The notes under the pieces: generated by a model
Database searches by the model: none
Seen by the model: only the letters and a program-made list of their open reading frames with translations
What the model was told of the DNA's origin: nothing
Shown here: positions 1 through 64,000 of the stretch, piece after piece
How positions within the stretch are numbered: position 1 is the stretch's first letter
Layout: each line of letters begins with the position of its first letter
Source: Pontiellaceae bacterium B12227
GTDB lineage: Bacteria; Verrucomicrobiota; Kiritimatiellia; Kiritimatiellales; Pontiellaceae
DNA length: 64,000 nucleotides
Assembly: GCA_029432775.1 (NCBI GenBank)
Contig: JAROAZ010000029.1
Span: 1-64,000 of the forward strand
Direction of reading: 5' to 3'
Made by a program: the position numbers and the translations under genes

Positions 1-169
1 TCGTGAGTTTTTCCGTGACCGCAACCGGATGGCGCTCTGGATGAACGGAGCCGGAGCCAAGGGCTCCGCAATACAGCGCCCGTTTCACGACCGCATATAT
101 TTGATCTTCATGGATTATCCAGTTATTCCTGTAATTCTGTCTGAAAAAACGGTTTTATACCCAGCAATT
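1..169. other. Left-edge stretch without a supported gene
   Basis: No recognisable protein is seen on either strand before ruvB. The stretch carries a perfect hairpin, GGAGCC (53-58), loop AAG, GGCTCC (62-67), inside a longer GC-rich dyad. It resembles the hairpin arms of the dispersed elements near 30.3 and 41.6 kb and may be one end of such an element. The rest, about 80-169, is AT-richer and probably carries the ruvB promoter. Confidence 0.4.
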
Positions 170-1156
170 ATGAATAACGAAATTATCACCCCCGATCAGG
201 AATTTGAGCAGAAGTTGCGGCCGGCGCGCTTCGAAGATTTTACAGGGCAGGACAAAATCCGCGAACGGCTGGAACTGTTTGTTAAAGCGGCCCGCCAACG
301 CGAGGACGTGCTGGATCACGTGCTGCTCTCCGGCCCTCCAGGGCTGGGAAAAACGACGCTTTCCTACATTCTGGCCAATGCCATGGATGTGAATATTAAA
401 TGTACGTCCGGCCCGGTGGTGGATAAACCGTCGGACCTCGCCGGCCTGCTGACCAGCCTGGAACGGGGCGATGTGCTGTTTATTGACGAGATTCACCGGA
501 TGCAGCGCTCGGTGGAAGAATATCTCTATTCAGCCATGGAAGATTTTGTGATCGATATCGTGATCGACCAGGGCCCGAACGCGCGATCGGTGCGGCTGAA
601 CATTGAGCCGTTTACACTGATCGGCGCGACCACCCGCAGCGGTATGCTATCCGCGCCGATGCGCTCGCGCTTCGGACTGGTGAACCGGCTGGATTATTAC
701 GATGCCGAAACGCTTTCCAGCATTATTAAACGCTCGGCCCGGATTCTGGGGGTGGAACTTGAAGATACCGGAGCCATGGAAATTGCATCACGCTCGCGCG
801 GCACCCCGCGTATTGCGAACAATCTGCTGCGCCGGGCGCGCGACTATGCGCAGGTGATGGCCGATAACATCATTACCGCCGAGCTGGCCGACAAAGCCCT
901 CAACCTGCTGGACATCGACGGCGACGGCCTGGAGGAAATGGATAAACGCATTCTCTCCTGCATTATTGAAAAATTTAACGGCGGCCCGGTGGGCATCAGT
1001 TCCATGGCGGTGTCGGTGGGCGAAGAATCGGATACCATTGAGGAAGTCTACGAACCCTACCTGATTCAGGAGGGCTACCTCCAGCGGACGGCCCAGGGCC
1101 GTATTGCCACACCCCGCGCGTATGCCAAGTTCGGGCTCGTTCCTCCGGAAAAATAG
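170..1156 (+). CDS. ruvB: Holliday junction branch-migration ATPase RuvB
   Basis: RuvB is the hexameric AAA+ motor that, with RuvA, drives branch migration of Holliday junctions during recombinational repair. The 328-residue product has the family's usual length. Walker A GPPGLGKT lies at residues 55-62, Walker B FIDEIH near 104-109, the sensor GATTR and the arginine-finger segment MRSRFG follow, and a winged-helix C-terminus ends the protein. The reading frame is open further upstream, but ATG 170 gives the normal RuvB N-terminus ([17 protein letters not shown]) and the extra 47 residues look like nothing known. ruvA and ruvC are not next to it here. The small membrane gene at 1169 follows after 12 bases and may be cotranscribed. 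No copy of the dispersed TTCCA palindrome lies in this gene. Confidence 0.97.
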
Positions 1157-1168
1157 GCTCAACCACGC

Positions 1169-1414
1169 ATGAAAAAACCAAATCTAAAGAACAATCCCTT
1201 CATCGCCTTTCTGCTGAGCTTCCTGTTTCCAGGCATTGGAATGTTTTATCTTCAGTGCTGGAAAAAGGGATTCATCAATATCGGCATACTCGTGGTTTTA
1301 GGAATCTTCCTGAGCCGAATCGAAAACGTCCCGTTCTTCATCCCGGTCTTCATCGGTATTGCTTCCGGTGCCTGGGCCTATCTCGAAGCAGAGCAGATCA
1401 AAAGAGCCGACTGA
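1169..1414 (+). CDS. Small membrane protein, TM2/DUF5683-like
   Basis: This 81-residue protein has a short polar N-terminus (MKKPNLKNNPF), then two hydrophobic segments at about 12-30 and 38-66 separated by a basic turn (CWKKGF). The pattern AFLLSFLFPGIGMFY followed by W-K-x-G resembles the TM2 and related small membrane-protein families, whose function is not established. It lies 12 bases after ruvB on the same strand. Codons 20-25 contain a copy of the dispersed palindrome TTCCAGGCATTGGAA (1227-1241), read here as F-P-G-I-G-M. The role is unknown. Confidence 0.75.
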   Translation: MKKPNLKNNPFIAFLLSFLFPGIGMFYLQCWKKGFINIGILVVLGIFLSRIENVPFFIPVFIGIASGAWAYLEAEQIKRAD

Positions 1415-1419
1415 ACTGC

Positions 1420-2232
1420 TTACAGCAGATCTTTCAGGCTGGTGACCTTGCGCTCACCTTCGATCACCGACAGGTTTACATTGTCCACGCAGACCAGACC
1501 ATTGATATCGTCTTTAGCCGAAAATCCGTAGAGCAGATGATCGCCTCTCCACAGCGATGCTTTATCGCCCTCCAGCGCCGCATCTTTGAACGCGTGTTTT
1601 AAAACCACGTTTCCATCGGAATCCGAGAGGGTCAGATTCACTTTGAATACATTCGGCGTGGTATCCTTGAGTGCAGTCAGTTTCATATGATACCAGCTTG
1701 AGACCGCGCTGCTGCCTTCAGCTGGACGCACAACAAAGGTTTCCGCGGGAAGCTTTGGAACATTTTCCCAATGCGGCAGATTACCGCGTATCAACCAGTC
1801 ACCTGTGGGGCTGATGCCCAGACTGTAGACCCAGCGGTTGCTGACATTCAGAGACTGCTCCCCGAACAAAATCGCGATTCCGTTCTTCGCTTCATCCACG
1901 TGTCCGCCATTCAGACCGATCTGGAAATCCATTTGGAAAACGGCCGTATCGCCCGGCCTCCAGGTCACGGCGCTTTTGTTGCGATAGATTTTCATGTAGT
2001 TCTCGGCACCGCTGATCACCAGGGCTTTATCGCCCATGGTTTGCGTGATGCCCAGATGGTCAACCACGATAAAATTGCCGGCGGAAACATCCTGCCTGTC
2101 AGACCACCACCCTTGCTGCGCATGCAAAGGGCCGTCATTGTATCCATTAAACGTGCACTCCTGTGCTCGCAAAGATGATAACGAGAACAAGATAAATAGA
2201 GCAGTAATCGCGGGAAACTTTATATACTTCAT
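1420..2232 (-). CDS. Secreted jellyroll/LamG-like protein of unknown function
   Basis: The 270-residue product begins with a clear Sec signal peptide (MKYIKFPAITALFILFSLSS, cleavage after LRA-Q near residue 23). The mature part is rich in beta-type segments and resembles concanavalin/LamG-like jellyroll modules: an opening F-N-G-Y-N-D-G-P-L stretch, W-x-x-G tracts and a closing V-C-V-D-N-V-N-L strand. The N-terminal region of the GH86 enzyme at 34.9 kb has the same look. No catalytic motif is visible, so carbohydrate binding or scaffolding is only a guess. A GAGG ribosome site precedes ATG 2232. A LacI-type operator at 2295-2308, shared in form with the GH86 promoter, suggests sugar-responsive control. 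Confidence 0.7.
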   Translation of the reverse strand: MKYIKFPAITALFILFSLSSLRAQECTFNGYNDGPLHAQQGWWSDRQDVSAGNFIVVDHLGITQTMGDKALVISGAENYMKIYRNKSAVTWRPGDTAVFQMDFQIGLNGGHVDEAKNGIAILFGEQSLNVSNRWVYSLGISPTGDWLIRGNLPHWENVPKLPAETFVVRPAEGSSAVSSWYHMKLTALKDTTPNVFKVNLTLSDSDGNVVLKHAFKDAALEGDKASLWRGDHLLYGFSAKDDINGLVCVDNVNLSVIEGERKVTSLKDLL

Positions 2233-2294
2233 GCTAAAAACCTCAGTTTTACATATTGATACATCAACTCGTCTAAAAATAATTAATATCCATT

Positions 2295-2308
2295 TGTTAA
2301 CGTTATCA
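2295..2308. promoter_or_regulatory. LacI-family-like operator upstream of the secreted jellyroll gene
   Basis: TGTTAACGTTATCA is a near-perfect 14-bp palindrome (12 of 14 positions symmetric) centred on AACGTT, the typical form of LacI/GalR operators. On the minus strand its TTAACA half could serve as a -35 box, with a weak TTTAGA 17 bases on. An almost identical site overlaps the -35 of the GH86 gene at 34788-34801. Confidence 0.5.
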
Positions 2309-2318
2309 CTATAAGCAC

Positions 2319-2350
2319 AAAAAATACCACCTGTCCGATAGGACGGTGGT
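2319..2350 (-). terminator. Rho-independent terminator of the ppiC-like gene
   Basis: Read on the minus strand, an ACCACC/GGTGGT plus GTCC/GGAC stem with a one-base bulge and a TATC loop (2326-2350) is followed by six Ts. It ends transcription from the parvulin gene at 2388-2669. A TTCCA palindrome lies between the stop codon and this stem. Confidence 0.75.
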
Positions 2351-2366
2351 TTTTCGACAAAAACAG

Positions 2367-2381
2367 TTCCAGGGTCTGGAA
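2367..2381. repeat. Dispersed 15-bp palindrome (intergenic copy)
   Basis: TTCCAGGGTCTGGAA lies six bases beyond the stop codon of the parvulin gene at 2388 and before its terminator. It is one of 37 copies of TTCCARNNNYTGGAA found in the window. Confidence 0.9.
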
Positions 2382-2387
2382 AAACTT

Positions 2388-2669
2388 TTAGTCTACGCGT
2401 TTCGTGACTTCCACGAGGTGGTAGCCGAACTGCGTCTTTATTGGACCCTGTACGACACCGATCGGAGCACTGAAGACGACGGCGTCGAATTCCTTCACCA
2501 TCTGCCCCGGCTTAAACATTCCAAGCGCACCGCCCTTCTTTCCCGACGGGCACTTCGAGTGCGCCTTGGCCATTTTTGAAAAATCCACGCCCTTATCGAG
2601 CTTCTTTTTCAGATCCGCGCATTTCCTCTCTGTTTCCACCAAAATATGCCGTGCTGCTGCTGAGGCCAT
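2388..2669 (-). CDS. ppiC: Parvulin-type peptidyl-prolyl isomerase (copy 2)
   Basis: Parvulins catalyse cis-trans isomerisation of peptidyl-prolyl bonds. This single-domain 93-residue protein matches the length of E. coli PpiC (93) and keeps its landmarks: RHILV with His8, C-P-S-G around residue 40, G-A-L-G, M-V-x-E-F-D and a closing T-Q-F-G-Y-H-L. The open frame extends 29 residues upstream of ATG 2669, but MASAAARHILV aligns exactly with the neighbouring paralogue, so that start is chosen. It has no signal peptide and should be cytoplasmic. It is a tandem duplicate of the gene at 2773-3054. It is more diverged and lysine-richer (KKKLDKG, SGKKGG), which suggests specialisation. Transcription ends at the terminator at 2319-2350. 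Confidence 0.92.
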   Translation of the reverse strand: MASAAARHILVETERKCADLKKKLDKGVDFSKMAKAHSKCPSGKKGGALGMFKPGQMVKEFDAVVFSAPIGVVQGPIKTQFGYHLVEVTKRVD

Positions 2670-2714
2670 ACTGCTCTCCCGTATTGAGTTGATAAACGCC
2701 TGCCAACGGAACCA

Positions 2715-2748
2715 GGCCGGCGCAATTCGGATGGCGATTGCGCCGGCC
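2715..2748. other. Perfect 12-bp hairpin between the two parvulin genes
   Basis: GGCCGGCGCAAT (2715-2726) and ATTGCGCCGGCC (2737-2748) form a perfect stem with a 10-base loop. There is no T-run on the minus side, so it is not a standard terminator. It may stabilise the 3' end of the upstream ppiC mRNA or reduce read-through. Confidence 0.6.
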
Positions 2749-2772
2749 AGGCGCAATCACGCTTCTTCCGTG

Positions 2773-3054
2773 TTAGTCCACGCGGGCTGTGACTTCCAGG
2801 AGGTGGTAGCCGAACTGGGTTTTAACCGGGCCCTGTACTTCGCCGATCGGAGCGCTGAATACGACTTCGTCGAACTCGCGAACCATCTGGCCAGGTCCGA
2901 ATGTACCGAGCGCTCCGCCGTCGCCGCCGGACGGGCATTTGGAATGTGCTTTTGCCAGTTCTCCGAAATCGGCACCTTCATCAATCTGTTTTTTCAGGGT
3001 CAGGCAATCCGCTTCGGATGCCACTAGAATATGTCGAGCTGCTGCTGAGGCCAT
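2773..3054 (-). CDS. ppiC: Parvulin-type peptidyl-prolyl isomerase (copy 1)
   Basis: This is a cytoplasmic PpiC-like parvulin of 93 residues, the size of E. coli PpiC. His8 (RHILV), Cys40 (KCPSGG), the M-V-R-E-F-D segment and the final F-G-Y-H motif are all present, so the isomerase site looks intact. It is the first gene of a tandem pair; the downstream copy starts 103 bases later, past a strong hairpin. The start is fixed by alignment of MASAAARHILV in both copies, with a GGAGAG ribosome site just upstream. The acidic loop (EGADFGEL, SGGDGG) differs from the lysine-rich loop of copy 2. General folding help for cytoplasmic proteins is the expected role. Confidence 0.93.
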   Translation of the reverse strand: MASAAARHILVASEADCLTLKKQIDEGADFGELAKAHSKCPSGGDGGALGTFGPGQMVREFDEVVFSAPIGEVQGPVKTQFGYHLLEVTARVD

Positions 3055-3119
3055 AGGGTCTCTCCTTGGTTTGAATTAAAGATCGGAAGATGAAGGGAAA
3101 ATGGAATGATGGCAAGCCT

Positions 3120-3869
3120 TCAGACCTCCACGATATTGGGCGAGAATACCTGCCGCTCCTCTCCACGCTGGCGTACCAGATCGAGCAGCCAGTCATCGCC
3201 TTTGCGGCGATAGGTCCAGAATTCGGTAAATAACGGATCGCGCTTATCAATAATTTTTTCATCCCGGTCGACGGTCCAGTCATTGGAAAAAACATGCAGC
3301 TCAACCGTAAAATTATCGCGGTCATCGTCCAGATAGTCCTGCACCTGCATCACATTGCAACGGAGAATGCGGGTATCGGCCATGGTGTCGCGATGCCCCC
3401 GCTTCTTTGCCTTGCGGATCTTCTTGCTCCAATCCCTGAAAAGGGACGAGGTCAGCAGTGCATCGAGCGTTTCCAGATCCTGGGCGCACCACGCCTGCTG
3501 AATTTCATGGAAACTGGACTCGACGTGTTCCTTGAGCCGGCGCTCTTCCCAAACCGGATCAATGGTCATGAGATGCTTTAACAGTCTGCGGGTCCGGTTG
3601 CGCTTCCGTCGATGGCGCAGCTTCCGGATCCAGAAGAAGCAGGGCGTACTCAGCAAGATCATAACAATCAGCCAAAAAGCCCAGGCCCCGTCTCCAAAGA
3701 TTGGAATTGCGGATCCACTCCCACCCTGCCCGTATATGTAGCCACCACCGGTATAACCACCGCCGGCCCCACCCGCACCGCCGCCGGCTCCGCCTCCTCC
3801 CCCGCGCCCGAAAACCGGCGGCAGGGCATGAAGCAGAACAAACAGGATCGGAATGAGCGGACGGGCCAT
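3120..3869 (-). CDS. Gly-rich membrane protein with Tim44-like domain
   Basis: The 249-residue product has a signal or anchor segment (PLIPILFVLLHALPPVFG, about 4-21), a glycine-rich linker (about 22-58, mostly Gly with Ala and Tyr), a transmembrane helix near 70-85 (WAFWLIVMILLSTPCFFWI) and an arginine-rich stretch. The C-terminal half (about 115-240) looks like a Tim44-like domain: L-T-S-S-L-F-R-D-W, V-E-L-H-V-F, F-W-T-Y-R-R and W-L-L-D. In bacteria this fold occurs in inner-membrane proteins of uncertain job. The frame runs on upstream through the thioredoxin-like gene, but ATG 3869 starts 7 bases after that gene's stop, so the two form an operon. An imperfect palindrome copy (CTCCAAAGATTGGAA, 3692-3706) lies in the anchor region. 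Confidence 0.8.
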   Translation of the reverse strand: MARPLIPILFVLLHALPPVFGRGGGGGAGGGAGGAGGGYTGGGYIYGQGGSGSAIPIFGDGAWAFWLIVMILLSTPCFFWIRKLRHRRKRNRTRRLLKHLMTIDPVWEERRLKEHVESSFHEIQQAWCAQDLETLDALLTSSLFRDWSKKIRKAKKRGHRDTMADTRILRCNVMQVQDYLDDDRDNFTVELHVFSNDWTVDRDEKIIDKRDPLFTEFWTYRRKGDDWLLDLVRQRGEERQVFSPNIVEV

Positions 3870-3876
3870 GGTTGAG

Positions 3877-4518
3877 CTATTTTTTCGTGAACTTTTCGAT
3901 CTTCTTAATGAATTCCGGCGGGCCCCAATCCTTCTCGGCTCCACCAATCTTTCCCAGCTTTTTCCCGGATGGGGAAACAAGGTAGGTGCAGGGGAAGCCC
4001 TTGCATGGAAACTTTTTATAGAGTTCGGCGTTTTCTTCCTTCCACTCCTCGCCCTCGTCCCGATCGGAAAAGTCAGCAATATAGAAGACCAGATTCTCCT
4101 TGGCATAGGCTTTGAATTCAGACTGATCGAGCACATTATCCTCCAGCACCCGGCACCATCCGCACCAGGAAGGGGCGGTGTAGAGAAACAGAATCGGGTA
4201 GCCCAGCTCTTTTGCTTCGGCCTGGGCTTTCGAAAAATCCGAATGCCAACGCAGCGAACGATCTTTTATCGCCTGCAGTTTGAGCCGCTCCTCAATCCCG
4301 CGCTTATATTCAGCGATAAAGTCCTGATCGGCCTGCGCAAAATAGGAAATATCCAACGCATGCACTTTACGGGCACGCCCGACCTCCAGAAAAACCTTAT
4401 CCCCTGAAACCCGGATGAGTTTCGCTTCAAGCGTTTTTCCTTCGGTATTCGTCCAGACGCGTCCCTGAGCCGAACAGATGAATCCGATCGCGATCACGGC
4501 AATAGCACATTTCTTCAT
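3877..4518 (-). CDS. Exported SHD1-thioredoxin-like protein
   Basis: The 213-residue protein has a signal peptide (KKCAIAVIAIGFICSAQG). An SHD1-type module follows at about 20-68 (R-V-W-T-N-T-E-G-K-T-L-E-A ... A-D-Q-D-F-I), and then a thioredoxin-like domain at about 90-213. The active site APSWCGWCRVLEDN keeps the C-x-x-C pair, and a cis-proline equivalent sits in KGFPCTYLV. A periplasmic thiol-disulfide role is likely. A GTG two codons upstream is in frame, but ATG 4518 is preceded by a strong AGGGGGTGG site and is preferred. The Tim44-like gene follows 7 bases after its stop. A second SHD1 protein, fused to a C39-like peptidase, lies at 38708-40078. Confidence 0.88.
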   Translation of the reverse strand: MKKCAIAVIAIGFICSAQGRVWTNTEGKTLEAKLIRVSGDKVFLEVGRARKVHALDISYFAQADQDFIAEYKRGIEERLKLQAIKDRSLRWHSDFSKAQAEAKELGYPILFLYTAPSWCGWCRVLEDNVLDQSEFKAYAKENLVFYIADFSDRDEGEEWKEENAELYKKFPCKGFPCTYLVSPSGKKLGKIGGAEKDWGPPEFIKKIEKFTKK

Positions 4519-4533
4519 TCCCACCCCCTGTGG

Positions 4534-6246
4534 TTATTTCTTTCTATTCTTCAGCTGCGTCGCTCCCCCGAGTTCAGCAAAGCCGGTTTTTTCCAGATCC
4601 GTCCAGAGTGTACCTTCCCCCGCGTGAATAATGTTCAGTTTCATTTTCGGGTTCAGCTTATCCGCAAAGACCCATTTAGAATACGCCACCGGATCGCCGA
4701 AGGCCGCCGTTTTCAGCTGCAGTCCTTTGGCTATCTCACCTTCCACTTTTTCCAGTGCCGATGCATCGGCTACGCCAATCACACGCACCTTGTCCGCATT
4801 GATGGATGCGGTCGCTTTACGAATTTCGGCTTCCTTCCTGAGCGTTTCCGCCTGAATGGTGGCCACCTGCTTATCCAGATCCGCGGCAATCTCGGCCTTC
4901 AGTTTTTCGGTCTCCTGCATGACCTGCTCACCGCGCTGCTCAATCAGCGAAACCTCGGTGTTGAGCTCAGCTTCCTTACGAGCCGTGTTCTGACGCTCTT
5001 TATTCGTCAGATCCTGCTCCACGGCAATACTGGCCTGCTGGATCGGGGTGCGGATTTGATTCGGCACTTCGACGTGCCGGATCAGTGCGTTGTAGACGCG
5101 AATATCTTTTTCCCCCAGCGTTTCTTCGAGCGATTCGGTCAGGTCCTCCTGAAACTGCTCGCGGCCTTCGCCCACGATGAAATCTTTCGCCCGATACTCA
5201 GACCCTTTGTTCCGGGAGATCGAGGTAATCTGCGGCATAATGATTTTATCCACCACCGCCGGCAGGTCGCCGTAACGCCGATAGATCCCTGCAATATCGC
5301 CGGGATCGAGTTCGAACTCCAGTGTCATATCCAGGCTGATCTCAAACCCGTCGCGCGATGGAAAGCTGACGAGTTCCATCAGGTTCATTTCGCCCTCTTC
5401 CAATGAGGCCGGAGCGATGTCATGCAACTTCTTGCCGGCCTTGAAATCAACCTGCTGACCGCGTTGGGACTGAGGAGCCCACGAACTGGTGCGTTTGCTG
5501 AAATAGTCCGCGCGTTTCTTTTCCTGCTTCTGCAGCATGTTGTTCTGGAGCACATTCAGCGCCTGGCTCTGGCCCAGCTGACGCGCTTTGGTAACCACCT
5601 TGCTGCCGCCCTGTCCGAGCAGCGAAACCTGATTGATCCCGATTTCCAGCACATCCACTTTATAAGCCTGCGGATTGACATAGTAGAGCCCGGGATGCAG
5701 CACATCTTTACGAACGCCTTTCTGTTGATCGTTGGCGAACTGGCCATCCGGCGCCTGTGTTCCGGAGCGGGAGGTAATCACGCCGGCATAGCCAATCGGA
5801 ATGCTGATGGCATCCACGATCTCCACGTTGTAGCCATAGCGATTCATCCGGTATTTTCCCGGTCCCAGCACATCGCGCCAGATGCCTTTCTGTCCGCGTT
5901 CAGCAATGAACTCACCGGTCGCCAGTTTGTCGCCGACCTTTGAGGTGACGATGCCGACTTTTCCCGGATCAATGATGATGGCATCTTCGATTTTCCACTC
6001 ATAAAAGAGCGGGAAACGGAAATGACGGCCTTCACCCAGCGGTTCCTCGAGAATACCCTTTTGCCCCTCACGGGCCAGAATCTGTCCCTCATCCAGCGGA
6101 TCGCCGACTTTGGCGGTAATGATGGCCATTTCATTGGGGCCCACATAGAAACGGCAGAAGCCCCAGACAAACATGGTGGTCAGTCCCCCGCCGACAAACA
6201 GGACCGTAAGTAATAAACCTATAATTGCTTTGGTAGAGATTTTCAT
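4534..6246 (-). CDS. SPFH/band 7 membrane protein (second of a coupled pair)
   Basis: The 570-residue protein has one N-terminal membrane helix (about 8-30), then three tandem copies of a roughly 55-residue unit built on G-x-V/M-x-I-x-T-x-K-V-G-D-x-L-x-x-G and Q-K-G-I (starting near 37, 93 and 153). An SPFH/band 7 region follows at about 280-400, and then a long charged coiled coil (about 405-500) rich in Glu, Gln and Lys. Band 7 proteins oligomerise on membranes and organise microdomains or protease complexes. Its ATG overlaps the stop of the upstream paralogue (ATGA, 6243-6246), so translation is probably coupled and the two may form a hetero-oligomer. No partner protease is seen nearby. 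Confidence 0.85.
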   Translation of the reverse strand: MKISTKAIIGLLLTVLFVGGGLTTMFVWGFCRFYVGPNEMAIITAKVGDPLDEGQILAREGQKGILEEPLGEGRHFRFPLFYEWKIEDAIIIDPGKVGIVTSKVGDKLATGEFIAERGQKGIWRDVLGPGKYRMNRYGYNVEIVDAISIPIGYAGVITSRSGTQAPDGQFANDQQKGVRKDVLHPGLYYVNPQAYKVDVLEIGINQVSLLGQGGSKVVTKARQLGQSQALNVLQNNMLQKQEKKRADYFSKRTSSWAPQSQRGQQVDFKAGKKLHDIAPASLEEGEMNLMELVSFPSRDGFEISLDMTLEFELDPGDIAGIYRRYGDLPAVVDKIIMPQITSISRNKGSEYRAKDFIVGEGREQFQEDLTESLEETLGEKDIRVYNALIRHVEVPNQIRTPIQQASIAVEQDLTNKERQNTARKEAELNTEVSLIEQRGEQVMQETEKLKAEIAADLDKQVATIQAETLRKEAEIRKATASINADKVRVIGVADASALEKVEGEIAKGLQLKTAAFGDPVAYSKWVFADKLNPKMKLNIIHAGEGTLWTDLEKTGFAELGGATQLKNRKK

Positions 6247-7757
6247 TCTGCACCTCCCTTCGCCGGAGCGTAGGTGCTGAATATGCTGCCTACCCCTCCA
6301 TCAGAATCTGAACTGAGCACCGAGAGAATACTCGGAGCCAGTCTTTCGTAGAGCGTGTACCGCGCAAAGTTTTCGCCAGTACCGAACGCGTTGACTTTAT
6401 TTCCAATAACCGAAGCTTCCGCTTCGTTCTGAGCAGTGATGGCGTCCTTTTTACCGTCGGCCGTCAGCAGAATGGCTTCCGCCTGAAACAGTGCGGCTTC
6501 ATATTCCACCTTCGCCACATCCAGCTCCTTCTGCGCGGAGATCAGGCGTACGCTCTGGTCCTGCTCGGCATCAATCACAGCGCGGATACGCTTGGTATCG
6601 GCCTCCACCTTTTCACGGCTCTGAATGGCCAGCATTTCCTGCTTCGTCAGTTCAGCCTTCGATTTGGCCTGTACAATCTGTTGCTCATATTTGGCCGCAT
6701 CCTGTACCGCCAGCTCGCGGTCGCGGTTAATACTGGCAATTTCGTCCGGCACGATAATTTTCCGAACCAGCACCGATTTAATATCAACACCCCAGCCCTT
6801 CGACTTGCTGTGCAAATGTTCTTCCAGCTCGTTCTGGAATTTCTGCCGCGTTTCACCAACGATGAAATTCACCGCCGGATGCTTGCTGCCTTCAATGCGG
6901 CTGAAACCGCGCGCCCTCGGAAGAATCAGTTTTTTAATAATGTCGTCCATATCCCCTACGCGGTGCGTCAGGAAAGCGGCCTCGCCGCGCTGGATGCCGA
7001 ACTCGATCGTGCCTTCAACCGTCACCGTAAAACCGTCCAGGGTCAGGAAGTTGATCACGTCTTTACCCGACATCTCAAAACGCTGACTCTGCAAGTTTAC
7101 TTCCACTGAGTTATAGATGTACGGATTCAGATAGTGCGTCCCCGGATCGAGCAGCATGCCGTCGACCCCTTTCAGCCCCTTCTCCACCAGAAACGTGTTG
7201 CGCTTTTCCTTCGGGACATCGTGATTGAGCACATCCTGACCGGTCAGGGCCGTCACCACGCCCACATGCCCGGGTCGGATGTTAATGGCATCGAACAACG
7301 CAACGTGATAGGCGTATGGGTTGATGCGGTATTTACCGGGACGCAGAATTTCCTCCACGATCCCTTTTTCATTTTCAACCGCCATAATCCTGCCGGGCTG
7401 AAGTTCCCGGCCGTAGAGACGGGTCATCACACCAAGCTTTCCGGCCGGTACGTCGAGAATCCGCTGCTTCCGCCAGCTCCACGTATAGGGATTCCGGAAA
7501 TAGCGCCCTTCTGAAAGGACATCGAGTTGGATGCCCTTCTGTCCTGCTTCCAACGCGATCACCTGACCGGGAGGCAGGTTGTCGCCGGTTTTACGGATCA
7601 GCACCGCAATTTCCCCCGCTCCGGGTTCGATCCGGCAGAAAAACCAGAAAAAGACGAAGGCTGCAATAACGCCCCCGACAATCAAAACCGGCAGTGATGT
7701 GAGCAACGGAATATTCAGCTTCACCTGCGGCGGTTTAAAATCTATATGATCACTCAT
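6243..7757 (-). CDS. SPFH/band 7 membrane protein (first of a coupled pair)
   Basis: The 504-residue protein is a paralogue of the downstream gene. It has a membrane helix at about 20-42 (LLTSLPVLIVGGVIAAFVFF), repeated G-E-I-A-V-L-I / G-K-L-G-V-M-T / G-H-V-G-V-V-T units, each with a Q-K-G-I or E-K-G-I signature, an SPFH domain at about 230-350 and a coiled coil to about 460. The start ATG 7757 follows an AGGAGG ribosome site; a TTG two codons earlier is less likely. Transcription probably starts in the 170-base gap before 7932. A TTCCA palindrome sits 23 bases upstream of the start. Its end overlaps the next gene by four bases, so this is a two-gene operon of membrane scaffolds of unknown client. 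Confidence 0.85.
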   Translation of the reverse strand: MSDHIDFKPPQVKLNIPLLTSLPVLIVGGVIAAFVFFWFFCRIEPGAGEIAVLIRKTGDNLPPGQVIALEAGQKGIQLDVLSEGRYFRNPYTWSWRKQRILDVPAGKLGVMTRLYGRELQPGRIMAVENEKGIVEEILRPGKYRINPYAYHVALFDAINIRPGHVGVVTALTGQDVLNHDVPKEKRNTFLVEKGLKGVDGMLLDPGTHYLNPYIYNSVEVNLQSQRFEMSGKDVINFLTLDGFTVTVEGTIEFGIQRGEAAFLTHRVGDMDDIIKKLILPRARGFSRIEGSKHPAVNFIVGETRQKFQNELEEHLHSKSKGWGVDIKSVLVRKIIVPDEIASINRDRELAVQDAAKYEQQIVQAKSKAELTKQEMLAIQSREKVEADTKRIRAVIDAEQDQSVRLISAQKELDVAKVEYEAALFQAEAILLTADGKKDAITAQNEAEASVIGNKVNAFGTGENFARYTLYERLAPSILSVLSSDSDGGVGSIFSTYAPAKGGAE

Positions 7758-7779
7758 CCCCAACCTCCTGTTATTTTGT

Positions 7780-7794
7780 TTCCAAGGATTGGAA
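7780..7794. repeat. Dispersed 15-bp palindrome in the divergent promoter region
   Basis: TTCCAAGGATTGGAA lies between the divergently transcribed SPFH operon (start 7757) and the adenylate kinase gene (start 7932). The remainder of this 174-base gap is AT-rich and shows no other structure. Confidence 0.9.
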
Positions 7795-7931
7795 AAAAGG
7801 TTAGCACGCCCCTTTCAGGCCGCCACTATTAATTCCTCTGAAAATTATAATCGGCCCTCTTATTTGACGGATTAGTAAATTGCAATGTTCAGCCCCACTC
7901 TCTAGCCTCTAAGAAATCAAAAAGGGGTAAA

Positions 7932-8729
7932 ATGAATCAGGCCGACAATATTATTGTAATGGGTAAGAGCGGGGCGGGAAAACAACCACGGGTTGATGTT
8001 CTGATACGCAGGTTCGGCCTGAAGCAGCTCTCCACAGGCGATATCTTCAGAACGTATCTTGGTCTGTTCAATGAACTGGGCGACGAGAGCGATCTTAACT
8101 CATTTTACGATTCAGCTTCCGACAACTTCATTCCGGATGAGGCGATCAAAAACAAACTCAATATCAGCCATTGGGAGGATGCCGACGCCATCGTACTCGG
8201 ACTGAAGGCAAAATATTATGTCAACCAGGGCCTCTTCGTGCCGGACCACATCACCAATGCCCTTTTCGAGTCTGCCTTCCAGGCACTGGGTTTTCGCGGC
8301 GCTGTGCTCGATGGTTTTCCAAGGACGATAGATCAGGCCCGGTTCCTGGTCGAGATGATCGAGCGTGAAGGCATAAAGATCGATGCGATCCTGTTGATCG
8401 AAAACGAGGATGAACTCATCATTGCCCGAACCGTCGGGCGGCGGATTTGCCGGACCTGCGGCGAACTCTACCATGTTGAACACCGCCCTCCTCCAATGCC
8501 TGGAAACTGCGAGTTTGAATCGCCGAAATGCAAAATCATTCAGCGTAGCGATGATACCGTCCGAAGCCTGGAAGCCCGTCTGCAGGAGTTTCAAACCAAA
8601 ACCCGGCCGGCCATCGAATACCTGCAGGAACAGAAAATCCCCTTCTACTCCGCCCCCGGAAACCTGCCCACCTATGCCCCGGAAGCCGTTCAGGCCAGTG
8701 TGTTTGAGGTGATGCAGATCAGCGGGTAA
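7932..8729 (+). CDS. adk: Adenylate kinase family protein, atypical
   Basis: Adenylate kinases interconvert ATP plus AMP and two ADP. At 265 residues this is about 50 longer than usual. The P-loop region reads GKSGAGKQPR instead of the standard GxPGxGKGTQ, so the residues after the catalytic Lys are altered. L-S-T-G-D-I-F-R (about 33-40) is normal. An insertion of some 50 residues follows, rich in acidic residues (NELGDESDLNSF), before the usual Y-V-N-Q-G-x-x-V-P-D. D-G-F-P-R-T, the LID with four cysteines (CRTC ... C ... C) and Q-R-S-D-D are conserved. The zinc-type LID supports a real kinase fold; altered specificity is possible. A 1-mismatch palindrome copy lies at 8491-8505. An AAAGGGG ribosome site precedes the ATG. 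Confidence 0.85.
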   Translation: MNQADNIIVMGKSGAGKQPRVDVLIRRFGLKQLSTGDIFRTYLGLFNELGDESDLNSFYDSASDNFIPDEAIKNKLNISHWEDADAIVLGLKAKYYVNQGLFVPDHITNALFESAFQALGFRGAVLDGFPRTIDQARFLVEMIEREGIKIDAILLIENEDELIIARTVGRRICRTCGELYHVEHRPPPMPGNCEFESPKCKIIQRSDDTVRSLEARLQEFQTKTRPAIEYLQEQKIPFYSAPGNLPTYAPEAVQASVFEVMQISG

Positions 8730-8846
8730 GATTCCTTTCTTTATCCACCCAGTGTGTAATTCCGCTTGGCGTTGTGTCCCGGGAATTGTACATATGGATA
8801 CAAACAGCTTTCCAGTGAATCGGAATCAAACATACAGGGGACAGGA

Positions 8847-9923
8847 ATGAATCAGCCAGGAGTATCGCGCCGCAAGCACCTCAAACTGAACACCGCTTTT
8901 CTCGCCGGCCTTTTGGCGGCCCGCAACGGATGGGTACAGGCGGCGGACGGAGCATCGTTTGCCGGCGATCTCGACTCTCTCAAAAATTCTCTGGTCCGTA
9001 TCTCCGGCGATCGATTGGTGGGCATCGGCTTCATTGCCGAACAGGATGGACGGCAATATGTCTTCACCAACGCCAGTGTCATCTCCGGTCATAATAAACT
9101 TGTGATTCAAACGCTGGACAACAAAGCAGTACACCCGAAAAAAATTGAACTTTCCGCCACGCGGGATCTCGTCCGCCTGCTGGTCAGCGAAGAAAAAGCG
9201 CTGAAACTGAATCCGGAAATCGTTGCTGACGAGGTCATTGGCGTCCTCGACTACTTTCGAGGCGCAACTCAGAACCATGGAGGCATCATTACCGGCTCCA
9301 GTAAGGATATGATCGAAATCAACGTTGCCTTTGAAAAGGAATGCAGCGGAAGCCCCCTGCTCGATGGACAATTCGGCGTCCGCGGCATTGCCAACCATCT
9401 GGTTTATTACAAAGCCAACGGCCCCAACTGGATCGGCACCCCGCGCACCTTCGGCTACAAACTCGACGATGCCGCCTGGTATTCGGCCAATTGGGGAAAA
9501 TACAACAAAACCTACGGAAAAAGTCTGCGGGAAATCGATGAATTCAGAAACACCGTTTATGCGATTGCCCAGAAATGGATCAAGAGGCCCAAAGCTGAAA
9601 TCGAGTTTGAGGGCGGCCTCAGCATCGATTTCGACCGATGGGTAAAAGAATACAACAACATGATCAGCGACCTCTCCAAAACAAAGAGCAAAGGCAGCGG
9701 AGCCAGCCCCAATGAAAAGATCCAGAAGCGATTCAAGGAAAGCTGCGATGAACTGACCCGGGTCTGCGAGGCGAAAGCCAGAAACCTCGAATTCCTTTGC
9801 GAGGATAAAACCATTACCAAATATCTGCGTATCCAGTTCAAATGGCGGGCACTTGAACTGAAAAAGTTCGGCCGCTTTGTAACCGCGCACGCAAAGCTCC
9901 ACGATCGCGACCGCTGGATGTAG
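8847..9923 (+). CDS. Exported trypsin-like protein lacking the catalytic histidine
   Basis: The 358-residue product starts with a Tat-like leader (SRRKHLKLN, followed by a hydrophobic stretch AFLAGLLAA and a VQA-A cleavage site). Residues about 38-210 follow the chymotrypsin-like fold: the block around the catalytic His reads VFTNASVISG where active enzymes have TNAHV, so His is replaced by Ser. The Asp strand (TRDLVRLLV) and the Ser motif (ECSGSPLLD) are present. The protein should therefore be inactive or binding-only. The C-terminal 150 residues are helical and charged with no recognised domain. An upstream in-frame start at 8766 would put 27 odd residues before the leader, so ATG 8847 with its ACAGG site is chosen. 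A palindrome and terminator follow directly. Confidence 0.75.
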   Translation: MNQPGVSRRKHLKLNTAFLAGLLAARNGWVQAADGASFAGDLDSLKNSLVRISGDRLVGIGFIAEQDGRQYVFTNASVISGHNKLVIQTLDNKAVHPKKIELSATRDLVRLLVSEEKALKLNPEIVADEVIGVLDYFRGATQNHGGIITGSSKDMIEINVAFEKECSGSPLLDGQFGVRGIANHLVYYKANGPNWIGTPRTFGYKLDDAAWYSANWGKYNKTYGKSLREIDEFRNTVYAIAQKWIKRPKAEIEFEGGLSIDFDRWVKEYNNMISDLSKTKSKGSGASPNEKIQKRFKESCDELTRVCEAKARNLEFLCEDKTITKYLRIQFKWRALELKKFGRFVTAHAKLHDRDRWM

Positions 9924-9925
9924 AT

Positions 9926-9940
9926 TTCCAACCTCTGGAA
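9926..9940. repeat. Dispersed 15-bp palindrome after a stop codon
   Basis: TTCCAACCTCTGGAA starts two bases after the stop codon of the protease-like gene and 14 bases before its terminator stem. Confidence 0.9.
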
Positions 9941-9954
9941 CACCTTTCTGCAAT

Positions 9955-9986
9955 GGGAATTCGGCACATGCCGGATTCCCTTTTTT
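9955..9986 (+). terminator. Rho-independent terminator
   Basis: GGGAATTCGGC (9955-9965), loop ACAT, GCCGGATTCCC (9970-9980), then six Ts. One stem position is mismatched. It terminates the protease-like gene. The rest of the gap to 10072 holds a GTTGTC/GACAAC dyad (10019-10060) and an ACGGAGGT ribosome site for the next gene. Confidence 0.9.
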
Positions 9987-10072
9987 ATTGAATCCGGCTT
10001 AAATCCTGTATTTTTTCGTTGTCATACTAGAAGGACATAGTCTTTTATAGCAGGACAACGGAGGTTTTATAT

Positions 10073-10918
10073 ATGAAAGGCGATATTCGACAGATTCTTG
10101 ATTATCTGAATGCAAACAAGGTGCGCGCAAACTATTCGTCTGTGCAGAGCTGCCTGGGATTCGGCCCATTCGACAAGGTCGACTGGAAAGAAATTCTGGG
10201 GCCCCCGCGCCAATACACCTCCTGGGTCGTGCATAGAAGAACCGGCGTTCCGGACGGTCACACCCCCGCCGAACTGCACCCCGACCTGATGGCCTCGCCC
10301 GACATTATTACCAAAGGGAAAGTGCTCCAGGCCGCTGTGCAGGAATTCGTGAATTCCGATGAAGCCGACAAAGACCCCACCGTTTCCATCCTCCCGAAAG
10401 TCGAAGTGGCCGACTGCCACGGCAATAACTGCGCCGTCATTTGCCCGGCCTGCAACAAAGCGTATCTCGTCTCCAGCTTCCTGAACCGGGGCATCCGCTC
10501 CTGTCCGCATTGCGGACAATCGAAAGCCGTCTTTGCCGAGGTGAAAGCGGAATGGGAAGCCACGCATCAGGATGACATGGTTGAATCAGAACAGCATGCC
10601 ACCCGCCTGATCTTCAAAAAAGAATGGCTGGGCTACGATGTATGGATCACCTTCACCGAAGATGACACCACCTACCGCTACCCCCACGATCAGCTCCTGC
10701 AAACCTTCATCAGCCGCCTCGGCATTATTGAAGGAACCAAAACATGGGAAACAGATGGTCTCTACAGCTTCCCGCGGCTGAGCGGTGAACAAAAACGTAT
10801 GCTGCACCGCTACATCACCGAAGTGCGCCATGTTCCGGAAGCCACGCAGGCCGCCGAGACAGGCGTCGTGATTCCCGAAGTCAAAACCGCAAAAGATCCG
10901 AAAAAGCTGCAGGAGTAA
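10073..10918 (+). CDS. Hypothetical protein with a zinc ribbon
   Basis: I do not recognise this 281-residue protein. The N-terminal 70 residues look like a small helical or winged-helix module (QILDYLNANKVRANYSSVQ, later WVVHRRTGVPDG). A treble Cys pair, ICPACNKAYLVSS ... IRSCPHCGQSK (about 123-147), forms a typical zinc ribbon. The C-terminal half is mixed alpha/beta with many acidic residues (FTEDDTTYRYPHDQLL) and a lysine-rich tail. It lacks a signal peptide, so it is cytoplasmic. The ATG is preceded by ACGGAGGT at a good distance. The zinc ribbon suggests nucleic-acid or protein binding, but nothing in the neighbourhood (pgm follows after a hairpin) points to a pathway. Confidence 0.7.
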   Translation: MKGDIRQILDYLNANKVRANYSSVQSCLGFGPFDKVDWKEILGPPRQYTSWVVHRRTGVPDGHTPAELHPDLMASPDIITKGKVLQAAVQEFVNSDEADKDPTVSILPKVEVADCHGNNCAVICPACNKAYLVSSFLNRGIRSCPHCGQSKAVFAEVKAEWEATHQDDMVESEQHATRLIFKKEWLGYDVWITFTEDDTTYRYPHDQLLQTFISRLGIIEGTKTWETDGLYSFPRLSGEQKRMLHRYITEVRHVPEATQAAETGVVIPEVKTAKDPKKLQE

Positions 10919-10974
10919 GTATCCATTCAGCGCACCGGCCTGAGTTTAGAGATACTCTTTATCATTGAGCCGAA

Positions 10975-11002
10975 GAGCCGCGTTTGCTAATAAGCGCGGC
11001 TC
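10975..11002 (+). terminator. Hairpin, probable terminator
   Basis: GAGCCGCG (10975-10982) pairs with CGCGGCTC (10995-11002) over a 12-base loop. The following tract AATTTC is only weakly T-rich, so termination may be incomplete and allow some read-through into pgm. Confidence 0.55.
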
Positions 11003-11032
11003 AATTTCACCTTATTGAAAGGAATTTAAATT

Positions 11033-12673
11033 ATGGCCATTCATCCAGAAGCAGGAAAACCTGTCGCAAAAGAAAACCTGACCGACGTTGCTGAACTCAT
11101 CAGCCTCTACTACGAAACGCAGCCCGACGCCACCAACCCAGACGAAAAGGTCGCCTTCGGCACCTCCGGTCATCGCGGCTCCTCGTTGAAGAAGAGCTTT
11201 ACCGAAGACCACATCATGGCAATTTCCCAGGCCATCTGCGAATACCGCGCCGGCCAGGGCATCACCGGCCCGCTCTTTATGGGAAAAGACACCCACGCTC
11301 TTTCCATCCCGGCCGAAAAAACCGCCCTGCAGGTTTTTGCCGCCAACGGCGTCACCGTGATGATTGATCAGGATGGTGGCTACACCCCGACACCGGTCAT
11401 TTCCCACGCCATCCTCGCCTACAACAAAGGCAAAACCGATGGGCTGGCCGACGGCGTCGTCATCACCCCATCCCACAACCCGCCCGACAACGGCGGCTTT
11501 AAATACAACCCGCCGAACGGCGGACCGGCCGACACCGACGCCACCGGCTGGATTGCCAACCGCGCCAACGAACTGATGGCCGAAGGCAACGACGAAGTCG
11601 AAAGCCTCTACTATCCGGAAGCCCTCGCGGCCGACACCACCGTTGCCTACGACTTCATCACCCCGTATGTTGAAGATCTCGGTAACGTCATTGATATGGA
11701 AGCCATCAAAAACGCCGGCTTGAAAATCTGTGCCGACGCCATGGGCGGCTCCGGCCTGCGCTACTGGAAGCCGATCGCCGAGCAATACGGCCTCGACATC
11801 ACCACCCGTAACGACACCGTGGACTACACCTTCAGCTTCATGACCGTCGATCGCGACGGCAAAGTCCGCATGGACTGCTCCTCGCCCTACGCCATGGCCA
11901 GCCTCGTGGCCCTCAAGGATGACTTCGACATTGCCTTCGGTAACGATCCCGACTACGACCGCCACGGCATCGTCACCAAATCCGCCGGCCTGATGAACCC
12001 GAACCACTATCTCGCCGTTGCCATCAATTACCTCTATTCCCAGCGCGAAGGCTGGAACAAAGATGCCGCTGTCGGCAAGACGCTCGTCTCCTCTTCCATG
12101 ATCGACCGCGTGGCTGCCGACCTCGGCCGCGACCTGCAGGAAGTGCCCGTCGGCTTTAAATGGTTTGTAAACGGCCTCGTCGACGGATCCTACGGCTTCG
12201 GCGGCGAAGAATCTGCCGGCGCCTCGTTCCTCCGCAAGGACGGCACCGTTTGGACCACCGACAAAGACGGCATCATCCTCTGCCTGCTGGCCTGCGAAAT
12301 CCTCGCCGTCACCGGTAAAGACCCGGGCGAGCACTATGCCGAACTCGTTGCCAAGTTCGGCGCGCCGGTTTACGACCGCGTCGATGCGCCGGCCAACCGC
12401 GAAGAGAAAGCCAAACTGGCCGCCCTCTCGCCGGAACAGGTCACCGCCGAAACACTCGCCGGCGAACCGATCACCGCCAAGCTGACCCACGCCCCCGCCA
12501 ACGGCGCGGCCATCGGCGGCCTCAAGGTTTGCACCGAAAACGGCTGGTTCGCCGCCCGCCCGTCCGGCACCGAAGACGTATATAAGATCTACGCCGAAAG
12601 CTTCAAGGGTGAGGATCACCTCAAACAGATCCAGGCCGAAGCGAAAGAGATCGTTAACCAAGCCCTCGCTTAG
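11033..12673 (+). CDS. pgm: Phosphoglucomutase (alpha-D-glucose-specific)
   Basis: This enzyme interconverts glucose 1-phosphate and glucose 6-phosphate, linking glycolysis with glycogen and nucleotide-sugar synthesis. The 546-residue length equals E. coli Pgm, and the N-terminus [10 protein letters not shown] follows it closely. [10 protein letters not shown] (about 43-52) and the phosphoserine loop [20 protein letters not shown] (about 144-163) are intact. The metal-binding loop reads D-P-D-Y-D-R-H-G and the sugar loop G-E-E-S-A-G. The C-terminal phosphate site R-P-S-G-T-E-D is complete. An AAAGGAATTT ribosome site precedes the ATG. Codon use is strongly GC-ending (GCC, GGC, ACC), as expected of a highly expressed gene, and no TTCCA palindrome occurs in it. 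Confidence 0.98.
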
Positions 12674-12679
12674 CGAGAT

Positions 12680-12706
12680 GTGAGGCGTGATTAGCTCACA
12701 CCTCAC
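12680..12706 (+). terminator. GTGA-word dyad after pgm
   Basis: GTGAGGCGTGA (12680-12690) pairs with TCACACCTCAC (12696-12706) with one mismatch over a five-base loop. It lies seven bases after the pgm stop and has no clear T-run. Its reiterated GTGA/TCAC words match the dyads at 27899-27960 and 29814-29868. Confidence 0.6.
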
Positions 12707-12748
12707 GGCTCATTTCAATGTAGATGCACGCCTCCTGCCTCGTTGCGC

Positions 12749-13345
12749 ATGAAAAACAGGTTCCGAAAAATGCCACCAAAGACAGAAATCATAACGGTCA
12801 GGGATCACATCGCGTGGTCATACGCAAACTTGGCGAGAGCTGATGCCGCACTGAGCAAGGGGGCTGAAAAATACAGCCGGTTGCATCACATGATTCGAGC
12901 CAAGCTCTTTAAAGGGCTAAGGGAACAAACGATGCAAATGTCGTCGATCTACAAGGATGAACGCCTGAAGATGACGCTTCCTCAAGCATGCTACTATTGC
13001 GGTGATGATGAGAATCTGGCAGTGGATCACCTGATCCCGCGAATCAAGGGCGGCCGGGACGAAGCCGACAACCTGATTTGGGCATGTCGTTCCTGCAATA
13101 GTTCAAAACGAGATAAGGACATGCTCAGCTGGTTGCTCGACAAGGATGATTTCCCTTCGATCCTTCTTCTTAGACGGTACATCAAACTCGTTGCCCGTTA
13201 TTGTGAAAGCAAGAACCTGCTCGACGAAAAACTAGAAGAGGTTTTGAAAACCAATCTGCCTTTCTCGCTGGAGCGCCTTCCCTATACGTTCCCGCCATTG
13301 CAAGACTTGAAACTGTGGATCTACCCAACCGAAAGAGAGCCATAG
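12749..13345 (+). CDS. HNH endonuclease
   Basis: The 198-residue protein has a helical N-terminal part and a classical HNH zinc finger at about 83-125: CYYCG, then A-V-D-H-L-I-P, then G-G-x-D-x-x-D-N-L, and finally C-R-S-C-N-S-S-K. The C-terminus is helical. HNH proteins of this size act as restriction, homing or phage-related nucleases; this one has no recognised partner domain. A TTG two codons upstream is in frame; ATG 12749 is the better start, though its ribosome site is weak. Base use is AT-richer and less biased than in pgm, suggesting acquired DNA. It sits with the AAA ATPase/nuclease gene and several hairpin elements between pgm and a resident secreted-protein gene. A terminator follows at 13355. 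Confidence 0.85.
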   Translation: MKNRFRKMPPKTEIITVRDHIAWSYANLARADAALSKGAEKYSRLHHMIRAKLFKGLREQTMQMSSIYKDERLKMTLPQACYYCGDDENLAVDHLIPRIKGGRDEADNLIWACRSCNSSKRDKDMLSWLLDKDDFPSILLLRRYIKLVARYCESKNLLDEKLEEVLKTNLPFSLERLPYTFPPLQDLKLWIYPTEREP

Positions 13346-13354
13346 CAACGCGGA

Positions 13355-13384
13355 GCGTGACTCCATCCGGGATCACGCCTTTTT
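13355..13384 (+). terminator. Rho-independent terminator of the HNH gene
   Basis: GCGTGA (13355-13360) pairs with TCACGC (13373-13378) across a 12-base loop that itself contains TCC/GGA pairing, followed by CTTTTT. It begins nine bases after the HNH stop codon. Confidence 0.8.
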
Positions 13385-13387
13385 GGG

Positions 13388-13457
13388 GCGTAGCGCGGAT
13401 ATCCGATCCGCGTTTCCCTCATGTACGGAAACACCAGCCTGGAATCCGGCGCTACGG
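13388..13457. repeat. About 70-bp hairpin element with GTAGCGC/GCGCTAC ends
   Basis: The ends GTAGCGC (13390-13396) and GCGCTAC (13449-13455) are inverted repeats flanked by GGC. Between them are two internal hairpins: GCGGAT/ATCCGC near 13395-13411 and GTTTCC/GGAAAC near 13412-13432. The plan (inverted ends enclosing two hairpins) is that of the 86-bp element at 30307 and 30516. No coding capacity is seen. Confidence 0.6.
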
Positions 13458-13490
13458 CATCTCATCCGGAAATCGAAATCGTCGTACGCA

Positions 13491-13540
13491 TTATATCCAG
13501 CCACAACTCGGTTTTTTACCCCACTTACGGCTGGATATAA
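13491..13540. repeat. 50-bp hairpin element flanking the AAA ATPase gene, copy 1
   Basis: TTATATCCAGCC (13491-13502) and GGCTGGATATAA (13529-13540) form a perfect 12-bp stem. The interior keeps A-C-A-A-C-T near the left arm and C-T-T-A-C near the right arm, with a variable T-rich centre. Copy 2 follows 27 bases later. Confidence 0.9.
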
Positions 13541-13567
13541 ATTCTTCTTCACCAATTCAATCTTGAC

Positions 13568-13617
13568 TTATATCCAGCCACAACTACTGTTTAAACCCTA
13601 GTTACGGCTGGATATAA
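13568..13617. repeat. 50-bp hairpin element flanking the AAA ATPase gene, copy 2
   Basis: The 12-bp arms are the same as in copy 1, with a different loop (ACTGTTTAAACCCTAG). It ends three bases before the ATPase ATG, so the stem must cover the position of the ribosome site. No Shine-Dalgarno sequence is visible between hairpin and start. Translation may be controlled by this structure. Confidence 0.9.
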
Positions 13618-13620
13618 TTT

Positions 13621-15051
13621 ATGAAAAACACGGACTACATTGCGGGAAGAGGCAGGGAAAAGGCGATTCTCCAACAACTTACGGAGTCGGCGGATGCCGA
13701 GTTGCTGGCGGTTTATGGTCGCAGGCGCGTGGGGAAAACCTTTCTCATCACGCGCTATTTCAGCAAGTTTGCCTTTGAGTTCACGGGCACCAAAGACCTT
13801 CCTGTAAAACAGCAGCTGGCCAACTTTGCCAGCGCCTTTGGCTGCAAAGAAACTCCCCCCAACTGGCAAGCGGCGTTTCTACTTCTTCGCAAAAAGCTGG
13901 AGAAATCCAAGTCCCGACGGAAACAGGTGGTTTTTTTTGACGAACTTCCGTGGATTGCGTCACGCCGTTCCGGCTTCCTCCCGGCCTTCGAGCATTTCTG
14001 GAACAGCTGGGGTTCCCGCCAAAGCAACCTGCTTTTCATTATCTGCGGGTCAGCGGCGGCATGGATGATCAAACGGGTTATCCACGACAAAGGCGGCCTC
14101 CACGGGCGCGTTACCCGTACCATGCAATTGGCCCCCTTCAATCTTCACGAAACCCACGAATACCTCCGCCGGCGGGGCTTCCCGGACAACCCATTCCAGA
14201 CCTTGGAACTCTATATGGCGATGGGCGGCATTCCGCACTATCTGCATCAGGCGCAGCCCCACCTTTCCGCCGCCCAGAACATCGACGCGCTTTGCTTTGA
14301 ACCAGGCGCGCCATTGCGCGACGAGTTCAACGAAATCTACGCATCGCTATTCGAAAACCATGAACGCCACCTGCAAATCATCCGGGCACTCGCCAAGGTG
14401 CAGCAAGGACTGTCCCGCGTCGAAATCCAGAAAAAGACAAAGTTGAGAACGGGCGGAACGCTGACCCAGACTCTGGAAGAGCTAAACCGTTCGGGCTTCA
14501 TCGGCATCACAATCCCCTTCGGACGCACCCAGCGCGACGCCCTTTATCGCCTGACCGATGAATTCTCCCTCTTCCACCAGCGCTGGATCCACGGGAAAAA
14601 GCAGCCCGAAGGCGGCGGCAACCATTGGCTGCAGCTACGCCCCACCCCGCGCTGGAATACCTGGAGCGGATTTGCGTTCGAGAATGTTTGCCTCAAGCAC
14701 GTACGCCAAATCAAGGCCGCACTCGGCATTGCCTCCCTACAGACCGAATCGTCCGCATGGCGCCACCAGCCAAAATCAACCCAAGAAAAGGGCGCGCAGA
14801 TCGACTTGCTTATCGACCGCGCTGATGGCGTGGTCAACCTCTGCGAAATGAAATACTCAGCAGCCCCTTTCGCCATTACAAAGAAATACGCGGAAGAGCT
14901 CCGCAACAAGCTGCAGGTTTTTCAATCCGCCACCAAAACGCGAAAGGCGCTGTTCCTGACCATGGTCACCACCAATGGCCTCGCGGACAATGCTTACAGT
15001 CAGGAACTCGTAAATAGCCGCTTAGAAATTGGATCGCTCTTCGAGTCTTGA
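13621..15051 (+). CDS. AAA ATPase with C-terminal PD-(D/E)xK-like domain (COG1672/DUF234 type)
   Basis: The 476-residue protein belongs to the ATPase_2-type P-loop ATPases found as orphan, patchily distributed genes. Walker A VYGRRRVGKTFL is at about 32-42, Walker B VVFFDELPW at about 103-111 and a sensor-like I-I-C-G-S near 140. A winged-helix segment (SRVEIQKKTKLRTGGTLTQT) lies near 265-285. The C-terminal domain shows D-L-L-I-D near 394 and C-E-M-K near 409, the I-D/E-x-K arrangement of restriction-like nucleases. Two copies of a 50-bp hairpin lie upstream, the second touching the ATG, and one follows the stop by 27 bases. The gene with its hairpins looks like a self-contained unit. Its function is unknown. 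A DUF4143 ATPase of related design is at 55131. Confidence 0.85.
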   Translation: MKNTDYIAGRGREKAILQQLTESADAELLAVYGRRRVGKTFLITRYFSKFAFEFTGTKDLPVKQQLANFASAFGCKETPPNWQAAFLLLRKKLEKSKSRRKQVVFFDELPWIASRRSGFLPAFEHFWNSWGSRQSNLLFIICGSAAAWMIKRVIHDKGGLHGRVTRTMQLAPFNLHETHEYLRRRGFPDNPFQTLELYMAMGGIPHYLHQAQPHLSAAQNIDALCFEPGAPLRDEFNEIYASLFENHERHLQIIRALAKVQQGLSRVEIQKKTKLRTGGTLTQTLEELNRSGFIGITIPFGRTQRDALYRLTDEFSLFHQRWIHGKKQPEGGGNHWLQLRPTPRWNTWSGFAFENVCLKHVRQIKAALGIASLQTESSAWRHQPKSTQEKGAQIDLLIDRADGVVNLCEMKYSAAPFAITKKYAEELRNKLQVFQSATKTRKALFLTMVTTNGLADNAYSQELVNSRLEIGSLFES

Positions 15052-15077
15052 CCCAAAAAATGAATCACGCACTCTAT

Positions 15078-15126
15078 TTATACCCAGCCATAACTCGTTT
15101 TAAAACCTACTTACGGCTGGATATAA
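15078..15126. repeat. 50-bp hairpin element flanking the AAA ATPase gene, copy 3
   Basis: TTATACCCAGCC (15078-15089; one change from copies 1 and 2) pairs with GGCTGGATATAA (15115-15126). It lies 27 bases beyond the ATPase stop codon and 16 bases before the convergent LysM-like gene's stop. It may also act as a transcription end. Confidence 0.88.
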
Positions 15127-15142
15127 GACATTGCCCGGCAGA

Positions 15143-16033
15143 CTATTCAGCGTTGGAACTCACCGGACGGCCACCCTCAAGCTCCTGAAGGAAGCTGGCA
15201 AGGTCGGTGTAGTCCCTTCCTCCCAGGTTGGAGACATCCCCTCCGGATCGCCACTCATGAAGCACGCTTTCCTCCCCAGCACCGAAAAAACTGATCCCTT
15301 TTTCCAGATAATAAAAATACGACCCGCCACTCTCATCCGCCTTAATCGCAACGAAAAAAAACTCGCTCACATTTTTAGGTTTCTCGAACTCGAGGATATA
15401 AATGCGTTTGTCCGGATAACGGTACAAAACAAGCGAAGCAGCAAAATCCTTATCGACCCATGTACGCGCACTGGTGATCAGCCCGTCAACAGGTCCATTC
15501 TCAAGAATTTCATTGCTATGATTTCTCAGCCACTGCGGCAGGAAGGTGCGCTGGAAATAATACACCGCCTTTTGGCGGGCATTCTTTCGCTCTGCTTCCG
15601 GGCTGATCCGGCCTGGACGGGAACGCGTATCTGATCCAAAAAGAGAAATCTCTTTCTCCGTTTTTCCTGGATTCGCAGCAGCAGCAGCTTCCTTTGCCCG
15701 GACTCTCTCGGTGGCCGCTTCAGCGGCTCTTGCCGCCCGGGCCGCTTCGGCCCGCTTCTCCTGCTCGATCTGCCTGCTCTTCGGAGTATGCGGAAACTTC
15801 AGTTCCTCCCCGAGCCGGAGCTTTCTTCCATCCAGACCGTTGAGCGCTTTAAACTCTGTGTAATATGCATTCACATCCACGCCCTCATAGAGTTCCGGGA
15901 ATGATTTCATATCAGCCTGATAAATCCCGAAAACCGACTTCTCACGGCCGGTCAACACATAGGAATCCCCGGGCTTTGCCCCTGCAGAACACAGCAAATA
16001 GCAAAGAAAAACACTGGATAAATAGATCTTCAT
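15143..16033 (-). CDS. Exported protein with LysM-like segment and Ala/Glu coiled coil
   Basis: The 296-residue product has a signal peptide (KIYLSSVFLCYLLCSAGA). A LysM-like stretch follows at about 25-80, ending A-L-N-G-L-D-G-R-K-L-R-L-G-E-E-L-K-F-P, the usual closing pattern of LysM repeats. Next comes an Ala/Glu/Arg coiled coil (about 85-125) and an unrecognised C-terminal domain of about 140 residues with aromatic strands (YIYILEFEKP, FFFVAIKADE). It is probably periplasmic and may bind peptidoglycan. The frame is open for 12 more codons upstream, but ATG 16033 starts the leader cleanly. The 3' end faces the AAA ATPase island. I could not name the C-terminal domain. Confidence 0.65.
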   Translation of the reverse strand: MKIYLSSVFLCYLLCSAGAKPGDSYVLTGREKSVFGIYQADMKSFPELYEGVDVNAYYTEFKALNGLDGRKLRLGEELKFPHTPKSRQIEQEKRAEAARAARAAEAATERVRAKEAAAAANPGKTEKEISLFGSDTRSRPGRISPEAERKNARQKAVYYFQRTFLPQWLRNHSNEILENGPVDGLITSARTWVDKDFAASLVLYRYPDKRIYILEFEKPKNVSEFFFVAIKADESGGSYFYYLEKGISFFGAGEESVLHEWRSGGDVSNLGGRDYTDLASFLQELEGGRPVSSNAE

Positions 16034-16148
16034 ACTTTTTTTGTAGCGGATGTCATCACTGAAGTCCACTCACCGGAGGTTGCCAGTCCGCACAACCCAT
16101 CAGCTGCAACTCGACTTTTCACCTCACGTATGGCTGTATTGATTAATC

Positions 16149-16598
16149 ATGGGCAGACAAAAGAACAACAATAAGAACGCCGGAAAGAAACGCGGGCGCG
16201 GCGGCGCGGGACAGAACCGGGCCGAGTCGGAAGCGTATCTGAAGAAGAACGGATCCAAACCGGACGTCATCGAAACACCCAGCGGGCTGCAGTACACCAT
16301 TAAAGATCCAGGCATTGGAAAAAGTCCGGATGAATGGAGCACGGTGGAAGTGAACCAGCGTATCCTGCTGGTCGACGGCACCGTGCTGAAAGATACCTAC
16401 CACGGCACCGAGACCGACACGTTTACGATGGCCGAAGCCATTGACGGGCTGAAAGAAGGCCTGCCGCTCATGAAAGAAGGCGGCAAGTTCCGCTTTGTGG
16501 TTCCGCCGGATCTGGCCTGGGGCAAGCGCGGCGCCGGTGACAAGATCGGCCCCTACGCCGCTCTCATCTTCGACATCCGCCTGGAAAAAGTTACCTAA
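16149..16598 (+). CDS. FKBP-type peptidyl-prolyl cis-trans isomerase
   Basis: The 149-residue protein has a very basic N-terminal tail (GRQKNNNKNAGKKRGRGG), a short helix (AESEAYLKKNG) like that preceding the FKBP domain of FkpA/FklB, and a single FKBP domain at about 42-149. P-S-G-L-Q-Y-T, D-G-T-V-L-K-D-T-Y, G-L-P-L-M-K-E-G-G and V-P-P-D-L-A-W-G are recognisable landmarks, although some active-site aromatics differ from the classical set. There is no signal peptide, so it is cytoplasmic. The basic tail may bind nucleic acid or ribosomes. Its stop overlaps by four bases the stop of the convergent coiled-coil gene. A 1-mismatch palindrome copy lies at 16306-16320. Confidence 0.88.
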   Translation: MGRQKNNNKNAGKKRGRGGAGQNRAESEAYLKKNGSKPDVIETPSGLQYTIKDPGIGKSPDEWSTVEVNQRILLVDGTVLKDTYHGTETDTFTMAEAIDGLKEGLPLMKEGGKFRFVVPPDLAWGKRGAGDKIGPYAALIFDIRLEKVT

Positions 16599-18175
16599 AA
16601 CCCGCGCGTATCCTGGCCCTGCTCAAACAAGTCGCGGGCGAGATTGAGGTTTTTCACGAAGTTGCTCAGATAGACCTCTTTTTTGCCATAGGCCCGCAGC
16701 GGGATAATGACCGGCCGGGGATTGGAGATCAGCTCGGCGGGCATCACGTGGCAGACATCGCTTTTCACCATCACGCCCACAAACTCGCCACGATCGGTCA
16801 GCAGATAGTCGCCGACCTTCGGGCGGGAGCCGCTGAGTGTGCGGACGCTGAGGTAGTCTCTTCCAAGCATTGGAACAATCTCCACCAAACCGTATGCATT
16901 CACATCTTTGGCGCTGAAAAGCATGGCCGTGCGCAGGCGCCGGTTTTTCACCCCCTGCATCGTAACCGGCTTCAGCGCACCTTCCGTGGCCGAATTCACA
17001 TGCGCCAGACATACCTGGGGCTCGGATGCCGGCACAATCAGCGCGCGCAGGGAACCGGCCTGCGGCTCGCCGACCATTGGAGCGGCAACGCCGCGCACAT
17101 CAGTGACCCGCTCGGACAAGCCTCCGAAAAAGGATTTTCTCAGACCGAGCGACTTAAATTCGGCCGGCACCACCATAAAACCGCCCACATCCACCAGCGG
17201 CATCGCAAGCTGTTTTTCAGTGCGGTAAGTCTTTCCGTTGGCGGAGTGCTCCGTGTAGCTGATCATCACCCGGCGCATCGCTTCATCGCGTCGCACCCAT
17301 ACGGATTTATTCCGCTCTTCGGCGGCGGCTTTCTTTTCCTGCTCCAGCTGAGCAAGTTTTTCAGCATCGGTTTTCTCGCGCTCTTTCAGCACCGCCACCG
17401 ATTCGCGGGCTTCGACCAGCTTTTCGGCGACCTGTTCGGTTTTGGTCTCCAGCCGCTCGCGCTCGTTCAAGGCAACCCGGGCCTTTGCAACCGCTTCGGC
17501 CTCGGCCGACTTTGCTGAAAGCAGATCCGCCTCCCGGCTTGCCAGCTTGCCGGAAAGTTCGTTCGCCCGCTTCTCGGCGAGCTCTTTTGCAGCACGGGCG
17601 TTCAGCGCCTCCTGCCTCAGAGCAAGGATTTCGGAATCGCGGTCGCCGGCCGAGCGCTCGGCCTCGCGGGCGAGCCGTTCAGCCTCTTCGGCCTTTTGCT
17701 CAGCCAGTTTCACCCGGGCGTGGGCGGCATCGGCCCGGGCCTTGGCTTCGCGTTCGCGCTGCTCGAGTTCGCGGGTCCGCACCTTGGCGAGATCCGCCTG
17801 CTGATTCACCAGTTCCGCCTCACGGGCGGCAAGTGCGGCTTTCGACCGGGCCCGTTCAGCGGCCAGTTCGGCTTCCCGCAACTTCGTCAAAGCATCTGCC
17901 CCTTCAGCCCGTTCACGGTCCGCTTTGGCTTCGGCCAGAGCGGCCTGCTCCAACGCCTTTCGGGCCACTTCGGACGACTCTTTAAGCTGCGCCTCCAGAC
18001 GGGCAATTTCACTGCGATAGCCCGCTTCATTGCGCAGACCTTCCTCCAGCACGCGCGAAAGGCCGCTGGCCGGAACGGGAATGTTGGACTGCCCGTCTCT
18101 CAGGTTACGCGAAGTGAGCGCGAGCACCGAGAGCACCATGACGTCGAGCATCACGACTAAAATTGATCGTCGCAT
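16595..18175 (-). CDS. Membrane-anchored long coiled-coil protein, TolR/MotB-like anchor
   Basis: The 526-residue product has one N-terminal membrane segment (ILVVMLDVMVLSVLAL, about 5-20) carrying an aspartate, as in ExbD/TolR/MotB. A roughly 240-residue Ala/Glu/Arg coiled coil follows (about 45-290). The C-terminal domain of about 230 residues begins near W-V-R-R-D-E-A-M-R-R and is rich in beta strands (VDVGGFMVVPAEF, GDYLLTDRGEFVGVMV). It resembles the non-catalytic beta-barrel of trypsin-like or PDZ-less periplasmic proteins, but I cannot name it. It lies 9 bases downstream of a three-helix membrane protein with a TolQ-like helix pair, so a proton-channel-like complex with a periplasmic arm is plausible. 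A palindrome copy lies at 16861-16875. Confidence 0.7.
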   Translation of the reverse strand: MRRSILVVMLDVMVLSVLALTSRNLRDGQSNIPVPASGLSRVLEEGLRNEAGYRSEIARLEAQLKESSEVARKALEQAALAEAKADRERAEGADALTKLREAELAAERARSKAALAAREAELVNQQADLAKVRTRELEQREREAKARADAAHARVKLAEQKAEEAERLAREAERSAGDRDSEILALRQEALNARAAKELAEKRANELSGKLASREADLLSAKSAEAEAVAKARVALNERERLETKTEQVAEKLVEARESVAVLKEREKTDAEKLAQLEQEKKAAAEERNKSVWVRRDEAMRRVMISYTEHSANGKTYRTEKQLAMPLVDVGGFMVVPAEFKSLGLRKSFFGGLSERVTDVRGVAAPMVGEPQAGSLRALIVPASEPQVCLAHVNSATEGALKPVTMQGVKNRRLRTAMLFSAKDVNAYGLVEIVPMLGRDYLSVRTLSGSRPKVGDYLLTDRGEFVGVMVKSDVCHVMPAELISNPRPVIIPLRAYGKKEVYLSNFVKNLNLARDLFEQGQDTRGF

Positions 18176-18184
18176 CGTTTGCCC

Positions 18185-18700
18185 CTACTTGGTTTCGACC
18201 TGGCTTGTCAGCAGTTCCTGCCGCAAAGGCGTATGATAGCCGAGGCGCAGGATCACGGAAACAATGATGCCCATCGCCGTTGAAGCATAGGCAAACATCA
18301 GCCCGGCATCGGGATAGAAGGTGATCACAATAAAACTGCCGACCGAACCAAGCAGGCCGAAATAGAGCGGGAGATCATAATAGATATCGATGGCGTCGAG
18401 CAGCTCCAGAGTTTTAGCGGCATCGTAGCCTGCATTTTTTACCGACTTCGTTTTCGCCAGTGCGGCGACCCACGCAAAAATCTGCAATACGGCGGAAATC
18501 AGCACCATGGTCCAGGCCATCCGCTGACCTACCCGGTGCGCAACCGCACGGGCCTGTTCCACCATCTCGGGACTGATGGCCCCGGCGCCCTCACCAAGCG
18601 GCACCTCACTGGGTTTCGCGAGAAAAGAAATACCCACCGCAATGGCAACCGTCAGGGCCAAAACCCCTAAAAAAATAAAAAAACCGCGCATAAACTTCAT
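18185..18700 (-). CDS. Three-helix membrane protein, distantly TolQ/MotA-like
   Basis: The 171-residue protein has a membrane segment at about 7-27, a periplasmic stretch with acidic residues, a second helix at about 62-82 and a helical pair at about 113-155. The segment YFGLLGSVGSFIVITFYPD followed by A-S-T-A-M-G-I-I-V-S-V-I-L-R recalls the G-L-L-G-T-V and T-A-x-G-L-x-x-A-I motifs of TolQ/ExbB/MotA. The match is distant, so the assignment is tentative. The next gene has an aspartate-bearing single anchor like TolR, and only 9 bases separate them. GAGGAG lies nine bases upstream of ATG 18700. It is the first gene of this operon, divergent from the DUF485 gene. Confidence 0.6.
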   Translation of the reverse strand: MKFMRGFFIFLGVLALTVAIAVGISFLAKPSEVPLGEGAGAISPEMVEQARAVAHRVGQRMAWTMVLISAVLQIFAWVAALAKTKSVKNAGYDAAKTLELLDAIDIYYDLPLYFGLLGSVGSFIVITFYPDAGLMFAYASTAMGIIVSVILRLGYHTPLRQELLTSQVETK

Positions 18701-18997
18701 TTATATACACTCCTCAAATCAACCCAATCAGAAAAAGAAATTTCAACCATTTCCAGCTGCTGTTCACAAGACGTAACCGCTGCAGGAAACCGGACGAACA
18801 TAAAACCGAATCTCTCCTGATACACCCGAAGCATATACTACTATTCCTGTCACATATCCAATCGATACTTTTACATCCATTGCAAATCAGCTATTTACAC
18901 AAAATCTTAATATATGACTATTTATTTAATGTATTGAGATCATCCACGGTTCTGGTAAGCACTGTCCCTTTATACAAAAGGAACCATAGGGGGAAAT
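18701..18997. promoter_or_regulatory. Divergent promoter region, AT-rich
   Basis: This 297-base gap separates the TolQ-like operon (minus) from the transport operon (plus). It is clearly AT-richer than its surroundings between 18790 and 18950. No convincing -35/-10 pair could be fixed by eye and no palindrome copy is present. A strong AGGGGGAAAT ribosome site lies directly before ATG 18998. Confidence 0.5.
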
Positions 18998-19285
18998 ATG
19001 TTACATGAACCAGCCACGAAGGTGGAAAAGGACGCTGCGTCCGATTGGAAAGCCAAGCTCGGCATCAAGTTGTTCTGGCTTTATTGTGTTATTTATATGG
19101 GATTTGTCGGCACCGCGGTCTTCGCCACCGAATCCATGAAACTACCGGTACTTGCCGGCGTCAATCTTGCCATTATCTACGGCATGGCCCTGATCATCTT
19201 CGCGATCATCCTCGGGCTTATTTACAACTATCTCTGCACCAAAAAAGAAGATGAGTTAAACGCCAAAGCAGAGGAGGCTGAATAA
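18998..19285 (+). CDS. DUF485 small membrane protein (YjcH-like)
   Basis: The 95-residue protein has two membrane helices (about 25-47 and 55-82) and a charged tail, the standard form of DUF485. In many bacteria this family precedes the acetate/solute symporter ActP (yjcH-actP) and is thought to assist it. Here its stop TAA overlaps the ATG of the symporter by one base (TAATG at 19283-19287), so translation is coupled. A strong ribosome site, AGGGGG, indicates good expression. It is the first gene of the DUF485, symporter and porin cluster. Confidence 0.88.
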   Translation: MLHEPATKVEKDAASDWKAKLGIKLFWLYCVIYMGFVGTAVFATESMKLPVLAGVNLAIIYGMALIIFAIILGLIYNYLCTKKEDELNAKAEEAE

Positions 19286-21153
19286 TGAATTATGAAGCCA
19301 ACCCCATCGCGGTCGCCATTTTTCTGGCCTTTGTCGGATTCGTTCTCGGCATCTCCTTCTACTTCGCCCGAAAAGCCAAGTCGGCTGAGGGCTACTTCGC
19401 CGCCGGCGGAAATATTCACTGGTTTGTGAACGGGGTCGCCTTTGCCGGTGACTATCTTTCCGCAGCCTCGTTCCTCGGTATCTGCGGCCTCATCGCCACG
19501 ATGGGCTACGACGGGTTCCTCTATTCCATCGGCTATCTCGCCGGCTGGATTGTGGCTCTCTTTGTAGTTGCTGAACCGATGAAACGTCTCGGCAAATATA
19601 CCTTCACCGATGCGCTGGACTCCAAGTTCAATTCCAAAGCCATTCAGTTGATGGCAGCCATCAGCACGCTCGCGGTTTCCATGTTCTACCTGATTCCGCA
19701 GATGGTCGGTGCCGGGGTGCTTGTTACTCCGCTGCTCGGACTGCCCCACTGGATGGGTGTCTGCATGGTCGGTGCCATCGTGATTACGATTGTTGCCACC
19801 GCCGGCATGACCTCCACCACCTACGTACAGTTCCTTAAAGGCGGCCTGCTGATCATCTTCTCTACTGTTATCACGGTAATGGTATTGAGCCGGGGCCTCT
19901 CGACGGAATCCCGTCCGGACACCTTTAACCCGAAGATGATCGCTGCAGCGGACGCCGACACGACGATTCGGGTCACCGAAGCCAAGACCGGCCTCACGTT
20001 TGTGAAGATTGTCGAAGAAGGCGTCGCCAACTGGTGGATCGTTCGCGGCGACAACCTTGAACAGGCGCAGTCCAAAGTGGAAATGCATTCCGGCGAAACG
20101 CTCTATAACGGCGCACCGAAAACCGATAACAAATTCCAGTCTGTAGGTTTGGTAACCAAACTGCCGGACGGTCAGACCGAAACCGGAAGCATCGGACCAC
20201 TGAACTATTTTGCCACCATTCAGGAATCCGAAATCGTCCGTTATCCAAAAGGGAAAGTTGCCAAGTTTGATCACGAAGGTGACCACGTGAAAGTGTTCGT
20301 TCCGGAAATCACCGCCGGTGCGGATCTCATGATCCCCGGCCAGAAATTCAAACTGAAAGACGGCGTTGGTAAGATGAACTTTATCTCGCTCATGCTCGCG
20401 CTCTTCCTGGGCACCGCTTCCCTGCCGCACGTTCTGATTCGCTACTACACCGTTCCGTCTCAGCGCGATGCACGTAAGTCCACCATCGTGGCCATTTGCG
20501 GAATCGGCTTTTTCTACGTGCTGACCCTCTTCATCGGGTTCGGCGCCATGACGCTGGGTGTGATCGATGTGGAAAGCGGCAACATGTCCGCTCCGCTGCT
20601 CGCCAAAGCGTTTAACATCTTCCTGTTCTCCACCATTTCAGCCATTGCCTTCGCAACCGTACTCGGCACCGTTTCCGGTTTGATTGTGGCAACGTCCGGC
20701 GCGATTGCACACGACTTGATGGATAACTACATGAATGTCCAGATGAACGATAAGCAGAAGGTCATGGCCGGTAAGATCGCTGCCTTCGCAGTCGGCATCA
20801 TCGCCATCATCCTCGGCATTGCCTTCAAGGGCATGAACGTGGCCTTCCTCGTGGGTTGGGCGTTTGCAGTTGCGGCTTCCGCCAACCTGCCTTCAATCAT
20901 CATGCTGCTGTTCTGGAAGAAGACCACCGCCAAAGGCATCGCCTACTCCATCGGCGTCGGTATGGTTTCCGCGCTGGCGATCATTCTCTCTTCCCCGAGC
21001 ATGTATGGGCAGTACGGACTCGATCCGGCTTCTGCTCTCCATAAACTCGACAATCCGGGCATCATCTCGATTCCGCTCAGCTTCATTACGCTGGTGGTGG
21101 TGTCGCTGATGACCCAGAAGGATAACGAAGGCCTCTCAACAGAAGCCCCGTAA
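19285..21153 (+). CDS. Sodium:solute symporter, ActP-like
   Basis: This is a 622-residue integral membrane transporter of the SSS family, closest in style to the cation/acetate symporter ActP. The N-terminus shows R-K-A-K-S-A-E-G-Y-F-A-A-G-G and A-G-D-Y-L-S-A-A-S-F-L-G, a hallmark of ActP-type members. Later S-L-P-H-V-L-I-R-Y-Y-T-V and T-V-S-G-L-I-V-A-T-S-G-A-I-A-H-D are also typical. A non-membrane insert of about 130 residues (about 210-355) with a beta-rich, charged sequence lies in the middle and is longer than in E. coli ActP. Coupling to the DUF485 gene and a downstream porin suggest uptake of acetate or another small organic acid. A palindrome and terminator follow the stop. Confidence 0.9.
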   Translation: MNYEANPIAVAIFLAFVGFVLGISFYFARKAKSAEGYFAAGGNIHWFVNGVAFAGDYLSAASFLGICGLIATMGYDGFLYSIGYLAGWIVALFVVAEPMKRLGKYTFTDALDSKFNSKAIQLMAAISTLAVSMFYLIPQMVGAGVLVTPLLGLPHWMGVCMVGAIVITIVATAGMTSTTYVQFLKGGLLIIFSTVITVMVLSRGLSTESRPDTFNPKMIAAADADTTIRVTEAKTGLTFVKIVEEGVANWWIVRGDNLEQAQSKVEMHSGETLYNGAPKTDNKFQSVGLVTKLPDGQTETGSIGPLNYFATIQESEIVRYPKGKVAKFDHEGDHVKVFVPEITAGADLMIPGQKFKLKDGVGKMNFISLMLALFLGTASLPHVLIRYYTVPSQRDARKSTIVAICGIGFFYVLTLFIGFGAMTLGVIDVESGNMSAPLLAKAFNIFLFSTISAIAFATVLGTVSGLIVATSGAIAHDLMDNYMNVQMNDKQKVMAGKIAAFAVGIIAIILGIAFKGMNVAFLVGWAFAVAASANLPSIIMLLFWKKTTAKGIAYSIGVGMVSALAIILSSPSMYGQYGLDPASALHKLDNPGIISIPLSFITLVVVSLMTQKDNEGLSTEAP

Positions 21154-21154
21154 A

Positions 21155-21169
21155 TTCCAATCATTGGAA
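21155..21169. repeat. Dispersed 15-bp palindrome between stop and terminator
   Basis: TTCCAATCATTGGAA begins one base after the symporter stop codon. The same 15-mer occurs at 50013, 52193 and 54135. Confidence 0.92.
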
Positions 21170-21175
21170 CATGGT

Positions 21176-21197
21176 CGGGCCGGATTTTTCCGGCCCG
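21176..21197 (+). terminator. Terminator hairpin after the symporter gene
   Basis: CGGGCCGGA (21176-21184) pairs perfectly with TCCGGCCCG (21189-21197) over a TTTT loop. The downstream tract is only moderately T-rich (TCTCTATTT), so some transcription may continue into the porin gene. Confidence 0.75.
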
Positions 21198-21225
21198 TCT
21201 CTATTTAATCTATACGGAAAAATTT

Positions 21226-22389
21226 ATGAAAAAAACTACGCTCATTCTGGCCACGGCGCTGACCGCCTCACTGGCTTCGGCCGAAAGCATCATGAGGTTG
21301 TTCAATGACAAAGGACAGGGCACCATCTCCGGCCGCATCCAGTCCCTCACCATGTACCGCGACTATGAAGGCACCGGCAACGGCGCCAACTCCACGCTCG
21401 GTGCCGTCGTCAACTACACCTCCCCCGTCTTCTCCGGATTCGATGCCGGGCTGGGCTACAACTACGCCGGCGAAATCTACGAAAACAACAACTCCGCCCT
21501 GCTGGCCAACGATGCCATCAACGTGCTCAACGAAGGCTGGGTGCGGTACAACTTCTACAGCCTCAACCTCACTAACACAACACTTCTGGCAGGCCGTAAA
21601 ATTGTTAACGGCGAGGTTTTCCGCGCCGATGACTTTCGGCAGAAGGCGCGCTCCCTCGAAACCGTCATGGTCGAATCCAAAGATATTTCCAACACCCGGC
21701 TCACGATCGGACACGCGTTCCGCATGAGCAACTGGATCCAGGTCGGAGATCGTGCCGACTTTAATGACCTCAACAACAACGACGGCATTACCTGGGCAGA
21801 AGCGGTCTACTCGGGCATAAATGAACTCGAACTTGCCGTGTTTGATGCCATTGGATGGGATTCCGTAAATCTGATCGGTACACGCGCAAAATATGACATT
21901 TCGGAAGAAACCGCCATTCTGGCCTACCTCCGCAACGAAAGCAGCATTGGCAGTTCCTCCGGACACCATGCGAATGTGCTCGGCCTTTCCATCACTCAGA
22001 AATTAGGCGCCTGGAAACTGGAAGGCGGCTACTTCGGAGTATATGGAGATAATCTGCGATTCCAGGAAACCACCACCGGTATCAATCATGCCCTCGGAGC
22101 TTCCATGATGATCTACGCTCAACAGTTTGCCGGCGGGGCCGACACGGCCTATCTCAAGGCCGTGACTAAACTCGAAAGCACCAAGACCGTTCTTTATGCA
22201 CTGTACAACTATACCTGGCAGCAAAAACTCTGGGACGGACAGGAGCTGAACATCGTCATCAAGCAACCGGTGACTGAAAACCTGACGGTCGCATTCAAAG
22301 GCGGCATCGGTTATCGCCTCGACAAGAACAGCATCGGAGCGAACACCACCGCCACCGACGCACGCCTCTTCATCACCTACGCCTTCTAA
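21226..22389 (+). CDS. Outer-membrane porin, Opr-like
   Basis: The 387-residue product has a signal peptide (KKTTLILATALTASLASA) and a beta-barrel pattern throughout (alternating aromatic and polar strands such as FDAGLGYNYAGEIYE, GAWKLEGGYFGVYG). It ends in L-F-I-T-Y-A-F, with the terminal Phe needed for outer-membrane assembly. G-R-I-Q-S-L near the start and Y-R-D-Y-E resemble OprD/Opr-family porins. It directly follows the ActP-like symporter, so it most likely provides the outer-membrane path for the same substrate. No strong Shine-Dalgarno sequence is seen; the start is fixed by the leader. A palindrome and a strong terminator lie immediately downstream. Confidence 0.8.
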   Translation: MKKTTLILATALTASLASAESIMRLFNDKGQGTISGRIQSLTMYRDYEGTGNGANSTLGAVVNYTSPVFSGFDAGLGYNYAGEIYENNNSALLANDAINVLNEGWVRYNFYSLNLTNTTLLAGRKIVNGEVFRADDFRQKARSLETVMVESKDISNTRLTIGHAFRMSNWIQVGDRADFNDLNNNDGITWAEAVYSGINELELAVFDAIGWDSVNLIGTRAKYDISEETAILAYLRNESSIGSSSGHHANVLGLSITQKLGAWKLEGGYFGVYGDNLRFQETTTGINHALGASMMIYAQQFAGGADTAYLKAVTKLESTKTVLYALYNYTWQQKLWDGQELNIVIKQPVTENLTVAFKGGIGYRLDKNSIGANTTATDARLFITYAF

Positions 22390-22393
22390 AAGA

Positions 22394-22408
22394 TTCCAAA
22401 CCTTGGAA
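22394..22408. repeat. Dispersed 15-bp palindrome between stop and terminator
   Basis: TTCCAAACCTTGGAA starts four bases after the porin stop and ends five bases before the terminator stem. Confidence 0.92.
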
Positions 22409-22413
22409 ACACC

Positions 22414-22441
22414 GGGCGGTCAAAACGACCGCCCTTTTTTT
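22414..22441 (+). terminator. Rho-independent terminator of the porin gene
   Basis: GGGCGGTC (22414-22421) pairs perfectly with GACCGCCC (22427-22434) over an AAAAC loop, followed by seven Ts. Confidence 0.95.
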
Positions 22442-22501
22442 GTGCCCGGCCCATTCCCTCATCCGCAATGCATTCTTTCCATGATGGCTTGCCGGTTCAT
22501 T

Positions 22502-25087
22502 TTACACCTGCATGCTGCCGAGGAAATCGTAACCGAGGCGGCTTTGGAAAACGGGAATACGGGCAAGGACCGACTGCAGGTTGTCGCGCTCCAGATCGGT
22601 GAGGGTCGAAACATCAAGATCATCCGAATTCGAGCTGAGGGCCGCATTCGCGGAAATCTGGTTGAAGAAGCGCAGTTGCCAAAGATAGTCAAAAACATAT
22701 ACCAGTTCCCGATAGGTTTCATCCTTCAGAATTCCGGTGTGCTGCAGCTCCGAGATGCGGTTCAATGTTCCAGGCGTTGGAAGCCCGTGTTTCAGAGCAT
22801 AGATCCGGCCAAAGGTTTCGAGCGGCTTCAGGCACTCCTTCAGGTTGATCGTCTTTTCAGTGCCTTTTCGCTCGGTGCGGATGCGACCTAGCAGGCCGAG
22901 CGGCGCTTTATAGCCCAGGCAGTTTTTTGCATAAAAAATGAAGAACTCCGGATTGGCCTCCGTGCAGGCACGCACATGCGCCCGCAGTTCATCGACCTGC
23001 TCATCGGAACCGAACGCATTGCGGATGTCAAAAAAGACGTTCACTTCCAGAATGGTTTCCGACGTTGCTTTCAGAATCCACTGGTTGAATTTCTTTTTCC
23101 ACTCGGAGACCGAGAGACACCATTTCGGGTTGGCCGCCATAATGCCGCCCGGGCAGTAGGGATAGCCCGCCTGCCTCAGTTTCCCGCACACCTCATCGGC
23201 CAGCACCAGAAACTCGCGCCGGATTTCGGTTAACCGCTCTTTCGGTACATCGGCAAAGATCAGTGCATTGTCCTGATCCGAAAACATCGTCATTTCATGC
23301 CGGGCATTACTGCCCAGCGAAACAAAAGCAAAGGGCGTGGCCGGCCGGCCGGATTCTTCCAATGACTGGAAAATAAAGCGCTCGATTGCCGCGTCATAAG
23401 CCGCGCCGATCGTCTCCCGAAGAATCGCCGGCTTCACTCCGCTGTCGGTCAGCGCCCGCACCAGATCAGGAAGCTGTTTCAGCGCCCGCACCACCTGCCC
23501 GGCGGTTTTCGCAGCCGCGATATCCTGCTGAATTTCAGGAATGGGAAACCCCTGAGCCGCCGAGGGTGCCGAAAAGGCCTTAAGCGTATCTCGCCGGCCC
23601 CGGCTTATTTCAGTGAATGAAATCACATGCCCGTTCTTTTCAGAGAAGAAAATGCGGGAGGTGGACACCAGCACGTCCAACGGTTCGTCGCCCTTCGTGC
23701 GCAGCCGCGCCTCAAATTCCGCCGCAGCGGCGGTATGATCGTACAGCTGTTTGAGATGCTCATCCGCAAAGCGGTTCACCTCATTATCCGGCTCCAGCAA
23801 ATGCCAGATCTTCATTCCGGCCAGCTCCTCTTCGCCAAAACCGGTCATCCGCCGCATCGTGTGGTTGGAAAAAACGGTATCGCCATCGATCACCAGTACA
23901 TAGCCTTCGTTCGATCCTTCCACCAGCGCCCGGTATCGATCCTTTGCTTCCCGCAAGCCGGTTTCGGCTCGGGCCCGGTCGATTTCAATCCGGCGGCTCT
24001 GCAGGAGCACGCTCGCCATCAACCCCAGCATGGCCATGGCAATCACACCGTCCGCAATCAGCAGGTTACGCGAAAGACGGTCAATTTCTTCTTTCACATC
24101 GTGAATATACACCCCGGTACCCACAACCCAGTCCCATTCGGGCACGCCCTGCACGAAGGAGAGCTTGGGCTCAGCCCGACCCGGATCATCCATCCACTGC
24201 CAGAGATATTCGAGATAGCCCTCATTCCCGGCCTTCACCAGTTCCACCGATTCGGCAAAGAGTTTGATGCCGCTTTTATTCTCGCTGTCGGAATAATCCG
24301 AAAGATCTTTACCCACCAGCTCCGGACGATACGGATGCATCACCATCACCGGTGTCATATCGGTTATCCAGAAATAGTCTTTGTTATCAATCCCGTAGCG
24401 CAGTTCCGAAACCTCGGCCGCTGCCAGCCGCTGGGCCTCGGCACGCGTCAATTCGCCGGACTGTTCCTGATGAAGGTAAAACTCAATGGCACTGGTTGCC
24501 GTGGAAACCAGCTCTTTAATCATGCCCTGCTTCTGCTTCATCATGCTGTCGCGGAAGACCGGAACAATGATGGTAAAAGCAGACGATGCGAAAAGGACGG
24601 CCGCAATGACTGTCGGCCAGACGACGCGCCAATAGAAACCCGCCGAAAGTTTAGTCCGGTTATTGTGCTTGTTCTGGCCGTAGTAGGCCTGCCCCTTGAA
24701 ATATTCCGAAAGCTCCGCTTCGCTCAGAATCTTTTCCAGCTCCTCCGGCTCGTCGGATTCGTGATATTTCTCCGTGAACATGCCGCTTTCGAAATCCTCC
24801 TGCAGCGGAATAAAGCCGTCGTAGTCATCGCGCAAATGGCATTCGAAAACCGCCTTGATCTGTTCGCGGGTATATTTGCCCTCAAACTCGTGGTAGGCAT
24901 CTTCAAGGGCCTCGGCGCAGTGGCGGTATTTGCGGTGGTTATATGGATTAAACCCGCGCTTACTGCCCGTTTTTACAAAGTGGTCAAAACTCTCCGCATC
25001 GAAAAATCCATCAATCCACTTGTGGATATCTTCGGCACGGATACCTACCTGCTCTTCACTATGGTCCGCATGCGTCGAGAGCTTCAT
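22502..25087 (-). CDS. Membrane sensor with Cache, PAS and DUF294 nucleotidyltransferase-like domains
   Basis: The 861-residue protein has a cytoplasmic N-terminal helical region (about 1-150), a membrane helix near 155-178, an extracytoplasmic Cache domain (about 190-335, with G-I-D-N-K-D-Y-F-W-I-T-D and M-H-P-Y-R-P), a second helix near 345-365 and a PAS domain (about 385-500). A DUF294 region follows with G-S-N-A-R-H-E-M-T-M-F-S-D-Q-D-N, the nucleotidyltransferase-fold motif, and then a DUF294_C helical part. DUF294 proteins are often linked to ActP/DUF485 transporters, as here, where the gene converges on that cluster. A ligand-sensing regulator of organic-acid uptake is likely. Two palindrome copies (22768, 23357) lie within it. 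Confidence 0.85.
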   Translation of the reverse strand: MKLSTHADHSEEQVGIRAEDIHKWIDGFFDAESFDHFVKTGSKRGFNPYNHRKYRHCAEALEDAYHEFEGKYTREQIKAVFECHLRDDYDGFIPLQEDFESGMFTEKYHESDEPEELEKILSEAELSEYFKGQAYYGQNKHNNRTKLSAGFYWRVVWPTVIAAVLFASSAFTIIVPVFRDSMMKQKQGMIKELVSTATSAIEFYLHQEQSGELTRAEAQRLAAAEVSELRYGIDNKDYFWITDMTPVMVMHPYRPELVGKDLSDYSDSENKSGIKLFAESVELVKAGNEGYLEYLWQWMDDPGRAEPKLSFVQGVPEWDWVVGTGVYIHDVKEEIDRLSRNLLIADGVIAMAMLGLMASVLLQSRRIEIDRARAETGLREAKDRYRALVEGSNEGYVLVIDGDTVFSNHTMRRMTGFGEEELAGMKIWHLLEPDNEVNRFADEHLKQLYDHTAAAAEFEARLRTKGDEPLDVLVSTSRIFFSEKNGHVISFTEISRGRRDTLKAFSAPSAAQGFPIPEIQQDIAAAKTAGQVVRALKQLPDLVRALTDSGVKPAILRETIGAAYDAAIERFIFQSLEESGRPATPFAFVSLGSNARHEMTMFSDQDNALIFADVPKERLTEIRREFLVLADEVCGKLRQAGYPYCPGGIMAANPKWCLSVSEWKKKFNQWILKATSETILEVNVFFDIRNAFGSDEQVDELRAHVRACTEANPEFFIFYAKNCLGYKAPLGLLGRIRTERKGTEKTINLKECLKPLETFGRIYALKHGLPTPGTLNRISELQHTGILKDETYRELVYVFDYLWQLRFFNQISANAALSSNSDDLDVSTLTDLERDNLQSVLARIPVFQSRLGYDFLGSMQV

Positions 25088-25090
25088 CGA

Positions 25091-25792
25091 CTACCGCCGG
25101 CTGAAGCTCATCACAATCTGAAGAATGTACCAGAAAAGCAGGGCCACCGAGGCAAACAGCTGCAGCGAAGCCGCCACGTGCATGTCCGTGCTGTAGTGGT
25201 TCATCACCCGCGAGGTGTCGTACAGAATCGCCCCGCTCGCCAGCAGGACCATCGCAAACGAGAAAACCAGCCCCAGATTAAAGCCGAAAAGGATCGCGCA
25301 AACAATCAGCCCCAGCGCAACCATGGATCCAATCATCAGAATGCCGCGCAGGAACGAAAAATCCTTCTTCGTAGTGAAAACAATCAGCGTCAGGCCGCCG
25401 AAAATGCCCAGCGTTAAAATTCCGGCCGTGGGAAGCACCTCGGGGGAACTGTAGTAGGCGGCAATAAACAGGATCGGTGTAAAAATGACCGCTTCAATAA
25501 TCACATACAGCGTAAGCCCGAGATACTGCATGTTCTGATTAGCCGTGCTCGTTGCGAGCCCAGTGGCCAGACGGCCGACAATCATAAACGCCCCTAGAAT
25601 CAACAGCCAGCCGAAGCGCGAGCCCAAAACACCCAGCATCATTTCGGCAATCGGCGAATTCACCATATAGGCGGTCAGTCCAACAAACAGCAGGATGGCA
25701 CCGGCGAGATGGCCATAGGTTCTACGGATAAAAGCCGCGCGCTCGGAAGGTTGCGCCTGAGCAACTGCTAAATTCTGTGCATATTGGTTCAT
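25091..25792 (-). CDS. Bax inhibitor-1 family membrane protein (YbhL/YccA-like)
   Basis: The 233-residue protein has seven hydrophobic segments and the family layout of bacterial Bax inhibitor-1 proteins: a short cytoplasmic N-terminus ending in A-A-F-I-R-R-T-Y-G-H-L-A-G-A, and a late segment G-A-I-L-Y-D-T-S-R-V with the conserved acidic residue. The open frame extends 71 codons upstream, but ATG 25792 (MNQYAQN) has an AGGAATCC ribosome site and gives the normal length. These proteins act as pH-dependent calcium leak channels or membrane-protease partners; the role here is not shown. It lies three bases downstream of... the sensor gene's start, on the same strand, so the two may be cotranscribed with this gene first. 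Confidence 0.9.
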   Translation of the reverse strand: MNQYAQNLAVAQAQPSERAAFIRRTYGHLAGAILLFVGLTAYMVNSPIAEMMLGVLGSRFGWLLILGAFMIVGRLATGLATSTANQNMQYLGLTLYVIIEAVIFTPILFIAAYYSSPEVLPTAGILTLGIFGGLTLIVFTTKKDFSFLRGILMIGSMVALGLIVCAILFGFNLGLVFSFAMVLLASGAILYDTSRVMNHYSTDMHVAASLQLFASVALLFWYILQIVMSFSRR

Positions 25793-25965
25793 ATCTGGAT
25801 TCCTGTTGTTGTGAGCCGGCAGACTAACCCGAAACCCGCGGCGGTTTAAAGTGTTTTCCACCGATTGGAGAAAACGGCTTTCGGCCTCAATGGTCACTAA
25901 ATTCGCTCGCCCAACGGTGTCGTTTTTTGTATACAGATATGCTTTTGAACTACCCGAAAGAACGC

Positions 25966-27870
25966 ATGTCGCAAGCCACATCAGAAGACCTCGAATCCAA
26001 AACACGGAAGCCGTTGAACGCCAAGGGATCAGACCCCTTTTCAGTTCGGGCGGTACGCTCCTTCATGTCGAAAATCGGCAACGGCCTGCTCTCCGCATCC
26101 GGCTTTGAACGGGCGGAAGAAGAGGAACAAGAAGAAGTTTTCGAGGAATACATCGATCCCGCCGAAGAAGCTGCGGAAGAAGCGCGGATTCTGCGCGAAG
26201 AACAGCTGGAAGCATGGCGCGCCGAACATATCCAGGCCCTGGAAAAACGTAAAGTCGCCCAGGAACGCTTTGCGGCCATCCGGACCCGCGCGGCCGAACA
26301 TGTTCAGAAACAGGCGGAAACCATCCGGCAGAAACTCGACCAGACCACCAACGAGCCGGTTTCTGCCGAACCGATTGTGGAGCCGGAGCCGATCGAACTT
26401 GCAGAACCGGAAACCCCGGAACACGAAGTTCACGAACAGATTGCCGCCGTGGACGACGATTATAACCGCCCCGGACCGGACCTCTACGACAAACCCGAGA
26501 GCACGGAATTTATTTTCATCGACCCCGAGGAGCTGGAGCGCCAGAAAAAGGCGGTTCAGGATACGCTCGACAACTTTGCGGTCGATGCCACCGTCTGGGA
26601 CGCTGTGGTCGGCCCGCGTGTGACGCAGCTCCGGCTCAAGCCCGGCCTTGGCGTGCGCGTGGAAGCCATCAGCTCGCTCAGCAACAACCTGGCCCTGGCC
26701 CTCGCGGCCGAAAGCATTCGTATTCAGGCTCCAATCCCTGGAAAACCGTATGTCGGCCTCGAAATTCCCAACGGCAACTCCGCTCCGCTGAACCTCGGTC
26801 TGCTGATGAGTTCCAAAGATTGGAAAAATTCCAAGGCGGCCATCCCGCTGATGATGGGTATGGAACTGGGTGGAAACCTGTGTATTACCGACCTCGCCGC
26901 CGCACCGCACATGCTGATCGCCGGTGCCACCGGCAGCGGTAAGTCCGTCTGCATGAATACCATTCTGATGTGCCTGATGAGCCGTTTCTCGCCCGACGAA
27001 CTCGAATTGATCCTGATCGATCCGAAACGCGTCGAGTTCGGGGCCTATGAAAAGCTACCGCATCTCGTGCGCCCGGTCATCACCGAAGCCAAGCTCGTGG
27101 TGCCTGCCCTGCAATGGGCCGTTCGCGAGATGGAAGAACGCTACAAAACGATGGCCCAGGTCGGCTCTCGTAATATTGCCGGCTACAACGAAAAGATGGA
27201 CGAACTTGGCATGAAACGTATGCCCTTCCTCGTGCTCATCATCGACGAGCTGGCCGATATCATGCTCACCACCGGTGCCGAGGTGGAAACCGCGCTCGCC
27301 CGCATTGCCCAGCTTTCCCGCGCCGTCGGCATTCATACCATCATTGCCACTCAGCGCCCGAGCGTGAACGTTATTACCGGCATGATCAAAGCCAACTTCC
27401 CGACCCGCGTGGCCTTCAAGGTATCCTCGCAGATCGATTCCCGCACCATTCTCGACGGCCGCGGTGCCGAAGCCCTGCGCGGTCAGGGCGATATGCTCTT
27501 CAGCCCGCCGGGGATCGGTATCCTTCAGCGTGTTCAGGGCCCGTGGGTGAACGATGCGGAAATTGCCCGCGCCGTGGAATTCTGCGCCGAACAGCGTGAA
27601 CAGCACTTTAAAACCTCGATCACCGATCTTTCGCCCTGCGAAGGCGACGAAAGTTATGCCCTCAAGGATGCCGAAGATGCGGACCCGATGCTGGACCAGG
27701 CCATTGAAATTATCCTGCGCGACCAACGCGCTTCCACCTCCTATCTGCAGCGCTGCCTGCGCGTCGGTTACAATCGTGCGGCGAATCTGATTGAAGAGAT
27801 GGAAGCCAAAGGTATTGTCGGTCCTCAGATTGGAAGCACCCCGAGAGAGATTTTAATAGATTCGTATTAG
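25966..27870 (+). CDS. ftsK: FtsK/SpoIIIE-type DNA translocase without membrane domain
   Basis: This hexameric DNA pump moves chromosome ends apart at division. The 634-residue product (from ATG 25966; TTG 25927 and ATG 25939 are in-frame alternatives) has no transmembrane helices. A Glu/Arg-rich helical N-terminal part (about 25-170) is followed by the FtsK alpha/beta motor, with Walker A GATGSGKS near 326 and Walker B L-V-L-I-I-D-E-L-A-D. The gamma winged helix comes at the end (about 575-630, Q-R-A-S-T-S-Y-L-Q-R-C-L-R-V-G-Y-N-R-A). Three genes of helical proteins follow on the same strand. Lack of the membrane anchor is unusual; one may be encoded separately. A palindrome copy lies at 26811-26825 and a 1-mismatch copy at 26729. 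Confidence 0.92.
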   Translation: MSQATSEDLESKTRKPLNAKGSDPFSVRAVRSFMSKIGNGLLSASGFERAEEEEQEEVFEEYIDPAEEAAEEARILREEQLEAWRAEHIQALEKRKVAQERFAAIRTRAAEHVQKQAETIRQKLDQTTNEPVSAEPIVEPEPIELAEPETPEHEVHEQIAAVDDDYNRPGPDLYDKPESTEFIFIDPEELERQKKAVQDTLDNFAVDATVWDAVVGPRVTQLRLKPGLGVRVEAISSLSNNLALALAAESIRIQAPIPGKPYVGLEIPNGNSAPLNLGLLMSSKDWKNSKAAIPLMMGMELGGNLCITDLAAAPHMLIAGATGSGKSVCMNTILMCLMSRFSPDELELILIDPKRVEFGAYEKLPHLVRPVITEAKLVVPALQWAVREMEERYKTMAQVGSRNIAGYNEKMDELGMKRMPFLVLIIDELADIMLTTGAEVETALARIAQLSRAVGIHTIIATQRPSVNVITGMIKANFPTRVAFKVSSQIDSRTILDGRGAEALRGQGDMLFSPPGIGILQRVQGPWVNDAEIARAVEFCAEQREQHFKTSITDLSPCEGDESYALKDAEDADPMLDQAIEIILRDQRASTSYLQRCLRVGYNRAANLIEEMEAKGIVGPQIGSTPREILIDSY

Positions 27871-27898
27871 AACAGGAACCCAATGAGAAAACAGAGAA

Positions 27899-27960
27899 CG
27901 TGACGAGTGAAACGTGAGCCGTGATTTAGAACAGTCACGTTTCAATCGTCACTCATCACG
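27899..27960. repeat. Word-repeat dyad (GTGA/TCAC) downstream of ftsK
   Basis: The left half repeats CGTGA-type words (CGTGACGAGTGAAACGTGAGC), and the right half repeats their complement (AGTCACGTTTC, CGTCACTCATCACG), so the whole can fold as an imperfect hairpin. It fills most of the 96-base gap before the next gene and resembles 29814-29868 and 12680-12706. Confidence 0.75.
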
Positions 27961-27966
27961 CCCCCC

Positions 27967-29421
27967 ATGCCTGCTGAAATTAAATTAGAAGAACTGCTCG
28001 AGGCCATCCGGAAGGACGGTCCGCGCAAGGTTGTGCAGCAATACCGCCACAACCTGCTGCCGAGCCGTGTTCTGATTGATCTCTACAGCGAGCATCCGGA
28101 ACGCGATATCCTGCTCTTTCTCGCACTCTACCCCACCGTTCCGAGCCAGGTGCTTGAAGATCTGGCCGAAGCGTGCGTGGACCCCGAAATTCAGGCGGCC
28201 GCGGCCACCAACCCGCGCTGTACCCATTTGCTTCTAATTCGTATGGCCCGCGAAGGCGGTGCCCCGGTACGAGCCGCACTGGCCGCCAACAAACTGCAGA
28301 ACGCCAAAATCACCGCCGGCCTGCTGAACGATTCCAACCTGTTTGTACGCGTCGCCCTGGCGGGTAACGGCTCGATTGGCGAGTCCTACCGCACGGCACT
28401 CGCACTCGACCCGGAACCGGCGGTTCGCACCGCCCTTTCCGGCACGGCCAAACTTTCGGACGAAGTCATTCATACGCTTTCGGCCGACCAAAGCGCCGTC
28501 GTTCGCGCCAACCTGTATGGATATGGCAAGGTGACCCCGGAGGTACTGCTGAGCTGGGCGGCATCGGATGACCTCGAAGCGCAGCGCCTGATGCTGGCCC
28601 GCAACAAGCCCAGGCCCGAGGTGGTGCAGGCCCTGCGCCTGAGCCCCGATGGATTTGTGCAGGATGCCATCAAGGATTTATACGAACCCACCGCGGCCGA
28701 CCTTCTGGCCCGCGCGGAATCGGACGACGAGTCCCAGCGGCTGGAAACCGCAAAACTTGAAACCCTCCCTGCGGAAATCCAGCACGTGCTGGCGAGCGAC
28801 GCAATTGAAGAAGTCCGCGTTGCTCTGGCGGCCAATCCCGGCATCGATGAAGAGGTTGCGCTGCTGATCGCCGCATCAAACGATGCCCCCGCCTGTGAAG
28901 CGCTGGCCGGAAACCCGAAACTGCCGGACGCTGGAAAAGTCGAGCTCTGCCACCATGAGTCGGATTCGGTCCGTCTCTGCATGGCCTATCGCGACGACCT
29001 GACCGATGAGCTACTCGATATTCTGGTAAACCAGAATGAAGATCTGAATTTGATCGGTCATCTGGCGCTTCGCGGAATAGTTTTTGAAGGGACGAAACCG
29101 GAACTGCTGGAGCAGTTGTTTAAACTGAAGCGCCCGTCGCTGCACACGTTTGCAGCCGGAGCGGCACAACTGTCGGATGCACAGGTCCGCAAGCTGATGC
29201 GCGATAATGCCCCCTCGGTGCGGCTGGCCCTTTGCGATAACCCGATCCTGACGCGCATGGCGATGAACGAACTTTCCAAAGACTGGAACCCCGCCGTCGC
29301 CGAAAAGGCATTGAAACGATTCGAAAGCATGCCGGAGGACGAACCGGCCGAAGAAACGGAATCAGAAGAAGGAGACGAGGACAGTGGTCTCGTTTCCAAA
29401 ATCGTTAAATTTTTTAAGTAA
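27967..29421 (+). CDS. Helical-repeat protein (HEAT/LRV-like)
   Basis: The 484-residue protein is built almost entirely from short helical repeats of about 22-24 residues with a recurring V-R-x-A-L-A-x-N/G-x-x-L/I pattern (for example APVRAALAANK, LFVRVALAGNG, PAVRTALSGTA, EEVRVALAANP, PSVRLALCDNP). This is the style of HEAT and leucine-rich-variant repeats used as protein-binding scaffolds. The C-terminus has an acidic tail (EDEPAEETESEEGDEDSG) and an amphipathic end (LVSKIVKFFK) that could touch the membrane. It follows ftsK on the same strand and precedes two small coiled-coil proteins, so a joint role in chromosome handling or division is possible but only inferred. A palindrome copy lies at 29274-29288. 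Confidence 0.75.
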   Translation: MPAEIKLEELLEAIRKDGPRKVVQQYRHNLLPSRVLIDLYSEHPERDILLFLALYPTVPSQVLEDLAEACVDPEIQAAAATNPRCTHLLLIRMAREGGAPVRAALAANKLQNAKITAGLLNDSNLFVRVALAGNGSIGESYRTALALDPEPAVRTALSGTAKLSDEVIHTLSADQSAVVRANLYGYGKVTPEVLLSWAASDDLEAQRLMLARNKPRPEVVQALRLSPDGFVQDAIKDLYEPTAADLLARAESDDESQRLETAKLETLPAEIQHVLASDAIEEVRVALAANPGIDEEVALLIAASNDAPACEALAGNPKLPDAGKVELCHHESDSVRLCMAYRDDLTDELLDILVNQNEDLNLIGHLALRGIVFEGTKPELLEQLFKLKRPSLHTFAAGAAQLSDAQVRKLMRDNAPSVRLALCDNPILTRMAMNELSKDWNPAVAEKALKRFESMPEDEPAEETESEEGDEDSGLVSKIVKFFK

Positions 29422-29442
29422 TGAAGTAGTGAGGTAATAACC

Positions 29443-29817
29443 ATGGCAAAGAAACTCATACAACTGACCGCCCGCGATATTATTCTGCAGGCCGATGCTG
29501 AAACGATCCGCGAAGCGTTCGAAGCGCGCGTTAAGATCGACGAACTGCTCGTAAAACGCGAGGAAGCCTACCGCCAGATCGAAGAGATCGAGCTACAGGT
29601 GGAAGGTCTCGTTGGCGAAGAAGGCGCATTCGTTTATCCGGAACCGCCCGTCCCCGTTGCTGGATTCAGCAAGCCGGCTCCCGCATCCCGCCCGAAGCCC
29701 AAGGTGGCCAAGCCGGAACCGGAAGTGATCGAAGAAGAGATCGTTGAGGAAGAGGTTGAAGAAGCCGTCGAAGCGGAAGCCGAAGAAACGGCTGAAGAAG
29801 AAACCAAGGAAAAGTGA
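29443..29817 (+). CDS. Small coiled-coil protein with acidic tail
   Basis: I do not recognise this 124-residue protein. The first 50 residues form an amphipathic helix (KIDELLVKREEAYRQIEEIE) ending V-E-G-L-V-G-E-E-G-A-F. A Pro-rich linker (about 62-88) follows, and then a tail made mostly of Glu, Val and Ala (about 90-124). The helix and the following G-E-x ... Y-P-x-x-P-P segment resemble the start of the next gene (EREDRLVEIFDLERQINGIL, then G-G-E-P-Y-P-L-A-P-P), so the two look like diverged paralogues. It lies 21 bases after the helical-repeat gene. Its stop codon is part of a GTGA-word dyad. Confidence 0.7.
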   Translation: MAKKLIQLTARDIILQADAETIREAFEARVKIDELLVKREEAYRQIEEIELQVEGLVGEEGAFVYPEPPVPVAGFSKPAPASRPKPKVAKPEPEVIEEEIVEEEVEEAVEAEAEETAEEETKEK

Positions 29818-29868
29818 GCCGTGAAACGTGAGTCGTGATTATCACGCCTCAATCGTCACTCTTCACTC
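29814..29868. repeat. Word-repeat dyad (GTGA/TCAC) overlapping a stop codon
   Basis: The left half GTGAGCCGTGAAACGTGAGT repeats the GTGA word and the right half repeats its complement (ATCACGCCTC, CGTCACTCTTCACTC). Its first TGA is the stop codon of the preceding gene. Much of it matches 27899-27960 (shared AAACGTGAG and CAATCGTCACTC). Confidence 0.78.
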
Positions 29869-29871
29869 CCT

Positions 29872-30315
29872 ATGAACAACCAGATCCAGATTAATCAGAA
29901 GCTCATGGAGCGCGAAGATCGCCTGGTCGAAATATTCGACCTGGAACGGCAGATCAACGGCATCCTTGGCGGCGAGCCCTATCCGCTCGCGCCGCCGGAT
30001 ACCCTGCCCTCGCGACAGAAGCGGAAGAAGCCCAAGCGTAAAGCGGCCCCGAAAAAGGCCGCCCCGCTGCGCGTGCGCAAACTGGATCCCGAAACCGAGT
30101 CGGCCTACCGAATCGAATATCAGCAGAACGACGAAACCTGCGTTGAGATCCACACCGATCCGCGCCCCCTCGCGCTCCTGCTCAACACCCCGCTTCCAAC
30201 CCTTGGAATCCAGCGTCTCGAAACTGTTCAGGCGACAGACGACGGCGAATGGAACACGGTGGAAACACTCTTCGAAGCCGTGCCCGCCTTAGATATAGCG
30301 CAGTCCGTGGCGTAG
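29872..30315 (+). CDS. Small basic coiled-coil protein of unknown function
   Basis: The 147-residue protein starts with a helix (QINQKLMEREDRLVEIFDLE) related to that of the gene upstream. A Pro segment, a strongly basic patch (RQKRKKPKRKAAPKKAAPLR, about 47-66) and an alpha/beta-like C-terminal part follow. The basic patch suggests nucleic-acid binding. No known domain was recognised. It is the last gene of the ftsK-led run on this strand. A palindrome copy (30194-30208) is read as L-P-T-L-G-I. The 86-bp repeat element begins within its last codons and overlaps the stop region. Confidence 0.65.
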   Translation: MNNQIQINQKLMEREDRLVEIFDLERQINGILGGEPYPLAPPDTLPSRQKRKKPKRKAAPKKAAPLRVRKLDPETESAYRIEYQQNDETCVEIHTDPRPLALLLNTPLPTLGIQRLETVQATDDGEWNTVETLFEAVPALDIAQSVA

Positions 30316-30392
30316 ACGAAGCATCCTGCTTCGCTTGATTGATCAATACGCCTTGCTCATTCCTAACGGAGCTGGAAGCTCCGTCTACATTG
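30307..30392. repeat. 86-bp hairpin element, copy A (intergenic)
   Basis: The element runs from GTGGCGTAGACG to CGTCTACATTG, with GTAGACG/CGTCTAC inverted ends and two inner hairpins: GAAGC/GCTTC at the left and GGAGCT/AGCTCC at the right. It overlaps the 3' end of the gene at 29872 and the gap before tatD. Copy B lies 123 bases on in the same orientation, with equal length and about five differences. Confidence 0.92.
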
Positions 30393-30396
30393 GTCA

Positions 30397-31233
30397 CTAG
30401 AAACTGAAGAACCGCACGGCGTTGGCGAACGTTAGCTCGGCAAGGGCCTCTTCTGAAATGCCGCGGAATTCGGCGGCCTTCGCGAGAACGAGGCGGACGT
30501 TGGCCGGTTCGTTCAGTGGCGTAGACGAAGCATCCTGCTTCGTTTGATCGATCAATACGCCTTGCTCATTCTCAACGGAGCTGGAAGCTGCGTCTACATT
30601 GTGCGGAAGAATATCGGGTGCATCGGTTTCGATGAGGATCCGGTCGTCGGGCACGGCGCGGATGGCGGGACCGGCTTTGCGCGCATTGGGCCGGGTGATG
30701 GATCCGGAAAAGGAAATGTAGGCCCCGCGCTTTACGAGCTCGGTGGCAATCTCGGCGGAACCGCCGAAGCAATGAATGAGCATACCGCGCGGCAGCTCAC
30801 CGAACTGATCAAGCAGTTCAATTAAACGCCCCCACGCGCGGCGGCAATGGATGGAGGCCGGGCGGTCGAGCTTTCGGGCGAGTTCCATCTGCTGCAGAAA
30901 CACCTTTTCCTGATCGGCATCGTCGCGCTCCTCAATGGCGTGGTCGATTCCGATTTCGCCGACAGCGGCGGAGGGATATTCGGTCAGGAGTGTTTCCAAT
31001 GTCTGGAACCAGCCGGCTGAGCGGTCGGCAATAAACCACGGATGCAGGCCGAACGAGGGATAGGTTCCGGGGTAGGTTTCCATGATCTGGATAACTCTGG
31101 GCCAATCGTCTTCACAACAGCCCTTCACCCCCATTTTGACCACGCCGGCATCTGCGGCACGCTTCATCACCTTTCCAAGGTCTGGAAACAGCCGATCGTC
31201 CTGCACGTGGTTATGGGCATCGAAGAGTTCCAT
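30397..31233 (-). CDS. TatD-family metal-dependent hydrolase with a repeat-derived insertion
   Basis: TatD proteins are amidohydrolase-fold nucleases or deacylases. Metal ligands are present: F-D-A-H-N-H at the start, G-E-I-G-I-D near 92, S-I-H-C-R-R near 130, M-L-I-H-C-F near 154 and I-E-T-D-A-P-D near 200. After D-I-L-P-H-N a segment of 28 residues (VDAASSSVENEQG...) is encoded by an 86-bp repeat element (30516-30601), and the normal N-E-P-A-N-V sequence resumes after it. The reading frame is kept. The insertion lies in a loop where TatD proteins vary, so the enzyme may remain active. ATG 31233 follows GGAGG; a TTG two codons earlier is less likely. Two palindrome copies (30994, 31173) lie in the gene. 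Confidence 0.88.
   Translation of the reverse strand: MELFDAHNHVQDDRLFPDLGKVMKRAADAGVVKMGVKGCCEDDWPRVIQIMETYPGTYPSFGLHPWFIADRSAGWFQTLETLLTEYPSAAVGEIGIDHAIEERDDADQEKVFLQQMELARKLDRPASIHCRRAWGRLIELLDQFGELPRGMLIHCFGGSAEIATELVKRGAYISFSGSITRPNARKAGPAIRAVPDDRILIETDAPDILPHNVDAASSSVENEQGVLIDQTKQDASSTPLNEPANVRLVLAKAAEFRGISEEALAELTFANAVRFFSF
30516..30601. repeat. 86-bp hairpin element, copy B (inside tatD)
   Basis: Same length and orientation as copy A (30307-30392), with about five substitutions and no indels. It is translated within the TatD-family gene as an extra 28-residue loop. Confidence 0.92.
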
Positions 31234-31313
31234 GTTCAAACCTCCACAGGCGTATCATCTGATTTCACGATCGTACATGCAGATGATATGCCCTTACCTA
31301 CCTGTTCCATCTG

Positions 31314-32879
31314 TTATCCGCGATGTTTGATATAGTTGAGGGCCTGGCTGACGGGCAGCTCGTCGGAGGACGGTCCGTTGCGGATGTAAAAGTGTTCTTT
31401 GTTGCCATCTTTTACAAAGACCGGCTCTTCGGCACGGTCGCACCGGACCACGCCCACCGTTTTCCCCTCCATGGGAACAATGATGAAGCGAACATATTTC
31501 GAAAGGTCGGCTCCGATGTGTTTGGAGATCAGGTTTTTAAAGTGGAGGCGGCATTTGTCTTCGTTTTCAAAGACATCGCGTTCGAGCCCGGTGATTTCCC
31601 CATCGTCGGTGACGCCGATGAGCAGGATGCCGCCGTCGGTGTTCAGGAAGCCGGCGACCCCTTTCATCCAGGCCATCTCAATTTCTTTACCCGGTTTTTT
31701 GGTGTGCAGGTTCATCCGCATGGTGGATTTGAATTCGACATAGCGGTTTTCACCATCGGCAATAATACTGCGCACACTGCCTTCCGGATCTTCGCGGCTG
31801 AACACAGCGGTTGAATCGTTGGGACGGCCATAACGACGGATCATCCAAACGGCCAGACCGGTAGCCACGAGGATGGAAAGAATCCCGATCAACCAGAGGC
31901 GTTTGGAACGCTTACCGGCGATGGGAATAATATCGTCTTCCGGCACCATGACACAGATCCATGTGTATTTGGTTTCGTGATCGAGCGGGCGGAAGCCACA
32001 CCACCAGACCCGCCCCTCATGCATCACGGACACGACTTTATCGATGAGCGCCTGGTCGCCGTACCAGGAGGTGTGCACCTTGTTGGCCAGCTCATTCCCT
32101 GCATCATCAATGGGGACAAATTCCGCTTTTAAACTTTCCGTACGCGGCACATACATTCGCGCATCACGACGGAAAAGAAAGATCCGACTGCTTTCGCTGG
32201 GAGCAAGCTGGTGCATCTCTTCGAAAAGGCTGTCGAGCAGAATATCGAAAGCGATGACGACCGGCTTGTCATCCTTTTTACGCTGGTATGAAGTGGATGC
32301 CGTGATACCGATATCGCCGGAGGTGAAAAATTTATAGGGCTCCGTCCAGAAGATCCGATCGCTGGTTAAGGACGGCGCAAACCACGGGCGGTTTCGAGCA
32401 TCGTACACCGAATTGGTTTTAAAGGTCTCTGCCGGCTTAAACTCAGGCGTCCAGTAGATTTCCTCCGATACCCGATCCGAACCCGATGCACTGACCCGGC
32501 TCGAGCGATAGCCCTCTACGGTATGATGAATATAAAAACTGCCCCCATCAATGTCGGCTATGGAGATCCCGTTGAGCAGTTTTTCTCTTCCAAAGATTGG
32601 AAAGAGCAACCGGGTGAGCTCATCTGTTTTGGAAACCGAAAACGCCTCCGAGGCGCCCCAATCCCTTACGAGGCCGAGCGTAGCTTCCATGGAACCGCTC
32701 ATGGTTAAGAACTGACTGACGGCCTGGTCGGCCGCCCGATGAATGTATTCTTCCGATATATCCTTGCGGGCCTGCGATGCCAGATAGGCCACAGGGGTGA
32801 GTACGGCGACCGTAATCACCAACAGTAAAATAATAATATCCCGGCCAATACGACGGGAAGTCCATTTTTTCCTGGGCAT
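31314..32879 (-). CDS. Membrane sensor: Cache domain plus AlbA_2 (Schlafen-type) domain
   Basis: The 521-residue protein has an N-terminal membrane helix (about 14-33), a large extracytoplasmic Cache-type domain (about 35-330: W-T-P-E-F-K, Y-D-A-R-N-R-P-W-F, P-Y-K-F-F-T-S-G-D-I-G-I-T), a second helix (about 333-352) and a cytoplasmic AlbA_2 domain (about 372-510). That domain shows E-N-R-Y-V-E-F-K-S-T, a G-F-L-N-T-D-G-G-I-L-L-I-G-V motif and F-Y-I-R-N-G-P-S-S. AlbA_2 is usually cytoplasmic and linked to nucleic-acid binding. Joining it to a small-molecule sensor in the membrane is uncommon and suggests direct signalling to RNA, DNA or ATP turnover. A palindrome copy lies at 32588-32602. It is preceded by the PLD-like gene on the same strand, 21 bases away. 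Confidence 0.85.
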   Translation of the reverse strand: MPRKKWTSRRIGRDIIILLLVITVAVLTPVAYLASQARKDISEEYIHRAADQAVSQFLTMSGSMEATLGLVRDWGASEAFSVSKTDELTRLLFPIFGREKLLNGISIADIDGGSFYIHHTVEGYRSSRVSASGSDRVSEEIYWTPEFKPAETFKTNSVYDARNRPWFAPSLTSDRIFWTEPYKFFTSGDIGITASTSYQRKKDDKPVVIAFDILLDSLFEEMHQLAPSESSRIFLFRRDARMYVPRTESLKAEFVPIDDAGNELANKVHTSWYGDQALIDKVVSVMHEGRVWWCGFRPLDHETKYTWICVMVPEDDIIPIAGKRSKRLWLIGILSILVATGLAVWMIRRYGRPNDSTAVFSREDPEGSVRSIIADGENRYVEFKSTMRMNLHTKKPGKEIEMAWMKGVAGFLNTDGGILLIGVTDDGEITGLERDVFENEDKCRLHFKNLISKHIGADLSKYVRFIIVPMEGKTVGVVRCDRAEEPVFVKDGNKEHFYIRNGPSSDELPVSQALNYIKHRG

Positions 32880-32900
32880 TTTGTATACTCCGTTTGTCTA

Positions 32901-34712
32901 CTACATCAGAGGGCGCGCCCAACCGAAGAAACCTTTCATCAGACGAGTCTGGATGACTCTGGATGTTTCGGGAACTTCGGGGAAATAGCCAACATCTGTG
33001 TAGTTTTTCTGGAAGTCGGGATCGCGCGGAGACAGCGGTACGGCTTCCTGATTCAGCTCATAATTGGTGGTGTACCGATAGGGCCAGACATCGAACACCG
33101 GAAGCGCAGTGGAAATGGCACCGATGAATCCGCTGAAGTGAGAGATGACCGGCGTGGTCGGGCCTTTACTGACGGTCCAGGCATTGCGCGGCTTGCAGGC
33201 GGTCAGGATGCGCTTTTCCAGTTCAAGAGCAACTTCTTCATCGTAGATAAAGACGCCGCACTCGGTATTCAGCTTGGAAGAGCGGGGATCGAAGTTGTGC
33301 GAGCCGATGAGGGCAATTTCACCATCGAGTACAAAGGACTTCGCGTGGATACAGAGCAGCGGGCCGGCGCGGCGAATTTCTGCGATATCCTCCCGATTTG
33401 TAATCCCCTCGTTTTTGATGGCAAGATCAACCAGTGCATCGAGATTGTGCACATAGTCGTGCTGGTCGGCGGGATAGGGTTTGGTTTCGTAGATATCGAT
33501 GCCGGTTTTTTTGTAGAGCTCTTTGCGATGCTTGAACGAGATGGCATAGACCGAAAGATGATCCGCAGCAGCCAGACTGTTGCTGGAGGCAATGATGCGA
33601 TATTCCGGATGATCTTTTCTGATTTCCTTAAACCCTTTGCGGGCGGATCGGCTGTAGATCAGATACGGCGTCTGGATGACCAGACGCTCCTCACTGCTCA
33701 TGATGAGAAAATCGAACCACTCTTCGAAATCCATAACCTCCTTGCTGCCGTTAAATTTCCGGGGTGTGTCGTAAATAAACTGGAGCTTATCGGCCTCATA
33801 AATCCTGAGCGTTTTCCGGACCGAGGAAAGTGCATAGGTGTCGGCCAGCGCATCGACCTCTTCGAACATCCACTTGTGTTCCGGGCTGAGCAGCGGATCG
33901 CCGCCGTTGGTCATTTTCTCAAATTCCAGCCGGACATCATTCATCTGGGTCAGAAAGACGGCATACTTATCCTGCCAGAAGAGCTCGAATGAATCCTGCA
34001 TATCCATCACCGCCGGTCCGGCCACCACCACATCGCGATCGCGGAACAGGAAACTCGGATTGCGGTCGAAATATTTATCCTGATAGTTCCGACCGCCGGC
34101 AATCCCCACCCGGCCATCGACCAGCAGCAGCTTATTGTGCATACGACGGTTCATATCGCGCGTCTTGAGTGTCAGATTTTCAAGAAAGCCGATTCTACCG
34201 AATTCGATATTATCCTTCAGCGGCTTATAGAGCGCGATCTCCAGATTTCGGTGCGCACGGGCCATACGGGCCAGCTGGTACGGTGAGCCGGCACTATTCA
34301 TCCCGTCGATCAGCAGGCGGACCAGCACGCCGCGCTCGGCCGCCTTCACGAGTTCATCAAAAACATAATGACTTACGGGATCATCTTTCCAGATAAAGGT
34401 CTGCACATCAATGGAACGGGTGGCGGAGCGAATCATATGAATTCGCGCCAGCAACGCGTCGTCGCCCAACTCAAGAATACTGATATATTCCGCCGTGCCG
34501 CCCGCTTCGAGATTTTTCCAGGCCTTGGAAGCCAGATCCTGATATTCGGATTCAATCGGCTTCACGATTTCAATGTCATATCGCTTCAGCCGCTGATATT
34601 TAAAAGCATTCTCCAGTTCCCTCTCAGGAATACTCGAACAGCCGGTCAACAGAGCCAATATCAACAGCCCGGCCCCTTTCTCCCGCAGATCTCTTTTAAA
34701 ATTCCTCAACAT
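32901..34712 (-). CDS. Phospholipase D-family lipoprotein, cardiolipin-synthase-like
   Basis: The 603-residue product has a lipoprotein signal (LLILALLTGC, Cys near residue 25). Two HKD motifs are complete: M-H-N-K-L-L-L-V-D-G with G-G-R-N-Y near 193-212, and I-H-A-K-S-F-V-L-D-G with G-S-H-N-F near 455-475. This arrangement matches the ClsC/YmdC type of phospholipase D proteins that transfer phosphatidyl groups, as well as related secreted PLDs. An envelope-facing phospholipid enzyme is the best reading. ATG 34712 gives the lipoprotein leader. A palindrome copy lies at 34516-34530. The Cache-AlbA_2 gene lies just downstream on the same strand. Confidence 0.88.
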   Translation of the reverse strand: MLRNFKRDLREKGAGLLILALLTGCSSIPERELENAFKYQRLKRYDIEIVKPIESEYQDLASKAWKNLEAGGTAEYISILELGDDALLARIHMIRSATRSIDVQTFIWKDDPVSHYVFDELVKAAERGVLVRLLIDGMNSAGSPYQLARMARAHRNLEIALYKPLKDNIEFGRIGFLENLTLKTRDMNRRMHNKLLLVDGRVGIAGGRNYQDKYFDRNPSFLFRDRDVVVAGPAVMDMQDSFELFWQDKYAVFLTQMNDVRLEFEKMTNGGDPLLSPEHKWMFEEVDALADTYALSSVRKTLRIYEADKLQFIYDTPRKFNGSKEVMDFEEWFDFLIMSSEERLVIQTPYLIYSRSARKGFKEIRKDHPEYRIIASSNSLAAADHLSVYAISFKHRKELYKKTGIDIYETKPYPADQHDYVHNLDALVDLAIKNEGITNREDIAEIRRAGPLLCIHAKSFVLDGEIALIGSHNFDPRSSKLNTECGVFIYDEEVALELEKRILTACKPRNAWTVSKGPTTPVISHFSGFIGAISTALPVFDVWPYRYTTNYELNQEAVPLSPRDPDFQKNYTDVGYFPEVPETSRVIQTRLMKGFFGWARPLM

Positions 34713-34787
34713 AAGTGCATTATTTTATAGAGATTCACCGCCAAAGCAACCCAATCCTCAAGTACCAATCTATCCTATTGATTTTTA

Positions 34788-34824
34788 TGTTAACGTTGAC
34801 ATTTAGATTTTATCCCGTTAATAA
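34788..34824 (+). promoter_or_regulatory. GH86 promoter with overlapping LacI-type operator
   Basis: TGTTAACGTTGACA (34788-34801) is a near-palindromic LacI/GalR-type site. Its last six bases form a perfect -35 box TTGACA (34796-34801), followed 17 bases later by a -10-like TAATAA (34819-34824). A bound repressor would block polymerase. The expected start of transcription, near 34831, gives a leader of about 60 bases before the TTG start. A sister site lies at 2295-2308. Confidence 0.6.
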
Positions 34825-34889
34825 AGTAGCTGGGTTTGAGAAAAGGACGATCCGTTCATCCCGAACTGAAAAGAAGAGGAACTACTATT

Positions 34890-37868
34890 TTGAAAAGACG
34901 CCACCCACTGATCTTACTTGCCGCACTCGCGCTGCCACTGCTTGCAGCCGGGAATCCTCAGCCCGTGCTGGATCTGGACTTTACTGCAGCCGAGGGCTTT
35001 TCAGATGGCACAACCCTTGACGGCACCCAGTCGATGAACACGCAGGGCGGATGGAAAGCCGGAGATACCGCCGGAACCGGATATGCCTTTTCTTCCAATG
35101 CCTGGAACCGCGCCCGAAACATGGCCACTTTCACACTGGCGGTGGATGACTCAGTCGTCATAGAAACCATCTTACGCCTTTCAGATCACGACGGTATTTA
35201 TTCCGCCACCGACAGTTTCAGAATCGGTTTTGCTGAAAATGCGCAACACGCCGGCACCAACACGCCCTCCATTGGCTCATCGATTGAAATTACTTCCGAC
35301 GGGGGTTATCAGTTCGGCTATGAGGATGCCAAAATTACGGTTGATTCCGCGCAGGCCACTGATTGGGTCGTGCTCACCCAGACCATCTTCCGCGAAGCCG
35401 GCACCGATCAGTTTTCCGGCTATATTGCCGCATCGAACGTCACCGCCGGCACTGATCTGGGCACCCTTTCCAACCATTGGAACCAGAGCACCGATGACGG
35501 TTCGTGGGGCGGGAGCATGCGCCCCAGCTTCCGGACCTATGCAAATACACAGGATACCGCGCTTGAGATTGACCGCTGGACGGTTGTCACTTCCACCAAC
35601 GCCCGTCCTGTATACATGCCGCCCCCCGCAGTGGTCACCAACGATGTCACCGTAACCGTCGACCTCACCCGCAAGCGCTCCATCGGCGGCGTGCAGACCC
35701 TCGACCGCGAACAATGGTTCGGCGTTTATCATGAAACCGGCTACGGAACGCGTGAGGTCGATGGCAAGTCGATTGACGAATGGATTCTGGAAGAAGGCCG
35801 CATGCTCCCCTCCCGCGGAACCGTGGATTACCATGGCTACTGGGCGAACGGCTCAACGACCTATTACTCGGAAGACCCATCCCGCCCCGGATATATTAAC
35901 CCGGCCGAGCTGACCAACCATCTGGGCGCCGTCGGCCGTTATGTGACCGCGCTGGGCATAGATCCGAACCATAAAACCGTTTTCTCCGGCTCCGGCCACG
36001 GCCGCTATCCCGACTTCATGTGCTGGCCCACCAACCAGACCCACGGCGTTTACACCGTTTCCAACCACGCCGCCCATGGCGAAGCCGTGGTCATTGCCCA
36101 CGCCAACATTCAGAATGCCGGCGGCCTGATGCCCACCTGGTACGAGGTCATGAACGAAAGTTCCATTCAGAATAACTTCGGCTGGCACTGGGATCCCGGC
36201 GCCTGGGATAAACTGGCCGAACTTCATACCGGTGTCGCCGATGCCATGCATGCTTCCGAATTTTCCAACACCGTACGTATTGCCGGCCCCACCGATGCCT
36301 ATCCGTTCCGCGACGGCAAAGACGGCGATTTTTCGAACTGGCTGGGTTCCGATAAAATATTCATCGAGAAAGCCGGCCACAAGATGGATGCGTATGCCAT
36401 CCACACCTATGAACAGATGGTCACCAACAGCACCAGCAGCTTTGATGACCAGTTCTCGGTAACCGAAATCTGGCACCAGGGCCGGCTGGCCTCGTTCATC
36501 GACCTTTGGGAAAATGACCATCATCTGATCCATGGAGGAACGCTGCCCTTTGTCTTTTCCGAATACGGTATGCTGGGCAACAAAAACCCCTATGGCGATC
36601 GCAATGCCTACTATCAGGTCCGCAGCTGCAACGGCATCCTGCTCTCGCTGATGGATCGTCCCGATGTGGTCGATAAAATGAGCGCCTTCCTGATGTCGCA
36701 GGCGCCTTATAACTGGAATCAGAAGCGCGTGTTCTTTGCTTCCGAGGATTCCGGCACCACGATGTATAAGACCTCCTACTTCGAATACCTGCGCTTCTGG
36801 CACGATCTGGACGGCGACTATCTGTTTTCCGAAACCGATAACCAGCACCTCACCGCCCGCGCCTTCCTGAATAACAACGACACGCTCTATGTTGTGATGA
36901 AAAATAATTTCAACGCGCCGTTCCGGATGGACCTCGCTGCCCTGCTGCCGGCCGGAGCCGCTACCGGCGCGGCTGAGATTCAACGCATCTACTTCAACGG
37001 CATCGACGATGTCGCCCGCGATCCGTTTGCCCCGCTCGCCAGTCTGAATGATGTGCTGATCGTTCCTGATGAAACCGTCATGCTCCGTGTTCCAATCACT
37101 GGAATCCCGCAACTGCTCGTCTGGGAAGAATACAACCACTATGGCAGCGGCACGCTGGTTCCAATGGTTGGAAGTCAGGCCGAAGCGTTCAGCTTTGATG
37201 TGCCAAGCGACCAGCTGAACGGAAATGCCGAAGGCCGCGTGAACATCAGCCTGTATTCAAAAATTGGCTTTTCCGGCGCACCGCCGCAAGTCAGCGTCAA
37301 CGGCACTGTGGTCACCAACGTGCCAGACGTTTCGTTTACCGATGGCGCCGTGCGCAGCTGGAAACAGATTACTGTGCCCGTACCCGCGGGAATTCTGAAG
37401 CAGGGCGCGAACTCCGTTGTCATCACCCCGACCGAAGGCGGCGGAACTAAAAAGATTACCAGCGTCCGCCTCACCACCGTCAGTGCGCTCGGCGATGCCT
37501 CCGGCGATGGTGTGCCCGACTGGTGGCTCATCGAAAACGACCTCGACCCGCTTGTCGACAGAACGCTGGTCGATACAGACATCGATGGCTACACCGATGC
37601 GGATGAATATATCTGCGGAACTGATCCGAAGAACAGCAACAGCTTCCTGCGCGTCAGTATTTCTCCGGTGCTCGTGAGCAATAGCGTCAGCATCAACTTC
37701 GTGTCCTCCTCCAACCGGCTCTATGCGGTTGAGGTGTCCGATAATCTGCTTTCCAATGACTGGAACGACGCTACCAACGGGATCACCGGCACCGACGACC
37801 TGATCCAGCTCTATGATCCCGCCGGTGAATCCAACCGATTCTATCGCCTGAAGGTCGAAGTCGAATAG
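34890..37868 (+). CDS. Secreted GH86-type beta-agarase/porphyranase
   Basis: GH86 enzymes cleave agar or porphyran of red algae. The 992-residue product starts best at TTG 34890, with AAGAGGA upstream and a clean leader (HPLILLAALALPLLAAG). An ATG 54 bases upstream would add an unlikely N-tail almost at the transcription start. Domain order: jellyroll-like module (about 25-240); a TIM-barrel with Q-W-F-G-V-Y-H-E-T-G, acid/base Glu in Y-E-V-M-N-E-S and nucleophile Glu in F-V-F-S-E-Y-G-M; beta-rich domains (about 735-865); a thrombospondin-3-like calcium motif (G-D-A-S-G-D-G-V-P-D-W-W); and a C-terminal beta domain. Five palindrome copies (35093, 35468, 37090, 37159, 37751) lie in it. Substrate choice between agar and porphyran is open. 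Confidence 0.85.
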   Translation: MKRRHPLILLAALALPLLAAGNPQPVLDLDFTAAEGFSDGTTLDGTQSMNTQGGWKAGDTAGTGYAFSSNAWNRARNMATFTLAVDDSVVIETILRLSDHDGIYSATDSFRIGFAENAQHAGTNTPSIGSSIEITSDGGYQFGYEDAKITVDSAQATDWVVLTQTIFREAGTDQFSGYIAASNVTAGTDLGTLSNHWNQSTDDGSWGGSMRPSFRTYANTQDTALEIDRWTVVTSTNARPVYMPPPAVVTNDVTVTVDLTRKRSIGGVQTLDREQWFGVYHETGYGTREVDGKSIDEWILEEGRMLPSRGTVDYHGYWANGSTTYYSEDPSRPGYINPAELTNHLGAVGRYVTALGIDPNHKTVFSGSGHGRYPDFMCWPTNQTHGVYTVSNHAAHGEAVVIAHANIQNAGGLMPTWYEVMNESSIQNNFGWHWDPGAWDKLAELHTGVADAMHASEFSNTVRIAGPTDAYPFRDGKDGDFSNWLGSDKIFIEKAGHKMDAYAIHTYEQMVTNSTSSFDDQFSVTEIWHQGRLASFIDLWENDHHLIHGGTLPFVFSEYGMLGNKNPYGDRNAYYQVRSCNGILLSLMDRPDVVDKMSAFLMSQAPYNWNQKRVFFASEDSGTTMYKTSYFEYLRFWHDLDGDYLFSETDNQHLTARAFLNNNDTLYVVMKNNFNAPFRMDLAALLPAGAATGAAEIQRIYFNGIDDVARDPFAPLASLNDVLIVPDETVMLRVPITGIPQLLVWEEYNHYGSGTLVPMVGSQAEAFSFDVPSDQLNGNAEGRVNISLYSKIGFSGAPPQVSVNGTVVTNVPDVSFTDGAVRSWKQITVPVPAGILKQGANSVVITPTEGGGTKKITSVRLTTVSALGDASGDGVPDWWLIENDLDPLVDRTLVDTDIDGYTDADEYICGTDPKNSNSFLRVSISPVLVSNSVSINFVSSSNRLYAVEVSDNLLSNDWNDATNGITGTDDLIQLYDPAGESNRFYRLKVEVE

Positions 37869-38043
37869 CGCGAGCAAGAATGACAACACCGGGCAGGCAG
37901 ATCGCATAATCCGCATTTCACTTCTTCTTGTTTTCTATAAATGCGCCGCTACTATCGGCTGATTAAGAATCAGGGTTGCAGCATGTTTCCCCTTGATGGC
38001 GTCGCATGGCGCCGACCGATGAATATCAAATCACAGGAAAAAT

Positions 38044-38664
38044 ATGAAAATCTACTTCCCGCTTCTCTTCGGTTTAATGGCGGCCTATTTTCTTTGGATC
38101 GGCCTGAAGGTTGTCCTGCAAAAAAAACCGCTGCTGCTGCCGTCCCGCTTTTTCTTCGCCGTTATGGTACTGGCCTTTTCTCCGCAGCTGTTCAACACAA
38201 CCCGGCTGATGGGAGACACCTGCTCTTCAGGCATTTCCATCCTGTTATGGCTGAATCCGGTCATGTTTATGTGCCTGCTGATCTTTTTCTGGATTCAGAT
38301 GAAAGGCTATATTCTGATCGGCATTCACGATGAATCGTTCCGGGAGGCCCTTCATTTTTCGCTCAACAAAAATAAACTGAAATTTGAGGAGCGCTTATCC
38401 ATTGTGGCCCTCACGGAGGAAAAAGCGGACCTGCAGGTGGCCATCCAGTCCTGGACCGGCGTTGGGCAATTGAAGCTCCGGAAATCCAAAAACAAGACCC
38501 TCATCAAAAACATTGTTGGCGGAATCAATGAGTACTATGCGGCAAACTGTATCAAGCCGAACAACATCACCTCTGTTTTCTATATTGTCATGGGACTTTT
38601 AATGCTGATCTGTGCCGTGGCATTTTTCTTCGTATTTTCAAAGCTGGACAGCCTCGCGGCTTAA
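38044..38664 (+). CDS. Hypothetical membrane protein
   Basis: The 206-residue product has hydrophobic segments at about 4-24, 36-52, 66-88 and 178-198, with a charged cytoplasmic part between the third and fourth (about 95-165: NKNKLKFEERLSIVALTEEK). No known family was recognised. An AGGAAAAAT site precedes ATG 38044. The 175 bases between the GH86 stop and this gene hold no obvious terminator or other structure. Together with the C39-like gene 43 bases downstream it could form a small operon, but no shared function is visible. Confidence 0.6.
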   Translation: MKIYFPLLFGLMAAYFLWIGLKVVLQKKPLLLPSRFFFAVMVLAFSPQLFNTTRLMGDTCSSGISILLWLNPVMFMCLLIFFWIQMKGYILIGIHDESFREALHFSLNKNKLKFEERLSIVALTEEKADLQVAIQSWTGVGQLKLRKSKNKTLIKNIVGGINEYYAANCIKPNNITSVFYIVMGLLMLICAVAFFFVFSKLDSLAA

Positions 38665-38707
38665 TCCTGGTCTTTACAAGGTGCCGCCGTCCCATTAGCT
38701 TGAAATC

Positions 38708-40078
38708 ATGAAACAACTACTTTTAACCTGCATCACCCTGCTCACGGCGGCCCAACCGGTACTCGCCAGAATCTGGACCAGCACACAGGGCAAAGAAGTT
38801 GAGGCAACAGTCTGCAAGGTGAACCCCGATAAGACCGTAGAGCTGGAAACGCCCCGCGGCAAAACCTTCACCGTTCCCTTTTCCACTTTTGTAGAATCCG
38901 ATATCCAATATTTGGAAAACGTGCTCGCGGGGGGAAGCAGCGAACCGCTGCATCCCGTCCCCTGGGAAGCGATGAATGAGCTGTTCGGTATGCCCATCTG
39001 GCAGGATGCCAACCTCTGGGACGACCCCACGGCAGAGGCCGGTGAACGGCTGGAGCTATACAAGGAATCGAAGACCAGCTTCATGGAGAACTACCGCTCC
39101 TACCCTCTCGGCCAGCGCAACGTCATCGACCAGCCCGTCTATGCCCTGGCCCTCTACGGCGGAACGGAGTTTACCGAAAGCCTCTCCTTGATTTTCCTGA
39201 ATCTCGGCGATATTCCGCCGAATGCGAATACCAAAAAACTGATCAAACAGATTGAGGAGTCTGGCGAGCAGATGGAGATGCGCCTGGAGGATCTACTTGG
39301 AAAACCCGATAGGGACTCCCTCGGCAGTGGCGATCTGCGCGAAAAAGTCTGGCGTTGGGACTGGAACGGCCATGCCATTCTGCTTTCAGTTCAGGAAAAC
39401 AAATACACGGCCATGCGCATCATGCCGATCGAGCGGGCAGAAAACGGCGGAAAAATTTCCCGGTTGTCTGATGCCGAGCTCCGCCAGCGAATGGCTGCCT
39501 GTGTTGAGCGACGCGCTAATGGCGATGTCGCCATCACGAATATCCCCATGATCAATCAGGGGCCCAAGGGCTATTGCTCGCCGGCAACCTGGGAACGCTA
39601 CCTGCGCTTCGTCGATATTCCCGCCGATATGTATCTGCTCGCCCTCGCGGCAAACACCGGAGCCGGCGGCGGTACCTATTCCCAGGACATCATTGATGCC
39701 ACACGAAACATCATTTCTTCCAACGGCCGGAAACTGGGCAAGGTGGGTGAAACGCCCTCGGTCAACAAGATCTCTACGTATATTGACAAGGGATTGCCCG
39801 TCATGTGGACCTTCCGCAGCACACCGACATTCCAGCTGGAGGCTTCCATTAATACCGCCGAGCGCAATGGAAAAGAGACCAAGCTGAAGCGGAATCAGTC
39901 CGGACAGGACGAGGATACCAACGCCGGCGGCCACATCTGCCTGATCATCGGCTACAATGAAAAGACCGGCGAAATTGCCATTTCCGACAGCTGGGGGCCA
40001 AAATATGCTGAACGCTGGGTTCCCGCCAAAGCCATGGAGGGGCTGTCCTACGGCACAATGAACGTTATCAAGTGGTAG
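38708..40078 (+). CDS. Exported SHD1 plus C39-like cysteine peptidase
   Basis: The 456-residue protein has a signal peptide (KQLLLTCITLLTAAQPVLA). An SHD1 module lies at about 22-72 (R-I-W-T-S-T-Q-G-K-E-V-E-A ... S-D-I-Q-Y-L), and a middle region of about 190 residues follows. The C-terminal papain-like domain (about 270-456) shows N-Q-G-P-K-G-Y-C-S-P-A-T (oxyanion Gln and catalytic Cys), G-G-H-I-C-L-I-I-G-Y-N (His) and I-S-D-S-W-G (Asp/Asn). This is the layout of C39-like peptidases. A periplasmic or secreted protease is likely, but its substrate is unknown. It shares the SHD1 architecture with the thioredoxin-like protein at 3877. A 1-mismatch palindrome copy lies at 38903-38917. Confidence 0.75.
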   Translation: MKQLLLTCITLLTAAQPVLARIWTSTQGKEVEATVCKVNPDKTVELETPRGKTFTVPFSTFVESDIQYLENVLAGGSSEPLHPVPWEAMNELFGMPIWQDANLWDDPTAEAGERLELYKESKTSFMENYRSYPLGQRNVIDQPVYALALYGGTEFTESLSLIFLNLGDIPPNANTKKLIKQIEESGEQMEMRLEDLLGKPDRDSLGSGDLREKVWRWDWNGHAILLSVQENKYTAMRIMPIERAENGGKISRLSDAELRQRMAACVERRANGDVAITNIPMINQGPKGYCSPATWERYLRFVDIPADMYLLALAANTGAGGGTYSQDIIDATRNIISSNGRKLGKVGETPSVNKISTYIDKGLPVMWTFRSTPTFQLEASINTAERNGKETKLKRNQSGQDEDTNAGGHICLIIGYNEKTGEIAISDSWGPKYAERWVPAKAMEGLSYGTMNVIKW

Positions 40079-40197
40079 GAGCCTATCGGCAACCTGCGCG
40101 ATATCTCCCGGGAAAAATGATTTTCTCACGTCTGCCGAAGCATCGCAGGCCTCCGTGGCCCGGCGGTATGACCCGCGGAATTCTAGTCCTTATTGGG

Positions 40198-40226
40198 TTG
40201 CCCCCCATTTGGTGCCCCGCTATATT
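40198..40226 (+). promoter_or_regulatory. Predicted sigma-70 promoter of eno
   Basis: TTGCCC (40198-40203), a 17-base spacer and TATATT (40221-40226) give a plausible vegetative promoter 56 bases before ATG 40282. An AAGGAGA ribosome site (about 40269-40275) lies close to the start. Confidence 0.5.
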
Positions 40227-40260
40227 CGCCGCTCAATTTTGGGGAAGTAATAAATTTTAA

Positions 40261-41559
<1,299 letters not shown>

Positions 41560-41560
41560 C

Positions 41561-41608
41561 TAACACTTCGGTGTTAAGTGAAAGGGCGGTCTTCGGGCCG
41601 CCTTTTTT
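41561..41608 (+). terminator. Double hairpin terminator after eno
   Basis: A small stable hairpin TAACAC-TTCG-GTGTTA (41561-41576) is followed by GGCGG (41585-41589) and CCGCC (41598-41602) with six Ts (41603-41608). The UUCG tetraloop makes the first hairpin unusually stable and could protect the mRNA end. Confidence 0.93.
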
Positions 41609-41625
41609 CTTTGTGAGGCACTCTA

Positions 41626-41677
41626 TGGAGGGCGACGCTTCGTCGTCGCCACGGACGCGACGAAGCACATCCCTCCA
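41626..41677. repeat. 52-bp hairpin element with TGGAGGG/CCCTCCA ends
   Basis: The ends TGGAGGG (41626-41632) and CCCTCCA (41671-41677) are inverted; inside are CGACG/CGTCG and GACGAAGC/GCTTCGTC pairs. The design (inverted ends, inner hairpins, the word GACGAAGC) matches the 86-bp element at 30.3 kb. Confidence 0.7.
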
Positions 41678-41754
41678 CAACTCATAAAACAATCTTGTTC
41701 CCGAACAGTTTCCCGCTATATTTCACGAATCAACAATCGCGAATTACTTTATTC

Positions 41755-42063
41755 ATGCAACAGACTGAAAAATACTGGAACCTGATCAACCGCATCGTAC
41801 TGGTCGCCATCATCATCATGGCGGGCGTGGGTGTGGTTTTGGCGTTTACGCCGAAAGTGCGTCAGCTGCAGGAATATCAGACCACGCACGACAAACTGCA
41901 GCAGCGTATCAACGTTACACTGGCCGCCGAGCAGGATCTGAAAGATAAGCAGCGCCGCTTCAACTCCGATCCCGAGTTTGTGGAAAAGGTAGCCCACGAA
42001 GTCGGCTATGCCCGAACCAACGAAACCATCTTCCACTTCCCGGAAGAATCCGGAAGTTATTGA
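41755..42063 (+). CDS. FtsB/DivIC-type septum protein
   Basis: The 102-residue protein has a short cytoplasmic tail, one membrane helix (RIVLVAIIIMAGVGVVLAF, about 12-30) and a periplasmic coiled coil (about 36-70) followed by a short folded end with V-A-H-E-V-G-Y-A-R-T-N-E-x-I. This closing pattern (x-x-A-R-x-x-L/E-x-x-x-x-P-x-E) is typical of FtsB/DivIC, which recruit FtsL, FtsQ and the cell-wall synthases to the division site. The frame runs 20 codons further upstream without a good start; ATG 41755 is chosen. Its stop TGA is the first word of the GATTG-type dyad that fills the gap to thiD. Confidence 0.82.
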   Translation: MQQTEKYWNLINRIVLVAIIIMAGVGVVLAFTPKVRQLQEYQTTHDKLQQRINVTLAAEQDLKDKQRRFNSDPEFVEKVAHEVGYARTNETIFHFPEESGSY

Positions 42064-42180
42064 TTTTTGATTGCCGAATTTCGATTGATGATTTTCGGAT
42101 GGCCAGGGCCCATACCCTTTAAATAGAAATCCGTTGGAGACCGAAAAATCGACAATCAGCAATCAAAAATCGACAATCCA
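42059..42180. repeat. Word-repeat dyad (GATTG/CAATC) between the ftsB-like gene and thiD
   Basis: The left arm (42061-42098) reiterates TGATTTTTGATTG/CGATTG-like words. The right arm (42141-42180) carries the complements CGACAATCAGCAATC and AATCGACAATCC, and both end in CGG/CCG at the loop side. The stop codon of the ftsB-like gene opens the left arm, and the right arm runs directly into the thiD coding frame. Confidence 0.8.
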
Positions 42181-42972
42181 ATAGTCTGGACCATCGCCGG
42201 CTCCGATTCCGGCGGCGGTGCCGGCATCCAGGCCGACCTGAAAGTCATGAGCGCCTTTGGCGTTCACGGATGCTCGGTCACCACCGCCCTCACCGCCCAG
42301 AACACAAAAGGCGTACTGTTTTCCGAACCTGTTTCTCCTGAAATGCTGCGCGTACAGTTCCAGGCATTGGAAACCGATCTTCCACCGGCCGCCATCAAAA
42401 CCGGTATGCTCGGATCAGCGGCTTCCTGCAGCATCGTCGCAGACATTTTCCAAACATTGGAAGTTCCGATTATTTGCGATCCGGTGCTGAAATCCACCTC
42501 CGGCTCCGACCTGCTCGACCCCGAAGCATTGAATATCCTGAAAACCCGGATTTTTCCAAAGGTTGGAATTCTGACGCCGAATCTTCCAGAGGTTGGAAAA
42601 CTCATCGGCAATTTCCAAACATTGGAAGAAGCGGCCGAACGAATACTCACGCTCGGTGTACAATCCGTACTGATCAAAGGCGGGCATGCTGAACATGATG
42701 AATGCACCGATTTCTGGAGCGACGGAACCCGGTCGCTCCGGCTTTCCAGTCCCCGCATCGATACCCGGCATTCTCACGGAACCGGCTGCATTCTTGCATC
42801 GGCCCTGGCCTCGGCCCTTGCGCTCGGCCAGGACCTGCCCAATGCGGTGAGTACCGCGAAAACCTTTCTGAATCAGTGCCTTAAATCGCCCGCAAATGTG
42901 GGCCGGGGTCATGGCCCCATGCTGATCCGACCCTTCGAAAACCGCGAAATAGACCGTCCAACAATCCGCTAA
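42181..42972 (+). CDS. thiD: Hydroxymethylpyrimidine (phospho)kinase, start codon unclear
   Basis: ThiD phosphorylates HMP and HMP-P in thiamine synthesis. Family sequence begins at [13 protein letters not shown] (42187 on), and C-D-P-V-L-K-S, L-T-P-N-L-P-E, the lysine in I-K-G-G-H and H-S-H-G-T-G-C are in place. The first ATG in frame (42247) would remove the substrate-binding N-terminus. Upstream of it the frame is open to 42127 but offers no ATG, GTG or TTG. The codons before TGG are ATA GTC, preceded by the CAATC repeat arm, so the true start is non-canonical (ATA 42181 or ATC 42169) or has been lost. Five palindrome copies lie within 270 bases (42358-42627). Confidence 0.85.
42358..42627. 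repeat. Cluster of five 15-bp palindromes inside thiD
   Basis: Copies at 42358, 42448, 42554, 42584 and 42613. They are read as F-Q-A-L-E, F-Q-T-L-E, P-K-V-G, P-E-V-G and F-Q-T-L-E, so two reading frames are used. The last three lie within 74 bases. Confidence 0.92.
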
Positions 42973-43014
42973 TCCAATCTTCCAATCTGTTCGCCTTCCT
43001 CTATTATCCCGCCT

Positions 43015-43485
43015 ATGGAACCGATAACGCTTTATTTTACTCTCCTGCTTACAGGCTTTATTCTGATCGGCATGGAAATTTTTATTCCCGGCGGTATTCT
43101 CGGGATTGTCGGCGGCATCGCCTGGCTCTTTGCAGCCGTGGTCGGCTTTCGTAATTTTTCCGACCCCTGGAACTTCATCAGCGGTATCTCGCTGTTGCTA
43201 TGCGGCATTCTGACGTTTGTGATCTGGATTAAATATTTTCCGAAAAGCCGCATGGGAAAAACCCTGTCCCTCCAGGAAGACGGGGCCGATTTCAAATCGC
43301 ACAAGGTCGAAAACTTTCCGGTCGGCACTCCCGGCGAAGCCCTTTCCACGTTGCGCCCTTCTGGCATTGCCACGATTGATGGGAAACGCGTCGATGTGGT
43401 GGCCGATGGTGAATGGATTGAGGAAGGTCAGGCCATAAAAGTTTCTTCAACATCCGGCGGACATGTTTCCGTCGTGAAAGCATAG
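43015..43485 (+). CDS. NfeD-like membrane protein
   Basis: The 156-residue protein has membrane segments at about 6-24, 26-45 and 52-74 (G-I-L-G-I-V-G-G-I-A-W-L-F is typical) and a C-terminal OB-fold domain with G-x-x-G-x-A-L-S-T-L-R-P-S-G and a closing V-S-S-T-S-G-G-H-V-x-V. This short NfeD form lacks the ClpP-like protease part and is usually encoded beside a flotillin/FloA gene, as here. Together they organise membrane microdomains. It starts the operon NfeD, beta-solenoid protein, FloA and a TM-anchored protein. The short gap before it (42973-43014) contains CCAATC words. Confidence 0.9.
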   Translation: MEPITLYFTLLLTGFILIGMEIFIPGGILGIVGGIAWLFAAVVGFRNFSDPWNFISGISLLLCGILTFVIWIKYFPKSRMGKTLSLQEDGADFKSHKVENFPVGTPGEALSTLRPSGIATIDGKRVDVVADGEWIEEGQAIKVSSTSGGHVSVVKA

Positions 43486-43489
43486 CTCC

Positions 43490-44671
43490 ATGAATTTTAA
43501 ACGTACCTTATTAGTCGCCCTATCCCTATTTTCCATTCAGGCGCAGGCCATCGACTTTCTTGCCACCAATGAATACTACGTTGGCAAGTCAATGGTTATC
43601 GATTCCGAGCAATGGGTGATTGCCGGACTGGCCGCCACGGACGGCACATTCGAAAACGACCTGAACATCATCACCGGCAACCCGCTGAACCTCAATGGGC
43701 GCTACAATGGCAACGTTACGGGCGCCGCATCCATTGAGGCCAACCTGAACGGAGTCTGTGAGCGGAACCTACGATTATTTGGCGGCACAGTAAAAATCAA
43801 CGGAGCCGTCGGCGGAAACCTGATGGCGGTAGCCGACAACATTATCATCACAACCAATGCCATTATTGAAGGCGATGTCCTTCTGCTGGCCAACAGCGTG
43901 GTGCAGGAAGGTGAGATCGAAGGCGATGTCAGCATCACCGCATCCCGCATCACCACCCTCGCCGGCACGATCGGCGGAAACACCTCCGTTACTTCACAGG
44001 AGATACTCCTGACTGGCGACGCCCGCTTGGCGGGAGACCTGAAATATAAATCCCCGAAGACTCTTTATCCCGACGAGGGCATCGTTGGAGGAGCCGTTAA
44101 CAAACTTCTTCCCCCCTCCCTACTTGCCCCGAACCGTCTCTATAAAATCGGCATCTGGTTCATGGCAGCCCTGCTGGCCGGAATTCCGTTTATTACCCTC
44201 TTCCCCATGACGACGGCCATGGCCTCGCAATTGATACGCCGCTCTCCATGGCGCTGTCTGCTGATCGGCATGCTGGCCTCCGGCGCACTTCCAATCCTTG
44301 GAATTATGTGCATTTCTTCGCTGATCGGCGTGCCCCTCGGAGCCCTGTTGCTCGCAACCTGGGCCGTGATGGCCTATCTGAGCCGCATTATTATGGGCCT
44401 CGTCATCGGCACGCTGATTCTTCGCGGAAAAGGAAATTCCATCGGTAAAGTGCTGGCGGCCATGGCCATTGGGCTGGCTTTGATCTATGCCTCCACGATT
44501 AACCCTTCCATTGGTGTACCAATTCAAATGATGGTCTTGTGGTTGGGCATGGGATCGCTTATCCTTTCCCTGCTTGAAAAGCGGAGACTGATTCTGCAGG
44601 TCCCGAATAATTTGAAGAAATTGGAAAAACTGAGAGACGAAAAATTCAATCCCGAGGAGGACAATTCATGA
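43490..44671 (+). CDS. Membrane protein with bactofilin-like beta-solenoid
   Basis: The 393-residue protein has a signal peptide ([17 protein letters not shown]). A right-handed beta-solenoid, polymer-forming-like region follows at about 55-180, with repeated G-x-V/I-x-G-N/D turns ([56 protein letters not shown]). Several membrane helices come after (about 220-375) and a charged tail. Bactofilin-like modules with C-terminal membrane segments occur near flotillin genes, but no defined role is known to me. Its stop overlaps the FloA start (ATGA at 44668-44671), so the two are translationally coupled. A palindrome copy (44289-44303) is read as L-P-I-L-G-I in a membrane helix. Confidence 0.78.
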
Positions 44672-45690
44672 CATATTCATGGCCAGTGATCATTATACTC
44701 GCAGCATTCGTTTTAGCATTTCTGGTATTCGTACTACCGGTCATCGGACTGTGGGTTCGCGCCACCTTTTCCGGCGTGAAAGTCAAAGTCTGGGGCGATC
44801 TGGTTGGAATGCGCCTGCGCCGCGTTCCACCGAGCCAGGTGGTCCTCACCTACATTTCAGCCGCGAAAGCCGGCATCGAGATGAATCCCAGCATCCTGGA
44901 GGCGCACTATCTGGCCGGCGGCAGCATGCAGAATGTGGTACGCGCCCTGATCGCGGCCGATAAAGCCAATATCGACCTCACCTTCCAGCAGGCCGCCGCC
45001 ATCGACCTCGCCGGTCGTAACATCGTTGATGCGGTACAGACTTCAGTAAACCCGAAAGTCATCGACTGCCCCGGCGTTAACTCGGCCAACGGCATGCTGG
45101 ACGCGGTAGCGAAAGACGGCATCCGTCTGCTCGTTAAAGCCCGGGTCACCGTGCGCACCAACCTCGACCGCCTCGTCGGCGGTGCCACCGAAGAAACCAT
45201 TATTGCCCGTGTCGGCCAGGGCATTGTCAGCGCCATCGGCTCCATGGCCTCCTATAAAAATGTGCTCGAAAACCCGGATTCCATCAGCCGTAAAGTACTC
45301 GAAAGCGGACTCGATGCGCAGACCGCCTTCGAAATCGTTTCCATCGATATTGCCGATGTTTCCGTGGCCGGGGTTGGCCAGATTGCCAACGTGGGCGCCA
45401 AACTGGAAACCGACCGCGCCGATGCCGACAAGATTATGCGGCAGGCCGAGGCCGAAGGTCGCCGTGCCATGGCGATTGCCACCGAGCAGGAAATGCGCGC
45501 CCGCGTTCAGGAGATGCAGGCGAAAGTAATCGAAGCCCAGGCCGAAGTGCCGCTGGCCATGGCCGAAGCCTTCCGCAAAGGTAATCTGGGTGTGATGGAT
45601 TTCTACCGCATGCAGAACATTATGGCCGACACTTCCATGCGCGAATCGCTCGCCGGCGGTGAAGACGAAACAGAAGAAACTGGTAAATAA
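44668..45690 (+). CDS. floA: Flotillin-like protein FloA
   Basis: FloA forms membrane microdomain scaffolds. The 340-residue length, N-terminal hairpin-type membrane segment (about 6-28), the block [12 protein letters not shown] and the middle region [29 protein letters not shown] are diagnostic. A Glu/Ala-rich coiled coil (about 240-295) follows, then the typical end [13 protein letters not shown]. In Bacillus it is paired with an NfeD protein, matching the operon here. Translation is coupled to the upstream beta-solenoid gene. No palindrome copy occurs in it, which fits its strongly biased codon use. Confidence 0.95.
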
Positions 45691-45726
45691 TCTGGAGGGC
45701 CCGGTTCAACCCGGGCCGCATGCTCA

Positions 45727-46299
45727 ATGGATGATTTAATTCCATTCTTAGTTTTCATCGTTATCGCGCTGATTAACCTTGGAAAGTTCGTGCTCGAAAA
45801 GAAGGCGAAAGGCAGCCCGCCGGCAACGGATGAAAAGCAACCGCCCTCGCGAACCGAACCATCGGCGCTCGAAGATTTCTTCGGGAAGCTGGCTGAAAAG
45901 CTTGAGCCCCAGCCGACGCCGGTTCCGGATTGGCCGGAAGGGTATGAAAAACCCGACTACCTTTCAGAACAGGAAGAGTACGAAACGGAGCAGGAGGCGT
46001 TCAACCCCGAGCCGGTGGCTGAGATGATTCCCCTGCCAACGGTTCAGGAAGCCCCCCCTCCTCCGTCGGAAATTCATACAACTTCCCTGAAAACCGCCAT
46101 GGCGTCCATGCCTGCTATCTCATCAGGCATGGGCAGTCTACGCCTGCCCTCTTCACCGGGCATGAATTCCAGTACTGGCGGATCCATACACTTTTCATTG
46201 AAAAGTAAAAAGGCTCTCCGCAAGGCCGTGCTGGCTAATATTGTCTTCAGTGCCCCGCGCGCTTTCGATGCCTCTTTTGAGAACACGATCGTAAAATAA
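45727..46299 (+). CDS. Membrane-anchored protein in the FloA operon
   Basis: The 190-residue protein has one N-terminal membrane helix (DDLIPFLVFIVIALINLGKFVL), a long Pro/Glu-rich disordered middle (about 30-125) and a short helical C-terminus (L-R-K-A-V-L-A-N-I-V-F-S-A-P-R-A-F). A Leu-Arg-x-Ala-Val ... Pro-x-Ala ending of this type is seen in anchored proteins encoded beside FloA in PVC bacteria; this is from memory and not certain. It follows floA by 36 bases. A partner or linker role for the FloA scaffold is a reasonable guess. A palindrome lies five bases after its stop. Confidence 0.65.
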   Translation: MDDLIPFLVFIVIALINLGKFVLEKKAKGSPPATDEKQPPSRTEPSALEDFFGKLAEKLEPQPTPVPDWPEGYEKPDYLSEQEEYETEQEAFNPEPVAEMIPLPTVQEAPPPPSEIHTTSLKTAMASMPAISSGMGSLRLPSSPGMNSSTGGSIHFSLKSKKALRKAVLANIVFSAPRAFDASFENTIVK

Positions 46300-46304
46300 T
46301 CGAC

Positions 46305-46319
46305 TTCCAGGGTTTGGAA
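46305..46319. repeat. Dispersed 15-bp palindrome after a stop codon
   Basis: TTCCAGGGTTTGGAA begins five bases after the stop of the FloA-operon gene. No terminator hairpin follows before the next start at 46356. Confidence 0.9.
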
Positions 46320-46355
46320 GTTGCCAAGACCTTCGCGGTTTAGCTTAATAACGAT

Positions 46356-47144
46356 ATGAACGATATCCCGTTAAGCCATCTACTCGATGTGGCCATCTGC
46401 GCAGCAGAAGCCGCAGGAAAACACGCGCTCGAAAACAAAGAGCGCCGCACGGAAACTAACGAAGACTTCGCGCACGACGTTAAACTGGTGCTCGATGTGG
46501 AGAGTCAGAAAAAGGCGGAGACCATGATCCTTTCCGAGTTTCCTGACCATGGAATTCTCGGCGAGGAAGACGAAACTCCGAATCATAATTCCGCCTACGA
46601 ATGGGTGATTGACCCGATCGACGGGACCATGAACTTTTCCCATGGTTTTGAATACTGGTGCTCCTCCGTTGCCGTCCGGAAGAATCAGAAGGTAGTCGCC
46701 GGTTGCGTTTATGCACCCGACTTCAATACGTTTTATACGGCGCACATAGAAGAGACTGCCAAAGTCAACGGGGTGCCGATTCAGGTTTCTCCAACCGAGT
46801 CATTACAACGGGCCATGATCTTCACCGGCCTCTCCAAAGAGATGGAAGGCTCCCGTGAGCCCCATCTGGATATGTTCCGTATGCTGGCGCTTAACAGCAA
46901 AAAAGTGCGCATCAACGGAGCCGCCGCGCTTGACCTCTGCCGCGTGGCCGACGGCACCTGCGATGGCTTTTTTGAAACCGGGATCTATCTATGGGACTAT
47001 GCCGCAGCCGGGCTGATTGCCGAACAGGCCGGAGCCCTAATGGCCACCTATCCCCGGGACGGCGTTCCCCATGGAGCAACCGTTCTCTGTTCCAATGAAC
47101 ATCTTATTGAAGGTCTGCGGGCCATATATACGAAGTGCATCTGA
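46356..47144 (+). CDS. suhB: Inositol monophosphatase family protein
   Basis: This family dephosphorylates inositol phosphates and related sugars in a magnesium-dependent reaction; some members are the regulator SuhB. The 262 residues carry the metal motifs G-E-E-D (about 69-72), W-V-I-D-P-I-D-G-T-M-N-F (about 88-99) and the late L-W-D-Y-A-A-A-G-L-I-A-E-Q-A-G (about 212-226). W-D is the usual third metal ligand pair. No membrane segment is present, so it is cytoplasmic. It stands alone after the FloA operon with 56 bases between. The symbol is given by family, not by evidence of SuhB regulation. A GATTG-word dyad follows its stop. Confidence 0.85.
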   Translation: MNDIPLSHLLDVAICAAEAAGKHALENKERRTETNEDFAHDVKLVLDVESQKKAETMILSEFPDHGILGEEDETPNHNSAYEWVIDPIDGTMNFSHGFEYWCSSVAVRKNQKVVAGCVYAPDFNTFYTAHIEETAKVNGVPIQVSPTESLQRAMIFTGLSKEMEGSREPHLDMFRMLALNSKKVRINGAAALDLCRVADGTCDGFFETGIYLWDYAAAGLIAEQAGALMATYPRDGVPHGATVLCSNEHLIEGLRAIYTKCI

Positions 47145-47160
47145 TGCGACGACCTCCAGC

Positions 47161-47263
47161 ATTGCCGATTTCTGATTGCCGATTGCCGATTGGTCGGTCT
47201 GCGACAGCCTTAGAAAAAATAAGGTCAACGCCGCTTGAATTCCACAAATCGGCAATCAAAAAT
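47161..47263. repeat. Word-repeat dyad (GATTG/CAATC) before the methyltransferase gene
   Basis: The left arm ATTGCCGATTTCTGATTGCC, continuing GATTGCCGATTGG (47161-47193), repeats GATTGCC three times. The right arm AAATCGGCAATCAAAAAT (47246-47263) is its complement. The arms are 52 bases apart. The words are the same as at 42059-42180. Confidence 0.75.
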
Positions 47264-47322
47264 GAATTCTTCCAATGCATGTGCTTACGCACCGCGAAAT
47301 GGCAAATCACGGAACCCACATC

Positions 47323-48156
47323 ATGACTAAGAAAAAAAAGAACCTCCCCGACATTCACTGGCTCTATGAAGCCTCCGTTCAGAACGTGGATACCGATCTG
47401 GATTTCGGCAAGCGGGTATATTCCAAACATTGGAAACGCAAACCGCTGACCGTGCGCGAAGATTTCTGCGGAACCGCCAAACTCGCCGCCCGCTGGGTGC
47501 AGCGCAGCAAGTTGAACCAAGCCTGGGGCATCGATTTTCATCAGCCCACTCTCGACTGGGGCGTAAAATACAACGTTTCGGAACTGACCGATAAACAAAA
47601 AGAGCGCCTCCACCTGATCTGTGGCGATGTGCTGGAAAAAAACACCCCCAAAGTCGACCTCGCCTTTGCACTGAACTTTTCGTTCTGCGTATTCAAACAG
47701 CGCGATGTGCTGCGCGAATATTATAAACGCGTTTATAAATCGCTGAACAAAGAAGGCCTCTTTGTCATGGACATCTATGGCGGCACTGAATCCGTTACGG
47801 TCAAATGCGACGATGTCCGCGAAATCCCCGGCATCACGACCCCGGAAGGCGTAAAAATTCCTGACTTTGAATATATCTGGGATCAGGCCGAGTATAACCC
47901 GATCAACCACGACACCACCTGCCACATCCACTTCAAAGTTCCGGGCTTCGGAAAAATTGAAAAAGCCTTCACCTATGAATGGCGTCTCTGGACGCTCATG
48001 GAAATGCAGGAAATCCTGCTCGAAGCCGGCTTCTCCAAAGCCGAGGTCTACCTGCACGATTTCGACGACGAAGGCGAGTCCGACGAAATCTTCCGCCTGC
48101 GCAAAACCTATGAAAACGTTCAGGGCTGGGTCGCCTATGTGGTGGGGGTGAAATGA
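47323..48156 (+). CDS. Class I SAM-dependent methyltransferase
   Basis: The 277-residue protein follows the Rossmann methyltransferase fold. Motif I is present in modified form as V-R-E-D-F-C-G-T-A-K-L-A (about 44-55), then G-I-D-F-H near 68, a motif II-like C-G-D-V-L near 98 and A-F-A-L-N-F-S-F near 108. The F-C-G-T-G/A start with a substrate part rich in aromatic residues is common in uncharacterised enzymes of this class. An open frame reaches 16 codons further upstream, but those codons lie next to the repeat dyad; ATG 47323 is chosen. The acetyltransferase gene starts two bases after its stop, so they are cotranscribed. A palindrome copy (47421-47435) is read as S-K-H-W-K. Confidence 0.82.
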   Translation: MTKKKKNLPDIHWLYEASVQNVDTDLDFGKRVYSKHWKRKPLTVREDFCGTAKLAARWVQRSKLNQAWGIDFHQPTLDWGVKYNVSELTDKQKERLHLICGDVLEKNTPKVDLAFALNFSFCVFKQRDVLREYYKRVYKSLNKEGLFVMDIYGGTESVTVKCDDVREIPGITTPEGVKIPDFEYIWDQAEYNPINHDTTCHIHFKVPGFGKIEKAFTYEWRLWTLMEMQEILLEAGFSKAEVYLHDFDDEGESDEIFRLRKTYENVQGWVAYVVGVK

Positions 48157-48157
48157 T

Positions 48158-48637
48158 ATGACTGGCGTCGTCAGGGCTGATCTATGCGATGCCTCGCACG
48201 CCTCGGCCGTCATCCATTTGCTCAACGAATACGCTATCGACATCATGGGCGGCGGCGAGAAACTATCCGAATTCAGCCGCGAGCATTTAGTTACCGAACT
48301 AAAAAAACGCGCCGATTGCCGGATAGTTTTGGCCTTTATCGATGACGTACCCGCGGGCCTCGCAATCTGCTTCGAAGGCTTCTCCACTTTCCAATGCGCC
48401 CCGATCATGAATATTCATGACCTCGCGGTCGCACCCGATTTCCGCGGCCGCGGCTTATCCAAACAGTTGCTCGCGAAAGTGGAGGAAATCGCAATAGAAA
48501 CCAACTGTTGTAAAATCACCCTTGAGGTGCTCGAGGGCAACACCATCGCCCGCTCGGCCTATCACCAGTTTGGCTTCACGGGATACGAGCTCAATCCCGG
48601 AATGGGGAAAGCCCTGTTCTACGAGAAAAAATTGTGA
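48158..48637 (+). CDS. GNAT-family N-acetyltransferase
   Basis: The 159-residue protein has the GNAT acetyl-CoA site L-A-V-A-P-D-F-R-G-R-G-L-S-K-Q-L-L (about 88-104, the R-x-x-G-x-G/A loop) and the late L-E-V-L-E-G-N-T-I-A-R-S-A-Y-H-Q-F-G-F-T, typical of small-molecule or protein acetyltransferases. The acceptor cannot be told from sequence. It follows the methyltransferase by one base and the two may act on the same substrate. A 77-base gap separates it from nth. No signal peptide or membrane segment is present. Confidence 0.88.
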   Translation: MTGVVRADLCDASHASAVIHLLNEYAIDIMGGGEKLSEFSREHLVTELKKRADCRIVLAFIDDVPAGLAICFEGFSTFQCAPIMNIHDLAVAPDFRGRGLSKQLLAKVEEIAIETNCCKITLEVLEGNTIARSAYHQFGFTGYELNPGMGKALFYEKKL

Positions 48638-48714
48638 GCAATGCCTGAACCTCAGACAAACTATTCATTATTGGTCCTTCGCGATCTTTGCGCTCTTCTG
48701 TTAAATAATCCGTT

Positions 48715-49371
48715 ATGAAAACACGAAAAGAACGAGCAGAATACGTTGGTCGGAAACTGGAAGAACTCTATCCAGAGGTTCCGATCCCTTTGGACCACAC
48801 CGATGCCTTTACCCTCTTAATTGCCGTGCTGCTTTCTGCGCAATGCACCGACAAACGGGTGAACCTCGTCACGCCCGCCCTTTTTGCTTTGGCAGATAAC
48901 CCCTACGACATGCAGAAACTTTCCGAAGAAGAGATTCTGGAATGCATCAAAACCTGTGGCCTGGCGAAGAGCAAAGCGCGGAATATTAAGAAACTGGCCG
49001 ATGTGGTGGTGAATGAATACGACGGCGAGGTTCCGGCTGATTTTGAGAAGTTGGAACGGCTCGCCGGGGTCGGCCACAAAACCGCCAGCGTTGTAATGAT
49101 CCATGCCTTTAAAATTCCCGCCTTCCCTGTCGATACTCACATCCATCGCCTCGCACAGCGTTGGGGCCTGACCAAGGGCAAAAACGTGGAACAGACCGAA
49201 GCGGACCTGAAAAAACTCTATCCTAAGGAAAAATGGGAAGACCTGCACCTGCAGTTCATTACCTACGGTCGGGAATACTGCACCGCCCGCGGCTGCGACG
49301 GCACCGTCTGCGAAATATGCCGCACCACCTACCCCAATCGAAAGAAGCCTTTTGTTTTCAATAAGGCCTAA
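48715..49371 (+). CDS. nth: Endonuclease III
   Basis: Endonuclease III removes oxidised pyrimidines and nicks DNA at the abasic site. The helix-hairpin-helix L-A-G-V-G-H-K-T-A-S-V-V holds the catalytic Lys122, and F-P-V-D-T-H-I-H-R-L holds Asp140, matching K120 and D138 of the E. coli enzyme. The 218-residue length is normal. The C-terminal iron-sulfur region reads Y-C-T-A-R-G-C-D-G-T-V-C-E-I-C, which gives Cys spacings of 4, 4 and 2 instead of the classical 6, 2 and 5. The cluster may be absent or rearranged, as appears in some other bacteria. It stands as a single gene; DUF4160 follows after 46 bases. Confidence 0.93.
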   Translation: MKTRKERAEYVGRKLEELYPEVPIPLDHTDAFTLLIAVLLSAQCTDKRVNLVTPALFALADNPYDMQKLSEEEILECIKTCGLAKSKARNIKKLADVVVNEYDGEVPADFEKLERLAGVGHKTASVVMIHAFKIPAFPVDTHIHRLAQRWGLTKGKNVEQTEADLKKLYPKEKWEDLHLQFITYGREYCTARGCDGTVCEICRTTYPNRKKPFVFNKA

Positions 49372-49417
49372 TTACTCTATACTTACAGCATATATAAAGT
49401 ATGAATGGGTTCTTACG

Positions 49418-49678
49418 ATGCCGACCATATCTACATTTCTTGGAATTGTAATCCGCATGTATTTCGACGAACATGCGCCTCCTCATTTCCACGTAATATA
49501 TAATGAATTCGAAGCCGCTATAGCGATTGATGGGCTGAAGGTTATGAGAGGTAAACTGCCGTCCCGAGTTTTAGGCCTTGTTGTAGAATGGGCATCAGCC
49601 CACCAAAATGAGCTGGAGAATAACTGGAAGCTTTGCGAACAGCACGAGCTACCTAATAAAATTGATCCGTTAGTATAG
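49418..49678 (+). CDS. DUF4160 protein
   Basis: The 86-residue protein matches DUF4160: M-P-T-I-S-T-F-L-G-I-V-I-R-M-Y-F-D-E-H-A-P-P-H-F-H-V at the start and a conserved helical end (W-A-S-A-H-Q-N-E-L-E-N-N-W). It is almost always followed by a DUF2442 gene, as here, ten bases downstream. The pair is often suggested to be a toxin-antitoxin-like module, but the activity is not established. The upstream frame is open but runs through the nth end; ATG 49418 is the clear start. Base use is AT-richer than in neighbouring genes, consistent with a mobile module. Confidence 0.9.
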   Translation: MPTISTFLGIVIRMYFDEHAPPHFHVIYNEFEAAIAIDGLKVMRGKLPSRVLGLVVEWASAHQNELENNWKLCEQHELPNKIDPLV

Positions 49679-49687
49679 GAAACAGTC

Positions 49688-49963
49688 ATGGAAAAAGTCA
49701 TCTTTGTCCAAGCATTGGAAAACTATCAACTTCAAGTGGAATTCAGTGATGGTGTTAAAGGGATTGTTAACTGTAAAGGCACCCTCTACGGCTCCGTATT
49801 TGAGCCCCTTAAGGATCCTGAGCTGTTTGCACAAGTCGGGATCGATGATTTCGGTGCTGTTTATTGGCCAAACGGAGCTGATCTGGCCCCGGATGCCATG
49901 CATGACAACCTTCTTAAACAACAGCAGAAGGTTGCGGAGGAAACGCCACCCTACAGAGCATAA
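49688..49963 (+). CDS. DUF2442 protein
   Basis: The 91-residue product follows DUF2442: Q-L-Q-V-E-F-S-D-G-V-K-G-I-V near the start and F-G-A-V-Y-W-P-N-G-A-D-L-A-P-D near 57-71. Paired DUF4160-DUF2442 genes are common in bacteria and are thought to act together; the reaction is unknown. It starts nine bases after the DUF4160 stop with AGGAAACAG as ribosome site, so the genes are cotranscribed. A palindrome copy with one mismatch (GTCCAAGCATTGGAA, 49706-49720) is read as V-Q-A-L-E-N. Confidence 0.9.
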   Translation: MEKVIFVQALENYQLQVEFSDGVKGIVNCKGTLYGSVFEPLKDPELFAQVGIDDFGAVYWPNGADLAPDAMHDNLLKQQQKVAEETPPYRA

Positions 49964-50012
49964 GCTTCGTATCCCGCTGAGCCACCACCCTGAAATTGAT
50001 CACTATTGAATC

Positions 50013-50027
50013 TTCCAATCATTGGAA
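50013..50027. repeat. Dispersed 15-bp palindrome (intergenic)
   Basis: TTCCAATCATTGGAA lies 50 bases after the DUF2442 stop, 12 bases before the hairpin at 50040 and 95 bases before the ferredoxin start. Confidence 0.92.
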
Positions 50028-50039
50028 AATTCTAAGAAA

Positions 50040-50073
50040 AAAGCGTTTCTTGACTCCCATCAAGGAACGCTTT
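50040..50073 (+). terminator. Hairpin downstream of the DUF2442 gene
   Basis: AAAGCGTTTCTTGA pairs with TCAAGGAACGCTTT with one mismatch over a six-base loop, giving a 14-bp stem preceded by A-rich and followed by CCTGTTTTGG. It is a probable terminator, placed after the palindrome as at 21155 and 22394. Confidence 0.7.
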
Positions 50074-50121
50074 CCTGTTTTGGGGCAATCTCTGCTCAAC
50101 AATTTAAACAAGGAACTGACC

Positions 50122-50934
50122 ATGAAACGTAAAATTATCGAAATCGATGAAGACCTCTGCAACGGATGCGGCGACTGTATTGTGGGTTGCGCGGAAGGCG
50201 CCCTTCAGCTGGTGAATGGGAAAGCCAAAATGGTGAAAGAAGATTTCTGCGACGGCTTCGGCGACTGCATCGGCACCTGCCCGACCGGCGCACTCCAGAT
50301 TGTCGAACGCGAAGCGGCGGCCTATGACATTGATGCCACCCGCGAACACGTGGCCAAAATGGGCGATGAAGCCCTGAAGAAATTTGACGAAGCAAACGCA
50401 GAACACGATGCAAAAGAGAAGGAGTCTAAAATGGAAAAACCGAAAATGGGCGGATGCCCCGGCATGCAGGTTCGTATGGCAGAAAAAAAAGCAACGGCCG
50501 CTAAACCGGCAACCACCACCGTTGAAGGCGGCGGACAGGTGATTAAATCCGATCTGGAACAGTGGCCGATTCAGCTCCACCTCGTTCCGCCGACGGCTCC
50601 ATTCTTCGAAGGCAAGGAACTCGTTATTCTGAGCACCTGTTCCCCGGTTGCCTCTCCTGACGTACATTGGCGCTATGTTCGCGGCCGCTCCCTTGTGGTC
50701 GCCTGCCCGAAACTCGACAAGACCGAAGGTTATGTTGAAAAGCTCGCCGGTATTATGGCCGGAAACAACATCCCGAAAGTCATCATCGTACGCATGTCGG
50801 TTCCCTGCTGCGGAGGTCTGACCCAGATTACGCAGCAGGCCTACAACGCCAGCGGCCGCACCGACCTGATTGTTGAAGAGGTCACCATCGGTCTCGATGG
50901 CGAACTGCTCAGCACCAAACAACTGGTGGGATAA
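50122..50934 (+). CDS. Ferredoxin-like protein with two 4Fe-4S motifs and a C-terminal domain
   Basis: The 270-residue protein begins with two ferredoxin motifs: L-C-N-G-C-G-D-C-I-V-G-C-A-E-G-A (complete) and F-C-D-G-F-G-D-C-I-G-T-C-P-T-G-A, where the second Cys is replaced by Phe. This second form is common in a subset of ferredoxins, where another residue completes or distorts the cluster. A linker with G-G-C-P-G-M and an Ala-rich stretch follows. The C-terminal domain (about 155-270) has V-A-C-P-K-L-D and P-C-C-G-G-L, conserved in uncharacterised 4Fe-4S proteins with this length. An electron-transfer role is likely. ATG 50122 follows AAGGAACTG; longer frames upstream are not used. A word-repeat dyad follows the stop. 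Confidence 0.88.
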   Translation: MKRKIIEIDEDLCNGCGDCIVGCAEGALQLVNGKAKMVKEDFCDGFGDCIGTCPTGALQIVEREAAAYDIDATREHVAKMGDEALKKFDEANAEHDAKEKESKMEKPKMGGCPGMQVRMAEKKATAAKPATTTVEGGGQVIKSDLEQWPIQLHLVPPTAPFFEGKELVILSTCSPVASPDVHWRYVRGRSLVVACPKLDKTEGYVEKLAGIMAGNNIPKVIIVRMSVPCCGGLTQITQQAYNASGRTDLIVEEVTIGLDGELLSTKQLVG

Positions 50935-50940
50935 ATAAAA

Positions 50941-51011
50941 AGTCAAAGGTCTGAATGTCCAAGGTCGAAAGGCCATTGACCCTGGACCTGCGACCTTCAG
51001 ACCTTAGACTG
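50941..51011. repeat. Word-repeat dyad (AGGTC/GACCT)
   Basis: The left half reads AGTCAAAGGTCTGAATGTCC and AAGGTCGAAAGG; the right half is its imperfect complement (CTGGACCTGCGACCTTCAG, ACCTTAGACTG). It fills the gap between the ferredoxin and cupin genes. A 20-base stretch (50986-51005) is identical in the dyad at 57756-57824. Confidence 0.78.
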
Positions 51012-51036
51012 TCGCGTAGCGACATAAGGAAAAACC

Positions 51037-51366
51037 ATGAGCGACTTTATTAACAGACCTTTAGACCTGAAAAATGAAATCAGCTACGCCGACGGCGCGG
51101 TGATCAGTAAAATTCTGCTTAAAAAGGAGGTCGGCAACATTACCCTCTTCTCTTTCGATAAAGGCCAGGGCCTGAGCGAACACACCTCCCCGTACGATGC
51201 AGTGGTGCAGGTGGTCGAAGGAAAAGGATCCTTCATCGTGGATGGCGAAATGAAGACTGTGGAAGAGGGCGGGATGATCATCATGCCCGCCAACATCCCC
51301 CACGATGTTCAAGCCGCCGAGCAGCCCTTCAAAATGCTGCTGACTATGATCCGTTCGGAGCAATGA
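51037..51366 (+). CDS. Cupin-domain protein
   Basis: The 109-residue product is a single small beta-barrel of the cupin fold: G-L-S-E-H-T-S-P-Y-D-A-V-V-Q-V-V-E-G (motif 1, with the metal-binding His and the usual G) and P-A-N-I-P-H-D-V-Q-A (motif 2, His). Such proteins bind a metal and a small ligand; no substrate can be named. It lies 102 bases after the ferredoxin gene and may share its transcript. No membrane or signal sequence is present. A TTAAG-word dyad follows its stop. Confidence 0.92.
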   Translation: MSDFINRPLDLKNEISYADGAVISKILLKKEVGNITLFSFDKGQGLSEHTSPYDAVVQVVEGKGSFIVDGEMKTVEEGGMIIMPANIPHDVQAAEQPFKMLLTMIRSEQ

Positions 51367-51372
51367 TGCTCA

Positions 51373-51452
51373 GTATTAAGTTTCAGGATTTAAGATAGAA
51401 TCCCCCAGCACCATTTCCCATCGCACCTAAAACTTAACACTTCAAACCTAAA
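51373..51452. repeat. Word-repeat dyad (TTAAG/CTTAA)
   Basis: The left arm reads AGTATTAAGTTTCAGGATTT then AAG; the right arm reads CACCTAAAACTTAACACTTC then AAACCTAAAAC. The arms are imperfect complements of reiterated words. It occupies the convergent gap between the cupin gene and the Crp/Fnr gene. Words differ from the GTGA, GATTG and AGGTC types, but the plan is the same. Confidence 0.6.
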
Positions 51453-51476
51453 ACCATGAAACCGGCTACACCGGTT

Positions 51477-52127
51477 TCAGTCCAGCCACTTCCAGGGATT
51501 GGAAAGGATCTGAATTTCCTTTCCCTTCCAGGCGATGATCTCGTCGTCCGTCAGGCGCAGGATCAGGCGCGACAGACTTTCGGGCGTGGTACCGATGGCC
51601 GCCGCAATATCTTTCTTGGAGAGCGGCGTGTGGATCAGTTCCTTTTCTCCATACTGCGCCCGCAGGAACGTAAAGAAACGGTATTCAACGTCCTTGGTGG
51701 TGAGTTCCTGAATCCGCTCGGTCAGATAGCGCTGCTTGGCCATCAGCAGCGCGATGAAATCATTCCGGAAGCTCTTTTCAGCCAATAGCCGATCGATTCC
51801 GGCCTTGGGAAACAGCAGCACTTCAGCATTGGTCACAGCACGCGCAGAAACCGGGAACCGGTCTTTTTCGAACAGCACCACCTCGGCAAACATTTCGCCG
51901 GGCTTCACCACACGGATTACGACCTCCCGGCCATCCTCCGTATTTTTGTGCAGTTGAATGTTTCCATCGAGCAGCAGGAACATACTGCTCCCTTTTTCGC
52001 CCTCGTGAAAAAGGTATTCCCGTTTCTTGAGGGTTTCCGATGAACAGATGTCAGCCAGTTCACCCCGGTGTTCCACGGAGAGACCTTTAAAGAAAGAGGT
52101 GTTGTTCAATAGCTTTGTGATATCCAT
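51477..52127 (-). CDS. Crp/Fnr-family transcriptional regulator
   Basis: The 216-residue protein has a cyclic-nucleotide-binding-type beta-barrel (about 20-120: Y-L-F-H-E-G-E-K-G-S-S-M-F-L-L-L-D-G, then V-V-K-P-G-E-M-F-A-E-V-V-L-F), a dimer helix, and a C-terminal helix-turn-helix (L-S-K-K-D-I-A-A-A-I-G-T-T-P-E-S-L-S-R-L, about 175-195). There are no N-terminal cysteines for an FNR-type cluster. It is transcribed away from the DUF302-phosphatase-ZupT operon and likely controls it. ATG 52127 gives the usual length; the frame runs further upstream without support. A palindrome copy (51490-51504) lies at its 3' end, read in its codons. Confidence 0.92.
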   Translation of the reverse strand: MDITKLLNNTSFFKGLSVEHRGELADICSSETLKKREYLFHEGEKGSSMFLLLDGNIQLHKNTEDGREVVIRVVKPGEMFAEVVLFEKDRFPVSARAVTNAEVLLFPKAGIDRLLAEKSFRNDFIALLMAKQRYLTERIQELTTKDVEYRFFTFLRAQYGEKELIHTPLSKKDIAAAIGTTPESLSRLILRLTDDEIIAWKGKEIQILSNPWKWLD

Positions 52128-52192
52128 GGGATGCACTGTGAACAGCATTACTTCAACTTTCAATTTCCAATAACCGGAAAAAGGACTAGGGT

Positions 52193-52207
52193 TTCCAATC
52201 ATTGGAA
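52193..52207. repeat. Dispersed 15-bp palindrome in a divergent promoter region
   Basis: TTCCAATCATTGGAA ends 14 bases before the DUF302 start, just ahead of the AAGGAGA ribosome site. A degenerate copy TTCCAATAACCGGAA lies 28 bases upstream (52165-52179). Both lie between the divergent Crp/Fnr and DUF302 genes. Confidence 0.9.
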
Positions 52208-52221
52208 ACAAAGGAGATCCC

Positions 52222-52605
52222 ATGAAGTATATCGTTGATACCGATAAGTCAGTCGAACAGGCCGTGGCCGATGTGGAAGCGGCGACCAAGGATCATTCGT
52301 TTGGCGTTCTGCATATCCACAATCTGCAGCAGACCATGAAAAACAAAGGTGTGGACTTCCCCAATGCCTGCCAGATTCTCGAAATCTGCAATCCGCACAA
52401 AGCCAAAGCCGTGCTGACCGCCGATATGAGTCTGAACTTTGCCCTGCCCTGTCGAATCTCAGTCTATTCAGAAGGCGGACAGACCAAAATCGGGATGATC
52501 AAACCCGGGGCAATGCTCTCCGTTCTCTCCGACTCGCCCGACCTTATGGCCGTTGCCCAGGAAGTGGAAGAAGCAACCATGGCCATTATCGACCAGGCTA
52601 AATAA
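52222..52605 (+). CDS. DUF302 protein
   Basis: The 127-residue protein is a complete DUF302 domain: V-E-Q-A-V-A-D-V-E-A-A-T-K-D-H-S-F-G-V-L-H-I-H near the start and L-P-C-R-I-S-V-Y near 74-81, with I-C-N-P-H-K-A between. The fold is known from structures but the function is not; it appears near sulfur and metal genes. It starts the operon DUF302, phosphatase, ZupT, opposite a Crp/Fnr gene. AAGGAGATCCC precedes the ATG. The phosphatase follows after 65 bases. Confidence 0.9.
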   Translation: MKYIVDTDKSVEQAVADVEAATKDHSFGVLHIHNLQQTMKNKGVDFPNACQILEICNPHKAKAVLTADMSLNFALPCRISVYSEGGQTKIGMIKPGAMLSVLSDSPDLMAVAQEVEEATMAIIDQAK

Positions 52606-52670
52606 GCATAGATTTAGTTCCTGCCCGCGCAAATTTATAATAGATTCTTTCCAATTATTGGAGATTTTCG

Positions 52671-53201
52671 ATGTTCCTGTTCAGCAAAAAAGAAGAGACC
52701 TGCATACGTATCCCGCTGGATGTGAAAGGTCGGCTGTTTGTCAGCCCGATGCCGTTTGGTCCATATGACCCGCGTAACGGCCTTCTTAAAATCTATAAGA
52801 AATGCAGGATCCAGTTTGTGGTAATGCTCGTAACAGATGCTGAGCTGGCAAAAAAGGCTAAGCGGGATGTGATCAAAATCTATAAGGAAAACGGCATCGA
52901 ACCGATCCGCTTTCCGATCGCCGACTATACCAGCCCCGAACTCCACGCCTTTTCAAAGGTCGTCGATCAGGTGGTCGGCTATCTCCGCGCCGGGGCCAAC
53001 ATCGCCGTCCACTGCAATGCAGGCGTAGGCCGCACTGGCGTCATGACCAGTTGCATTGTTCGCGACACCAAGGGGTGCTCCACCGGCGAAGCCATTGAAT
53101 ATGTACGAAGTTATATGCAAACCAACATGACCGACGAGCAGATGCGGCTGGTTGACCGCTTCGTTCCGCTGGCAGAACGACTGCAACAGGAGAATGCTTA
53201 A
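52671..53201 (+). CDS. Dual-specificity/tyrosine phosphatase-like protein
   Basis: The 176-residue protein has the Cys-based phosphatase signature [11 protein letters not shown] (C-x5-R, about 119-129) and a general acid candidate in F-P-I-A-D-Y-T (Asp near 87). A V-V-x-L-V-T-D-A-E-L strand precedes it. This is the compact form of dual-specificity phosphatases seen in bacteria. It is cytoplasmic. Its upstream palindrome-like sequence (TTCCAATTATTGGAG, 52649-52663) overlaps the GGAG ribosome site, seven bases before the ATG. Its stop overlaps the ZupT start (TAATG at 53199-53203). Confidence 0.88.
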
Positions 53202-54094
53202 TGAGCAACGTCTGGTTTGCCCTCGGCCTCACAGTCTTCGCCGGCATGGCCACCGGAATTGGCAGCGCACTGGCCTTTCTGACCAAGCGTACCAACTTCC
53301 GCTTTCTTTCAATCGCTACCGGTTTTTCCGCCGGCGTGATGCTCTACGTCTCTTTTGTTGAAATCTTTATCAAGGGGGTCGATTCACTGGTCGAGTCTTA
53401 TGGCGATCCACTCGGCCACTGGATTAATGCCGCCTCCTTTTTCGGCGGCATGGCGCTGATCGGCATCATCGACGCCCTCATTCCACATGCTGAAAATCCC
53501 CACGAAATCCACGACAGCTACGAAGTAGCGCCCCTGGGCGATCCGAACGCTCCACTGCCGACAGCGAATGAACTCAAAATGAAGACAACGGCTGTTGAGG
53601 AAGAGAGCACCAAGCACAATGCCAAGCTGATGCGAATGGGCCTTTTTACGGCACTGGCCATTGCCATCCACAACTTCCCCGAAGGGCTTGCCACCTTCCT
53701 GGCCGCGCTTGAAGACCCCTCCCTCGGCATACCGATTGCCATTGCCATTGCCCTGCATAACATTCCCGAAGGGATCAGCGTTTCCGTTCCGATTTTCTAT
53801 GCCACCGGCAATCGCAAAAAGGCATTCTTCTACTCCTTTCTCAGCGGACTTGCCGAACCCGTCGGCGCCATCATTGCCTATGCAGCTCTGCGCTTCTTCG
53901 TCGGTGGCGACGGCGGCGTACTCCCGCCGCAAATCATGGGCATCCTGTTTGGCGGCGTCGCCGGCATCATGGTCTATATCAGCCTCGACGAACTCCTGCC
54001 CACCAGCCGCGCCTACGGAAAAGGACACGACTCACTCATCGGCCTCGTCAGCGGCATGCTTGTCATGGCCCTCAGCCTGTTGCTGATGCGATAG
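53201..54094 (+). CDS. zupT: ZIP-family zinc transporter
   Basis: The 297-residue membrane protein has eight predicted helices and the ZIP signatures [10 protein letters not shown] (helix 4) and [11 protein letters not shown] (helix 5), which hold the metal. A loop of about 50 residues between helices 3 and 4 ([11 protein letters not shown]) is His-rich and may bind zinc. It matches ZupT, which imports zinc and other divalent metals through the inner membrane. Translation is coupled to the phosphatase gene by one-base overlap. Whether the Crp/Fnr-like regulator controls it is inferred from position only. Confidence 0.93.
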
Positions 54095-54134
54095 GTTTTG
54101 CTTCCAGACCTTGAAAAAAAGCCGTACATTCGGC

Positions 54135-54149
54135 TTCCAATCATTGGAA
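54135..54149. repeat. Dispersed 15-bp palindrome before hemB
   Basis: TTCCAATCATTGGAA ends 15 bases before hemB ATG 54165, just before the CAGGAGA ribosome site. A one-mismatch copy (TTCCAGACCTTGAAA, 54102-54116) lies between it and the zupT stop. Confidence 0.92.
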
Positions 54150-54164
54150 ATCAGGAGAAAGCTC

Positions 54165-55145
54165 ATGTTCCCCGAAGTTCGACTTAGACGCCTGCGGCAG
54201 AGTGTCGGCATCCGTAAAATGCTGGATGCCCCGCTGCCCGGCCCTGAAAAATTTATGTGGCCCACCTTCGTGATCGATGGCGAAGGCAAACGCGAAGAAA
54301 TTGAATCCATGCCCGGCCAGTGCCGCCTGAGTGTGGACCAGCTGTTGCTCGATCTCGAACCGATCGTCGACTCCGGTATTGCCAGCGTGCTTCTGTTCGG
54401 GCTGGCCGATGATTCACAGAAAGACTTCCAGGGTTCGGAAGCGTACAATAACAACGGCACCGTTCAGCGCGCGATCCATGCCGTGAAAAATAAATTCCCC
54501 GATCTCGTCGTTGCGGCCGATGCCTGCGTCTGTGCCTACACCGACCACGGGCACTGCGGACCACTGACCGAATCCGGCAACGTTGATAATGATGCCGCCA
54601 TCGCCAATCTCGCAAAAATCTGCATATCCCACGCCGATGCCGGGGCCGATATTGTCGCCCCGAGCGCCATGATGGACGGACAGATTCAGGCCATCCGCGC
54701 CGGGCTCGATTCCAATGGTTGGAAAGACACTATTCTGATGAGCTATTCCACCAAATTTGCCTCCTCGATGTACGGCCCGTTCCGCGATGCGGAAAAATCC
54801 AAACCCGGCCAGGGCGACCGCAAAGCCTATCAGGCTTCCTACGGCGATCTGCGCACCGCCATCCGCGAATCAGAGTTCGACGAAGCCGAAGGGGCCGACA
54901 TGCTCATGATCAAACCCTCGCTCTTCTACCTCGACATCCTCGCGGAACTGCGGGCCAACACCGATCTCCCGCTGGCGGCCTATAATGTGAGCGGAGAATA
55001 TTCCATGCTCCACGCCACCGCCCAGCGCGGCTGGGGCGACCTCAAAGGCATGGTACAGGAATCAACAGCGGCACTCACCAGAGCGGGCGCCGATATTTTA
55101 ATTTCATACTGGGCCAACCAGTACAACGAGCTATTCAAAGATTAG
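54165..55145 (+). CDS. hemB: Delta-aminolevulinic acid dehydratase (porphobilinogen synthase)
   Basis: HemB joins two 5-aminolevulinate molecules to porphobilinogen in haem synthesis. The 326 residues carry the metal cluster C-V-C-A-Y-T-D-H-G-H-C-G (three Cys, zinc type), the Schiff-base Lys in M-S-Y-S-T-K-F-A-S and in M-L-M-I-K-P-S, and the loop Y-N-V-S-G-E-Y-S-M. ATG 54165 with CAGGAGA upstream is chosen over a frame start at 54111, which would run through the palindrome. Its 3' end overlaps by 15 bases the end of the convergent DUF4143 ATPase. hemL lies just beyond that ATPase. A palindrome copy (54710-54724) is read as S-N-G-W-K. Confidence 0.97.
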   Translation: MFPEVRLRRLRQSVGIRKMLDAPLPGPEKFMWPTFVIDGEGKREEIESMPGQCRLSVDQLLLDLEPIVDSGIASVLLFGLADDSQKDFQGSEAYNNNGTVQRAIHAVKNKFPDLVVAADACVCAYTDHGHCGPLTESGNVDNDAAIANLAKICISHADAGADIVAPSAMMDGQIQAIRAGLDSNGWKDTILMSYSTKFASSMYGPFRDAEKSKPGQGDRKAYQASYGDLRTAIRESEFDEAEGADMLMIKPSLFYLDILAELRANTDLPLAAYNVSGEYSMLHATAQRGWGDLKGMVQESTAALTRAGADILISYWANQYNELFKD

Positions 55146-56285
55146 CGGAAGTTGAGTCAAAGGAAGCGTGTTCACGTTTTCCGCGATTGGCCAGGAATCG
55201 TCGCCGGGATAGATGACAAACGCGCGGTCGCATTCCGTGTCCTCCATCGCGTTCCAGAATCCGCGCTGAACTTTTGGCGCGAAGGATCGTTTGATTTCCA
55301 CTGCTGTCAGCTGACTGCGCCCCGGCAGTTTCAGCAGCAAATCGATTTCGGCCCCGCGATACGTACGGTAATGATACACCTCTGCGAGGAATGGCATCAT
55401 CGACATGATTTGCTGTAGGACGAAGCCTTCCCATGAATGACCACAAGCCGGATGAAAGAGGAGATCATCCATTGAATTAATTCCTAAAAGCCGATGAACA
55501 ATACCGCTATCCGAAAGATAAATCTTCGGAGCCTTCACAACGCGCTTTCCAATGTTTGGAAGCCACGGTTGGATTTGTCGAACCATAAACGTATCCGTTA
55601 AAACATCCAGCCATCTCCGGACCGTCCGATCACTAACCCCTAGTGAAACACCAAGTCGGCTCGCATTGAATTGCTGTCCATGCGAATGCGCCAGCATCGT
55701 CCAGAACCGGCGAAGCTGAACGGCCGGCAACGAAAACTCCAGATCATTCAAATCGCGCTCAAGAAAGGTGCGTATAAACGTTTCCAGCCACTCCATCGCA
55801 TCCGGGTCATCCATCGAAAGCAATGAAGCGGGATATCCTCCCCGAAACCACAACGTATCCATCGAAATCTGATTGCCCGTTTCAAACAGGTTGAACGGCT
55901 GCAGTTCATGATAGCGGATTCGCCCCGCCAACGATTCGGATGACTGCCTCAGCAAATCCGGAGATGCCGATCCCAGAATAAGAAAACGTCCCGGAATTCT
56001 GTTTTCATCAATCAGCGCCCGAAGCACCGGAAAAAGTTCGGGTCGGCGCTGGACTTCATCAAGGATAACCAGCTGATCCTGAAACGGACGCAAGGTGATC
56101 GTTGGATCCGCCACGCGTGCCAAATGATCGGGATTCTCAAAGTCCAAATAGACACTATCAGGGAAAAGCCGGCCGAGCTGCTTCGCCAGCGTGGTCTTGC
56201 CCACCTGTCTCGGGCCAAGAATTCCCACTGCCGGAAATTTACCCAGACTTTCCTGTATTTTGAGCGCTTCGCTGCGTTTGATCAT
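55131..56285 (-). CDS. DUF4143-type AAA ATPase
   Basis: The 384-residue protein has Walker A ILGPRQVGKTT (about 22-32), Walker B L-V-I-L-D-E-V-Q-R (about 79-87), sensor L-G-S-A-S and a winged-helix part. The C-terminal DUF4143 domain ends with a restriction-like motif G-A-E-I-D-L-L-L ... V-E-I-K. These ATPases are orphan genes of unknown function, found in patchy numbers in many bacteria and archaea, similar in layout to the gene at 13621. Here it interrupts the hemB-hemL pair on the opposite strand. ATG 56285 (MIKRSEALKIQ) is chosen over a start ten codons earlier. Upstream is an imperfect palindrome GTTGAATATTCGAC (56331-56344). One dispersed palindrome copy lies at 55547-55561. Confidence 0.9.
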   Translation of the reverse strand: MIKRSEALKIQESLGKFPAVGILGPRQVGKTTLAKQLGRLFPDSVYLDFENPDHLARVADPTITLRPFQDQLVILDEVQRRPELFPVLRALIDENRIPGRFLILGSASPDLLRQSSESLAGRIRYHELQPFNLFETGNQISMDTLWFRGGYPASLLSMDDPDAMEWLETFIRTFLERDLNDLEFSLPAVQLRRFWTMLAHSHGQQFNASRLGVSLGVSDRTVRRWLDVLTDTFMVRQIQPWLPNIGKRVVKAPKIYLSDSGIVHRLLGINSMDDLLFHPACGHSWEGFVLQQIMSMMPFLAEVYHYRTYRGAEIDLLLKLPGRSQLTAVEIKRSFAPKVQRGFWNAMEDTECDRAFVIYPGDDSWPIAENVNTLPLTQLPLIFE

Positions 56286-56330
56286 GCACACACATATACA
56301 CGCACGCACCGCCACTGAAAAGCGTTTATT

Positions 56331-56344
56331 GTTGAATATTCGAC
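56331..56344. promoter_or_regulatory. Imperfect palindrome between the DUF4143 ATPase and hemL
   Basis: GTTGAATATTCGAC is symmetric at 12 of 14 positions and lies in the AT-rich 194-base gap (56286-56479) that must hold both promoters. It could be an operator for either gene. No other structure is seen in the gap. Confidence 0.35.
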
Positions 56345-56479
56345 ATCTTATATCGAAATTTATACGTTAAGTCGTTTTACTATCGCGCGCATTGTCACGT
56401 TTAAGGATTGGATTCGGCGGGCGCCATAGCCCATTATGCTTGGTTTTCAGCGAAATTATTACCGAACAGGAAGCAGGTT

Positions 56480-57742
56480 ATGAATTCAGCACAATGGTTT
56501 GAACGCGCACAACAGGTTATCCCCGGCGGAGTGAACAGCCCGGTTCGGGCTTTTAACGGCGTCGGCGGAACGCCGGTTTATTTTAAATCAGGTAAAGGCG
56601 CGAAAGTGCAGACGGAAGACGGGACTGAACTGATCGACTTCTGCGGCTCCTGGGGGCCGCTGATTCTCGGTCACGCCCGTGAAGAGATTGTCGACGTGGT
56701 TGCCAAGGCAGCGGCCGACGGACTGACCTTCGGGGCGAATACGGCCATTGAAGCGGAGTTTGCCGAACTGATCTGCAAACAGATTCCGGAAATGGATATG
56801 GTTCGTCTCGTCAGCTCCGGAACCGAGGCGGTCATGACGGCCATCCGGCTGGCGCGGGGCGTGACCGGTCGGCGGAAGATCATCAAGTTCGACGGTTGCT
56901 ACCATGGCCATTCCGATTATCTTTTGGTCGCATCCGGCTCCGGCCTGCTCACTGGCGGCACCTCCTCTTCCGCCGGCGTTTCCCCTGCGGCCACCGAAGA
57001 AGTTTATGTGGCCCCCTACAACGATTTGGAGGCTGTTCAGGAAATCCTGAAAGCCAACGGCGATGAAATTGCCGCCGTCATCGTGGAACCGATCGCCGGA
57101 AACATGGGACTGGTCGAACCGGCTCCCGGCTTCCTTGAAGGCCTGCGCGCTGCGACGGCAGAAACCGGAACCCTCCTGATCTTCGACGAGGTCATCAACG
57201 GCTTCCGCCTGGCTCCGACCTCCTTCGGCCACACCATCGGCATCAAGGCCGACATCACCACGCTTGGAAAAATCATCGGCGGCGGCATGCCCATCGGCGC
57301 CATTGGCGGCAGTGCGGAAATCATGTCGCACCTCGCGCCGCTCGGTCCGGTTTATCAGGCCGGCACCCTCAGTGGAAACCCGGTTGCGGTGGCGGCGGGC
57401 ATGAAAACGCTGGAGCTGCTGCGCGATGAATCGCCCTATCTGAAAATAGAAATTCTCGGCAAACGCCTGGCCGACGGCATCAACCGGATTGCCGAAGAAA
57501 AGGGGATGGATATCCACTGCGCGCAGCGCGGCGGCATGTTTACCCCGTTCTTCCGCAAAGAAACCGTGCACAATCTGGACGACTCCAAAGCCTGCAACCA
57601 GAAAGCACACGCGGCCTATTTCCACCACATGCTCGACCACGGGTTCTACACCCCGCCGTCCGGATTCGAAGTCGCCTTCGTCTCCGCGGCCCATACAGAA
57701 ACGGATGTCGATATGTTCCTTGAGGCATTCTCGAGTTTATGA
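56480..57742 (+). CDS. hemL: Glutamate-1-semialdehyde 2,1-aminomutase
   Basis: HemL makes 5-aminolevulinate from glutamate-1-semialdehyde with pyridoxal phosphate, feeding HemB. The 420-residue product starts at ATG 56480, giving M-N-S-A-Q-W-F-E-R-A-Q-Q-V-I-P-G-G-V-N-S-P-V-R-A-F, the typical N-terminus. F-D-E-V-I-N-G-F-R and the PLP lysine in T-T-L-G-K-I-I-G-G-G-M-P-I-G-A are intact. The family's late T-P-P-S-G-F-E-V-A-F-V-S-A-A-H-T-E-T-D is also seen. An AGCAGG site precedes the start. The frame is open 24 codons upstream without support. A word-repeat dyad follows 13 bases after the stop. Confidence 0.97.
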   Translation: MNSAQWFERAQQVIPGGVNSPVRAFNGVGGTPVYFKSGKGAKVQTEDGTELIDFCGSWGPLILGHAREEIVDVVAKAAADGLTFGANTAIEAEFAELICKQIPEMDMVRLVSSGTEAVMTAIRLARGVTGRRKIIKFDGCYHGHSDYLLVASGSGLLTGGTSSSAGVSPAATEEVYVAPYNDLEAVQEILKANGDEIAAVIVEPIAGNMGLVEPAPGFLEGLRAATAETGTLLIFDEVINGFRLAPTSFGHTIGIKADITTLGKIIGGGMPIGAIGGSAEIMSHLAPLGPVYQAGTLSGNPVAVAAGMKTLELLRDESPYLKIEILGKRLADGINRIAEEKGMDIHCAQRGGMFTPFFRKETVHNLDDSKACNQKAHAAYFHHMLDHGFYTPPSGFEVAFVSAAHTETDVDMFLEAFSSL

Positions 57743-57755
57743 ACCGACATCCTTT

Positions 57756-57824
57756 AGTCGAAGGTCGGAGTGTCCAAAGTCAAAGGTTGCCGACTTTCGA
57801 CCTGCGACCTTCAGACCTTTGACC
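57756..57824. repeat. Word-repeat dyad (AGGTC/GACCT) between hemL and endonuclease V
   Basis: The left half reads AGTCGAAGGTCGGAGTGTCC and AAAGTCAAAGG; the right half CGACTTTCGACCTGCGACC and TTCAGACCTTTGACC is its imperfect complement. It shares 20 identical bases (57800-57819) with the dyad at 50941-51011 and the same word order throughout. Confidence 0.8.
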
Positions 57825-57833
57825 AAATACATC

Positions 57834-58478
57834 ATGCATGCTTGGGATGTCAGCCCGAAGGAAGCAGTAAAGATCCAGCGCGCGCTGCAGGATCACGTTC
57901 GGCTTGAGGATGACTTCGGCGAGATTAAAACCGTCGCCGGCGTTGATGTCGGCTTCGAAAAAAATAATACCATCACCCGCGCGGCCATTGTCGTACTGGA
58001 TTTCCAAACTCTGGAAGTTTTAGAATCGGCGGTCGCTCATCATCCGACCTCCTTCCCCTATATTCCGGGGCTGCTGTCTTTCCGGGAAGTGCCCTGCGTA
58101 TTGGAAGCCATGCTGAAACTGAGTGCCCAACCCGATCTGCTGTTGTGCGACGGACAGGGCATTGCGCACCCCCGCCGTTTCGGGATCGCCGCTCACCTTG
58201 GACTATTGCTGGATATCCCCGCTGTTGGTGTCGGAAAATCGCGTCTCTGCGGCACACATGATGAGGTGCCGGAAACCAAAGGTTCTTTTGTTCCGCTGAT
58301 GGATAAAGACGAACAAATCGGCGTGGTCCTCCGCACCCGCGCGAACGTTAAACCGCTGTACATTTCGCCCGGCCACCGCGTTTCCATTGAGACCGCCCCC
58401 AAGCTCGTCATGAAATGCATCACAAAATACAAACTGCCCGAAACCACGCGCCACGCGCATAAACTCGCCAGTGGCTAA
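57834..58478 (+). CDS. nfi: Endonuclease V
   Basis: Endonuclease V cuts DNA near deaminated bases such as deoxyinosine. The 214-residue product has the catalytic Asp in A-G-V-D-V-G-F (about 40-46), the block L-L-L-C-D-G-Q-G-I-A-H-P-R-R-F-G-I-A-A-H-L-G (about 102-123) with the second metal Asp and the P-R pair, and V-G-V-G-K-S-R-L. Its length is normal. ATG 57834 lies ten bases after the repeat dyad and no strong ribosome site is visible. Its stop overlaps by four bases the end of the convergent rhuM pseudogene. A palindrome copy (58002-58016) is read as F-Q-T-L-E. Confidence 0.95.
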   Translation: MHAWDVSPKEAVKIQRALQDHVRLEDDFGEIKTVAGVDVGFEKNNTITRAAIVVLDFQTLEVLESAVAHHPTSFPYIPGLLSFREVPCVLEAMLKLSAQPDLLLCDGQGIAHPRRFGIAAHLGLLLDIPAVGVGKSRLCGTHDEVPETKGSFVPLMDKDEQIGVVLRTRANVKPLYISPGHRVSIETAPKLVMKCITKYKLPETTRHAHKLASG

Positions 58479-59514
58479 TCAGAATACCCGGGCTTAGGGT
58501 CCACTGCTTTGACAATACGATCAAAGTCACTCTCAAAGAGGCGATCCTTAACGATGCGGTATTTTTCGAATTCGCTCTCCGCATGGCTTTTTGCCAACTC
58601 GGCACTGACTCGGCCACTGTCCAGCAGAACATTCCGGTCATCGAATTCCAGAAAAAAATCCAGCCGTTTTGCCCAATCTTCCATCGTCATCGGTATTTTC
58701 CGCCGAGCGCGGTCCTCGGCCAAATCAAGATAGGCATTCACAATGCGCCCCAAAGAATCGAGCTCATCCTTGGTTAGATAGTTTTTAGCCACGACACATC
58801 TGATTTCAAAATTTTTCCGTTCGGCGCTTTTTCCCACGAAGTCAGCCCCATATTCTTCTTTTCGCTATCCGCCCGCTCAGCAATCAGCTCGCCGGCGGTG
58901 TGCCCATGAATAGCATAATGCAATTTGTTCTGCACTTTGGCGAAAAAGGTCCGGGTGGTTGGGGCATCTTTGTTGTAATCCATGCTGGAGGCATAAATGT
59001 TGGTGATTTTCTGATAGAATCGGCGTTCGCTGAGGCGGATTTCCGGGATTTCCTCCAAAAGGCGCTCGAAATAGTCCTCGTCCAGAAATGAACCGTTCTC
59101 CATCCGCTGCTTATCAAGAACATAGCCGCGGATCGCAAAATCGCGCAGTACCTGCGTGGCCCACTGACGGAACTGGGTTGCCCGCACAGAATTAACAACA
59201 CGATATCCCACCGAAATAATGGCGTCGAGGTTGTAGAAATCGATATTCCGGCCGACCTCCCGGCTGCCCTCCATTTGAACTATCCGGAATTTCCGGATAG
59301 TTGCCCCCGCCTCGATCTCTCCTGACGCATATATATTTTTCAAGTGCTCGTTAACGGTTCGGACATCCACCTCAAAAAGCGTGGCCATCAGCTTCTGCGA
59401 AAGCCAGACGGTTTCGTCCTCGTAGCGCGCCTCGATCGACTGCTCCCCCGTCTGTCCGGTGAAAACCAGGAATTCAGCGGTCGAATTACGTATCCGTTTT
59501 TTCTGCTCTCCCAT
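58475..59514 (-). pseudogene. rhuM: RhuM-family protein, frameshifted
   Basis: RhuM proteins are found next to restriction systems and pathogenicity islands; their function is unclear. The first part (58774-59514) encodes the family N-terminus with A-R-Y-E-D-E-T-V-W-L-S-Q, the R-N-I-D-F-Y-N-L-D-A-I-I-S-V-G-Y-R-V block and reaches G-K-I-L-K-S-D-V-S, then runs out of frame and stops. The rest continues in another frame (58475 to about 58795) as V-A-K-N-Y-L-T-K-D-E-L ... E-F-E-K-Y-R-I-V-K-D-R-L-F. The join at about 58790-58797 lacks one base against the expected S-V-A-K. It is a pseudogene, or the reading carries a sequencing error. No other restriction gene is intact nearby. Confidence 0.88.
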
Positions 59515-59521
59515 TACAGCC

Positions 59522-59706
59522 TCAAAGATATTCTTTCATGATCGCTTCTTTCTTCGCCAGGGCGGCATCAATAACCGCCTGCGCATCGCGCATTTTTTCC
59601 TTTTCACTATTCTCATAACTCAAACTCAAACACTTCTTGCCGGAAAGATGAACGAAGTGAAAATAAAAGAATCCAAAGCATTGGGTCAGTTTTCGGGAGC
59701 AGCGTA
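59522..59706 (-). other. Possible gene fragment upstream of rhuM
   Basis: The minus strand is open from about 59706 down to a stop at 59522-59524. The last 23 codons, from ATG 59593, read M-R-D-A-Q-A-V-I-D-A-A-L-A-K-K-E-A-I-M-K-E-Y-L, a convincing helical protein end just seven bases before the rhuM start. The codons before it (F-H-F-V-H-L-S-G-K-K-C-L-S-L) are less protein-like. It may be the tail of a gene lost from a former rhuM-linked restriction locus. The rest of the 190-base gap shows nothing else. Confidence 0.35.
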
Positions 59707-61170
59707 TCAGGCATGCAATAGAATTCGGTCGACGCGGGCGATCTCGAAGGTGCGGCGGGGCCTGGAATCGAGATTGACAATAGACATGGATACGCCTTCG
59801 TCCTGCGTCGTTTTTTTCAGCGCAATCAGGAAGCCGAGGCCCGCACTATCAATAAAGTCCAGCTGGGCGGCATCGACCTCGACGGTTTTCAGCGCACCTT
59901 TTCCCTTGAGCTCATGATGCACCACGGCGGCATCCCGCTCGAACGAGGGCAGAGTTGCAGCCGTCAGCTCAATCGGAAGCTCCAGTTTCAGCGCACCTTC
60001 ATCAAAGGCCGTTGCCCCTGCCACATGCTCAGTGAGATTTTCTGCAATATGCTTCACCTCATCCAGCATGGTGGCGGTGTCAAAATAATCGCTTAAGCGG
60101 CAGGTACCGAGCAACCGCCGGACCTTCGGGCGGGGCGCATAGAGAATCAGGCGTTTCCCCCACTGACGGCAGAATTTATTCACTTCCAGCAGCGCGCCGA
60201 GTTCAAGACTGTTGAGCCAGGGCGCTGCGTGCACGTCTAGCAGCAGGTTTTTTCCCTGCGCGAACCCATCAATCCGTTTCACAAACTCTGCGGCTGCAGC
60301 TTCGTTTTCCAAGGGTTGGAAACGCTCGACGGCCACTCCACATTCCTCCAACGTCTGGAGATCGGCCGGCTCCAGCGACTGAAAGGACGTGGGAATATCG
60401 CGCATTTTATGAATCTGAACCATCTGGCGGGATGCGGAAAAAAGAAAACGCACATTCGCCAGATAGCGGGCAAACAGACGGCGTGGATTGCAGCAGATTC
60501 GCCAGAGTCCTTCCATGCAGCATTTCTGCATCAGTTCCGGCGCACGCTTCTGATCGCCGGTAATAAAGTCGAGCGAGGCCCCCACGCCCATGGCCACCGG
60601 CACATTCCAGCCGCGCACATGCATGCTGATGAATTTGTCCTGCTTGGGCGCTCCGAAAGCCACAAACAGAATATCGGGCTTCGTCTTTTCCAGTTCCTGG
60701 AGTATTTCCCGATGGTCCATCTCCAACAGCTCGGCGAACGGCGGCGAATAGGTTCCGGCAATTTTGAGGTTCGGATGGCGCTCTTTCAATAGTTCGAGCG
60801 CTTTTTCAGCCACTCCGGCCGCACCTCCGAGGCCATAGATGCTCATGCCCTCTTTCGCCGCACGTTCGGCCAGCATGGGGGTAAGATCGGACCCGGTTAC
60901 CCGCCCTTTTAACTCTGGGCCGAAAAACGGGGAGAGCTTGACCACAGGAAACCCATCGGCCAGAACCAGATCCGCATCAATCAAAATACGCTGCAGCTCG
61001 GGGTCGTGCCAGGCCTGAGTCACAAAGTCGAGGTTGGCCGTCGCAATATTCGCCGGCCGGCCGGAGCGCACGCGGTCCACAATCCAGTCCACGGCTTCCT
61101 CAAACGTAACGTTGTGAAACGGTACGCCATAGATGACCAGTGGAATCGGGGTGGAGCCGTCAATTTGCAT
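59707..61170 (-). CDS. WecG/TagA/CpsF glycosyltransferase fused to STAS domains
   Basis: The 487-residue protein starts with a complete WecG/TagA/CpsF glycosyltransferase (about 10-245): T-A-N-L-D-F-V-T-Q-A near 44, L-A-D-G-F-P-V-V near 70, R-V-T-G-S-D-L-T near 89 and the block F-V-A-F-G-A-P-K-Q-D-K-F-I near 167. These enzymes add N-acetylmannosamine-type sugars to lipid-linked acceptors. A short linker follows, then two STAS-like domains (about 285-385 and 395-487); the second has V-D-A-A-Q-L-D-F-I-D-S-A-G-L-G-F-L, the site of anti-sigma-factor antagonists. A wall-polymer enzyme tied to stress-signalling domains is uncommon. One palindrome copy (60307-60321) and one two-mismatch copy (60346-60360) lie in it. 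Confidence 0.85.
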   Translation of the reverse strand: MQIDGSTPIPLVIYGVPFHNVTFEEAVDWIVDRVRSGRPANIATANLDFVTQAWHDPELQRILIDADLVLADGFPVVKLSPFFGPELKGRVTGSDLTPMLAERAAKEGMSIYGLGGAAGVAEKALELLKERHPNLKIAGTYSPPFAELLEMDHREILQELEKTKPDILFVAFGAPKQDKFISMHVRGWNVPVAMGVGASLDFITGDQKRAPELMQKCCMEGLWRICCNPRRLFARYLANVRFLFSASRQMVQIHKMRDIPTSFQSLEPADLQTLEECGVAVERFQPLENEAAAAEFVKRIDGFAQGKNLLLDVHAAPWLNSLELGALLEVNKFCRQWGKRLILYAPRPKVRRLLGTCRLSDYFDTATMLDEVKHIAENLTEHVAGATAFDEGALKLELPIELTAATLPSFERDAAVVHHELKGKGALKTVEVDAAQLDFIDSAGLGFLIALKKTTQDEGVSMSIVNLDSRPRRTFEIARVDRILLHA

Positions 61171-61346
61171 AAAAGCGGATGTTATGTACCTCGTTGCAAT
61201 GTTTCAAGTTTTTCCAAAGCCGGAAAATCTTCCAAACTCTGAGAATCCGTCCGATTTGACGCCGCATCCTTATTACCAATCACGGCTTGTGAGCCGACAG
61301 CAAATGCGGTAGGTTTCATCCTCTTTTTGCAAACACAGGAACTGAC

Positions 61347-64000
61347 ATGAATTTGATATTAAAAAAGATACTCGGCTCGAAGAACGAACGCGACCTGAAA
61401 AAGATGCGTCCGCTGGTTGAGAAGATCAACGCATTCGACGAAGAATTTAAAGCGCTGAGCGATGAACAGCTGCAGGCCAAAACGGCAGAATTTAAAGAAC
61501 GTGTACAAAAAGGCGAAACGCTTGAAGACATTGAGCTGGAAGCATTTGCCGTTGTCAAAAACGCCTCCCGCCGCCTCTGCGGCACGGAAGTCGACGTCCT
61601 CGGGCATCCCATTGCATGGGAAATGGTTCACTTTGATGTGCAGCTGATCGGCGGCATGGCCATTCATAAAGGCATGATTGCTGAGATGGCGACGGGCGAA
61701 GGTAAAACGCTGGTGGCCACCCTGCCGGTCTACCTGAATGCCCTCTCCGGAAAAGGAGTCCACGTGGTTACCACGTCCGACTATCACTCCCAGCGCGACT
61801 CCGAATGGATGGGTCATATCTATAAATGGCTCGGCCTGACGGTTGGCTGTCTGAAAAATATGATGCCGCCGCCACAGCGCCGCGAAGAATACCTCTGCGA
61901 CATCACCTATGGAACCAACTCCGAATTCGGTTTCGACTATCTGCGGGATAATATGGCCTACAGCCCCGAAGATATGGTGCAGCAGCAGGGTCACAACTTT
62001 GCCATCGTCGACGAAATCGACTCGATCCTGATCGATGAAGCCCGTACCCCGCTCATCATTTCCGGTCCTGCCCCCTACTCTTCCACTCAGTATTCCGAAC
62101 TGCAGCCGGCGGCCGCCCGTCTGGTGCGCCGCCAGCGCGACCTCTGTACCCGCCTGCTCAAAGAAGCCAAAGAACTGCTCGATGAAGACGAAGAGTACGA
62201 AGCCGGCCTGAAAATGTATCAGGTGTTTGAAGGCATGCCGAAAAACAAGCAGCTGATGCACCTCGTCGAGGATGTGAAATACCGCAAGCTCCTCGAGAAA
62301 ACGCAGATGGAAATGCTGAAGAAGGAAAATCAGGATCAGGCGCGGGAGCTCCGCCAGGAATTATTCTTCAGTATCGATGAAAAAGGGCATGACGCCAACC
62401 TGAGTGAAATCGGCTGTGCCGAGCTCAACCCGAACGACCCGGACATGTTTGTCCTTCCGGACATGGTCTCCATGATGGCCGAACTCGATGGTGCCACCGA
62501 CCTCTCTCCGGAAGAGATTATGGAGAAACGCCGTTCCATTCAGGAAGACTATGCCATGCGTAACGAACGCGTGCACGCCGTCGACCAGCTGATTCGCGCC
62601 TACAGCGTCTATGAAAAAGATGTCGACTACGTGGTACAGGACGGACAGGTTCACATTGTCGATGAACATACCGGCCGTTTGATGGTGGGCCGCCGCTGGT
62701 CCGATGGACTGCATCAGGCCGTTGAAGCGAAGGAAGGCGTGACGATTGAACGCGAAACGCAGACCCTTGCAACCATTACGATTCAGAACTATTTCCGCAT
62801 GTACACCAAGCTCTCGGGCATGACCGGTACCGCAGAAACCGAAGCCGACGAATTCCATCAGATTTACGGCCTCGACGTGATGGTCATCCCGACCAACCGG
62901 CCGGTTCGGCGTGTCGACCTCAACGATCAGGTTTATAAAACGCAGCGCGAAAAATTCCGCGCCGTCATTAACGAAATTAAAGCCGCTCATGTCCGCAAGC
63001 AACCCGTGCTGGTTGGTACGGTTGCGGTTGAAACTTCGGAAGTGCTCAGCCGCATGCTGCGTCGTGAAAATATTGTGCACAACGTGCTCAATGCAAAAAA
63101 CCATGCACGGGAGGCCGAAATTGTTGCCAATGCCGGTCAGCCGGGCGCGGTTACGATTGCCACCAACATGGCCGGTCGCGGTACCGACATTAAACTCGGC
63201 ACTGAAGTGGTCTACCTGAAAAGCGAAGACCTGCTTTCCAAACAATTCTCCCTCGATAGCAAGATTGAAGGGAAAACCCTGCGCAAACTGCTCGAAGAGA
63301 AGCCGTGCGGACTCTATGTGATCGCTTCCGAGCGTCATGAATCACGCCGCATCGACCGCCAGTTGCGCGGACGTTCCGCCCGTCAGGGCGATCCGGGCGT
63401 AACCCGCTTCTACGTCTCGCTCGAAGATAACCTGATGCGCCTGTTCGGTTCCGACCGGATTTCCAGCATCATGGAAAAACTCGGCATCGAAGAAGGCGAA
63501 GTGCTGGAGCACCCGTGGCTGAATAAATCCATTGAAACGGCTCAGCGCCGGGTGGAACAGCAGAACTTCATGATGCGTAAACGCACGCTCGAATATGACG
63601 ATGTAATGAATGCACAACGTGGCGAAATCTACGATTTCCGCTCCGATGCCCTCACGTCTGAAACGCCGCGCGAGCTGATCTACCACTCAGCGGAGCAGGC
63701 CATTGCCAAACATGCCGCCGATGCCGTTGCCCTCGCGAAGAAAAAGGAAGAGTGCCACGAATTTGTGGCCTGGGTGAATACCACCTTCCCGCTGGGACTG
63801 CGCGAAGAAAACCTTCCCGATGACCTCTCAGAGGAGAACCTGATCGATTTCGTTCTGGCGGCCGTTAAAAAATCCTACGAGCTGAAGGCCACACACGAAG
63901 ACGACGAATCGCTGGTTCGCCTCGAGCGCCATATGATCATTCAATCGATCGACGAACACTGGCAGGAGTATCTGCGAAATATGGACAGCCTGCGCGAATC
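61347..64000 (+). CDS. secA: Preprotein translocase ATPase SecA (3' end beyond the window)
   Basis: SecA drives proteins through SecYEG. The gene is cut by the right edge after about 884 codons. Present are the N-terminal L-G-S-K-N-E-R-D, Walker A M-A-T-G-E-G-K-T, D-Y-L-R-D-N, the DEAD-like V-D-E-I-D-S-I-L-I-D-E-A-R-T-P-L-I-I-S-G, the Q-N-Y-F-R-M-Y ... G-M-T-G-T-A block, T-N-M-A-G-R-G-T-D-I and R-Q-L-R-G-R-S-A-R-Q-G-D-P-G. An insertion of about 120 residues, rich in Arg, Glu and Lys (about 240-360), lies in the first nucleotide-binding domain, as seen in some other PVC and Bacteroidota SecA. AACACAGGAACTGAC precedes ATG 61347. No palindrome copy occurs in the 2.65 kb seen. Confidence 0.98.
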   Translation, partial: MNLILKKILGSKNERDLKKMRPLVEKINAFDEEFKALSDEQLQAKTAEFKERVQKGETLEDIELEAFAVVKNASRRLCGTEVDVLGHPIAWEMVHFDVQLIGGMAIHKGMIAEMATGEGKTLVATLPVYLNALSGKGVHVVTTSDYHSQRDSEWMGHIYKWLGLTVGCLKNMMPPPQRREEYLCDITYGTNSEFGFDYLRDNMAYSPEDMVQQQGHNFAIVDEIDSILIDEARTPLIISGPAPYSSTQYSELQPAAARLVRRQRDLCTRLLKEAKELLDEDEEYEAGLKMYQVFEGMPKNKQLMHLVEDVKYRKLLEKTQMEMLKKENQDQARELRQELFFSIDEKGHDANLSEIGCAELNPNDPDMFVLPDMVSMMAELDGATDLSPEEIMEKRRSIQEDYAMRNERVHAVDQLIRAYSVYEKDVDYVVQDGQVHIVDEHTGRLMVGRRWSDGLHQAVEAKEGVTIERETQTLATITIQNYFRMYTKLSGMTGTAETEADEFHQIYGLDVMVIPTNRPVRRVDLNDQVYKTQREKFRAVINEIKAAHVRKQPVLVGTVAVETSEVLSRMLRRENIVHNVLNAKNHAREAEIVANAGQPGAVTIATNMAGRGTDIKLGTEVVYLKSEDLLSKQFSLDSKIEGKTLRKLLEEKPCGLYVIASERHESRRIDRQLRGRSARQGDPGVTRFYVSLEDNLMRLFGSDRISSIMEKLGIEEGEVLEHPWLNKSIETAQRRVEQQNFMMRKRTLEYDDVMNAQRGEIYDFRSDALTSETPRELIYHSAEQAIAKHAADAVALAKKKEECHEFVAWVNTTFPLGLREENLPDDLSEENLIDFVLAAVKKSYELKATHEDDESLVRLERHMIIQSIDEHWQEYLRNMDSLRE

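What the first reader, a model, noticed from the sequence alone, without database searches (positions are those of the whole stretch)
1227..60321. A 15-bp palindrome, TTCCARNNNYTGGAA, is scattered 37 times through the window
Start positions read by eye: 1227, 2367, 7780, 9926, 16861, 21155, 22394, 22768, 23357, 26811, 29274, 30194, 30994, 31173, 32588, 34516, 35093, 35468, 37090, 37159, 37751, 42358, 42448, 42554, 42584, 42613, 44289, 46305, 47421, 50013, 51490, 52193, 54135, 54710, 55547, 58002, 60307. With ten fixed and two two-fold positions, chance predicts about 0.015 copies in 64 kb. Most are in genes and all three reading frames are used (F-Q-x-L-E; S-x-x-W-x; P-x-x-G), so the constraint acts on DNA, not on protein. 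eno, pgm, secA, ruvB, floA and the symporter have none. Candidate explanations are a chromosome-wide binding site for a nucleoid or segregation protein, an uptake signal, or a product of a replication or repair bias like cyanobacterial HIP1.
Basis: partly seen in the sequence, partly recalled or inferred. Interest (0 to 1): 0.88.

Follow-up and report, generated by a model that had tools for sequence, protein, structure and literature searches.

The report
Helically phased genome-wide palindrome in Kiritimatiellia
A 15-letter palindrome occurs about two thousand times in this bacterium's genome, is often held at the same places in close relatives, and in sister lineages sits at whole turns of the DNA helix from its neighbours, which suggests that an unknown protein organises the chromosome along one face of the DNA.

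Summary
The genome is in the same genus as Pontiella sulfatireligans. In a phylum sample, enrichment is confined to the class and patchy in it: 35 of 130 class genomes have 50 or more, none outside exceeds 16. Sites lie mostly in genes, in all frames, 8-fold above a synonymous-codon null, and are kept at orthologous positions in three relatives (20 of 25, against 7-15% of control windows). Relatives show what the window cannot: helical spacing. In a sister family all 75 listed pairs at 35-64 bp fall at 40-43, 50-54 or 62-64 bp; other families use 31/32-bp arrays; one keeps 31-bp arrays with changed letters. Phasing is weak in the window's own genome. Best explanation: sites of a cooperative, dimeric protein that assembles on one face of the DNA and organises the chromosome. 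The protein was not found; Lrp, ParB and a ribbon-helix-helix-like protein do not follow the motif. HIP1-like repair, uptake and promoter control fit less well.

The parts
1227..1241 (.). palindrome copy TTCCAGGCATTGGAA
2367..2381 (.). palindrome copy TTCCAGGGTCTGGAA
   Evidence: intergenic
7780..7794 (.). palindrome copy TTCCAAGGATTGGAA
   Evidence: intergenic
9926..9940 (.). palindrome copy TTCCAACCTCTGGAA
   Evidence: intergenic
16861..16875 (.). palindrome copy TTCCAAGCATTGGAA
21155..21169 (.). palindrome copy TTCCAATCATTGGAA
   Evidence: intergenic
22394..22408 (.). palindrome copy TTCCAAACCTTGGAA
   Evidence: intergenic
22768..22782 (.). palindrome copy TTCCAGGCGTTGGAA
23357..23371 (.). 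palindrome copy TTCCAATGACTGGAA
26811..26825 (.). palindrome copy TTCCAAAGATTGGAA
29274..29288 (.). palindrome copy TTCCAAAGACTGGAA, kept in G001, G009 and G027
30194..30208 (.). palindrome copy TTCCAACCCTTGGAA, kept in G009 with other N letters, lost in G001
30994..31008 (.). palindrome copy TTCCAATGTCTGGAA, kept in G009, one mismatch in G001, lost in G005 and G027
31173..31187 (.). palindrome copy TTCCAAGGTCTGGAA, kept in G001 and G009
32588..32602 (.). palindrome copy TTCCAAAGATTGGAA, kept in G001, one mismatch in G009
34516..34530 (.). palindrome copy TTCCAGGCCTTGGAA, kept in G001, G002, G021 and G027
35093..35107 (.). palindrome copy TTCCAATGCCTGGAA
35468..35482 (.). palindrome copy TTCCAACCATTGGAA
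37090..37104 (.). palindrome copy TTCCAATCACTGGAA
37159..37173 (.). palindrome copy TTCCAATGGTTGGAA
37751..37765 (.). palindrome copy TTCCAATGACTGGAA
42358..42372 (.). palindrome copy TTCCAGGCATTGGAA in the phosphomethylpyrimidine kinase gene, kept in G002
42448..42462 (.). palindrome copy TTCCAAACATTGGAA in the same gene, kept in G002
42554..42568 (.). palindrome copy TTCCAAAGGTTGGAA, first of a cluster spaced 30 and 29 bp, kept in G002
42584..42598 (.). palindrome copy TTCCAGAGGTTGGAA, second of the cluster, lost in G002
42613..42627 (.). palindrome copy TTCCAAACATTGGAA, third of the cluster, kept in G002
44289..44303 (.). palindrome copy TTCCAATCCTTGGAA, kept in G001, G002 and G009
46305..46319 (.). 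palindrome copy TTCCAGGGTTTGGAA, kept in G001, G009 and G021 with other N letters
47421..47435 (.). palindrome copy TTCCAAACATTGGAA, kept in G001 and G002
50013..50027 (.). palindrome copy TTCCAATCATTGGAA
   Evidence: intergenic
51490..51504 (.). palindrome copy TTCCAGGGATTGGAA
52193..52207 (.). palindrome copy TTCCAATCATTGGAA
   Evidence: at a gene edge
54135..54149 (.). palindrome copy TTCCAATCATTGGAA
   Evidence: intergenic
54710..54724 (.). palindrome copy TTCCAATGGTTGGAA
55547..55561 (.). palindrome copy TTCCAATGTTTGGAA
58002..58016 (.). palindrome copy TTCCAAACTCTGGAA
60307..60321 (.). palindrome copy TTCCAAGGGTTGGAA

Best explanation
Each palindrome is the binding site of a homodimeric DNA-binding protein, one subunit per half-site TTCCAR-N-S, that occurs in many copies per cell. 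Bound dimers interact with neighbouring bound dimers when they stand on the same face of the helix, over distances of about 2 to 11 turns. The result would be a phased nucleoprotein fibre, or wrapped or looped DNA, along the chromosome: a sequence-specific nucleoid-organising (chromatin-like) system of the class Kiritimatiellia. Shown: genome-wide excess, sharp motif, independent half-sites, class-restricted patchy distribution, conservation at orthologous positions in three close relatives with drift at N positions, helical phasing in several lineages, no preference for promoter-bearing intergenic regions, and one genome in which the letters changed but the 31-bp geometry stayed. Inferred: that one protein does this, its abundance, the cooperative contact, and the chromosome-organising role (compaction, segregation or occlusion).
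For: Genome count 2106 against 3. Pattern tTTCCAR(t)S(a)YTGGAAa, centre C/G in 228 of 236 sites. Inner R/Y independent (AT20 AC9 GT8 GC1), so not a paired stem. Orthologous conservation G001 7/9, G002 7/8, G009 6/8 against control windows 14.7%, 7.1%, 14.1%; fixed positions 96-97% identical, N positions 75-92%. Helical phasing: G032 neighbours up to 160 bp at 22,32,42,42,53,63,73,74,83,83,84,135 (R=0.91 at 10.5 bp, p=4.6e-5); at 35-64 bp all 33 pairs of G032 and all 42 listed of 54 in G042 fall in three narrow clusters; at 85-114 bp in G037 41 of 42 pairs fall in clusters that I set after seeing the data, with 9.4 pairs outside them expected by chance and 1 seen; combined best period 10.43 bp, n=134. 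G028: 42 of 50 listed pairs (of 271) at 30-32 bp. G048 and G057: arrays of 31/32 bp, nearly all between genes. Convergent gaps are at least as rich as divergent ones in all five genomes (small counts). G047: 85 copies of TTMCAGCNGCTGKAA, control 0, at most 4 in the other 37 genomes searched; most of the listed copies stand in 31-bp arrays.
Against: No binding protein was identified. Candidates tested did not follow the site counts: Lrp/AsnC, ParB, a ribbon-helix-helix-like protein. In the window's own genome phasing is weak (25 listed of 108 pairs, R=0.33, p=0.067; 664 kb, neighbours up to 160 bp, R=0.26, p=0.14), though close pairs are in excess. Conservation is low in other Pontiella (G005 0/12, G021 2/8, G027 2/6), so turnover is large. 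Most class genomes sampled lack the motif (95 of 130 have 17 or fewer), so the role is dispensable or replaceable. Phasing at 85-114 bp is modest in G031 (12 pairs, p=0.019) and not significant in G032 (5 pairs). No origin-terminus pattern was visible in 20 segments of G032. Some counted pairs enclose a further site and are not independent.
Confidence: 0.62

Rival explanations
1. A HIP1-like product of DNA methylation and biased mismatch repair: a methylase acting on a core such as CCA-N5-TGG lets repair create and protect the longer palindrome, without selection on function.
For: Iterated, palindromic, all frames, strong clade dependence, as in the model Elhai presents for HIP1 (PMC4390886, passages seen). 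Restoration by repair could also conserve sites.
Against: CCA-N5-TGG with neither outer dinucleotide occurs 156 times where about 201 CCA-N5-TGG of all kinds are expected, so no core enrichment. Helical spacing and 31/32-bp intergenic arrays are not expected of point repair. No methylase was searched for.
Confidence: 0.08
2. A self-recognition signal for DNA uptake or for protection from a nuclease, kept because related DNA carrying it is taken up or spared.
For: Dense, clade-specific, in genes and between genes; arrays are rare in viral contigs (13 stretches in a collection of 2.9 million contigs).
Against: Uptake sequences that I recall (Haemophilus, Neisseria) are not palindromic and not phased. 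Out-of-phase near neighbours are avoided in G037, which uptake would not require. Competence genes were not searched for.
Confidence: 0.1
3. A dedicated segregation or division-site system (like Noc, SlmA, MatP or ParB-parS), with the palindrome as its scattered chromosomal mark.
For: Scattered palindromic marks are the hallmark of Noc and SlmA (recalled).
Against: ParB-family counts do not follow the motif: one in most genomes, none found in motif-rich G002, G034 and G037, several in some of both kinds. No regional restriction visible in 20 sampled segments of G032. About 2000 sites is far above the tens recalled for those systems.
Confidence: 0.1
4. A mobile or dispersed repeat element (REP, BIME or MITE kind) that spread the palindrome by copying.
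For: Two G057 arrays printed share spacer sequence, so local copying happens.
Against: In the window flanks are unrelated by eye and by column composition, sites drift at N positions at orthologous loci, and most lie inside genes in all frames. Inner R/Y do not pair as in a REP stem.
Confidence: 0.04
5. Operators of a global transcription regulator.
For: Palindromic dimer site; non-coding density 3.2 times coding in G000 and 47 and 69 times in G048 and G057.
Against: In G000 about three quarters of sites lie within genes, evenly from start to stop; convergent gaps, which should hold no promoters, carry as many or more per kb as divergent ones.
Confidence: 0.06

Closest known systems
HIP1 (GCGATCGC) of cyanobacteria and other highly iterated palindromes
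   Same: Palindromic, very many copies, patchy within a clade, function unsettled (PMC4390886: listing, passages).
   Different: Longer split palindrome with a free centre; no enriched methylase-type core seen; helical phasing and arrays in relatives; conservation at orthologous positions with drift of the centre.
Lrp/AsnC-type site clusters (such as Ss-LrpB, TTGCAAAATTTGCAA)
   Same: 15-bp palindrome, here as there readable as two 5-bp arms and a 5-bp centre; clustered sites bound cooperatively, DNA wrapped (passages of PMC2995911 and PMC4046817).
   Different: Thousands of near-exact copies over the chromosome. The Lrp of this class is present whether or not the motif is, with no matching change in its recognition helix.
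EbfC/YbaB of Borrelia (GTnAC)
   Same: Nucleoid-associated protein with a short broken palindrome spread through the genome (passages of PMC9610160).
   Different: Very short site; helical phasing is not mentioned in the passages seen; YbaB was not tested here.
SeqA on GATC pairs (recalled)
   Same: Oligomeric protein needing two sites on the same helical face within about three turns.
   Different: Methylation-dependent 4-bp site; no long exact palindrome.
Noc, SlmA, MatP and parS marks (recalled)
   Same: Scattered chromosomal palindromes read by a dedicated protein.
   Different: Tens of copies, regionally restricted, not helically spaced.

Membership tests
HIP1-type highly iterated palindrome | Palindrome in far more copies than chance, across genes and gaps | tested here: met
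   2106 against 3; 172 in CDS against a 21.5 synonymous null
HIP1-type highly iterated palindrome | Associated methylase recognising an internal core | not tested
   no methylase searched; the core CCA-N5-TGG alone is not enriched
HIP1-type highly iterated palindrome | Sequence GCGATCGC | tested here: not met
   motif is TTCCARNNNYTGGAA
Lrp/AsnC-bound site cluster | 15-bp 5-5-5 palindrome in helically phased clusters | tested here: met
   motif; phasing (strong in relatives, weak in G000)
Lrp/AsnC-bound site cluster | An Lrp whose presence and recognition helix follow the motif | tested here: not met
   49 of 54 class genomes have one; near-identical HTH in motif-rich G009 and motif-poor G018. 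The 5 without a hit are motif-poor; three loci gave no protein
ParB/Noc marks | Extra ParB-family protein in motif-bearing genomes | tested here: not met
   32 of 35 genomes have one or more; numbers do not follow the motif, and motif-rich G002, G034, G037 have none found
REP/BIME | Stem-loop with pairing arms, extragenic, shared repeat body | tested here: not met
   inner R/Y vary independently and flanks are unrelated in the window; mostly intragenic in G000
DNA uptake sequence | Preferential uptake of DNA that carries it | not testable with these tools
   needs transformation assays
Sequence-specific nucleoid protein sites | Occupancy in vivo by an abundant protein | not testable with these tools
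   needs ChIP or footprinting
Sequence-specific nucleoid protein sites | Selection on sites independent of coding and of promoters | tested here: met
   repair-driven restoration is not excluded by these

The most novel reading that the evidence does not exclude
A bacterial chromatin code: thousands of exact palindromes, written through genes as well as gaps, whose spacing is fixed to the DNA helical repeat (best period 10.43 bp over 35-114 bp in the sister family) and whose out-of-phase neighbours are avoided, so that an unknown protein builds a phased fibre along the chromosome. The letters can change between lineages (G047) while the geometry stays.
Probability: 0.45. Interest if true: 0.95.

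Novelty: new variant of a known kind. Interest (0 to 1): 0.87.

Why it matters
HIP1, the best-known palindrome of this kind, has no settled explanation. Here a comparable genome-wide palindrome carries a physical signature in relatives, spacing in whole helical turns, together with orthologous conservation and a genome with changed letters but the same geometry. If a protein assembles on phased sites written through coding sequence, bacteria have a sequence-coded chromosome fibre, and protein sequences have been shaped by it.

Tried and rejected
Hairpin or terminator reading: rejected, inner positions do not co-vary. Peptide-motif reading: rejected, three frames and an 8-fold excess over synonymous shuffles. 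Methylase core CCA-N5-TGG: not enriched alone. Lrp/AsnC as binder: architecture fits, presence and recognition helix do not (three of 60 loci, in G015, G112 and G104, gave no protein and were dropped; G112 and G104 kept another copy). ParB/Noc paralogue: numbers do not follow the motif. A 60-aa ribbon-helix-helix-like protein, also found on a viral contig that carries a six-site array: conserved in Pontiellaceae and the sister family (24 of 55 genomes), but present in motif-poor G004 and G018 and not found in motif-rich G048, G057 and G134, so not the binder by profile (weak Pfam match NikA-like, below its cut-off). Origin-terminus gradient in G032: none visible in 20 segments; 0-10 sites per 20 kb, variance over mean 2.4. 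A G036 contig that I read as ribosomal-protein genes has 0 sites in 18.2 kb (about 4.5 expected from its count), but protein constraint confounds this. Small basic proteins from about 1.5 Mb of fetched DNA, read by eye, gave no further candidate.

Print: six spellings of the motif occur in no paper of the library (0 papers). One search, made first, is not evidence of absence, because an added 8-letter term filled its capped list. Searches on palindromes with Kiritimatiellota, HIP-type palindromes, the isolates and phased nucleoid sites listed nothing that I recognised as this motif. Passages alone were seen of PMC10880615, PMC7356697, PMC4390886, PMC2995911, PMC4046817 and PMC9610160; of the other papers, listings only.
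Full report
The window. Every TTCCA-N5-TGGAA in the window has R and Y at the inner positions; other arm spacings give 0 or 1. The genome (G000, 6.29 Mb, 206 contigs; the window is on contig 128) holds 2106, the reversed pattern 3.

What the site looks like. From 236 sites in 664 kb of the genome the pattern is tTTCCAR(t)S(a)YTGGAAa, with C or G at the centre in 228. Single-mismatch forms are few, apart from TTCCGR and the outermost base; given an intact left half, 236 right halves are intact and 88 have one mismatch, against 10 at a shifted control position. The inner R and Y vary independently (AT20, AC9, GT8, GC1 in the window), as expected of two half-sites read by two subunits and not of a paired stem.

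Where it lies. 173 of the 236 are inside predicted genes, frames 75/55/43, evenly from start to stop. CDS hold 172 sites against a mean of 21.5 and a maximum of 28 in 40 synonymous-codon shuffles. Density outside genes is 3.2 times that inside; per kb it is 0.99 in co-directional, 0.73 in divergent and 1.37 in convergent gaps. So the constraint is on DNA and is not tied to promoters. My gene calls are simple and unreviewed.

Who has it. Contig lengths tie G009 to Pontiellaceae bacterium B12219, G021 to Pontiella sulfatireligans F21 and G201 to Lentisphaerae bacterium GWF2_57_35. G000 is in the same genus as G021 and G009, so I call it Pontiella, class Kiritimatiellia. In a phylum sample of 387 genomes, 35 of 130 class genomes have 50 or more sites and the other 95 have 17 or fewer (recount); outside the class the largest count is 16. 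In the genus, counts run from 1 to 2106, with intermediate values.

Conservation. For 20 kb of the window aligned with relatives, the defined positions are kept in G001 7/9, G009 6/8 and G002 7/8, against 14.7%, 14.1% and 7.1% of control windows; in G027 2/6, G021 2/8 and G005 0/12. Aligned sites with gaps were left out of these counts. Kept sites change at the N positions, for example TTCCAGGGTTTGGAA at 46305 against TTCCAACGATTGGAA in G009. Selection, or active repair, acts on the arms.

Helical phasing. In the fetched stretches of G048 and G057, 22 and 18 neighbour pairs stand at 31 or 32 bp, that is 3 turns; G048 also has 62 and 65. There 40 of 47 and 28 of 30 sites lie outside genes; several G057 stretches were chosen because sites had been listed there. 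Listed arrays of G104, G201 and G402 step by 31 or 32 bp, those of G134 and G148 by 22, 30 and 31. In G032 neighbour distances up to 160 bp are 22, 32, 42, 42, 53, 63, 73, 74, 83, 83, 84 and 135 (Rayleigh at 10.5 bp, R=0.91). A search for pairs 35-64 bp apart in seven genomes of that family listed 33 pairs of 33 for G032 and 42 of 54 for G042; all 75 fall at 40-43, 50-54 or 62-64 bp and none in the 18 other bins. The five other genomes were counted but their pairs not listed. At 85-114 bp, G037 has 41 of 42 pairs in clusters at 92-96, 103-106 and 113-114 (set after seeing the data), with 9.4 pairs outside expected and 1 seen; G031 (12 pairs) R=0.57, p=0.019; G032 (5 pairs) R=0.52, p=0.26. The combined best period is 10.43 bp (n=134). 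In G028, another genus of the window's family, 42 of 50 listed pairs (of 271) are at 30-32 bp. In the window's genome 108 pairs lie at 22-51 bp where I calculate about 21 by chance, but the 25 listed are only weakly phased (R=0.33, p=0.067). Some pairs enclose a third site, so the counts are not all independent.

Changed letters, same geometry. G047 has only 6 canonical sites but 85 TTMCAGCNGCTGKAA, most of the listed ones in arrays of 31-bp step; the other 37 genomes searched have 0 to 4. The two patterns overlap at TTCCAGCNGCTGGAA. This is what a binding protein with shifted specificity would leave.

The missing protein. The class has a mostly single-copy Lrp/AsnC protein (49 of 54 genomes). 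Its family binds 15-bp palindromes cooperatively and wraps DNA, but it is as similar in motif-poor as in motif-rich Pontiella and its recognition helix varies among motif-rich families. All 5 genomes without a hit are motif-poor, so Lrp is unlikely but not excluded. ParB and an order-specific 60-aa ribbon-helix-helix-like protein also fail by profile.

Verdict. The sites are real, under constraint, and read on one face of the helix in several lineages. The most likely reader is a cooperative nucleoid-organising protein. Which protein it is, and what the fibre does, remain open.

Noticed in passing
window 29814-29868, 30311-30389, 30520-30600, 42189-42305, 47167-47260: Short stretches that match many places in the six other Pontiella genomes searched at about 70-100% identity, some on both strands: dispersed repeats of the genus. 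No inverted repeat of 20 bp or more was reported within 29700-30700 and no Rfam match in the window.
   Followed up: partly
G000 contig 111, 83061-83243 (in L060): A 60-aa ribbon-helix-helix-like protein, 100% identical in G000, G001 and G009, whose aligned DNA is mostly 67-92% identical; 1 to 6 copies per genome in 24 genomes of two families and none found in 31 others.
   Followed up: partly
L325 2786-2946 and 4899-5075; L324 3034-3164; L330 650-767: Viral contigs with a phased array of the palindrome upstream of what I read as terminase genes; L325 also carries a homologue of the 60-aa protein.
   Followed up: partly
L333 7607-7846: A viral contig in which the palindrome is encoded by a peptide repeat of the kind VPKFGT, at steps of 36-60 bp; may be a coincidence of repeat coding.
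   Followed up: no
G000 contig 11: About half or less of the site density of the other contigs read, with six stretches of 14-24 kb free of sites at G+C 0.48-0.57, possibly recent acquisitions.
   Followed up: no
G000 contig 111, 89125-89520: A protein with a long KKAPAKK-type tail, histone-H1-like in look, in the same genome.
   Followed up: no
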